A DNA stretch of 25,981 bases, from positions 1-25,981 of IMG/VR virus record IMGVR_UViG_3300006735_000205; one strand, given 5' to 3'. Numbering within the stretch: position 1 is the stretch's first letter; every line of letters begins with the position of its first letter. The position numbers were made by a program, and so were the translations under genes. Below, in pieces: positions 1 through 25,981 of the stretch. The notes beneath the pieces are model-generated. The model searched no databases, was not told the origin of the DNA, and saw only the letters and a list, made by a program, of their open reading frames with translations. This DNA is from a virus.

Positions 1-1
1 A

Positions 2-106
2 AGAGCACTAAATGAAAGTGATATCAAGACTAGAAGGAATGGATCTTGGACACACACAAGTATCAGAAACTTACTTAAAAGATTAGAAAAATTGGAGGAC
101 AAATGA
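2..106 (+). CDS. C-terminal fragment of possible serine recombinase (partial)
   Basis: An open frame enters from the left edge and ends at a TGA that overlaps the ATG of the next gene (ATGA at 103-106). The 34 visible residues contain L-N-E-S-D-I-K-T-R-R-N-G-S-W-T, then S-I-R-N-L-L-K-R. This matches the pattern L-N-x-x-G-I-x-T-R-x-G-x-W-x-x-x-x-V-x-x-I-L typical of the DNA-binding part of serine recombinases. The catalytic domain lies outside the window, so this rests on one short motif. The overlap suggests co-transcription with the GIY-YIG genes that follow. Confidence 0.5.
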   Translation, partial: RALNESDIKTRRNGSWTHTSIRNLLKRLEKLEDK

Positions 107-594
107 AGGTATGTAAAGGTTGTGACCTGAGTCTGCCGCTAGATAACTTTTGGAAACAAAAAACTGTAAAATCCGGGTATAGGTCTCGGTGTAAAAAATG
201 TTTGGGGTTCAAAAATAAGCAAAGATGGGGTGTCGTTAATAAACCGACAAAAGAATACCAAAGAACAAAACTGCTGGAATGGAAAAACAAACAGCCTGCT
301 GGTATTTATAAAATTACTTGCCTCGATAACAACCGTGTATACATCGGGGAAACAAAATGTATTCCAATGAGATGGATAAGCCACAGAAGCGACCTAGGGA
401 GATCAAAAGGAAAGACTAATTCACTGCTTCAAGAAGATTGGGATAAATACGGCGAGTCGTCTTTTCAATTCGAGGTTATCGAAGAAACAAAAAAAGATAA
501 AGACTTCTTGTACGAAAGGGAGTTATATTTTATAAAAAAATATCATAGTGAAGGCTATGAACTTTACAACAAAGAAAGAATGGAGGAAAAATGA
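103..594 (+). CDS. GIY-YIG endonuclease with N-terminal zinc finger
   Basis: This 163-residue protein probably makes site-directed DNA nicks or breaks. Residues 4-33 hold two C-x2-C pairs (C4/C7 and C30/C33), which look like a small zinc-binding DNA-recognition module. The GIY-YIG nuclease domain follows: G-I-Y at 67-69, V-Y-I-G at 79-82, conserved R90 and H94-R95, a catalytic-type Glu in E-R-E-L near 140, and an Asn at 156. A GGAGG ribosome site ends just before the ATG. The gene sits directly after the possible recombinase tail and overlaps the next GIY-YIG gene. It could be a free-standing homing nuclease or a nuclease used against competing phages. Confidence 0.85.
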   Translation: MKVCKGCDLSLPLDNFWKQKTVKSGYRSRCKKCLGFKNKQRWGVVNKPTKEYQRTKLLEWKNKQPAGIYKITCLDNNRVYIGETKCIPMRWISHRSDLGRSKGKTNSLLQEDWDKYGESSFQFEVIEETKKDKDFLYERELYFIKKYHSEGYELYNKERMEEK

Positions 595-1190
595 GTTATT
601 ATAAAAATCTCACACAACTGGATTGCTGCCCAGATGGAAGAGTGGCGCTTTATCAAATGGAGAAAGCAAAGAAGCCAGTTTGGTATTATAGGATACGCCT
701 TACAAAGGGAGACAAGAGATATGATAGACGTTGTACAAAAACCGTCGATTTGGCCAAAGCAAAACAAATTGCCGAGGACAGATTTTACGAGATTTTGGCT
801 AAAGAAAAAAACGGTTTTCCCTTTAAGAACACTCCGGTTACTAAGAAACTAGATATGAGAAGACCAAGAGGAGAAACCGTCGACAAAAGAGGTGTCTATA
901 CAATAACTAATAAATATACTAAGACTGTTTATGTTGGTGTGTCCATGGATATCCCCAACCGATGGCGACAACACCGTGGAGCACTAGTAAGAGATAAACA
1001 CTCAAACAAACAACTTCAAAAAGACTGGAACAAATGGGGAGAGTGGGCTTTCGACTGGGATCTTCAGTTCTACGCGCCCACTACTTCTCGAGAGGCCTTG
1101 GAAAGGCAAGAGCAACTTGTGATAAAAAAAATCACTCTAACCGAAGGTCGACTTGTGTATAATACGGATATAAGACTTTTAACTGAATAA
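591..1190 (+). CDS. GIY-YIG endonuclease, second copy, different N-terminal domain
   Basis: The ATG overlaps the stop of the preceding nuclease gene (ATGA) and follows an AATGGAGG ribosome site. The GIY-YIG core is at residues 101-195: G-V-Y at 101-103, V-Y-V-G at 113-116, R124, H128, a catalytic-type Glu near 174 and N191. It shares W-N-K-W-G-E-W-A-F with its neighbour's W-D-K-Y-G-E-S-S-F, so the cores look paralogous. The N-terminal ~90 residues differ: there is no zinc finger, but a basic strand-rich stretch (W-Y-Y-R-I-R-L, then K-A-K-Q-I-A) that recalls AP2-like or integrase arm-binding domains. The pair therefore appears to combine one nuclease core with two different DNA-recognition heads. 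Confidence 0.82.
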   Translation: MSYYKNLTQLDCCPDGRVALYQMEKAKKPVWYYRIRLTKGDKRYDRRCTKTVDLAKAKQIAEDRFYEILAKEKNGFPFKNTPVTKKLDMRRPRGETVDKRGVYTITNKYTKTVYVGVSMDIPNRWRQHRGALVRDKHSNKQLQKDWNKWGEWAFDWDLQFYAPTTSREALERQEQLVIKKITLTEGRLVYNTDIRLLTE

Positions 1191-1205
1191 TGTATCGGAG
1201 GACAA

Positions 1206-2201
1206 ATGAACATTATAAGAACCGGTGACTCGAGAGAGTTACTTAAACAACTTGAATCAAAATCGGTCAATGCTGTATACTTTGACCCACCTTTCAACTC
1301 GAATCGTAATTATCGCCTAACAAGCGACAAGAACAGTTTAGGCTTTGACGATGTGTTTGTTGATGATGACGAATACACATCATTGATCGACCCAATGCTC
1401 GAAGAGTGCTCTAGAGTTCTCACAAAGGATGGTTCGTTGTTCTTTCACATCTCAGCAGATCAAATGCTTATACCGCACATGCTTTGCTCAAGACACTTCA
1501 AGAATGTTCAGCCAATCTTCTGGCAACGTTCGAGATCAAAGAACAACACCAAGACCAAACTGGGCGCTTGCACTGATGTTATATTCTGGTGCTCTAATGT
1601 AAAGAAGCCAAAGTTCAACATGATATATCAGCCACTGGATGAATACTATTCTGAGAACTCATATAAAAATAAAGACTCACGAGGCAATTATGCTCTTGGT
1701 CACATTTGTTATACAAAGACACAGGCCCCTGATCCAAACAAGAGACCAGATAGGTATTTCACCCTAACACACAATGGTGTTGATTATAAGCCGCAATATG
1801 GCTGGAGACTGTCCCAAGAAGACTTGTTAGGGCTTATTTCTGAAGATCGTGTACACTTTCCTTCCAAGGCAGGCGCAAAGCCTTACAAGAAGATATACAA
1901 GCACGAATCAAAAGGTAAACCAGCAACTGACTATTGGAACGACATTCATTCTATTGCACAGGGTGCAGAAGAAAGAGTTTATCCAACACAGAAGCCAGTT
2001 GCATTACTTCGAAGAATGATTGAAATGTCTACTGATGAAGGCGATGTGGTTCTTGACCCTGTCGCTGGCTCAGGCACAACCGGTGTCGCTGCTTCACAAC
2101 TTGGTAGAAATTATATTTTGTTTGATATCTCCGAAGAGGCCGGCGAGGTTCAAGAGAGGCGAATAAAAAGTGAAGGAAAAAACTTGACAACCAAAGAATA
2201 A
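1206..2201 (+). CDS. DNA methyltransferase, beta class (N6-adenine or N4-cytosine)
   Basis: This 331-residue S-adenosylmethionine-dependent DNA amino-methyltransferase has the catalytic motif IV D-P-P-F at 27-30 near the N-terminus. The SAM-binding motif D-P-V-A-G-S-G-T-T-G lies near the C-terminus (from residue 284), followed by N-Y-I-L-F-D-I. That order, IV before I with a target-recognition region between, defines the beta class. D-P-P-F is more usual for adenine methylation. The ribosome site is a strong GGAGG (1198-1202). The next gene encodes a possible PD-(D/E)XK-like protein under its own promoter, so a small restriction-modification pair is conceivable. An orphan methylase protecting the phage genome from host restriction is equally possible. 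Confidence 0.9.
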   Translation: MNIIRTGDSRELLKQLESKSVNAVYFDPPFNSNRNYRLTSDKNSLGFDDVFVDDDEYTSLIDPMLEECSRVLTKDGSLFFHISADQMLIPHMLCSRHFKNVQPIFWQRSRSKNNTKTKLGACTDVIFWCSNVKKPKFNMIYQPLDEYYSENSYKNKDSRGNYALGHICYTKTQAPDPNKRPDRYFTLTHNGVDYKPQYGWRLSQEDLLGLISEDRVHFPSKAGAKPYKKIYKHESKGKPATDYWNDIHSIAQGAEERVYPTQKPVALLRRMIEMSTDEGDVVLDPVAGSGTTGVAASQLGRNYILFDISEEAGEVQERRIKSEGKNLTTKE

Positions 2202-2212
2202 CCAGTTATATT
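2184..2212 (+). promoter_or_regulatory. sigma70-type promoter
   Basis: TTGACA at 2184-2189, a 17-bp spacer, then TATATT at 2207-2212. It lies across the end of the methyltransferase gene and 30 bp upstream of the next start codon, which has a GGAGG ribosome site. The same -35, spacer length and -10 hexamer recur at 8099-8127. Confidence 0.8.
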
Positions 2213-2241
2213 ATATACATAATCAAGTCAAGGAGGACAAC

Positions 2242-3033
2242 ATGGCTTTTAGAACAGATGGTTCATCGCACACCGATGGGATCAAAAACGAGAAACAACA
2301 AGTCAAATTCTTGCAAAGTGGAGCCGCTCACAGAGTAGTGACGGGGCTCACGGAGAACTTTCAAGTAGTTCCTAAAGGTGGAACGCAATTCAAAGAAGAC
2401 TTTCAGATAGTGGATGGAGATACAGTTATAAGAGTATCTGCAAAAAGAAAGAAGAAAATGTCGACAGGATCATATGATTACGTCAACTCTTCTTCTGTAA
2501 TGTCTGAGATCGATTCTCTTAGTCATATGTCATCCTTTGCGCAAGGACTCCGTAAAGCAGCCCAAGCAAAAAGCACAACCAGAAAGAAGTTCAACGAAGA
2601 AAGCAACAGAACTCTTCGTACTCTTAGTTCGACTGATATATCTAACATACTTATAGATCATGTAGCCAAAAAGAACAAAGGCATTCGAATGATGATAACA
2701 GACAAAGCCACCAACACCAATTATTGGTATAACTTTGAAGAGTCACAAATGTATAAGGATGTAATCAGGTTGCTCGATAAAGATTATGAATACAGTCCGG
2801 AACTTGTCTTCGGAAGAGGAAGAACATCAGCCAAGGTAATCTTCAAAGACACCAGCGGTAACGAGATAGATCACAACCTTCGTATTCGTCTCGTTCTGAA
2901 TAACGGCATTGGCGCTCTACTCGGCTTGAGTAAATCAAATAAGAATTCGTCTCCAACCATCAAGATACAACAAGATAAGTGTAACAAAATGATGGAGAGA
3001 TTACAAAAACAAAATATAGTAACAGTATTTTAG
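2242..3033 (+). CDS. Possible PD-(D/E)XK-like nuclease or unknown phage protein
   Basis: This 263-residue protein is first in a new transcription unit. I do not recognise a family with confidence. The N-terminal region has an early Glu near residue 17, an E-D near 52-53, then V-I-R-V-S-A-K-R-K-K-K. This spacing (acidic residue, strand, S-x-K) is close to the Cfr10I-type variant of the PD-(D/E)XK fold, in which Ser replaces the acidic residue of (D/E)-x-K. A basic, Ser-rich helical middle and a C-terminal domain of several predicted strands follow. The protein at 7123-8079 has a similar E..D..S-V-K layout. Position after a methyltransferase is suggestive only. It could also be a structural or DNA-processing protein. 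Confidence 0.5.
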   Translation: MAFRTDGSSHTDGIKNEKQQVKFLQSGAAHRVVTGLTENFQVVPKGGTQFKEDFQIVDGDTVIRVSAKRKKKMSTGSYDYVNSSSVMSEIDSLSHMSSFAQGLRKAAQAKSTTRKKFNEESNRTLRTLSSTDISNILIDHVAKKNKGIRMMITDKATNTNYWYNFEESQMYKDVIRLLDKDYEYSPELVFGRGRTSAKVIFKDTSGNEIDHNLRIRLVLNNGIGALLGLSKSNKNSSPTIKIQQDKCNKMMERLQKQNIVTVF

Positions 3034-3041
3034 GAGGATTT

Positions 3042-3170
3042 ATGAACCATTTTATGAATTGTCATGGTGAATGGAATTTACTATTTGCAATGGCTTCAAC
3101 AGTACCGATACTCGGTATTTATATTAGATCAAAACTTGGAGGAACTAATGAGAATGATATCAATAAATGA
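3042..3170 (+). CDS. Small single-pass membrane protein (42 aa)
   Basis: ATG at 3042 follows a strong TAGGAGG ribosome site. The 42-residue product has one hydrophobic segment (about residues 12-28, from W-N-L-L-F-A to I-L-G-I-Y-I), then a positive R-S-K and a short polar tail, which fits a single inner-membrane helix. The frame overlaps the next gene by 23 bp, and the next ribosome site lies inside it. Function unknown. The size and topology would allow a holin accessory or spanin-like role, but nothing proves it. Confidence 0.6.
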   Translation: MNHFMNCHGEWNLLFAMASTVPILGIYIRSKLGGTNENDINK

Positions 3171-3348
3171 TAAAAATGATTATCAAAGACTAATCAACCC
3201 AAACCAAATAACACAGATATGGAAAGATGGAAGTCATATCATGATCACTTTGTCCTGCGGAAAACACATCAGAACAAAATTTACAACAATCGATCATGCT
3301 CTCGATTATATACAAAGAGCATCAAGTCATTCACTGTTAGGAGGATAA
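3148..3348 (+). CDS. Small FlbD-like fold protein
   Basis: The frame is open from 3064, but the only good ribosome site (TTGGAGG) precedes the ATG at 3148, giving 66 residues. The body reads I-N-P-N-Q-I-T-Q-I-W, then I-M-I-T-L-S-C-G-K-H-I-R-T-K-F and a final helix. This is the short strand/strand/helix plan of FlbD-type proteins (L-N-P-x-x-I, then I-T-L-x-x-G-K-x-x-x-V). The resemblance is at fold level only and no flagellar role is implied. The protein at 10525-10794 has a similar plan. Confidence 0.65.
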   Translation: MRMISINDKNDYQRLINPNQITQIWKDGSHIMITLSCGKHIRTKFTTIDHALDYIQRASSHSLLGG

Positions 3349-3349
3349 T

Positions 3350-3652
3350 ATGACTAAATTTGAATTTGCAACTAATAACGTGACTGCTATCGTAGAAGAA
3401 TACGAGGAAGCAGCATTCAAAACAAAAGAACAACACATGGCTGACTATATCAAGTCAATGAAGGCTTTAGAGGAAGCGATGGAACCATACAAAGAGCAAA
3501 AGCGTGAACTAAAAGCAGAATACATTGATAGTGGTTGGTTGACGAAAGAGGATGTATCATTGTCTGTTCGTGCATATCGCCTGCTGAAGAACGAAGTCGA
3601 TATGGAAGCACTACTTGATATATATGAAAGTTTGAAAGGAGGAAAGCAATGA
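3350..3652 (+). CDS. Hypothetical helical protein
   Basis: 100 residues with a TAGGAGG ribosome site just upstream and two bases between the genes. The sequence is charged and almost entirely helical: a short strand (K-F-E-F-A), a long Glu/Lys-rich helix with coiled-coil character (about 28-63), then a C-terminal pair of helices. No catalytic motif is visible and I do not recognise the family. It overlaps the next start by four bases. Confidence 0.7.
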   Translation: MTKFEFATNNVTAIVEEYEEAAFKTKEQHMADYIKSMKALEEAMEPYKEQKRELKAEYIDSGWLTKEDVSLSVRAYRLLKNEVDMEALLDIYESLKGGKQ

Positions 3653-3849
3653 ATTGGATTATTCAAGGGTTACTTGCCTCTTTATGGCAGGTTCTCGGCT
3701 TTGCAATGATACTTGTACTTGTAGCAGGTGCCTTGTGGAGTTGTGATTATCTTGGAATTAGTTCCGGATATGGTGTTTTAGCATTTTACGTTGGCTGTAT
3801 TGTATCTGCAAACTTGTACTTTTCTTGGAAAGGTAAGAAGGATTCGTAA
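3649..3849 (+). CDS. Small membrane protein with two predicted helices
   Basis: 66 residues with a GGAGG ribosome site inside the previous gene. Two hydrophobic spans are visible (about residues 5-29 and 38-58), separated by a short loop, followed by a basic tail W-K-G-K-K-D-S. Size and topology fit a class II holin-like protein, and an endolysin is encoded at 6224. The two genes are not adjacent, however, and many phage membrane proteins look like this, so holin is only one possibility. Confidence 0.7.
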   Translation: MNWIIQGLLASLWQVLGFAMILVLVAGALWSCDYLGISSGYGVLAFYVGCIVSANLYFSWKGKKDS

Positions 3850-4109
3850 TGAATAGAGCACAGAGGAGAGCAAAAGCGAAACAGGACAAGAAAGGCAACA
3901 AGCAGTCCAAGTCACTTGAGAATAAAGTTGGTATGTTTGACCTTCTTCCTGATCGCTGCTCCTCTTGCACCACGCCATACGACAAAAAGGACCGAAAAAT
4001 GGTGATGTCGTGGAATGTTGTTGTGAGAGAAAAAGAAAAAATTGTAAGATTATATTGCCCAACGTGCTGGAACACAGCCAAGCAAGTAATTAGTAATAAC
4101 AGGGATTGA
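3849..4109 (+). CDS. Small zinc-ribbon protein
   Basis: 86 residues. The N-terminus is strongly basic (M-N-R-A-Q-R-R-A-K-A-K), typical of many small phage nucleic-acid-associated proteins. C37-S-S-C40 and a later C-P-T-C pair, about 31 residues apart, form a plausible four-Cys zinc ribbon. The start ATG shares a base with the previous stop codon (TAATGA). A role in binding nucleic acid or RNA polymerase is inferred from the ribbon and the basic tail. Confidence 0.7.
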   Translation: MNRAQRRAKAKQDKKGNKQSKSLENKVGMFDLLPDRCSSCTTPYDKKDRKMVMSWNVVVREKEKIVRLYCPTCWNTAKQVISNNRD

Positions 4110-4113
4110 TAAC

Positions 4114-4446
4114 ATGCCGAATAAGTACGCAAAAGATACGAAGAAATATACGTTCTATGCAAAAGATACCTTACATGCTGAATTCAAAATCAGGATGCAA
4201 TATCACAACATGACCCAGTCAGAATTTCTTCGTGCTTGTGTCGAAGCAGCAGTTAGTAAAGATCCCATAATGGATTTGTTTATCCAACATTACAAAGAAG
4301 ATAACGGAAAGCAATCCAAAGCACAAAGAAAAAAAATGTCGAAAGAACTAGATCAATCCGAAGATATACTAAACGACTTCGGATTGGGCGATGGAGACAT
4401 TGATAACATCTTTGATATTATAGCAGAAGAGCATCCAGAAATTTAA
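4114..4446 (+). CDS. Small RHH-like DNA-binding protein candidate
   Basis: 110 residues. The first half reads as a ribbon followed by two helices: K-K-Y-T-F-Y-A-K-D-T-L-H-A-E-F-K-I-R, then N-M-T-Q-S-E-F-L-R-A-C-V-E-A-A, which resembles ribbon-helix-helix repressors. The second half is a charged linker with a highly acidic, Gly-Asp-rich tail that may mimic DNA or regulate binding. A roughly 70-bp gap with no clear sigma70 promoter follows. If the RHH reading is right, it may act on phage promoters. Confidence 0.65.
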   Translation: MPNKYAKDTKKYTFYAKDTLHAEFKIRMQYHNMTQSEFLRACVEAAVSKDPIMDLFIQHYKEDNGKQSKAQRKKMSKELDQSEDILNDFGLGDGDIDNIFDIIAEEHPEI

Positions 4447-4515
4447 TATTTTGGGTGTTTTTCTGTCTAAACAGTCTATTTAGTTTTGAAATAAAGTCTT
4501 AAGGAGAGAATTACC

Positions 4516-5091
4516 ATGGCTAAAAAAATATTAAGTGAAGCACAGATGCGAAGATTCGCTAAACTTGCAAACCTTCCACTGGTTAACGAAATGTACCACA
4601 AGCGTGATGAAGAAGAAGTTAACGAAGAAGTTGAAGTTAACGAAGAGGTAGTTCAAGAAGAGGCTGAAGTTACCGCTGAAGGAATGCACGAAGATGAAGA
4701 AATGAAAGAAGGTATGCACGAAGATGAACTGGATGCGCCTGCTGAATTGGAAGAGCCTGCTGAAGAGCCAGAAATGGAAGTAGACGGCGGAGAAGAAATG
4801 GAATTGACCGATGAAGAAGCGCAAGCAATTATTGATCTTGCTGATAAATTACGTGCTGCAATGGAAGATGCTCCTGCTGAATTAGGTGCCGATGACGACA
4901 CAGAAGAATTGGAAATGCCTCCTGCAATGGATGCTATGGAAGATGAAGCGGAAGAAATGATGGAAGCACTCAAGGGTATCGATTATGTTGCAGAACAAAA
5001 AGATATCGTCGAAGAAGTTGCTCGTCGCGTTGCAAAGCGTCTTTTGAAAGCCAAGAAAGCCTCTGCTGCCTTGGAAGAAGCAAAAAAATAA
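4516..5091 (+). CDS. Very acidic phage protein, scaffold-like composition
   Basis: 191 residues. The N-terminal motif K-K-I-L-S-E-A-Q-M-R-R-F-A-K-L-A is an amphipathic helix. A central stretch of about 125 residues is dominated by Glu, Asp, Met and Ala, with internal repeats (G-M-H-E-D-E occurs twice). The C-terminus turns basic (V-A-R-R-V-A-K-R-L-L-K). Acidic middles with basic ends occur in prohead-core or scaffold proteins, and a ClpP-like protease is encoded soon after, but a DNA-mimic or chaperone-client role is equally open. The gene ends immediately before the promoter/terminator at 5093-5150. Ribosome site AAGGAG. Confidence 0.7.
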   Translation: MAKKILSEAQMRRFAKLANLPLVNEMYHKRDEEEVNEEVEVNEEVVQEEAEVTAEGMHEDEEMKEGMHEDELDAPAELEEPAEEPEMEVDGGEEMELTDEEAQAIIDLADKLRAAMEDAPAELGADDDTEELEMPPAMDAMEDEAEEMMEALKGIDYVAEQKDIVEEVARRVAKRLLKAKKASAALEEAKK

Positions 5092-5092
5092 T

Positions 5093-5121
5093 TTGACTAA
5101 CATACACTAACGTGTTATAAT
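5093..5121 (+). promoter_or_regulatory. Near-consensus sigma70 promoter
   Basis: TTGACT at 5093-5098, 17-bp spacer, perfect TATAAT at 5116-5121. It begins two bases after the stop codon of the acidic-protein gene. The expected start of transcription (about 5128) falls inside the left arm of the terminator hairpin at 5124-5150. Confidence 0.85.
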
Positions 5122-5123
5122 AG

Positions 5124-5150
5124 AAGGAGAGGGATAACCTCTCCTTTTTT
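5124..5150 (+). terminator. Intrinsic terminator
   Basis: A 9-bp stem, AAGGAGAGG (5124-5132) with CCTCTCCTT (5138-5146), closes a 5-base loop and runs into a T6 tract at 5145-5150. It should stop transcripts arriving from the 2184 operon. RNA started at the overlapping promoter would lack part of the left arm and so escape. Confidence 0.85.
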
Positions 5151-5166
5151 GTTTATCGGAGGAAAC

Positions 5167-5547
5167 ATGGTAGAAAATATAAGTTACTTCATTATTGGAT
5201 TGGTTGTGTCTCAACTATTTAAATATGTTATGAGTTTAGGGTGGTCCGTCAATATTTTACAACAAACCCAGCGCAGTGTTGCTGCTCTCTTTCTATTAAG
5301 TGAACAGGGCTTACAGCAAGTACTGGAACTGAAGTATATTGAAATGAGTGATGCAAAAAAATCTGAACGGAATATAATTGCACAAAGACACATCGACCAA
5401 ATGAATTTAGATAGTATAAAAGCAACGATCATGAAAAACTATGTGAATTCATTCCCGTTATCATACAAACACATTATGGAATTCTCAACTTGGAAAGAAA
5501 TGGAAGACTTCATAATTAAAGAAACAATTAAAGGAGCGTCGGAATGA
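5167..5547 (+). CDS. Membrane-anchored hypothetical protein
   Basis: An upstream in-frame TTG exists at 5149, but the ATG at 5167 follows ATCGGAGGAAAC and is preferred, giving 126 residues. One N-terminal hydrophobic helix (about 5-25, I-S-Y-F-I-I-G-L-V-V-S) is followed by a mostly helical soluble domain. It is the first gene of the operon with the ClpP-like protease and endolysin, so an envelope or lysis-related role is possible. The family is not recognised. Confidence 0.7.
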   Translation: MVENISYFIIGLVVSQLFKYVMSLGWSVNILQQTQRSVAALFLLSEQGLQQVLELKYIEMSDAKKSERNIIAQRHIDQMNLDSIKATIMKNYVNSFPLSYKHIMEFSTWKEMEDFIIKETIKGASE

Positions 5548-6224
5548 ATAAAATAAGCAAGAAAGATAAGAAGAAAAAACCAGCCAAATCAGAAAAGAAA
5601 GGGACTGAGGAAGAAGCAGCGACTACAGAAGAAGAAGCACAAGACCCAATGGCGTCTTTGCTGGAGCAGTTAGGTGCTGGCGGTGCAGAACCAAACCCAG
5701 AATCAAGAAGTATTATGTTCGTGGGTGATGTAACAGAAGAAAGAGCAGCAGATCTAATATCTGCTTTGTTAGTTCTTTCTCAGACAAAAAAGAAAGGACA
5801 AGAAAGAGCAGATGATATCAAATTATATATATCAACTTATGGTGGCTCTGCGGATGAAATGTTAGGCATCTATGATGTTATGCAATTTTGTAAGCAATTT
5901 TGTGATATTCAAACCATCGGTCTTGGAAAAGTTATGTCTGCTGGTACTCTTTTGTTATCTGCAGGTACAGACGGAAAAAGAAAATTAGGTAAACATTGCA
6001 GAGTTATGATACACTCAGTAAATGGTGGCCACGCTGGAGACCTCGGCACGCTCGAGAACGAAATGGAGCAGATGAAAAATCTTCAAGATATGTATATCCA
6101 ATGTTTATCAGACGAAACAAAAATGACGAAAAGACAGATCCAAACACTAATTAATAGAAAGGTAAATGTTTACCTATCAGCAGAAGAGGCAATCGAAAAA
6201 GGATTGGCCGATGAGGTGTTATAG
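5544..6224 (+). CDS. ClpP-like serine protease with Asn at the catalytic Asp position
   Basis: This 226-residue protein has a low-complexity charged N-terminal tail (1-50) and then a ClpP/crotonase-type fold. The oxyanion strand I-S-T-Y-G-G-S is at 96-102, the nucleophile S132 lies in G-K-V-M-S-A-G-T, and H157 lies in V-M-I-H-S. Aligning Y-L-S-A-E-E-A-I-E-K-G-L-A-D with ClpP F-L-S-A-P-E-A-V-E-Y-G-L-V-D puts N208 where ClpP has its third catalytic residue, Asp. Asn there has precedent in Listeria ClpP1, which has low or partner-dependent activity. In phages this family often acts as prohead protease, but no capsid genes are nearby. Start overlaps the previous stop; ribosome site AAAGGAG. Confidence 0.88.
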   Translation: MNKISKKDKKKKPAKSEKKGTEEEAATTEEEAQDPMASLLEQLGAGGAEPNPESRSIMFVGDVTEERAADLISALLVLSQTKKKGQERADDIKLYISTYGGSADEMLGIYDVMQFCKQFCDIQTIGLGKVMSAGTLLLSAGTDGKRKLGKHCRVMIHSVNGGHAGDLGTLENEMEQMKNLQDMYIQCLSDETKMTKRQIQTLINRKVNVYLSAEEAIEKGLADEVL

Positions 6225-7123
6225 TGAGTATCGATGATAAAATATTTTACAACGAAGGATCAGCAGCAAAACTAGGGTGGACTCCCGATTGGTTTGGTTG
6301 CAATGAGCACGATGAAGATCTACTCGTAGCAATTGAGAAATTCCAAAAGGAATGTGGTGTAACAACGGATGGCTTATGTGGTCCGACAACTTATCGCCGC
6401 ATTTACACGCATCGTGTTGCGACAATGGAAGACCATGCTCCGATGTCTCATAGAGACAATACGGAATCTTTTATTGTTTACAATTCGGATTATTTTCCAA
6501 TTGATTGGCCAAAGGTAAAACTTCACTTTGAAAGTGGCGGGTTGAAATTGAAAACCGGCTATCGTAAATCAAAGTATAAGAGAGACCCGAAGTTCTTCGT
6601 TTGTCATTGGGATGTATGCTTATCAGCGGAATCCTGTCACAGGGTTCTTGAGAAGCGCGGTATCTCAGTTCATTTTTCTATCGATAATGACGGAACAATC
6701 TATCAATTTATGGATATGAATGATATCGCATGGCATGCTGGTGGGAGAACTTGGAATGATCGATCTCTCGGGGTTGAAATTTCAAATGCTTATTATCCAA
6801 AATATCAATCTTGGTATGAGAAGCGAGGCTACGGCACTCGACCGATTATCACGGATGCAACTGTTCATGGTAAAACATTACCAGAGCACACCGGATTTTA
6901 CCCTGTTCAGATCGAAGCATTGAAGGCGCTTATGAAAGCCGTTCATAAATGCACTGGAATACCTCTTCAAGCACCTCTAGATCGTTCTGGCGGTACTAAC
7001 ACTAAGGTTAGCAAGAAATGTGCTGAGGGGCGTTTTGAAGGCTTTATAAGCCATTATCATTTGACCAAGCGTAAAATTGATTGTGCTGGATTGGATATCA
7101 AAAAACTATTAGAGGAATTATAA
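6224..7123 (+). CDS. Endolysin: peptidoglycan-binding domain plus N-acetylmuramoyl-L-alanine amidase
   Basis: A lysis enzyme that cuts the amide bond between MurNAc and L-Ala in peptidoglycan. It starts with GTG at 6224, sharing a base with the previous stop codon. Residues about 30-62 form a PG_binding_1-type domain (A-I-E-K-F-Q-K-E-C-G-V, then D-G-L-C-G-P-T-T). Residues about 120-290 form an Amidase_2 domain with likely zinc ligands H128 (V-C-H-W-D), H279 and C287 (the H-x7-C spacing of T7 lysozyme). A-W-H-A-G-G and L-G-V-E-I strands lie between. There is no signal peptide, so export would need a holin. The length (299) is usual for a two-domain endolysin. Confidence 0.9.
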   Translation: MSIDDKIFYNEGSAAKLGWTPDWFGCNEHDEDLLVAIEKFQKECGVTTDGLCGPTTYRRIYTHRVATMEDHAPMSHRDNTESFIVYNSDYFPIDWPKVKLHFESGGLKLKTGYRKSKYKRDPKFFVCHWDVCLSAESCHRVLEKRGISVHFSIDNDGTIYQFMDMNDIAWHAGGRTWNDRSLGVEISNAYYPKYQSWYEKRGYGTRPIITDATVHGKTLPEHTGFYPVQIEALKALMKAVHKCTGIPLQAPLDRSGGTNTKVSKKCAEGRFEGFISHYHLTKRKIDCAGLDIKKLLEEL

Positions 7124-8079
7124 TGAATAAGGAATTAGATAAATTAATTGAACAAGTTCTTGTAAATTCCAAAAATATCAAAGCAACACTTCAAGAGAGA
7201 ACTATGGCGAGCGCACAGGTTGACACACAATCGACCGATGAGGCTCGAGTTCTCAAACTTCCAAAGTTCGCTCTATCAGAAAAATGGGGACAACCTGATT
7301 CAGAGGATAGAAAAACCATTTCCTTGTTCATGAATAAGATCGGTGGAACCACGATTGGTGATAAAATCAACAGCATCAATAGTTTTGTAAATGACTGTAA
7401 GGAAACCTGCATCAACACTAAAACTGTCCCGGAGATACTTTCTAATTTGATCATACTAGAATCTTTATCGTCTTTGATTACTGATTATAATCCTCAAACC
7501 GGAGGTTTTCTAATGGAAAGTTTTCTAGCAGGTCTCTTAGGTGGCCCAAAAGCAAGACAAGTCAAGGGTTCTGGTCAGATAGAGGACATCTATAATTATG
7601 CAGGTGAACCAGTCAGCGTCAAGTTTTTGTCTCCAAATTCAAAGATCTCAGCATCAGAGAAATACTTGGTGAATGCACTCAAAACAACAAAGAAGCCAGT
7701 GACTTATTTGTTGATCCAAAAACAGAAAGAAGATAGTCAAGTCATAGGTTTAGATTTTTATACATTTACCGTAGGAGCGGAGCCACTTGGTATCCAAGGA
7801 GACTTTGAGTACAATGAGTTTCCACTGGATCAAACTCAAATTGAAAGTTCTGGTCGGAAGATTGCAGACACATTGGATGTTGGCTCCAAAGAGCAACTCA
7901 AAGAAATAGCCAACAACTACACGAGAAACCTTAGCGATCACATCTTTAGTGTATTCAACACTTTAGACTCTTTGATACAGAATGTAAACAAATATATGCT
8001 CGATGCTGATAAGGGTGCTGGTAAAGCCGCTGCAAGCAATGCTCAGGAACTGAAGAGCAGCATTGATAAAGAATTTTAA
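7123..8079 (+). CDS. Conserved-looking phage protein of unknown function, possible PD-(D/E)XK-like core
   Basis: The frame opens at 7081, but the ATG at 7123, overlapping the endolysin stop and preceded by AGAGGAA, fits the packing of the operon. The product is 318 residues. After a helical N-terminal half, the stretch G-F-L-M-E-S-F-L-A-G-L-L-G-G is followed by I-E-D-I and then G-E-P-V-S-V-K-F-L. This gives an E(helix)..D..S-x-K layout like the protein at 2242-3033. That pattern is compatible with a Cfr10I-like nuclease core but is weak evidence. The C-terminus is helical. It ends the operon that starts at 5167. Confidence 0.6.
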   Translation: MNKELDKLIEQVLVNSKNIKATLQERTMASAQVDTQSTDEARVLKLPKFALSEKWGQPDSEDRKTISLFMNKIGGTTIGDKINSINSFVNDCKETCINTKTVPEILSNLIILESLSSLITDYNPQTGGFLMESFLAGLLGGPKARQVKGSGQIEDIYNYAGEPVSVKFLSPNSKISASEKYLVNALKTTKKPVTYLLIQKQKEDSQVIGLDFYTFTVGAEPLGIQGDFEYNEFPLDQTQIESSGRKIADTLDVGSKEQLKEIANNYTRNLSDHIFSVFNTLDSLIQNVNKYMLDADKGAGKAAASNAQELKSSIDKEF

Positions 8080-8098
8080 TAAAATACACACTTTATTC

Positions 8099-8127
8099 TT
8101 GACAAACCATTCCTGAGCGGTTATATT
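8099..8127 (+). promoter_or_regulatory. sigma70-type promoter for the chaperonin operon
   Basis: TTGACA at 8099-8104, 17-bp spacer, TATATT at 8122-8127, then an AT-rich start region. It lies 27 bp upstream of the GroEL start codon, which has a TTGGAGG ribosome site. Hexamers and spacing match the promoter at 2184. Confidence 0.85.
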
Positions 8128-8153
8128 ATATATATAAATTCATTGGAGGAATA

Positions 8154-9722
8154 ATGAAGCATTACAATGAGGGCATGACTCTTAGTGAAAAGATCATGCG
8201 TGGAGTAAACACTTTAGCAGATAACGTTGCAACAACACTCGGACCTCGCGGTCGTAATGTTGCTTTGTATCACAAAGGACAAAACGTTCCTGTGATTACG
8301 AAAGATGGAGTGACTGTCGCTAAATTTATTGATCTTGAAGATCCATTTGAAAACCTTGGTGCTCAAGTTATCAAGCAGGCAGCAGAGCAATCTGTCGCTA
8401 ACGCAGGTGATGGTACCACAACAGCGACGGTATTGGCTCGTGCTATCTTTCAAGGGTCTCAAAGGTATCTTGCCGCTGGTGCAAGCCCAACAGAACTCAA
8501 GAGAGGCATAGACAAAGCAGTGACTGCTGTTACTGATCGCTTGACTGAAATGTCTCGTCCTATTCAGACAGAAGAAGATATTCGTCATATTGCAACAATC
8601 TCTGCAAACAATGACTTATCCATTGGTACGCTTATATCAACAGCCGTTGATAAAGCAGGTAAAGATGGCTCTGTGCTCGTCGAAGAGGCTCGAAGCCAAA
8701 CTACATCACTTGACCTCATAGAAGGCTTCAGATTTGATTCTGGGTTTGTTAGCAACACCTTTATCAACAATGAACGTACTGGGACTGTTGATTATGACAA
8801 CCCTCTCATTCTTGTTACAGATGAGAAAATTGAACAGATCGATCAGGTCATGAAGGTTCTTGAAATTGCAGCGAGAGACAATCGTCCTTTGCTTCTTATC
8901 TCAAATGATATTGAAGGTCAAGCCCTTGCAGCACTAATTGCTAATGCAGTACGTGGTACCATGAAGGTAGTTGCCGTCAAGGCTCCGAAGTACGGAGAAG
9001 AAAGAAGAAGTATCTTGAAAGATTTGTGTGCATCCGTTGGCGCAAGGTTTATAACCAGAGAGAATGGACTAGTCCTCAAAGACATCAAACTCACTGACTT
9101 CGGTCAATGTAAGAAGATCAATATCACCAAGGGATGGACGACAATTGTTGGAGGACAAGGTAATGAAGAAGAGATCGAAACACGAATCGCCGCTATTAAG
9201 AATGAGATACAACAGACTGAAAACCTTACAGAGTGCGAACGATTACAAGAGCGAATTACCAGACTTGCATCCGGTGTCGCTGTTATCAAAGTTGGTGCAG
9301 CAACTGAAATCGAAATGATGGAAAAGAAGCACCGCATTGATGATGCACTTGAAGCAGTTCGTTCTGCTCAAGAAGAAGGTATCATTCCCGGTGGCGGAAT
9401 TGCCCTCGTAAGAGCATCTCAGGGGATCGAGGTATCAACAGATAACGACGAGCAAGCGATGGGAGCACAAGTGGTTTTGCTTGCTTGTGAGGCACCACTG
9501 AGACAAATGGCTAAGAACTCTGGTGAGTCACCTGATATTATTGTGACTTCTGTGAAGGCAGAAGAGAATGATGTTGGTTATGATTTTCTCAATAGATGTA
9601 TGGTTAGCACATATAACAAGGGAATAATTGACCCTTGTAAGGTTACAAAATGCGCCTTGCGTAATGCAGCATCTGCGGCTGGAACTTTATTGACAACATC
9701 ACATGCAATTGTTGATTGTTGA
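8154..9722 (+). CDS. groEL: Phage-encoded GroEL/Cpn60 chaperonin
   Basis: A 522-residue type I chaperonin subunit that would form an ATP-driven folding chamber in the cytoplasm. The ATP-binding landmarks are present: T-L-G-P-R-G-R-N-V at 28-36, K-D-G-V-T-V-A-K at 50-57 (D51), G-D-G-T-T-T-A-T at 85-92 (D86), D397 in R-I-D-D-A-L, and I-P-G-G-G-I-A-L at 411-418. It lacks the Gly-Gly-Met tail of bacterial GroEL and is about 25 residues shorter. No GroES gene is in the window. Phage GroELs (for example from phage EL) are known to work without a separate co-chaperonin. It heads its own operon. The likely clients are phage virion or replication proteins, which is inference. Confidence 0.95.
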   Translation: MKHYNEGMTLSEKIMRGVNTLADNVATTLGPRGRNVALYHKGQNVPVITKDGVTVAKFIDLEDPFENLGAQVIKQAAEQSVANAGDGTTTATVLARAIFQGSQRYLAAGASPTELKRGIDKAVTAVTDRLTEMSRPIQTEEDIRHIATISANNDLSIGTLISTAVDKAGKDGSVLVEEARSQTTSLDLIEGFRFDSGFVSNTFINNERTGTVDYDNPLILVTDEKIEQIDQVMKVLEIAARDNRPLLLISNDIEGQALAALIANAVRGTMKVVAVKAPKYGEERRSILKDLCASVGARFITRENGLVLKDIKLTDFGQCKKINITKGWTTIVGGQGNEEEIETRIAAIKNEIQQTENLTECERLQERITRLASGVAVIKVGAATEIEMMEKKHRIDDALEAVRSAQEEGIIPGGGIALVRASQGIEVSTDNDEQAMGAQVVLLACEAPLRQMAKNSGESPDIIVTSVKAEENDVGYDFLNRCMVSTYNKGIIDPCKVTKCALRNAASAAGTLLTTSHAIVDC

Positions 9723-9754
9723 TACTATTTACAGACAGTAAGAGGTTATATAAT

Positions 9755-10015
9755 ATGGGTAACGACGACACACAGGATCTAAAAGATGCTATCGTAGATC
9801 TATCGCATCAAATACAACGAATGGCTGATAAGCAAGACGAAATGTTAGAAGATGTAAGAAAGATAAAAGAGGCGATCTACAATCCTGAGCAAGGTCTTTA
9901 TGCCCGTGTACGTGACCTTGAGCAATGGCAAAACGGAATGTCCAAGTTTATATGGTCATTTGGTATTGCTATTTCTGGCTTGATAATACAAGCCATTTAC
10001 ACAAATATTTTTTAA
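9755..10015 (+). CDS. Coiled-coil protein with C-terminal membrane anchor
   Basis: The frame opens at 9716, inside the groEL end, but the ATG at 9755 with an AAGAGG ribosome site gives a cleaner start and 86 residues. A charged helical part (D-L-K-D-A-I-V-D-L through E-D-V-R-K-I-K-E-A-I) looks like a coiled coil. The last ~22 residues form a hydrophobic helix (F-I-W-S-F-G-I-A-I-S-G-L-I-I). The layout resembles XhlA-type phage membrane proteins linked to lysis, but the resemblance is structural only. Confidence 0.7.
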   Translation: MGNDDTQDLKDAIVDLSHQIQRMADKQDEMLEDVRKIKEAIYNPEQGLYARVRDLEQWQNGMSKFIWSFGIAISGLIIQAIYTNIF

Positions 10016-10029
10016 TACTTGGAGGTATT

Positions 10030-10359
10030 ATGAGAGTGAGAATCTCTTACGGCTTGGACATTCAAGAAGTCCCCTCAAGAGCCAGTGAACTTTTATGTGA
10101 CACGGTTGAGCAATTAGAAGAAGTGCTGTCGATTCTGAAAAGATGCAGAGATGGTGTCGAGGATTGCGTTACAGACTTTCAACATGTGAATCGAGGACTA
10201 GACAAAGTAAGACTAAGCCTAAGTAGTGTTGATCAATCTGTTCAAGATGTTGAGTTTATTCTTGAAGGTCTTAATAATTATTATAAAGGGGAACAAAATG
10301 ATGTATCAAGTGGGAGACCTCCTGTGGATACCAGCGGGAACGCTACTACAGAGACCTAG
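10030..10359 (+). CDS. Hypothetical helical protein
   Basis: The start at 10030 is chosen for its TTGGAGG ribosome site rather than the open frame from 9925. The 109 residues begin with a short strand (R-V-R-I-S-Y-G). Three helical stretches with regular hydrophobic spacing follow (A-S-E-L-L, L-E-E-V-L-S-I-L, V-Q-D-V-E-F-I-L), then a disordered Ser/Thr-rich tail. The helices suggest a bundle or coiled coil. No catalytic motif is visible and the family is not recognised. It overlaps the next gene by 62 bp. Confidence 0.65.
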   Translation: MRVRISYGLDIQEVPSRASELLCDTVEQLEEVLSILKRCRDGVEDCVTDFQHVNRGLDKVRLSLSSVDQSVQDVEFILEGLNNYYKGEQNDVSSGRPPVDTSGNATTET

Positions 10360-10531
10360 AGTCTTGGGTAGAGACGACTTATTTTCTAATTTTTTCCAAA
10401 CTAAACAACCAGAAGTTGCATTATTTGTTGGCCACCAAAGCCATACATACTGTAGTGTTCTGCTGGACGGTAGAGAATGGACTGTTGAAATTCGAAACAT
10501 AAGACATAATATCAAGGAGGCAGCATGTTGA
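10298..10531 (+). CDS. Small SH3-like protein (V-G-D-L-L type)
   Basis: ATG at 10298 follows AAAGGGG; 77 residues. It opens with M-M-Y-Q-V-G-D-L-L-W-I-P-A-G-T, followed by a run of strands (V-A-L-F-V-G-H, Y-C-S-V-L-L-D-G, W-T-V-E-I). The V-G-D-L start and beta-rich body make it the first relative, in this window, of the large family of small barrel proteins at 13825-25981, though it is more divergent. It probably binds nucleic acid or a protein; no direct evidence. Confidence 0.65.
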   Translation: MMYQVGDLLWIPAGTLLQRPRVLGRDDLFSNFFQTKQPEVALFVGHQSHTYCSVLLDGREWTVEIRNIRHNIKEAAC

Positions 10532-10794
10532 TTAAATTGATAGAGATACATGTCCAAGGTCACGGAACGACCACTAGAGAATTGTATATAAATACTTCAA
10601 ACATTGTGTCGATAACCCAAGAGGTGCGACCAAGAGCATTAGAAGAAGCGAGAGATCTCGGGTTTTCAACACTTACTCAATTTAGTACTCTTGTTATCAA
10701 CGAAGGGCATTCCACCAGAGTTATTACTGTTGCGCATTCACCAGAAGAAGTTCACAAAAAAATTAGAACGTCGAAAACCCTGCTCAAAGGCTAG
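10525..10794 (+). CDS. Small beta-rich protein, FlbD-like plan
   Basis: 89 residues, ribosome site CAAGGAGG, overlapping the previous gene by seven bases. The strand pattern L-Y-I-N-T-S-N-I-V-S-I-T, then F-S-T-L-V-I-N-E-G-H-S-T-R-V-I-T-V and a closing helix (S-P-E-E-V-H-K-K-I) parallels the protein at 3148-3348. Function unknown. Confidence 0.6.
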   Translation: MLIKLIEIHVQGHGTTTRELYINTSNIVSITQEVRPRALEEARDLGFSTLTQFSTLVINEGHSTRVITVAHSPEEVHKKIRTSKTLLKG

Positions 10795-10796
10795 GA

Positions 10797-11087
10797 ATGA
10801 AGTATTTTACAATTATATGCAAGTCCGAATGTTATTATAGCATCATGGCGAAAGCGACATTGATAACGGAAGAATACAACTTTCAATACATCTCAGTCGA
10901 TCATTCACCAGAGTTATTAAATTTCTATAAATCTAATTATTCATGGAATACGGTTCCCATTGTCTGTCTCAGGGATACCAAAAATCATGAATTTGAAGAG
11001 TTTATTGGAGGGTATTCGGATCTTATCAAGTGGCTCGAGCAAGAAGATAATCAAAGAAAAATTCGAACTGTTGTCGGAAATGGCTGA
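10797..11087 (+). CDS. Glutaredoxin-like protein, C-Y-Y-S active site
   Basis: 96 residues with a thioredoxin-fold layout. An N-terminal strand (Y-F-T-I-I) leads to the active-site motif C12-Y-Y-S15 at the start of a helix. The usual C-P-Y-C is changed to a single-Cys form with Tyr in place of Pro. V-P-I-V-C-L supplies the cis-Pro loop (T/W-x-V-P), and F-I-G-G-Y-S-D-L is the Gly-Gly glutathione-site motif. It would reduce or glutathionylate protein thiols; phages often use such proteins to recharge ribonucleotide reductase. No reductase is visible here. The missing second Cys implies monothiol chemistry. Confidence 0.8.
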   Translation: MKYFTIICKSECYYSIMAKATLITEEYNFQYISVDHSPELLNFYKSNYSWNTVPIVCLRDTKNHEFEEFIGGYSDLIKWLEQEDNQRKIRTVVGNG

Positions 11088-11439
11088 ATATGACTTTGAG
11101 GTTAGCGTTGAATTTACCAGTGGTAACAATTCATACTGGATACCTACGCCAGCAGATGAGGTTGCAGAACTTGACTGCTTTGGAATAATAGACATTGGTG
11201 ACGATCAAGATGACTTTGAAAAATTGGTCTCTTTGATTCACGAAATTGGCCATGTAATATTTCAAATAAAAAACAAACTAACAGACAACAGTTGGCACAA
11301 TTTGTTTGAAGAATCTCTTGCATGGTACTTGGGATACGATTACGCACTACAAAATGGTGTTGAAGTAAGCCTTGCAGAGTACGCAGACAGAGTACAGACA
11401 GCATTACAACTATATTCAGAGAGAGGTAAGAGTGTATAA
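11080..11439 (+). CDS. Small zinc metalloprotease-like protein (H-E-I-G-H)
   Basis: The frame is open from 10960, but that would overlap the glutaredoxin gene by 128 bp. The ATG at 11080 overlaps it by eight bases and gives 119 residues. The helix S-L-I-H-E-I-G-H-V-I-F at 51-61 carries H54, E55 and H58 of an HExxH zinc site. E77 or E78 in F-E-E-S-L-A-W is well placed as third ligand. The arrangement resembles ImmA/IrrE-type gluzincins, which cleave repressors, but the size is smaller and the DNA-binding part is absent. No signal peptide, so probably cytoplasmic. Confidence 0.65.
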   Translation: MAEYDFEVSVEFTSGNNSYWIPTPADEVAELDCFGIIDIGDDQDDFEKLVSLIHEIGHVIFQIKNKLTDNSWHNLFEESLAWYLGYDYALQNGVEVSLAEYADRVQTALQLYSERGKSV

Positions 11440-12082
11440 GACACCACTAAAATCAAAAGTAGATAAAAACAAAGTTAGTTTTCTTTTGTCCCTACTTGTA
11501 AAGCCAGAACAAAAAATAAAGTTTGCCTTCTGTAAGGACTTGATAATTGAGAACTCACTTTATAACCCAAACAATGAACACTACTTCCATTCCGAGTTGA
11601 TCAGTGAATTTTGGTCGAACTATAACAACAGACGGAAGTATCTATACAACACTGTCGCAAGGCACCTCGAATTGGATATGTCAATTATTCAAGATTGCGT
11701 AGATAACATCAGTGAATCCACATCAATAAACAGATCGTCCTTGGTCTTTCTATCGAATAACTTATCGGAGAACTTTATTCACGGGGCAAAAATTGTGCGC
11801 TCACAAGACCCAGAGGAATTACCAAAGTTATTCTATAGGACGAACGAGGTAACTGACTTCCGGGCCACAGCGGATTTTGTTCCTGATGATACTTATACCT
11901 TTTTAGAATGCCTGAGATGTGACTGCAGTTTCAAGAATAATTATAAATATTTTTTGGATACAATCAATAGGTCAGATAATGTCTGCATCCTCACGGATCA
12001 AGTATCGTTCATAGCCAAATTCAAAAGGCAGATACACATCAACGATGAATACTATATATGCTACGACAAGGAGATATCATGA
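11432..12082 (+). CDS. Hypothetical protein (216 aa)
   Basis: The frame is open from 11372, but the GTG at 11432 follows AGAGAGGTAAGA and overlaps the previous stop codon in the style of the operon, so I prefer it. The product is a mixed helix/strand protein rich in Asn, Tyr and Phe, with paired Cys (L-R-C-D-C-S) near residue 175. I see no known catalytic motif and do not recognise the family. It overlaps the cupin gene by four bases. Confidence 0.6.
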   Translation: MYKTPLKSKVDKNKVSFLLSLLVKPEQKIKFAFCKDLIIENSLYNPNNEHYFHSELISEFWSNYNNRRKYLYNTVARHLELDMSIIQDCVDNISESTSINRSSLVFLSNNLSENFIHGAKIVRSQDPEELPKLFYRTNEVTDFRATADFVPDDTYTFLECLRCDCSFKNNYKYFLDTINRSDNVCILTDQVSFIAKFKRQIHINDEYYICYDKEIS

Positions 12083-12417
12083 AAGTAGATAAACCATGGG
12101 GCCATGAAATTCGTTGGGCCATCAATAATAAATATTTAGGGAAGATCCTTAGAATTGAACCCGGACAAAAACTGTCTAGACAATACCATGAACAGAAAGA
12201 TGAAACTGTGTATGTTCTTGAGGGAACACTAGTTATGGAACTTGGTCAAGATGATGATCAGGAAAGAATTATTATGAAACCCGGAGCCTCTAAAAGGATA
12301 ACCCCGGGAACCATACATCGATTTTGTGCTCCGTCTGATGGCTGCACACTTATCGAGGTCTCAACACCAGAGATAGATGATGTAGTGAGACTGCAAGATG
12401 ACTACGGGAGAGAATAA
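12079..12417 (+). CDS. Cupin-domain protein, phosphomannose-isomerase type
   Basis: 112 residues forming a single cupin barrel. The start K-P-W-G-H-E resembles the K-P-W-G-x-E of type II phosphomannose isomerase domains. Likely metal ligands are H37 and E42 in cupin motif 1 (S-R-Q-Y-H-E-Q-K-D-E-T) and H80 in motif 2 (P-G-T-I-H-R-F). The core V-Y-V-L-E-G-T-L and the M-K-P-G-A turn are typical. It may bind or isomerise a sugar or sugar phosphate, but single-domain phage cupins are functionally uncertain. Ribosome site AAGGAG at 12068-12073. Confidence 0.85.
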   Translation: MKVDKPWGHEIRWAINNKYLGKILRIEPGQKLSRQYHEQKDETVYVLEGTLVMELGQDDDQERIIMKPGASKRITPGTIHRFCAPSDGCTLIEVSTPEIDDVVRLQDDYGRE

Positions 12418-13020
12418 ATGTTACTATTGCTATGCGCACTTGGGCTTGCTCAAGAGATAGACCCAGAGGGTGGCTGCGATTGTGAGGAACCAACACACAG
12501 GGATATAATGATTGCGATACCAAACATCCACCATCCTGCCCTGATTGAACACATACCAGAGATGACCAAGTCTCTCTTTATACAGTCGTATGTTGACTCA
12601 CAGTGGCTTACAAACATAGAGGGAGTTGACTCAGTTACTATACACGACATGTATAGTATCAAAAAAGCACAGGATACTGTGTGTGATTATAGAGAACCAC
12701 TCAGGTGTGGATTAGAAAACATGCACTGGGTTCTCCTAACAGACGTGTATACTTCTGAAAATTCTGCTATAATAAATATGAAATTATACAATGAGAATGG
12801 AGAGATTATATCACGCACCGCTATGCCTTCGAGTGCAGGTGTGAGTTGTCAACCTTCTAACAAGCCAAGTCTCCACCACCGACCCGACCAGAGGGAAGCA
12901 GCGCGGTCTAGAGTTATGGGGAAAGATAAAAAACAATGTGTTTTTTTAGAGCCGCAAGTTCTCTATCAGGACGTAAAATCAGCCGTCACAATGTTGTTTA
13001 GTTCTATAACTCCCCTGTAA
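12418..13020 (+). CDS. Secreted or periplasmic hypothetical protein
   Basis: The gene starts directly after the cupin stop codon and encodes 200 residues. The N-terminus M-L-L-L-L-C-A-L-G-L-A-Q is a short hydrophobic signal-like segment with an A-x-A-type cleavage region, followed by an acidic, Cys-rich mature start (G-G-C-D-C-E-E). At least six further Cys residues could form disulfides outside the cytoplasm. No enzyme motif is recognised. Together with the neighbouring lipoprotein protease it suggests a small cell-envelope module. Confidence 0.65.
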   Translation: MLLLLCALGLAQEIDPEGGCDCEEPTHRDIMIAIPNIHHPALIEHIPEMTKSLFIQSYVDSQWLTNIEGVDSVTIHDMYSIKKAQDTVCDYREPLRCGLENMHWVLLTDVYTSENSAIINMKLYNENGEIISRTAMPSSAGVSCQPSNKPSLHHRPDQREAARSRVMGKDKKQCVFLEPQVLYQDVKSAVTMLFSSITPL

Positions 13021-13094
13021 ATTCGGAGATCGTAGAGAAATTAGATTCCTTTTTTGTTTTATTATCCCTAGTTACTTATAGGGGGGATTCTAAA

Positions 13095-13838
13095 ATGATT
13101 AGAACGTTACTTTATTTCGCACTGGCTTGTACACCACCAGCAAGTGGACATCTGAATCTTAATTTGGATGCAATTAAAATTCCGAAGGTACAATCAGAAT
13201 TTGATGATACTTATACAGAGGAATTAGATCCATATGCACCAAGAGGACTAAAGGTATCTTACTTATCTTCAGTGGTAATAGGTATTTTTGATGAACGGGG
13301 GCAACTAGGAAGTGGATCTGGGAACTACTTTAAGATGGGAAAACATAGATTTATTATAACTGCTGCTCACGTCGTTGCTCACTCCGACATAGAGATTGTG
13401 CTAATGGAAAAAGGCGGCAAACAAACTGTTGCCGATGTTGCTTACTTGGATGAAAAATCAGACATAGCAGTATTGATTCCAAGAGAAAGATTACGATACA
13501 CCAAAGCAATCCGATTCAGCAGAGATATCAACAACCAAATGGGTGAAAAGATATACCACTGTGGCCACCCTGCAATGACTGGTTGGCATATATCAGAAGG
13601 CACACTAACAGGTGTTAGAGAAGATACTCTTATGGCTAACACATTTGCTTGGCCCGGATCAAGTGGTTCGATTGTATTCGACCAAAGCGGTAGAGTAATC
13701 GGAGTTGTATCAGCAATACGCTTAGACCACATCGGCGGTATCTTTCCGCAATTTATTGAACACATCGTTTTGGTGTCTAATATAAAATCTTTAGACCAAG
13801 ATGTTTTGAAATCGGTACTTAGGGATGCTGGAGGATAA
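13095..13838 (+). CDS. Trypsin-like serine protease, predicted lipoprotein
   Basis: 247 residues. The N-terminus T-L-L-Y-F-A-L-A-C12 is a lipoprotein signal with a lipobox ending in Cys, so the mature protein should be lipid-anchored in the envelope. The chymotrypsin/HtrA fold follows with a complete triad: H92 in I-T-A-A-H-V-V, D123 in K-S-D-I-A-V-L, S190 in P-G-S-S-G-S. There is no PDZ domain. The ribosome site GGGGGGATT lies in a 74-bp spacer. A phage-encoded envelope protease could alter receptors, block superinfection or aid lysis (inference). Confidence 0.88.
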   Translation: MIRTLLYFALACTPPASGHLNLNLDAIKIPKVQSEFDDTYTEELDPYAPRGLKVSYLSSVVIGIFDERGQLGSGSGNYFKMGKHRFIITAAHVVAHSDIEIVLMEKGGKQTVADVAYLDEKSDIAVLIPRERLRYTKAIRFSRDINNQMGEKIYHCGHPAMTGWHISEGTLTGVREDTLMANTFAWPGSSGSIVFDQSGRVIGVVSAIRLDHIGGIFPQFIEHIVLVSNIKSLDQDVLKSVLRDAGG

Positions 13839-14076
13839 TCAAACCTCCTACTCCCCTGATACTATCCCACTAGGATCTTTAGTCCGAGACGGGGAAAAGT
13901 TAGGTATTATATATCGTGAGATCAAGTGTGGAACTTGGACAGATAAGCCGCTTTTCAACTGGAGGACAAACTACGAAATATATTACGAAGATGGCACCGT
14001 TTGTATTATGGGCTCAGAATCTCTCGCTAGACTCATTGAAAGCGGTAAGATTGAGTTATTGGACAACACAGAATGA
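13825..14076 (+). CDS. Small SH3-like protein (family member)
   Basis: 83 residues, overlapping the protease gene by 14 bp. After a short polar N-terminus it shows I-P-L-G-S-L-V-R-D, then L-G-I-I, then Y-E-I-Y-Y-E-D-G-T-V and a closing helix. This is the barrel plan G-D-L-V / G-I-I / V-x-W-x-D-G of the family that fills the rest of the window. It is the most upstream clear member. Function unknown. Confidence 0.6.
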   Translation: MLEDNQTSYSPDTIPLGSLVRDGEKLGIIYREIKCGTWTDKPLFNWRTNYEIYYEDGTVCIMGSESLARLIESGKIELLDNTE

Positions 14077-14300
14077 TGAACTTTTTCGGAACCGACCTAC
14101 TACCCTCCTACCCTGCCCCTCCCTATCATTCAATTGATGATATAATAATCAGCCTTTGGGTTGAATACTTAGAGATAGAGTATGATTCTCCTTACGACGA
14201 AGCACTTACACAACAAAGACTTATGGTCATTGATTGGTTGGTGATGTTTTGGGAAGAAAAGCAGTACGAGATTTATTGTTGTGAACTGTCAAAAAGGTGA
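14073..14300 (+). CDS. Hypothetical protein (75 aa)
   Basis: The start ATGATG at 14073 overlaps the previous stop. The protein begins with a Pro/Tyr-rich segment and then forms two amphipathic helices rich in Trp, Tyr and Glu (S-L-W-V-E-Y-L-E-I-E-Y and R-L-M-V-I-D-W-L-V-M-F-W). No family recognised. It overlaps the next gene by 20 bp. Confidence 0.55.
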   Translation: MMNFFGTDLLPSYPAPPYHSIDDIIISLWVEYLEIEYDSPYDEALTQQRLMVIDWLVMFWEEKQYEIYCCELSKR

Positions 14301-14586
14301 CTTAGTTCTCATAACAAACCTCGATGGCTCCAATGAGACTTGCATCGTTGTTGGGTGTTTTGATGGGAGCGATTACCTATATTGCTTTTGTATTGATACT
14401 AGCATGTACAAATTAGTCTACATAAGGGAAGTACAAGCCATCTTGTGTGAAGCGTTTGATCCCGATTTTCCAGAGGATAGTTTTCTTGATTTAGATTACT
14501 CCTTCTATTCTGCATGTTACGAAGCATACAATTTCTTTCCATCTTATATGAGCGGAGACATAGATGACGATGAGGACGACATTTGA
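14281..14586 (+). CDS. SH3-like protein with acidic tail
   Basis: GTG start at 14281 within the end of the previous gene; 101 residues. The opening M-N-C-Q-K-G-D-L-V-L-I-T-N-L-D-G and following strands (C-I-V-V-G-C-F, Y-C-F-C-I-D) fit the small barrel family. A second half of about 40 residues is Asp/Glu/Phe/Tyr-rich and ends D-D-D-E-D-D-I, which no other member has. The stop codon is followed at once by a degenerate copy of the GGACA/TGTCC hairpin. Confidence 0.55.
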   Translation: MNCQKGDLVLITNLDGSNETCIVVGCFDGSDYLYCFCIDTSMYKLVYIREVQAILCEAFDPDFPEDSFLDLDYSFYSACYEAYNFFPSYMSGDIDDDEDDI

Positions 14587-14601
14587 GGTCAAAAAATGTC
14601 C
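14587..14601 (+). terminator. Degenerate GGACA/TGTCC hairpin without an adjacent promoter
   Basis: GGTCAAAAAATGTCC begins on the base after the stop codon of the previous gene. It is the same inverted repeat seen before the promoters at 16474, 18742, 21496, 22742 and 24146, with one stem mismatch. No promoter follows here, which favours a terminator or 3'-end role over an operator role. Confidence 0.4.
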
Positions 14602-14647
14602 GATTTCCATATACGTCCCATTATTCGGGGATCATAGAGAAGTCCCC

Positions 14648-14821
14648 AAAAAACTTTACATAATTATGAAAACTAAGTAAATAAAAGAGGAGTTTCTCGA
14701 TTTACCGCGTAACTCCGCCTTTGTAGAGATTTTCTACCATATTCATAGGAAAAAACTTTACATAACTATAATCTTCTTTGTAAAAAATTTTACATAATCC
14801 CAAAAACTTTACATAATTATG
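14648..14821. repeat. Four copies of A-rich repeat AAAACTTTACATAA
   Basis: Copies lie at 14648-14668, 14750-14770, 14782-14800 (one C to T change) and 14802-14821. Copies 1 and 4 continue into the 10-bp perfect palindrome CATAATTATG. Spacing is irregular (102, 32 and 19 bp), so they are not phased on the helix. All share orientation. They may be iteron-like or regulator-binding sites. Confidence 0.7.
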
Positions 14822-14830
14822 GAATTGCTG

Positions 14831-14886
14831 CAAAAATAAAATCATGGAAACTGGCCATGATGTAATCACGGATCTTTCACCGTGGA
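14831..14886 (-). ncRNA. Predicted ~55-nt small RNA with two hairpins
   Basis: Transcription from the - strand promoter at 14892-14920 should start near 14886. The RNA would form a first hairpin, CACGG paired with CCGTG (14865-14883 region), and a second, ATCATGG/CCATGAT (14841-14861), followed by TTTATTTTT. No open reading frame fits inside. The target is unknown; it may equally be an aborted antisense or decoy transcript. Confidence 0.5.
14832..14861 (-). terminator. Intrinsic terminator on the - strand
   Basis: Read on the - strand, a 7-bp stem ATCATGG/CCATGAT with a 7-base loop is followed by TTTATTTTT. It ends the predicted small RNA and would keep - strand transcription out of the genes to the left. 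Confidence 0.65.
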
Positions 14887-14891
14887 ATAAC

Positions 14892-14920
14892 ATTATAGCA
14901 CACTGCGTATCGCCTGTCAA
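14892..14920 (-). promoter_or_regulatory. Perfect consensus sigma70 promoter on the - strand
   Basis: On the - strand, TTGACA (14920-14915), a 17-bp spacer and TATAAT (14897-14892). All 12 consensus bases and the ideal spacing are present, the strongest promoter in the window and the only good one on this strand. Confidence 0.85.
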
Positions 14921-15005
14921 GTAGAAATCTTCCCTTCTCATGCATGTAATCCTTATTATACAACAGCCAAAAAATAATTTTCTTCAACAAAGTACAAGAA
15001 AAAAC

Positions 15006-15034
15006 TTGACAACTGAACCACAACGGGATACAAT
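15006..15034 (+). promoter_or_regulatory. sigma70-type promoter for the first operon of the small-gene region
   Basis: TTGACA at 15006-15011, 17-bp spacer, TACAAT at 15029-15034. The spacer and leader differ from the seven later promoters, which have a 16-bp spacer and TACATT. It drives 15064-16471. Confidence 0.82.
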
Positions 15035-15063
15035 ATAGTATAGCCTAAAGTCAGGAGGACATT

Positions 15064-15309
15064 ATGACCGCAGGATCATTATACAGTTGCCTCTGGCAAA
15101 ACAACAAATGGAATACCGTTCGAAACTCTTGGACACGCGGCTGGGATATGCTTCTGTTTATAGGAGTAGAGACAATCAATCGTGACGATGGAGTTGTGAT
15201 AAACAATTATCGTTTCCATGACCTAATCAAGAACAAAAGTGTCTTGATGGATATAGGTCTTACAAGACATTGCAAAGAAATCAAAGGAGAAAATTATGAG
15301 TGCGATTAA
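15064..15309 (+). CDS. Hypothetical small protein, first gene of operon
   Basis: 81 residues with a CAGGAGG ribosome site. The sequence is strand-rich with many Trp residues (S-C-L-W-Q-N-N-K-W near the start, W-D-M-L-L-F-I-G-V in the middle) and ends L-T-R-H-C-K-E-I. The middle and end weakly echo the SH3-like protein at 10298-10531 (V-A-L-F-V-G ... I-R-H-N-I-K-E), so it may be a distant barrel. Function unknown. Confidence 0.6.
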   Translation: MTAGSLYSCLWQNNKWNTVRNSWTRGWDMLLFIGVETINRDDGVVINNYRFHDLIKNKSVLMDIGLTRHCKEIKGENYECD

Positions 15310-15553
15310 AAAAATGAACCAAGAACTTGAAAAGAGATTAGGTCGAGAACCAACCATCCATGAGCAAATAGATATGATTATATTTGCAGTGATAAAAGAT
15401 CGCTTAACGGAACTCTCAGTGTTATATCAATTGAACCAAGAAGAAGAAATAAGAGAACAATACGAACATGCGCTAAAATGCGGAACAGAAATCCAAGACC
15501 GCAATCCAGATATATTTAGTATTGGTGATAGCGATGGTGACGGATATGTTTGA
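15296..15553 (+). CDS. Hypothetical helical protein
   Basis: 85 residues; ATG overlaps the previous gene by 14 bp, with AAAGGAG upstream. The N-terminal half is helical and charged (M-N-Q-E-L-E-K-R-L-G-R-E, then I-H-E-Q-I-D-M-I-I-F-A-V-I-K-D-R-L), followed by more helix and an acidic D-S-D-G-D-G-Y-V tail. No family recognised. Confidence 0.6.
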   Translation: MSAIKKMNQELEKRLGREPTIHEQIDMIIFAVIKDRLTELSVLYQLNQEEEIREQYEHALKCGTEIQDRNPDIFSIGDSDGDGYV

Positions 15554-15800
15554 TATTGGAGACATAGTAAAAACCTTTGATCTCGATGGGCATCACGAAG
15601 AAGTCCTTGGTGTCATTATTGCTCGCGTAACAACATCATACTGGGCAGTGTTCTGGTCGGATGGAGACACTACCTATTCGGAAAGCAAAGAGACAATGAG
15701 GCATCATCATATCGCTCCCGAACAATGGACACCTGTGATGATATGTAAGTATTTAGAGATCTTGGATGATTACGAGGAAAATAATTATGCAACGTGGTGA
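15546..15800 (+). CDS. Small SH3-like protein (family member)
   Basis: The frame opens at 15522, but the ATG at 15546 aligns the start M-F-D-I-G-D-I-V-K with the rest of the family; 84 residues. It carries L-G-V-I-I-A, W-A-V-F-W-S-D-G-D and a late Y-L-E-I-L, followed by a longer tail overlapping the next gene. Loops between the strands are longer than in most members. Confidence 0.65.
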   Translation: MFDIGDIVKTFDLDGHHEEVLGVIIARVTTSYWAVFWSDGDTTYSESKETMRHHHIAPEQWTPVMICKYLEILDDYEENNYATW

Positions 15801-15948
15801 TCTAGTGAGACACAAAACAAAAGGCTGGTTAGGAAAAGTGCGAGAGATAAAAGGCTATCGCGCTTTCATTGATTGGAGTGACGATGAAGGTGTTCGCTTT
15901 CGTTGGGCATGCGTAAAAGAATTAGAGGTGATAAATGAAAATAGGTGA
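15787..15948 (+). CDS. Small SH3-like protein (family member)
   Basis: 53 residues from the ATG at 15787 (GAGGAAAAT upstream; the in-frame start at 15766 lies deep in the previous gene). M-Q-R-G-D-L-V-R-H-K opens it, then L-G-K-V-R-E-I, A-F-I-D-W-S-D-D-E-G and E-L-E-V-I-N-E-N-R. The L-E-V-I codons contain the AGAGGTGAT ribosome site of the next gene, which overlaps it by 14 bp. Confidence 0.75.
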   Translation: MQRGDLVRHKTKGWLGKVREIKGYRAFIDWSDDEGVRFRWACVKELEVINENR

Positions 15949-16123
15949 TTTAGTAAAACACAAACATGGTGTATGGCCGTCAACACCAGCAGCGGTATTT
16001 GTTGGGATTGTAACAGAAATTTGCGAAGAGCCTGCTTTCTCCGGTGATCAAAAAATAGTGGTTTTTTGGCTACAAACAGGTAATTATACTACAGGTGGAA
16101 CCAAGTATCTGGAGGCATTATGA
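15935..16123 (+). CDS. Small SH3-like protein (family member)
   Basis: 62 residues starting M-K-I-G-D-L-V-K-H-K-H-G-V. Later V-G-I-V-T-E-I, V-V-F-W and K-Y-L-E-A-L. In place of W-x-D-G it has F-W-L-Q-T-G. The GGAGG for the following gene lies inside its last codons (CTGGAGGCATTATGA). Confidence 0.75.
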   Translation: MKIGDLVKHKHGVWPSTPAAVFVGIVTEICEEPAFSGDQKIVVFWLQTGNYTTGGTKYLEAL

Positions 16124-16296
16124 TAATAGGTGATTTAGTTATGTGGATAGGCTTGGATGCAGATCATGGTTGCTTAGGGGTTATCACTGAGCATTACCAT
16201 ACGAAAGGCACACCATTCTATACAGTCATATGGCACGATGGCACAAGAGGTACAGGACTGAGGAAAGATGAACTTATGGCCGTGAAGGATGATTGA
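16120..16296 (+). CDS. Small SH3-like protein (58 aa)
   Basis: ATG at 16120 follows GGAGGCATT, and the gene shares four bases with the previous one. The product begins M-I-I-G-D-L-V-M-W-I, then L-G-V-I-T-E-H, Y-T-V-I-W-H-D-G-T-R and ends E-L-M-A-V-K-D-D. It carries all the family landmarks, with A-V in place of E-V-I at the end. Confidence 0.75.
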   Translation: MIIGDLVMWIGLDADHGCLGVITEHYHTKGTPFYTVIWHDGTRGTGLRKDELMAVKDD

Positions 16297-16471
16297 GAAC
16301 GGAGACTTGGTAGTCTTGATATGGTCTTGGAACCAACCAAGTCAAATTGGTATTGTTCTATCTTCTCACATGTATACAGGAAGTAGATGGTACAGAGTTC
16401 GATGGGCAGATGGAGTTGTCTCCGAGGTTGCCGAAGTTGAACTACAAAGATTAAAAGAGGACAAAAAATGA
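16289..16471 (+). CDS. Small SH3-like protein (family member), last of its operon
   Basis: 60 residues: M-I-E-N-G-D-L-V-V-L-I-W, then I-G-I-V-L-S, Y-R-V-R-W-A-D-G-V-V and E-L-Q-R-L. Its stop codon TGA lies inside the GGACA..TGACC inverted repeat at 16459-16473, so the gene end and the next promoter region interlock. Confidence 0.75.
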   Translation: MIENGDLVVLIWSWNQPSQIGIVLSSHMYTGSRWYRVRWADGVVSEVAEVELQRLKEDKK

Positions 16472-16501
16472 CCTTGCTTTTTCAGCAGGACATGATACAT
16501 T
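16459..16501 (+). promoter_or_regulatory. Promoter module: inverted repeat plus -35/-10
   Basis: GGACAAAAAATGACC at 16459-16473 (imperfect inverted repeat), TTGCTT at 16474-16479, a 16-bp spacer ending TGA, and TACATT at 16496-16501. The TG one base before the -10 makes it an extended -10 type. The module shares its -35 variant with the one at 18727. Confidence 0.75.
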
Positions 16502-16531
16502 ATTAGTATAACCAACAAACAGAGGTGACTT

Positions 16532-16702
16532 ATGAAAATAGGTGATATAGTAAGAGACAAAGTGATTAATCAATTAGCAACAGTGACAGACTTCGGTTTT
16601 GATAACGAAGTAGAAGAAGAATACATAGTCATTCAATTATGTGACGGATCAGAAGTGTTAGCAAGTTATGAAGAGTTGGAGGTGATAAATGGAAGTAGGT
16701 GA
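16532..16702 (+). CDS. Small SH3-like protein (56 aa), first of operon
   Basis: ATG at 16532 after an AGAGGTGACTT ribosome site. M-K-I-G-D-I-V-R-D-K, then L-A-T-V-T-D-F, Y-I-V-I-Q-L-C-D-G-S, and E-L-E-V-I-N-G-S-R. The loop between strands is acidic (D-N-E-V-E-E-E). The next ribosome site is the perfect GGAGGTGAT within its L-E-V-I codons; overlap 14 bp. Confidence 0.75.
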   Translation: MKIGDIVRDKVINQLATVTDFGFDNEVEEEYIVIQLCDGSEVLASYEELEVINGSR

Positions 16703-16859
16703 TTTAATAAAAACGATTTACAGGGATGAATATGCCATTGTGACTAAGGTTTGGTTTGCTCCAGCAGCAAACACACTAGCGGCTGAGTTTGTCTATCCTT
16801 CGGATGGAATGGAAGGCTGTCAACCATCGAAGCACATAAAAGAGGTGATAAATGGCTAA
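16689..16859 (+). CDS. Small SH3-like protein (56 aa)
   Basis: ATG at 16689 inside the previous gene. M-E-V-G-D-L-I-K-T-I, A-I-V-T-K-V-W, F-V-Y-P-S-D-G-M and a final K-E-V-I-N-G. The third strand has F-V-Y-P in place of V-x-W. It overlaps the following gene by eight bases. Confidence 0.72.
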   Translation: MEVGDLIKTIYRDEYAIVTKVWFAPAANTLAAEFVYPSDGMEGCQPSKHIKEVING

Positions 16860-17133
16860 TTTACATTGGAATACAAAGAAAGCCCCGTTTGACGAGGCAA
16901 AAGAAAAGATAAAATCCTTAGTGATAGAGGCCACAGAAGGGGCTTTCTTCGTCAAGAAAACCTCGAATGACTGCGGGACAACTATGGACGTATATGCAGA
17001 GACACATGACGTTGATGTATCACCGTGGTCTACTCGTCTGCCGTCCATGTTTATGGGTTGGCGTGTTGTAATGTATACATGCCCAGTGGGTTACATTGGA
17101 GCCTTCCTAGACCTAAAGGGGAACCAGCAATGA
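16852..17133 (+). CDS. Hypothetical protein (93 aa)
   Basis: Ribosome site AGAGGTGATAA. The sequence begins M-A-N-L-H-W-N-T-K-K-A-P-F, has a helix (D-E-A-K-E-K-I-K-S-L-V), then strands with two C-x Cys residues (N-D-C-G-T-T; Y-T-C-P-V-G-Y). It lacks the G-D-L-V start and is not a barrel family member. Family not recognised. Confidence 0.65.
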   Translation: MANLHWNTKKAPFDEAKEKIKSLVIEATEGAFFVKKTSNDCGTTMDVYAETHDVDVSPWSTRLPSMFMGWRVVMYTCPVGYIGAFLDLKGNQQ

Positions 17134-17327
17134 GCCTTCAGATTGGAGACTTAGTGAAGATAAGCCCAGCATATGTATCCCTCGAAGAAAGTTGTCTAAT
17201 TGATTGGATCGGGATAATAATTTCATACCGTGGTCAGGGTCTGGGTGATGAACCAGAGTGGTTCGTCCAATGGGCACACCAACAGCAAAAAGCAGTTGAG
17301 TATGGCTATTATTTGGAGAAGTTATGA
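17130..17327 (+). CDS. Small SH3-like protein (family member)
   Basis: The ATG at 17130 overlaps the previous stop (ATGA); the upstream open frame from 17025 is inside that gene. 65 residues: M-S-L-Q-I-G-D-L-V-K-I-S, W-I-G-I-I-I-S-Y, W-F-V-Q-W-A and Y-Y-L-E-K-L. The next gene starts four bases before its end (TTATGA). Confidence 0.72.
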   Translation: MSLQIGDLVKISPAYVSLEESCLIDWIGIIISYRGQGLGDEPEWFVQWAHQQQKAVEYGYYLEKL

Positions 17328-17476
17328 AAGTAGGGGATTTGGTTTATGCTCCTCAGTATACCTTCTGGGGCTTAGGGGTCATAATAGAGACAGGAAAAGA
17401 TGGATACTTGGTGCATTGGTTTGATGAACCAGTTGCGCAATCTTGGACAGACCATGAAACCTTGGAAGCCCTGTAA
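17324..17476 (+). CDS. Small SH3-like protein (50 aa)
   Basis: M-K-V-G-D-L-V-Y-A-P, L-G-V-I-I-E-T, Y-L-V-H-W-F-D-E and E-T-L-E-A-L. Among the shortest members, close to a minimal barrel. The TTTGGAGAAG ribosome site is in the end of the previous gene. Confidence 0.75.
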   Translation: MKVGDLVYAPQYTFWGLGVIIETGKDGYLVHWFDEPVAQSWTDHETLEAL

Positions 17477-17636
17477 AGGTAAGTCGTTACAGGTAGGTGA
17501 TCTAGTTCTAAACCTAGAAACACCAAAGTGGGGTATAGGAATAATCCTAGAAAAAGGCAACTACGGAGCCTTAGTATGGTGGCCCATCATTACAATAAAA
17601 ACGTGGACAGCAGATGTAGAATTGGAGAAATTGTGA
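17454..17636 (+). CDS. Small SH3-like protein with N-terminal extension
   Basis: The start is uncertain; ATG at 17454 (TTGGACAG upstream) gives 60 residues and overlaps the previous gene by 23 bp. A basic lead, M-K-P-W-K-P-C-K-G-K-S, precedes L-Q-V-G-D-L-V-L-N, then I-G-I-I-L-E-K, A-L-V-W-W and V-E-L-E-K-L. The extension is unusual for the family. Confidence 0.65.
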   Translation: MKPWKPCKGKSLQVGDLVLNLETPKWGIGIILEKGNYGALVWWPIITIKTWTADVELEKL

Positions 17637-17908
17637 TAAGAATAAATAAAAACAAAAAAGCAATCCGAATAGGAGAACTAGTAGTAGTAAAAGAGTGGAA
17701 GGATAACAAAGGGTACGTCTACTCAGATAGGATAGGGATAGTAATGGCCGATGAAGGGACAGATGCCAACGGCCTTGAACAGTGGGGCCGTTGGCATATT
17801 GCTCTTGAAAATGGAGACTATATTGGCTGCTCGTCAAATGAAATAGAAGTTATAGAGGAAATAAAAGATGAACTTACTGGAACTGGAACTATCGCTAAAA
17901 TCGATTGA
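17633..17908 (+). CDS. Larger SH3-like protein
   Basis: GTG start at 17633 overlapping the previous stop; 91 residues. A basic N-terminus (I-R-I-N-K-N-K-K-A) precedes I-R-I-G-E-L-V-V-V-K-E-W, R-I-G-I-V-M-A, W-H-I-A-L-E-N-G and I-E-V-I-E-E. The C-terminal ~14 residues overlap the next gene by 41 bp. The largest of the stand-alone barrels in this operon. Confidence 0.65.
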   Translation: MIRINKNKKAIRIGELVVVKEWKDNKGYVYSDRIGIVMADEGTDANGLEQWGRWHIALENGDYIGCSSNEIEVIEEIKDELTGTGTIAKID

Positions 17909-18074
17909 TATACTTCAAAAAATAGGAGTATATCACTTACAAGACATATCGGACATGATGATCAAGAAGCCGACAATTATTTCTTTAGCCTTGGCGCGAA
18001 TAGCACTATCAGACTTTAGAGAGATAATGAAAGCAAATCTTGAAACTCGATTGGAAGGAGACAAAATATGTTAA
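17868..18074 (+). CDS. RNA polymerase alpha C-terminal-domain-like small protein
   Basis: 68 residues, ribosome site AGAGGAAAT. The sequence L-E-L-S-L-K-S-I-D-I-L-Q-K-I-G-V-Y-H-L-Q-D-I-S follows the alpha-CTD pattern L-S-x-R-S-x-N-x-L-K-x-x-G-I-x-x-V-x-x-L. The later A-L-A-R-I-A-L-S-D-F-R-E-I parallels N-L-G-R-K-S-L-E-E-V-x-x. Length fits the alpha-CTD alone, without the N-terminal assembly domain. The UP-element Arg is replaced by Lys. It might compete with or mimic the host alpha-CTD at promoters. The match was made by eye; other helix-hairpin-helix folds are possible. Confidence 0.55.
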   Translation: MNLLELELSLKSIDILQKIGVYHLQDISDMMIKKPTIISLALARIALSDFREIMKANLETRLEGDKIC

Positions 18075-18727
18075 AGAAAAACAAAAAAACAAAAAGAAGA
18101 TGTGGGTTTTGCAATTCACCGTCTCATAATAGAAAGAATTGCAAGTTAATGAAACAATTCATATCTGATCTAGCATCAGCCAACCAAAACTATCGTAAAG
18201 AGTTCTTCGGTGCTTTCGTTGAACACCACGGGGTATCCGAGGGTGCATTAGTGGAGATTAGAATGGGCGGTAGACGAAAAGAAGGGAGGATGAAAAGACA
18301 AATCGGGATAGTCCAAAACATAGATTGGAATAGTATAAACTTGAGCCTTGCCATAAATCATCCGATTTATGCTGGAAAACTCCCAGTGTCTGTAATTGCC
18401 GAGGGCGAAACATTGACCAGTGATACACCCTTTTGGTACTGGCTTGACAATGAATACCCGTATTATCAAGAAAATGAACTCAAGCCTTTTCTTGCACTAA
18501 ATCATTATTCTGATCAATTTCAAATCTTGAACGTATTATCACAAAGTGATAGCAAGCCTGATCAAAAATGGTTCACTGAAGGGTTCAGCGATGGTTGGGA
18601 ATGGGTTTGCAAAAATAAAAACTTATCGGAACTTAGAGGCACATTTGCTGATTTAATCGAAGAGTGGCATCCCAAGAAGAATACATTAGCCCTACAAGCA
18701 CGACTAAAACGATATAGGAGGAAATAG
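18068..18727 (+). CDS. Zinc-knuckle protein with internal SH3-like domain, paralog 1
   Basis: 219 residues, ribosome site GAAGGAG. After a basic start (K-K-N-K-K-T-K-R-R) comes a CCHC zinc knuckle, C12-x2-C15-x4-H20-x4-C25, a single-stranded nucleic-acid-binding module. A helix (F-I-S-D-L-A-S-A-N-Q-N-Y-R-K) leads to E-G-A-L-V-E-I and I-G-I-V-Q-N-I-D-W, which look like the first strands of the neighbouring small barrels. The C-terminus W-F-T-E-G-F-S-D-G-W-E-W and E-E-W-H-P-K is shared with the paralog at 18802. It ends block 1. An RNA- or ssDNA-binding role is likely. Confidence 0.75.
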   Translation: MLKKNKKTKRRCGFCNSPSHNRKNCKLMKQFISDLASANQNYRKEFFGAFVEHHGVSEGALVEIRMGGRRKEGRMKRQIGIVQNIDWNSINLSLAINHPIYAGKLPVSVIAEGETLTSDTPFWYWLDNEYPYYQENELKPFLALNHYSDQFQILNVLSQSDSKPDQKWFTEGFSDGWEWVCKNKNLSELRGTFADLIEEWHPKKNTLALQARLKRYRRK

Positions 18728-18769
18728 GACATTTTTTGTCCTTGCTTTCCTCCACAGTCATGATACATT
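18727..18769 (+). promoter_or_regulatory. Promoter module: inverted repeat plus -35/-10
   Basis: GGACATTTTTTGTCC at 18727-18741, TTGCTT at 18742-18747, 16-bp spacer, TACATT at 18764-18769 preceded by TGA. The leader that follows (ACTAACATAACC) is shared with most later modules. The inverted repeat begins on the last base of the previous stop codon. Confidence 0.75.
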
Positions 18770-18801
18770 ACTAACATAACCAAAACGACTTGGATGTCGA
18801 A

Positions 18802-19776
18802 GTGAAAATATATGAACAAAGAAGCAAATACAAAAAGAAAGTTCACTGTAAAATCTGTGGGAACGAAGGACACCTATGGACAACCTGTTCAGTTCCCAAG
18901 AAGATGGTGGAATTAAAGAAACAGAACAAAGAACCAGATTTATCCTTGTATGCTGATTATTTCAAAAACATTTACAGCAAAAGAGATCCTTCTGGTAGAC
19001 TACATTATGAATTACACATTTTCACAAGCATGACCCGATACTTGCTTGAGCAAGAAAACCGCAACGCAAAGATGAAAGCAAGGCGAGAAGCAAGAAAAAA
19101 TGCTCGTTCCAATAAAAAGCGGGTAGTTTCTTGCGGCTTTTGTGGAAGCCAAGGACACAACCGCAGAAACTGCACAGTTATGCAGGATTTTGTTAGTGAC
19201 TTATCTAGAACAAATCAAAATTATCGAAAAAGATTTTACAACAAGGTGGTTCAAGAAATAGGTATCTGTGAGGGAGCACTGGTTCAACTCGAAGCGAAGC
19301 ATGTTTTGATAAACAATTCTTGGAAAGAGAACTGGAGGGGGCTTGGTGTTATCACCAAAGTTGATTGGTCTGGTGTTAATCTGGGCCTCTCCCACCAGCA
19401 GTGGGACTGGAAAACAGACTTTACAATAGATGTTTTAGTTAACGGTGATATTATCAAGGTTGAAAAACCAATGGGAAAACTCGTCAAGGACGATATAGAG
19501 CCAGAAGGAGAATTGTTTGAACTCTTCGGTGGCAATGGCGGCGGCTGGAGTCCTTGGGTCGATGAGGTGATTGCTCCTTCGGAGAACATACCCTCCCAAG
19601 AGTGGTTCAATAGTGGGTATGATGATTGCTGGACTTGGTTAACTAAAAAATATACTCTCGGTCAACTAAAAACATATCTTTTACCGACAATTTCAAAATG
19701 GCATCCAGACCAAACCGGTTCTGCTGGAGCGAAACTAAAAAAGAGACTTAAAACATATGGAGGATACTATGGATAA
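18802..19776 (+). CDS. Double zinc-knuckle protein with internal SH3-like domain, paralog 2
   Basis: An in-frame TTG lies at 18790; I prefer the GTG at 18802 because TTGGATG sits at the usual ribosome-site distance. 324 residues. Two CCHC knuckles: C16-C19-H24-C29 (C-K-I-C-G-N-E-G-H) and C111-C114-H119-C124 (C-G-F-C-G-S-Q-G-H), joined by a basic Ala/Arg-rich helix. Then, as in paralog 1, F-V-S-D-L-S-R-T-N-Q-N-Y-R-K, E-G-A-L-V-Q-L, L-G-V-I-T-K-V-D-W, and W-F-N-S-G-Y-D-D-C-W-T-W with K-W-H-P. First gene of block 2, adjacent to paralog 1, implying tandem duplication. Confidence 0.75.
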   Translation: MKIYEQRSKYKKKVHCKICGNEGHLWTTCSVPKKMVELKKQNKEPDLSLYADYFKNIYSKRDPSGRLHYELHIFTSMTRYLLEQENRNAKMKARREARKNARSNKKRVVSCGFCGSQGHNRRNCTVMQDFVSDLSRTNQNYRKRFYNKVVQEIGICEGALVQLEAKHVLINNSWKENWRGLGVITKVDWSGVNLGLSHQQWDWKTDFTIDVLVNGDIIKVEKPMGKLVKDDIEPEGELFELFGGNGGGWSPWVDEVIAPSENIPSQEWFNSGYDDCWTWLTKKYTLGQLKTYLLPTISKWHPDQTGSAGAKLKKRLKTYGGYYG

Positions 19777-20026
19777 GATACAAATGATCACAAGAACAGC
19801 AGAAATGCTATTGGTGGACTACCCCGATGGGTGGATGGGTGATGTTCACGAGTTCGCTACTGCAAGCGCATACACCACCCGTAATGACCGCCTGTGGCTC
19901 ACAAGCCATGATGCTACCACGCTACATAAGGAAGCCAAAAGAGAGGTGTTTATGAGCGAATATGCCATTGTTTCTGCTTCATACAAGAATGGTGAGAGAC
20001 AAATAGTTGTCCAAAGGAAGGTGTGA
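19769..20026 (+). CDS. Hypothetical small protein
   Basis: 85 residues from the ATG at 19769 (TATGGAGGATACT). Helical start (M-I-T-R-T-A-E-M-L-L-V-D-Y), a Trp-Gly turn, then helix and strands ending R-Q-I-V-V-Q-R-K-V. No family recognised; overlaps the previous gene by eight bases. Confidence 0.65.
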   Translation: MDKIQMITRTAEMLLVDYPDGWMGDVHEFATASAYTTRNDRLWLTSHDATTLHKEAKREVFMSEYAIVSASYKNGERQIVVQRKV

Positions 20027-20027
20027 T

Positions 20028-20318
20028 ATGTTATTAATTGATAGGATTAATCCACAAGATAGAACTGTGAAAAAGTGGGATGGCATGCGCCACATCATGA
20101 CGAGACATTTTAGCCAAAGATGTGATGAAAGAGGCTTGACTTGGATCGATGGGGCCTATGCTTTAATGAATGGTAAAGTCAATAGGATCAAAAACGGTTG
20201 CTATAGAATTACTTACAACGGAATAAACTTAATTGCAAAACCCACAGATGAAGGGTACTCTTTTATTACGATATATCGTGATCAAATCCAAATCGGACAA
20301 AAAAATCTTAACTTTTAA
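20028..20318 (+). CDS. DUF4258-like small protein
   Basis: 96 residues from the ATG at 20028, one base after the previous stop codon (GGAAGGTGTGAT upstream). H-F-S-Q-R-C-D-E-R-G-L-T, then an Ala-Leu helix, K-N-G-C-Y-R-I-T-Y-N-G-I-N-L-I-A and G-Y-S-F-I-T-I-Y. This H-F-x-x-R-x-x-E-R-G-[IL] helix followed by a meander of strands and F-x-T-x-Y is the plan of DUF4258, a family near RelE/BrnT-like RNase toxins. No antitoxin partner is obvious. It ends block 2. Confidence 0.6.
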   Translation: MLLIDRINPQDRTVKKWDGMRHIMTRHFSQRCDERGLTWIDGAYALMNGKVNRIKNGCYRITYNGINLIAKPTDEGYSFITIYRDQIQIGQKNLNF

Positions 20319-20319
20319 T

Positions 20320-20347
20320 TTGACAAATCAACTGAACGTGATACATT
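20320..20347 (+). promoter_or_regulatory. Promoter module (-35/-10, inverted repeat degenerate)
   Basis: TTGACA at 20320-20325, a 16-bp spacer ending TGA, TACATT at 20342-20347. Upstream is TTTTAAT as in later modules. The expected inverted repeat is degraded to GGACAAAAAAATCTT at 20295-20309, inside the end of the previous gene. Confidence 0.8.
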
Positions 20348-20378
20348 ACTAACATAACCCAAACAAATGGAGGCTTCA

Positions 20379-20552
20379 ATGAATGTTGGAGACTTAGTAA
20401 AACACAAACTGATAAAGGAAACTCGACAAGTCGGAATTATCACAGATACATTGCAGTTGGTCACAAGACCGGATCGCAAAAAGTACAAAGTACGTTGGGG
20501 CGATGGTTTTGAAGAATACTGGTTCAGCGAAGAAGAAGTGGAGGCGATATGA
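20379..20552 (+). CDS. Small SH3-like protein (57 aa), first of operon
   Basis: ATG at 20379 after ATGGAGGCTTCA. M-N-V-G-D-L-V-K-H-K, V-G-I-I-T-D-T, Y-K-V-R-W-G-D-G-F-E and E-E-V-E-A-I. The GGAGGCGAT ribosome site of the next gene is inside the V-E-A-I codons. Confidence 0.78.
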   Translation: MNVGDLVKHKLIKETRQVGIITDTLQLVTRPDRKKYKVRWGDGFEEYWFSEEEVEAI

Positions 20553-20722
20553 AATTAGGTGACATCTGCACGGTAAGAACCAGAATAAATTGCAATTACT
20601 GCAAAACAGGAGACATAGTAATCCTGACCCACATAGCCCAGACAATGGTCAGTGGGAGAAATCTCAACACAGGTAGCCTAAATCATTTCTTCAAAAGAGA
20701 ACTGGAGGTCTTGTGTAAATAG
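20549..20722 (+). CDS. Small SH3-like protein (57 aa), divergent
   Basis: ATG at 20549 overlapping the previous stop (ATATGA). M-K-L-G-D-I-C-T-V-R opens it, with C-N-Y-C and a basic middle, ending E-L-E-V-L-C-K. The V-x-W-x-D-G strand is missing and the C-x2-C pair is new, so it may have changed function. Confidence 0.65.
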   Translation: MKLGDICTVRTRINCNYCKTGDIVILTHIAQTMVSGRNLNTGSLNHFFKRELEVLCK

Positions 20723-20774
20723 CAAACACAAACAAAACACATCATTACTTGAAACTTGAACTGGAGAAGATAAA

Positions 20775-20972
20775 ATGAGCAATCAAATCAAACTAACAAT
20801 CGACATTTCCGATGAATTAATAAACAAACTAGTGACCGTTATGGCCTTATCTAATGCGTCCCTACCCACCCAGATAGGGGGTATGCCCATGATGGTGCGT
20901 CAAACTCCTGCGGAGACAAAAGAGAAGCCATCTATGGGCTTTCAGCCACCAACAAAGGAAGGTGAGCAATGA
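20775..20972 (+). CDS. Hypothetical small protein
   Basis: 65 residues after a 52-bp gap; ribosome site CTGGAGAAG. A strand/helix start (I-K-L-T-I-D-I-S-D-E-L-I-N-K-L-V-T-V-M-A-L) could be an oligomerising element; the rest is Pro/Met/Gln-rich and probably disordered. No family recognised. Confidence 0.6.
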   Translation: MSNQIKLTIDISDELINKLVTVMALSNASLPTQIGGMPMMVRQTPAETKEKPSMGFQPPTKEGEQ

Positions 20973-21301
20973 TGATCCCAGATGTTATATCAGAGGCTCA
21001 ATCAAACTATGATGATGGAACTTATATCAAGCATGTTATCGTACATGCTCCTGAGTGGAATGTTTACGTAGAAGGCGGTAATACTAGCGAAGGAGGCTGG
21101 CCCTCGGCTAATAAAATAAACCATTTTCTTATTTCTGAGAGCACCCGCGCAGGTCGTTTGGAAACCCTTGTATTCCCCTGTAATTCACAGGGTGAACATG
21201 TTAGCATGATAGAACTTGCAGGTGGGCGAGACTATACAGCAGATCAAGTCTTATGTACTTTTGGAAAAATTATGTTGGAGGCTGGATATGACACCGTTTG
21301 A
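20969..21301 (+). CDS. Hypothetical protein (110 aa)
   Basis: ATGATG start overlapping the previous stop, GGAAGGTGAG upstream. Mixed strands (H-V-I-V-H-A-P-E-W-N-V-Y-V-E-G-G) and helices with a Gly-rich middle. No motif identifies it. It overlaps the next gene by 14 bp. Confidence 0.65.
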   Translation: MMIPDVISEAQSNYDDGTYIKHVIVHAPEWNVYVEGGNTSEGGWPSANKINHFLISESTRAGRLETLVFPCNSQGEHVSMIELAGGRDYTADQVLCTFGKIMLEAGYDTV

Positions 21302-21470
21302 AATAGCCAAAGCCAACGTAAGACACCTTGCTAATGGACTATACTTTTGCAACCTGATACAAGAAACCCTAAAGAACACCGAAGGTTTGACCGATGAGGA
21401 GGCAGATTTACTATGGTATGCAATCTTATCTTTGCTTGAAGAGAAAGGAATAATCGGAGAAGAAAACTAA
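21288..21470 (+). CDS. Hypothetical small helical protein
   Basis: The start at 21288 follows TTGGAGGCTGGAT; 60 residues of mainly amphipathic helix (I-A-K-A-N-V-R-H-L-A, then E-E-A-D-L-L-W-Y-A-I-L-S-L-L-E-E-K). No family recognised. Last gene of block 3; its stop codon abuts the inverted repeat at 21471. Confidence 0.65.
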   Translation: MTPFEIAKANVRHLANGLYFCNLIQETLKNTEGLTDEEADLLWYAILSLLEEKGIIGEEN

Positions 21471-21523
21471 TGGACAATTTTTGTCCACTTTTAATTTGAC
21501 AAATCGGTTGAACGTGATACATT
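21471..21523 (+). promoter_or_regulatory. Promoter module: inverted repeat plus -35/-10
   Basis: Perfect inverted repeat TGGACAA-TTT-TTGTCCA at 21471-21487, the longest stem of the set (7 bp), then CTTTTAA, TTGACA at 21496-21501, 16-bp spacer, TACATT at 21518-21523 with TG one base upstream. Confidence 0.82.
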
Positions 21524-21554
21524 ACTAACATAACCCAAACAGATGGAGGTCACA

Positions 21555-22247
21555 ATGACCATCACTTACGAACAACTCATCGAAACTGCTCTCAACGCAA
21601 CCAAACTAGGCAACACCCGAGATAGCAATACTCTTCATAGTCTGTCTCGCAATTTGCAGTTTTGGGGTTCACTTACTTCTGGGCAGATAAGATATGCCGA
21701 AGCACTTATCGCTCGCAACTCCACTGGAATGGTTACTGAGAGAGACGAAGAGGAAGAAGGCTTTAAGACAAAGTGGCTCGAAGATGACGCTTATCGTGAA
21801 TGGATTATCTTTTTGGCTAAGTTCTTTGCACATTCAGCACAGACTGCATACTGGACACATATCGATAACAGGCGCAGACATGCCAGACGGGTTCTCAGTG
21901 CTTTCCAAGAAAACAAAACACCGGTAGCCAATGATTGCCGTTTGTTGGAGAAATCTAAACTGGCTCCGAAACTTCGAGATACTTTTGATAACCCACCCAT
22001 CTACCCACTAGGCGAACTGGTGCAAGTACGTGCAAGCGAATTGTGCTGGGTTGATACAAGAAATGGTCTTGATAAAGAAATGGGCTTTATCATAGAGGTT
22101 GACGCTGAACCTGTTACAGCAGCGTTCACATATCACAAATCAAAGGGTGGATCTCGTGAATACAGAATTATGTTCCCTTCGGGTGAACTTGTCTATCGAG
22201 AGAACCAAATCAAACTTGTATCCCGAAAGAACCGAGGTAAGAAATGA
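21555..22247 (+). CDS. Helical protein with C-terminal SH3-like domain
   Basis: Start at 21555 (GATGGAGGTCACA). 230 residues. The first ~140 are helical and contain S-G-Q-I-R-Y-A-E-A-L-I, an acidic loop (R-D-E-E-E-E) and an aromatic helix with paired Arg (D-N-R-R-R-H-A-R-R). Residues about 150-225 repeat the barrel plan at larger size: Y-P-L-G-E-L-V-Q-V, G-F-I-I-E-V-D, Y-R-I-M-F-P-S-G and N-Q-I-K-L-V. It heads block 4, followed by three stand-alone barrels, so the domain exists here both fused and free. Confidence 0.72.
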   Translation: MTITYEQLIETALNATKLGNTRDSNTLHSLSRNLQFWGSLTSGQIRYAEALIARNSTGMVTERDEEEEGFKTKWLEDDAYREWIIFLAKFFAHSAQTAYWTHIDNRRRHARRVLSAFQENKTPVANDCRLLEKSKLAPKLRDTFDNPPIYPLGELVQVRASELCWVDTRNGLDKEMGFIIEVDAEPVTAAFTYHKSKGGSREYRIMFPSGELVYRENQIKLVSRKNRGKK

Positions 22248-22375
22248 AAGTAGGTGATTTAGTAATGTTTGGGGATATGATGGGTATCGTCCTATCGATA
22301 GGCGATAAGACGGCTCAGGTTTATTTTGATGGTGGCGAAGCATGCGCAGGTATCCATTGGCTGGAGGTAATATGA
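22244..22375 (+). CDS. Minimal SH3-like protein (43 aa)
   Basis: ATG at 22244 overlapping the previous stop by four bases. M-K-V-G-D-L-V-M-F-G, M-G-I-V-L-S-I, A-Q-V-Y-F-D-G-G and H-W-L-E-V-I. This is the shortest member and nearly defines the minimal barrel. CTGGAGGTA in its L-E-V codons serves the next gene. Confidence 0.75.
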   Translation: MKVGDLVMFGDMMGIVLSIGDKTAQVYFDGGEACAGIHWLEVI

Positions 22376-22548
22376 AAGTAGGAGATTTAGTATTAAGTAT
22401 AAAAAACTGGAACGATAAGTGGAATGAGAAAGCGGGTGTGGGAATAATCACCCGTGTGGATGCTGCCGACCTTTATCTTGTCTATTTCCCAAAGACTGAA
22501 TTGAGTTGGTCAATTCACAAAAGACACATGGAGATGCCATGCAAGTAG
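22372..22548 (+). CDS. Small SH3-like protein (58 aa)
   Basis: M-K-V-G-D-L-V-L-S-I, V-G-I-I-T-R-V-D, Y-L-V-Y-F-P-K-T and a C-terminus H-M-E-M-P-C-K that departs from L-E-V-I. Two Trp residues in the first loop are unusual. Overlaps both neighbours. Confidence 0.75.
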   Translation: MKVGDLVLSIKNWNDKWNEKAGVGIITRVDAADLYLVYFPKTELSWSIHKRHMEMPCK

Positions 22549-22712
22549 GAGACATAGTTGTCGAGAAAAGAATGGAAGCCGTGGGACTCCCTTTTCATGC
22601 TCAACTTTCAATCATAACAAAAATTGACCCCGAGCAACTAAAAGTGATGCTCAAGAACATCCGAACAGGTGGAGAATACTGGCTCTATATCGATACCGTG
22701 GAGCCTATCTAA
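22539..22712 (+). CDS. Small SH3-like protein (57 aa), last of operon
   Basis: ATG at 22539 after ATGGAGATGCC. M-Q-V-G-D-I-V-V-E-K, L-S-I-I-T-K-I-D, L-K-V-M-L-K-N and V-E-P-I. The W-x-D-G strand is replaced by M-L-K-N-I-R-T-G. It is followed by the inverted repeat at 22717. Confidence 0.75.
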   Translation: MQVGDIVVEKRMEAVGLPFHAQLSIITKIDPEQLKVMLKNIRTGGEYWLYIDTVEPI

Positions 22713-22716
22713 AAAC

Positions 22717-22769
22717 GGACAAAAAATGTCCACTGTTTAATTTGACAAATCAACTGAACGTGATACATT
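22717..22769 (+). promoter_or_regulatory. Promoter module: inverted repeat plus -35/-10
   Basis: GGACAAAAAATGTCC at 22717-22731 (5-bp stem), TTGACA at 22742-22747, 16-bp spacer, TACATT at 22764-22769, TG one base before. The spacer is identical to that of the module at 20320. Confidence 0.82.
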
Positions 22770-22800
22770 ACTAATATAACCAACAAACAAGAGGTGTCCA

Positions 22801-23172
22801 ATGGGATACAGATCAGACGTTGCAATTGCAATACACAAGGACTTACAAGGTGAGTTCCTCACCTTTCTTAAAACAACAGAACTTATGCACCAAATCTTTG
22901 GAGACTTGTCAGACTTCCATTTAGACAAGGACTATCAAGGAGAAGGGCATTGGCTCTTTACATGCAACAGTGTCAAGTGGTACGCTTCTTTTGGCGAATA
23001 CACAGACATTCAACTGTTTGAGAAGTTTTTCAACGCTATGGACGAGAAAGACGATCTACAAGAGAAGTATCGTTTCCTCCGCATTGGCGAAGAACTCGAG
23101 GATATAGAGTATCGCGGCGAATGGTGGGAAAGTGAACTCCATGTCAGACGCTCGATTGAAGTGGGGTATTGA
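22801..23172 (+). CDS. Conserved-looking phage protein of unknown function
   Basis: 123 residues, first gene of block 5, with AAGAGGTG upstream. M-G-Y-R-S-D-V-A-I-A-I opens a ferredoxin-like alternation of strands and helices (F-L-T-F-L-K, W-Y-A-S-F-G, Y-R-F-L-R-I-G-E). The start and the R-F-x-R-I-G-E-E motif remind me of a small protein family seen in many phages, whose function is unknown. It is not related to the barrels that follow. Confidence 0.7.
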   Translation: MGYRSDVAIAIHKDLQGEFLTFLKTTELMHQIFGDLSDFHLDKDYQGEGHWLFTCNSVKWYASFGEYTDIQLFEKFFNAMDEKDDLQEKYRFLRIGEELEDIEYRGEWWESELHVRRSIEVGY

Positions 23173-23173
23173 T

Positions 23174-23341
23174 ATGAAAATAGGTGATTTAGTAAGACAC
23201 GATCAAGGTTTTATTGGTATTATTATTTGTATAGATCCCGAACAGATAGGCGATGACGATGAAGTTGAAGTCGCTTGGAATGATGGTGAAAAATGTAATA
23301 TGTCCGTATGGGATTTGGAGGTGATAAATGGAAGTAGGTGA
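23174..23341 (+). CDS. Small SH3-like protein (55 aa)
   Basis: ATG at 23174, one base after the previous stop codon (frame open earlier inside that gene). M-K-I-G-D-L-V-R-H, I-G-I-I-I-C-I-D, V-E-V-A-W-N-D-G-E and D-L-E-V-I-N-G-S-R. First of six consecutive barrels. The tail N-G-S-R is simply the overlapping start of the next gene read in another frame. Confidence 0.8.
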   Translation: MKIGDLVRHDQGFIGIIICIDPEQIGDDDEVEVAWNDGEKCNMSVWDLEVINGSR

Positions 23342-23495
23342 TTTAGTAAACCCCAAGTACACAAAATCCTTGCTTGGTATTGTCGTTAGACAGTATAAAG
23401 ATGGTACAGGGTTTCTGTGGCGTATCGAGTGGAGCAATCAAAAAAGCAGTTATGAACGAAAAGAGAACTTGGAGGTGATAAATGGAAGTAGGTGA
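23328..23495 (+). CDS. Small SH3-like protein (55 aa)
   Basis: ATG at 23328 behind a perfect GGAGGTGAT. M-E-V-G-D-L-V-N-P-K, L-G-I-V-V-R-Q, W-R-I-E-W-S-N-Q and N-L-E-V-I-N-G-S-R. Second of the six-gene run; overlaps neighbours by 14 bp on both sides. Confidence 0.8.
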   Translation: MEVGDLVNPKYTKSLLGIVVRQYKDGTGFLWRIEWSNQKSSYERKENLEVINGSR

Positions 23496-23643
23496 TTTAG
23501 TAAAATATAAAGATGATGGCGATGTTGGGATCATAATCGAGACAGATCCAGAAATGTATTGCGAGTATAATGTTAAGTGGGGTGATGGTTGTGAAGGCTG
23601 GCATCTTGCTAGTGAAATGGAGGTGATAGATGGAAATAGGTGA
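23482..23643 (+). CDS. Small SH3-like protein (53 aa)
   Basis: M-E-V-G-D-L-V-K-Y-K, V-G-I-I-I-E-T-D, Y-N-V-K-W-G-D-G-C and E-M-E-V-I-D-G-N-R. An acidic first loop (D-D-G-D). Same overlap and ribosome-site arrangement as the previous gene. Confidence 0.8.
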   Translation: MEVGDLVKYKDDGDVGIIIETDPEMYCEYNVKWGDGCEGWHLASEMEVIDGNR

Positions 23644-23785
23644 TTTGGTAAAAAACAAACACACCGGAACATTGGGTGTTGTTGTAAAGATAGTGTTCGA
23701 TACAGATTGTGTCGTTGAGTTTTCTAACGGTGTAAGAACACTAATTCCTTGTGAAGATATGGAGGTGTTAGATGAAAATAGGTGA
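23630..23785 (+). CDS. Small SH3-like protein (51 aa)
   Basis: M-E-I-G-D-L-V-K-N-K, L-G-V-V-V-K-I, C-V-V-E-F-S-N-G-V and D-M-E-V-L-D-E-N-R. F-S-N-G takes the place of W-x-D-G. Fourth of the run. Confidence 0.8.
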   Translation: MEIGDLVKNKHTGTLGVVVKIVFDTDCVVEFSNGVRTLIPCEDMEVLDENR

Positions 23786-23939
23786 TCTGGTAATAGATAA
23801 ACGAGGTGATATAGGTATTGTTACATACGATTATCGACAAAGCAAACTGCCCCAGCCCCATGTATTGGTGCAATGGTGCAATGGTGTTTCAAACTCAATC
23901 CACATACGAAACTTGGAGGTGTTAGATGAAAATAGGTGA
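23772..23939 (+). CDS. Small SH3-like protein (55 aa)
   Basis: M-K-I-G-D-L-V-I-D-K, I-G-I-V-T-Y-D, V-L-V-Q-W-C-N-G-V and N-L-E-V-L-D-E-N-R. The middle loop is Pro/Gln-rich (K-L-P-Q-P-H). Fifth of the run. Confidence 0.8.
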   Translation: MKIGDLVIDKRGDIGIVTYDYRQSKLPQPHVLVQWCNGVSNSIHIRNLEVLDENR

Positions 23940-24117
23940 TTTGGTTCAAATGAAATGCTGTGCTTTCAATGAAATATATGAAGTTATTGAAGAGATAGGG
24001 GTGATTACTGACTTTAGACCAGCAGAACGCAATGGGCAGCGGCTTGTATATTGCAGGGTGCTACTTGGAGACAATTCAACTCATTGGCTTTCACCCGAAG
24101 AGTTCGAGGTCTTATGA
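23926..24117 (+). CDS. Small SH3-like protein (63 aa), last of operon
   Basis: M-K-I-G-D-L-V-Q-M-K-C-C-A-F, I-G-V-I-T-D-F, Y-C-R-V-L-L-G-D-N and E-E-F-E-V-L. Its first loop is the longest of this run. It is followed immediately by the promoter module at 24122. Confidence 0.8.
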   Translation: MKIGDLVQMKCCAFNEIYEVIEEIGVITDFRPAERNGQRLVYCRVLLGDNSTHWLSPEEFEVL

Positions 24118-24121
24118 AAAC

Positions 24122-24173
24122 GGACATTTTTTGTCCACTTTTAATTTGACAAATCAATTGAACGTGATACATT
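24122..24173 (+). promoter_or_regulatory. Promoter module: inverted repeat plus -35/-10
   Basis: GGACATTTTTTGTCC at 24122-24136, then ACTTTTAAT, TTGACA at 24146-24151, 16-bp spacer, TACATT at 24168-24173 with TG one base before. Begins four bases after the previous stop codon. Confidence 0.82.
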
Positions 24174-24205
24174 ACTAATATAACCAAAAAACATCGGAGG
24201 TAACG

Positions 24206-24457
24206 ATGAAGAAATTAACTAATTTAGAGGCCACAATGATAGCCGAAGGTGTTCAAGAAGCCGAAAGCGACGAACAATACATTCAAGCATGGCAACACCT
24301 TATCGACACAGGACTAGCATGGCAACTACAAGGCTTCTTTGGTCGTACTGCTTCCTCAATGATACAAAGTGGGATATGCAACTTGCCCATTAAAAAACAA
24401 CCTAAAAAACCAAAGTCCACAGGTGGACAAACCCCTAGAACTCCACAAGGAGAATAG
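24206..24457 (+). CDS. Small helical hypothetical protein
   Basis: 83 residues, ribosome site TCGGAGG. Residues 1-55 are helical (T-N-L-E-A-T-M-I-A-E-G, then Y-I-Q-A-W-Q-H-L-I-D-T-G-L-A-W-Q-L), the rest a basic Lys/Pro/Thr tail. The helical part recalls a small uncharacterised family common in phages. Function unknown. Confidence 0.7.
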   Translation: MKKLTNLEATMIAEGVQEAESDEQYIQAWQHLIDTGLAWQLQGFFGRTASSMIQSGICNLPIKKQPKKPKSTGGQTPRTPQGE

Positions 24458-24459
24458 AC

Positions 24460-25356
24460 ATGAATATATATAACAACGATGGAAAATCAAGATACAAAAG
24501 TGATCCAAAATGCGGCTACTGCCGAGCAAGAGGACACAACGCAACCCAGTGCCCCCGAGTAGCCGAGGACTATGCTTATTTTACGCAATCTCCCCCCGTG
24601 ATACCCATAGGGATAAGTACCACCCCTAACACATGTAGTTGGTATAAAACCCCGAAGTACTGGGGAGAATGGCACAACAATTGCATAAACGCTTATGCGA
24701 AACAGCAAGCAGCCAAGAAGAAAGCCTCCCGTACTGGTACGCACAGGTCTGCCTCCAAGTGTGGGTTCTGTGGCTCAACAGCCCATAATCGTCGCAACTG
24801 TGATGCAATGGATCAATACACTGCCGATGCTATCGCGGCTAATCGTAATTGGCGAAGAGCATTATACACAAACCTCGTCGAGCAGATGGGTGTTTCCGAA
24901 GGAGCGTTGCTTAATCTCAAGATTTCTGGTGGATATAATCGGGAAGATAAGGACTGTATTGGTATAGTTACCAAGGTAAATTGGGACGAACTATCGTTGT
25001 TTTGTGCTAGTCAAGAGGCTGGAGGTTCTTATTGCTATCGCGATAGCCAGTATCGCCAACAACTCAAGATAAAAGTGCAGATTGATCAGGATATACAAAC
25101 TGTTTCCTTTGGTAGACGTGGATTTGATATACAAATGCCTGACGGTTCCATTCGTAATCTTGTAAAGTATTCTGGTTCTCGATACGATTGCTTTCAACCA
25201 GAGTTTGTATCTGTGCTCTCATCTTCCAACACTCCCCTTGATGAGGAGTGGATAGAGGAAGGACATGCCAAGGCTATGCAGTTCCTGACGAAAAAGCGTT
25301 CACGTAGAAAACTTGATGAACTCGGTATTACCGATCTTATCAAGAAGTGGCTGTGA
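24460..25356 (+). CDS. Double zinc-knuckle protein with internal SH3-like domain, paralog 3
   Basis: 298 residues, two bases after the previous stop; ribosome site AAGGAG. Two CCHC knuckles: C18-C21-H26-C31 (C-G-Y-C-R-A-R-G-H) and C101-C104-H109-C114 (C-G-F-C-G-S-T-A-H). The linker is Pro/Tyr-rich then basic. After the second knuckle it repeats the paralog layout: a helix with A-N-R-N-W-R-R-A-L-Y, E-G-A-L-L-N-L, I-G-I-V-T-K-V-N-W, and a C-terminal helical part with E-E-W-I-E-E-G. The first Cys-rich region differs most between paralogs. Probably RNA- or ssDNA-binding. Confidence 0.75.
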   Translation: MNIYNNDGKSRYKSDPKCGYCRARGHNATQCPRVAEDYAYFTQSPPVIPIGISTTPNTCSWYKTPKYWGEWHNNCINAYAKQQAAKKKASRTGTHRSASKCGFCGSTAHNRRNCDAMDQYTADAIAANRNWRRALYTNLVEQMGVSEGALLNLKISGGYNREDKDCIGIVTKVNWDELSLFCASQEAGGSYCYRDSQYRQQLKIKVQIDQDIQTVSFGRRGFDIQMPDGSIRNLVKYSGSRYDCFQPEFVSVLSSSNTPLDEEWIEEGHAKAMQFLTKKRSRRKLDELGITDLIKKWL

Positions 25357-25384
25357 AAGCAGTCATTTTTTGTCCACTTTTAAT

Positions 25385-25412
25385 TTGACAAATCATTCAA
25401 TCGTGATACATT
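25385..25412 (+). promoter_or_regulatory. Promoter module (-35/-10, imperfect inverted repeat)
   Basis: TTGACA at 25385-25390, 16-bp spacer, TACATT at 25407-25412, TG one base before. The upstream TTTTTTGTCC half (25365-25374) is kept but its left arm is AGTCA, so the hairpin is degraded. Confidence 0.8.
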
Positions 25413-25442
25413 ACTAACATAACCCAAACAAACGGAAACAAT

Positions 25443-25595
25443 ATGAAAGTAGGTGATTTGGTTTACTTCGGTTCCGACAAGACTGTCGGAGTTGTTGTAG
25501 AAATTAAGGAAAATAGCGATTGTAGAGTGCTCTTCGCTGGGCAAATCTATCTATGTGTCCAACATTCATTGGAGGTGATAAATGCAAGTAGGTGA
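25443..25595 (+). CDS. Small SH3-like protein (50 aa), first of operon
   Basis: ATG at 25443 after ACGGAAACAAT, a weaker ribosome site than its neighbours. M-K-V-G-D-L-V-Y-F-G, V-G-V-V-V-E-I, C-R-V-L-F-A-G-Q and S-L-E-V-I-N-A-S-R. Confidence 0.78.
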   Translation: MKVGDLVYFGSDKTVGVVVEIKENSDCRVLFAGQIYLCVQHSLEVINASR

Positions 25596-25752
25596 TTTAG
25601 TAAATGGTCATTTTGGCATGGGTATCATTGTCGAAATAGAACCCGACCCCGAACGGCTAAACCATTCAGTTCGTGTCCTATTCTCAGGAACAGGTACTTG
25701 GACAGACTTTCAGCATTGGTGTAACCCTCAAACCTTGGAGGTGGTAAAATGA
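25582..25752 (+). CDS. Small SH3-like protein (56 aa)
   Basis: M-Q-V-G-D-L-V-N-G-H, M-G-I-I-V-E-I-E, V-R-V-L-F-S-G-T and T-L-E-V-V-K. ATG at 25582 behind GGAGGTGAT, overlapping the previous gene by 14 bp. Confidence 0.78.
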   Translation: MQVGDLVNGHFGMGIIVEIEPDPERLNHSVRVLFSGTGTWTDFQHWCNPQTLEVVK

Positions 25753-25919
25753 AAATAGGTGATTTAGTAAGACACATAGTCCACAGCGGTGCGCTGGGGA
25801 TAATAGTAGATTGGAATGAACTTAACCCAGCAACAGCAAAAGTCCACTGGACTAACAACAGTTGGCCAACATTGTGGATACTCACTCAGGACTTCGAGGT
25901 GATAGATGAAAATAAGTGA
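25749..25919 (+). CDS. Small SH3-like protein (56 aa)
   Basis: M-K-I-G-D-L-V-R-H-I, L-G-I-I-V-D-W, A-K-V-H-W-T-N-N and D-F-E-V-I-D-E-N-K. ATG at 25749 overlaps the previous stop by four bases. Confidence 0.78.
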   Translation: MKIGDLVRHIVHSGALGIIVDWNELNPATAKVHWTNNSWPTLWILTQDFEVIDENK

Positions 25920-25981
25920 TTTAGTAGATGATGGACTTGGTAACATCGGGTTTATCGTGGATCTCGGATGGTTTTATCCTC
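25906..25981 (+). CDS. Small SH3-like protein, cut by the window edge
   Basis: Starts M-K-I-S-D-L-V-D-D-G and continues I-G-F-I-V-D-L-G-W before the window ends. The family Gly at position 4 is Ser here. The array therefore continues beyond the right edge. Confidence 0.72.
   Translation, partial: MKISDLVDDGLGNIGFIVDLGWFYP

Follow-up and report, generated by a model that had tools for sequence, protein, structure and literature searches.

The viral DNA analysed here, a stretch of 25,981 nucleotides hereafter called the window, carries a bank of 27 small genes assigned to one SH3-like barrel family, many of which are joined by one shared junction of about 30 bases that ends one gene, supplies a ribosome-binding site and begins the gene after it. 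Whole cassettes have been gained, lost and replaced at these junctions between related phages. We are highly confident of the family and of the junction architecture, and to the explanation as a whole, which combines family, junctions, exchange and a repertoire of effectors, we assign a probability of about one half. According to this explanation the bank would consist of tens of ancient, mutually diverged one-gene SH3-like barrels in single-strand operons.

Table 1. Positions of bank genes, neighbouring genes, the type junction and promoter elements in the window.
Position	Strand	Feature	Evidence or remark
5544-6224		ClpP-like gene	upstream of bank
8154-9722		GroEL gene	upstream of bank
13825..14076	+	doubtful member, counted in the earlier note	matched only if in query alignment
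14281..14586	+	weak bank member of 101 aa, starts with GTG, C-terminal tail acidic	profile E 1.5e-4
15546..15800	+	bank member (MFDIGDIVKTF...)	profile; start and overlap checked
15787..15948	+	bank member; overlaps next by 14 nt	profile, overlap analysis
15935..16123	+	bank member; overlaps next by 4 nt	profile, overlap analysis
16120..16296	+	bank member	profile, overlap analysis
16289..16471	+	bank member, 67% identical to its orthologue in G004	profile, relatives comparison
16532..16702	+	bank member; orthologue in G004 at different position	profile, relatives comparison
16689..16859	+	bank member	profile, overlap analysis
17130..17327	+	bank member	profile, overlap analysis
17324..17476	+	bank member	profile, overlap analysis
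17454..17636	+	bank member (LQVGDLV...), ATG at 17454	profile, overlap analysis
17633..17908	+	bank member, 91 aa (RIGELVVV...); orthologues well conserved, 71-74%	profile
18068..18727	+	zinc-knuckle gene within bank	aligned with other two
18802..19776	+	double CCHC zinc-knuckle gene within bank
20320..20347	+	promoter P1, TTGACA-16-TACATT, TG ahead of -10
20379..20552	+	bank member, first gene of operon P1	profile, promoter search
20549..20722	+	bank member	profile
21471..21523	+	palindrome (TGGACAATTTTTGTCCA) and promoter P2
22244..22375	+	bank member, smallest, 43 aa	profile
22372..22548	+	bank member	profile
22539..22712	+	bank member	profile
22717..22769	+	palindrome GGACAAAAAATGTCC and promoter P3
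23174..23341	+	bank member; orthologue in G004 86% identical, at different position	profile
23315..23348	+	type junction TTGGAGGTGATAAATGGAAGTAGGTGATTTAGTA	gene C-terminus, Shine-Dalgarno, next start; stop TGA within GGTGAT
23328..23495	+	bank member	profile, overlap analysis
23482..23643	+	bank member, modelled by AlphaFold	profile, model
23630..23785	+	bank member	profile, overlap analysis
23772..23939	+	bank member	profile, overlap analysis
23926..24117	+	bank member, final gene of its operon	profile, overlap analysis
24122..24173	+	palindrome GGACATTTTTTGTCC and promoter P4
24460..25356	+	double CCHC zinc-knuckle gene	C-terminal domain beta-rich, matches an SH3 family weakly
25385..25412	+	promoter P5, degenerate palindrome ahead of it
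25443..25595	+	bank member, first gene of operon P5	profile, promoter search
25582..25752	+	bank member	profile
25749..25919	+	bank member	profile
25906..25981	+	bank member cut off where the contig ends (MKISDLVDDGLGNIGFIVDLGWFYP)	resembles G004 91216-91506

An iterated profile search (E≤0.01, most members below 1e-8) recovered 26 intact members in the window, and a 27th is truncated at the contig end. The earlier note, made from the letters alone, had described about 28 small barrel genes; the bank itself stands, while the exact count becomes 27, since the first candidate in Table 1 failed to pass and was left out as doubtful. Scanning the three sense frames of 13780-25981 gave 20 occurrences of the start motif M-x(0-4)-[VI]-G-D-[LI]-[VIC], against none on the opposite strand and none in 1-13780; 200 shuffles gave a mean of 0.03 occurrences and a maximum of one. 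Bank genes occupy 4,573 of the 12,157 bases of the bank region and are interspersed with unrelated genes and with three zinc-knuckle genes, and the layout bears out that operons consist mainly of bank genes. No interrupted frames were found among the window members.

The fold was modelled for a single member (23482), the remaining members being assigned by profile. The AlphaFold2 model is a five-stranded SH3-like barrel (strands at 6-9, 15-21, 28-33, 38-42 and 46-50; pLDDT 92.8) with TM-scores to known barrels of up to about 0.8, and its best resemblances among solved structures are all SH3/KOW/Tudor/PWWP-like, in agreement with the SH3/KOW-like scaffold that had been proposed and for which structure prediction had been suggested as a check. 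A fold search of the PDB with this model gave no match at E<0.001, and neither sequence nor fold suggests a target family; the top match was 5ycq, a Lon specificity-enhancing factor that we take to be HspQ (Foldseek E 0.008). By profile, the best PDB match was the KOW region of NusG (E 0.0038), and KOWx_SPT5 was matched by one of 99 members at 0.0012. The best score against Pfam KOW (13.1 bits) lay below the curated cut-off of 20, as did that of one member against the HspQ/YccV-like PF08755 (13.4 bits, cut-off 22.8). No named Pfam or PHROG family takes most members, with at most two of 99 per Pfam family and five of 99 for the best-matching PHROG; PHROG families 1690, 9237, 9730 and 3261, of unknown function, matched a few members weakly (best E 4e-5), and sequence searches of Pfam, PHROGs and the PDB left the bank without a family assignment. 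Searches of 50,697 phage records by tblastn, whose negative outcome is weak because the queries were short and diverged, returned two Gordonia matches at E 0.2 for one window member, none for another and none for two members from relatives; a consensus query returned single mycobacteriophage matches only, at E 0.003 or worse.

Across 1,043 aligned members, low entropy is seen at G4, D5, L6, V7, G20, [IVL]21-22, V38, W40 and LEVI 53-56, most columns outside this core are near-random at about 4.1 bits, and insertions between strands reach 23 residues, which upholds the view of a strand framework kept while loops vary. The alignment has no set of columns resembling the aromatic cage of Tudor/PWWP readers; only W40 (55%) and W47 (26%) recur. 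The barrel would be held by a dozen core positions, with a surface particular to each member.

In the window, neighbouring bank genes overlap by exactly 14 nucleotides in 10 of 20 pairs and by four in six, and the layout of the type junction recurs at nine further bank junctions (consensus GGAGGTGATAAATG). One frame of a GGAGGTGATAAATGAAAGTAGGTGATTTAGTA-type junction encodes the last strand and the stop of the upstream gene (LEVI-NESR-stop), another the start and first strand of the gene that follows (MKVGDLV), and the Shine-Dalgarno is nested inside the upstream LEV codons. Read in another frame, the DNA behind the C-terminal LEV[IL] and NESR/NGSR tails is for the most part the Shine-Dalgarno (GGAGGTGAT) and start codons of the downstream gene. 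The LEV[IL] ending that the earlier note had listed in the shared plan is present, and as a pure protein motif it is misleading, part of its conservation being that of a ribosome-binding site. Where a 14-nucleotide neighbour follows, 297 of 309 LEV motifs (96%) use GAG as the E codon, against 43% elsewhere. Such pairs always have GGT in the GD motif; its frequency is still 0.72 without a close upstream member, against 0.29 elsewhere. No inverted repeat spans the bank junctions examined. In 71 contig groups, 408 of 675 close pairs have the 14-nucleotide overlap, a frequency biased for loci L034-L102, which were retrieved with the junction pattern; the window was chosen independently of it. The overlaps would couple translation along each operon, although the best spacing reported for translational coupling differs from this overlap (PMC12548453).

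The relatives comprise 1,048 members in these 71 contig groups from environmental phages, essentially all on one strand per locus. The members are ancient, the best match lying in another contig for 984 of the 1,048. Best identity within a contig has a median of 37.5% and reaches 70% in only eight cases, which rules out recent tandem duplication and leaves the copies too diverged for gene dosage, as had been suspected. By their dN/dS (median 0.26, no pair above 1) orthologues are under purifying selection, with a constraint about 1.2-3.7 times laxer than on neighbouring genes, and positive selection on them is ruled out. The "diversification" invoked earlier is therefore not supported in the sense of continuing fast adaptive change; the diversity is mostly old and redistributed as whole cassettes.

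Exactly one extra cassette separates two near-identical contigs (L038 and L040), and the breakpoint falls within ATGAAAGTCGGTGATTTGGT, a 20-bp junction repeat; another pair (L045 and L100) differs by insertions and one replacement with the 14-nucleotide junctions preserved. Related phages differ in gene content and order, and single cassettes have been lost with nothing put in their place. Adjacency of orthologues is kept in 97 of 113 intervals, many from near-identical contigs; turnover is thus not rampant in close relatives, where neighbouring orthologues often remain neighbours. It is probable that the exchange is mediated by the junctions. Homologous recombination or annealing between them would exchange whole genes and leave the neighbours unbroken, as all junctions are alike, and since each doubles as end, ribosome-binding site and start, whole genes could be added, lost or swapped.

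The predicted promoters in the bank are sigma70-like only, and a GGACA-N5-TGTCC palindrome lies beside promoter-like sequences in bank operons, both in the window and in four relatives. In five contigs the bank regions hold 37 palindromes where about 0.3 are expected, with six in about 450 kb outside them, and a -10-like hexamer follows 22-23 nucleotides 3' in 43 of 61. A role as terminator is disfavoured by G002, in which TCGACA stands directly 3' and there is no T-run. Searches found no Rfam family and no tRNA. Transcription of coordinated operons would start at host-type promoters, and a regulator may bind the palindromes that adjoin them in the window's group. These palindrome-promoter modules, the 14-nucleotide overlap junctions and the precise gain and loss of cassettes are absent from the earlier note.

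With a fold kept by its core and an individual surface, the bank may be read as a repertoire of small binding effectors. They would be aimed at host or competitor factors, in takeover or counter-defence, and each phage's set would be tuned by cassette turnover and not by fast point mutation. In favour of a repertoire are the nearest relatives, which mostly lie in other contigs, the near-random variable columns and the spread of net charge from -11 to +9; against it, dN/dS gives no sign of a single-site arms race. The bank shares with host takeover modules compact operons, small genes and strong translation signals. This role for the barrels, as putative binders, we hold tentatively, at slightly below even odds. 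Because the ligands of SH3-like barrels are of many kinds, the fold alone does not decide between this role and that of KOW/Tudor-like RNA- or DNA-binding regulators in antitermination, mRNA handling or nucleoid remodelling, with the interleaved zinc-knuckle genes doing related work. The NusG profile match, the ssDNA-binding PWWP and KOW domains among the fold matches, the CCHC zinc-knuckle proteins in 25 of 74 loci and the DNA binding of the early T4 protein MotB, with its predicted KOW N-terminal domain (PMC7827196), all favour such regulators. However, net charge is centred on zero (-11 to +9, 1st-99th percentile) and negative in 20 of 26 window members, which disfavours a generic nucleic-acid binder, apart from a weak R/K at position 8 the aligned members conserve no surface column that is basic or aromatic, and the zinc-knuckle proteins are only weakly linked to the barrels by profile and fold; we regard this role as rather unlikely.

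A mainly selfish or neutral accumulation of cassettes through recombining junctions and nested signals, with little phage-level function for most copies, would account for the shared junction DNA, the exact cassette indels, the high copy number in many contigs and a codon choice at gene starts that varies less than in other places, including where no neighbour overlaps. It is improbable given purifying selection on gene interiors, uninterrupted frames in the window, organised promoters and palindromes, and orthologues repeatedly maintained across distant phages. Overlapping genes often encode interacting subunits, and co-directional operons could set the ratios within one or a few heteromeric assemblies, yet variable content and order and the unreplaced loss of single cassettes are unexpected for fixed stoichiometric subunits and make such assemblies very unlikely. 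Finally, the barrels could be HspQ-like adaptors or modulators of proteases or chaperones, acting with host Lon/Clp or with the phage ClpP-like and GroEL proteins encoded upstream. The top fold match to 5ycq, one member's weak YccV-like match (E 0.1) and an SPO1 takeover protein described as a ClpC adaptor (PMC6873191) point that way, but a Foldseek E of 0.008 is common to many unrelated barrels and the ClpP-like gene resembles head-maturation proteases; we give this only a very slight chance.

Among known systems, the SPO1 host takeover module comprises 26 genes whose products target different host processes (PMC6873191). It is likewise a phage cluster of many genes, although as described there its proteins differ, whereas bank loci hold 27-43 members of one fold. 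We know of no shared overlap junctions in that module. MotB resembles the bank members as an early phage protein with a predicted KOW/SH3-like N-terminal domain, encoded in a nonessential region and improving fitness (PMC7827196); compared by description, it is a two-domain DNA-binding protein, in single copy and outside any bank. The Start Associated Sequences of cluster K mycobacteriophages also repeat a ribosome-binding site upstream of many genes (PMC3203893), but are 13-bp sequences before genes of different families, whereas the bank repeat also encodes an end and a start within one family; their consensus GGGATAGGAGCCC is not matched by the bank junctions. Integron gene cassettes work in a similar way as interchangeable arrays of small genes, but bank junctions are coding and those examined lack an attC-like repeat, and integrons use site-specific recombination where the bank would rely on homologous exchange. 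HspQ, YorP of SP-beta, the PHF1/PHF19 Tudor domains, PWWP and NusG KOW share the fold class, though with no fold match at E<0.001 and weak profile similarity. Literature searches on phage gene banks, whether SH3-like in many copies or paralogous, and on cassette arrays found nothing describing such a bank, with subscription papers mostly outside their coverage. It is possible, though we consider it doubtful, that the bank is a modular effector system not described before, in which hundreds of interchangeable single-barrel binders from a common pool share one coding junction that gives scar-free exchange and coupled translation, and form host- or defence-specific sets.

If the cassette-bank explanation is true, many environmental phages use one fold as a natural library of binders, with at least 1,000 members, and a simple DNA rule lets genes move in and out intact. 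The bank would then be a test bed for counter-defence and host-takeover proteins, for the trade in small genes between phages and for the translation of overlapping genes.

From about 14.3 kb onwards, small genes for SH3-like barrels follow one another on the plus strand up to the window's end; 26 are intact and one more is truncated where the contig stops. The earlier note was right about a tandem bank, while its count of about 28 has to be lowered accordingly. The start motif of the barrels occurs 0 times on the other strand and 0 times in the first 13.8 kb (chance expectation about 0.03). The IMG/VR record is complete at 25,981 bases, the window is probably a fragment of a larger genome, and the bank continues past the contig end. 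Four related viral contigs carry 41 (G004, 191,696 bases), 43 (G003, 112,401 bases), 32 (G002, 191,495 bases) and 28 members (G001, 15,624 bases). The portal and major head proteins of G004, a long syntenic relative, are related to their counterparts in T4-type phages. In the left half of the window, the ClpP-like protease is closest to head-maturation proteases, and the GroEL, conserved in G004, G002 and G001, is less than 50% identical to every GroEL in the isolated-phage collection.

Features of the window and its relatives
Feature	Contig	Position	Remark
ClpP-like gene	window	5544-6224	left half
GroEL gene	window	8154-9722	left half
Trypsin-like gene	window	13095-13838	left half
AAAAACTTTACATAATTATG-like repeat, four copies	window	14646-14824	477-nt gap without called plus-strand gene
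Perfect promoter consensus, minus strand	window	14920-14892	beside the repeats
Perfect promoter consensus, plus strand	window	15006	beside the repeats
Strong hairpin, 15 pairs	window	17763-17797	within bank gene 17633-17908, away from operon ends
CCHC zinc-knuckle gene	window	18068-18727	bank
CCHC zinc-knuckle gene	window	18802-19776	bank
CCHC zinc-knuckle gene	window	24460-25356	bank
Sigma70-like promoters/operon starts	window	20.3, 21.5, 22.7, 24.1, 25.4 kb	
Gene for ~230-aa protein	window	21555-22247	
Its orthologue	G004	88261-88968	
Single barrel-family member	G004	121019-121246	far outside bank
Single barrel-family member	G004	137373-137585	far outside bank
Single barrel-family member	G002	175440-175694	far outside bank

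The SH3/KOW-like fold proposed from the sequence was borne out for one representative, which AlphaFold2 modelled from a 99-sequence alignment as a confident five-stranded barrel (pLDDT 92.8). Its Foldseek matches among solved structures are a Lon-enhancing factor (5ycq), YorP and barrels of the Tudor, PWWP and KOW types, with E values around 0.01 and none below 0.001; uncharacterised viral proteins match at E down to 3.6e-5, and a profile search reached the NusG KOW region (E 0.0038). No single family in Pfam or PHROG spans the bank, and the family is assigned by its predicted fold only. The C-terminal stretch of the ~230-aa protein's orthologue matches the barrel profile (E 5e-5), suggesting a barrel fused to a larger protein. 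Zinc-knuckle proteins recur inside banks (25 of 74 loci), mostly with two knuckles of the CGFCG..GHNRRNC type and a beta-rich C-terminal domain; they have no Pfam match reaching the cut-off and no close solved fold.

The key anatomical fact of the bank is a 14-nt overlap between neighbours. In the junction ...TTG GAG GTG ATA AAT GGA AGT AGG TGA T..., gene n ends as L-E-V-I-N-G-S-R-stop and ATG GAA GTA GGT GAT starts gene n+1 (M-E-V-G-D), so that the stop lies within the G-D codons of the next gene; GGAGGTGAT matches the anti-Shine-Dalgarno of bacterial ribosomes. Exactly this overlap joins 10 of 20 bank neighbours in the window, with an ATGA/GTGA overlap in 6, and in the wider set -14 accounts for 408 and -4 for 109 of 675 close pairs. 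It is unusual, since the overlaps listed as enriched in prokaryotes are -4, -1 and -8 (2025 review, PMC12548453). The E codon of the C-terminal motif is GAG in 297/309 genes with a -14 neighbour downstream versus 43% elsewhere. LEVI-like endings persist in 41-52% of members without a close member downstream, versus 80%; the strand is therefore real and the DNA signal is folded into it.

Operons are headed by five near-identical sigma70-like promoters (TTGACA-16-TACATT, with TG before the -10). Palindromes of the form GGACA-N(4-7)-TGTCC number 37 in the bank regions of the window and four relatives (about 0.3 expected) and just 6 in the roughly 450 kb outside them, and of 61 aligned copies 43 have a -10-like hexamer 22-23 nt downstream. 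Among 69 other loci the palindrome occurs in only 5; it therefore belongs to one lineage group rather than to banks generally. The AAAAACTTTACATAATTATG-like repeat region may be an operator or origin-like.

Whole cassettes turn over as units. Loci L038 and L040, from different IMG metagenomes, align without any difference apart from one single additional cassette in L038, flanked by the repeat ATGAAAGTCGGTGATTTGGT; they are distinct variants, since their remaining members are 92-97% identical. L045 and L100 differ by a replacement and two insertions, all clean events that leave the -14 junctions intact, and some orthologues in the window and G004 occupy different positions (e.g. 23174, 86%; 25749, 61%). 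In one case the breakpoint shows that exchange took place at the junction repeat; for the others we infer it.

A junction-derived DNA pattern matched 72 stretches in IMG/VR and one in the bacterial and archaeal genome collection, a 34,863-base Deltaproteobacteria MAG contig (PAQX01000001.1), which is probably of phage origin, binned along with the MAG, and may point to the host. Across the 68 new viral loci there are 888 members, all except one on each locus's single bank strand; adding G000-G004 and the MAG locus brings the total to 1,048 members in 71 contig groups. All loci except one are uncultured viral contigs. As the junction served as bait, they are uninformative on the frequency of junction-less banks.

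The members are under constraint: across the 134 cross-contig pairs for which dS was usable, dN/dS has a median of 0.26 and never exceeds 1. Compared with neighbouring genes, the constraint is 1.2 to 3.7 times laxer in seven contig comparisons with small samples and several saturated dS. Bank dS was below backbone dS in some comparisons, likewise of small samples (0.99 vs 1.84 for G004/L088; 0.71 vs 1.45 for L053/L072), as expected if cassette exchange is more recent than backbone divergence, although several dS are saturated. For 984 of 1,048 members the nearest relative lies in another contig; since outside candidates greatly outnumber inside ones, old divergence is argued from the low within-contig identity (median 37.5%).

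Homology between junctions would provide the substrate for cassette exchange, and the overlapping genes would be translated in a coupled fashion and expressed early. Clusters of takeover genes (SPO1, PMC6873191), repeated start-site sequences (cluster K, PMC3203893) and single KOW-like early proteins (MotB, PMC7827196) are already known. No description of a one-fold bank with coding junctions permitting intact gene exchange was found in the open-access literature searched, and single-sequence searches of isolated phages turned up no bank; that the bank merits the name of a new kind of system is put tentatively at about one chance in three. The barrels may be a repertoire of specific binders. 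An effector repertoire is preferred because the surfaces have nothing in common beyond the core, with charge from acidic to basic, and because related phages differ in content, yet every orthologue is constrained. This pattern of shared core, varied surface and constrained orthologues suits many different partners.
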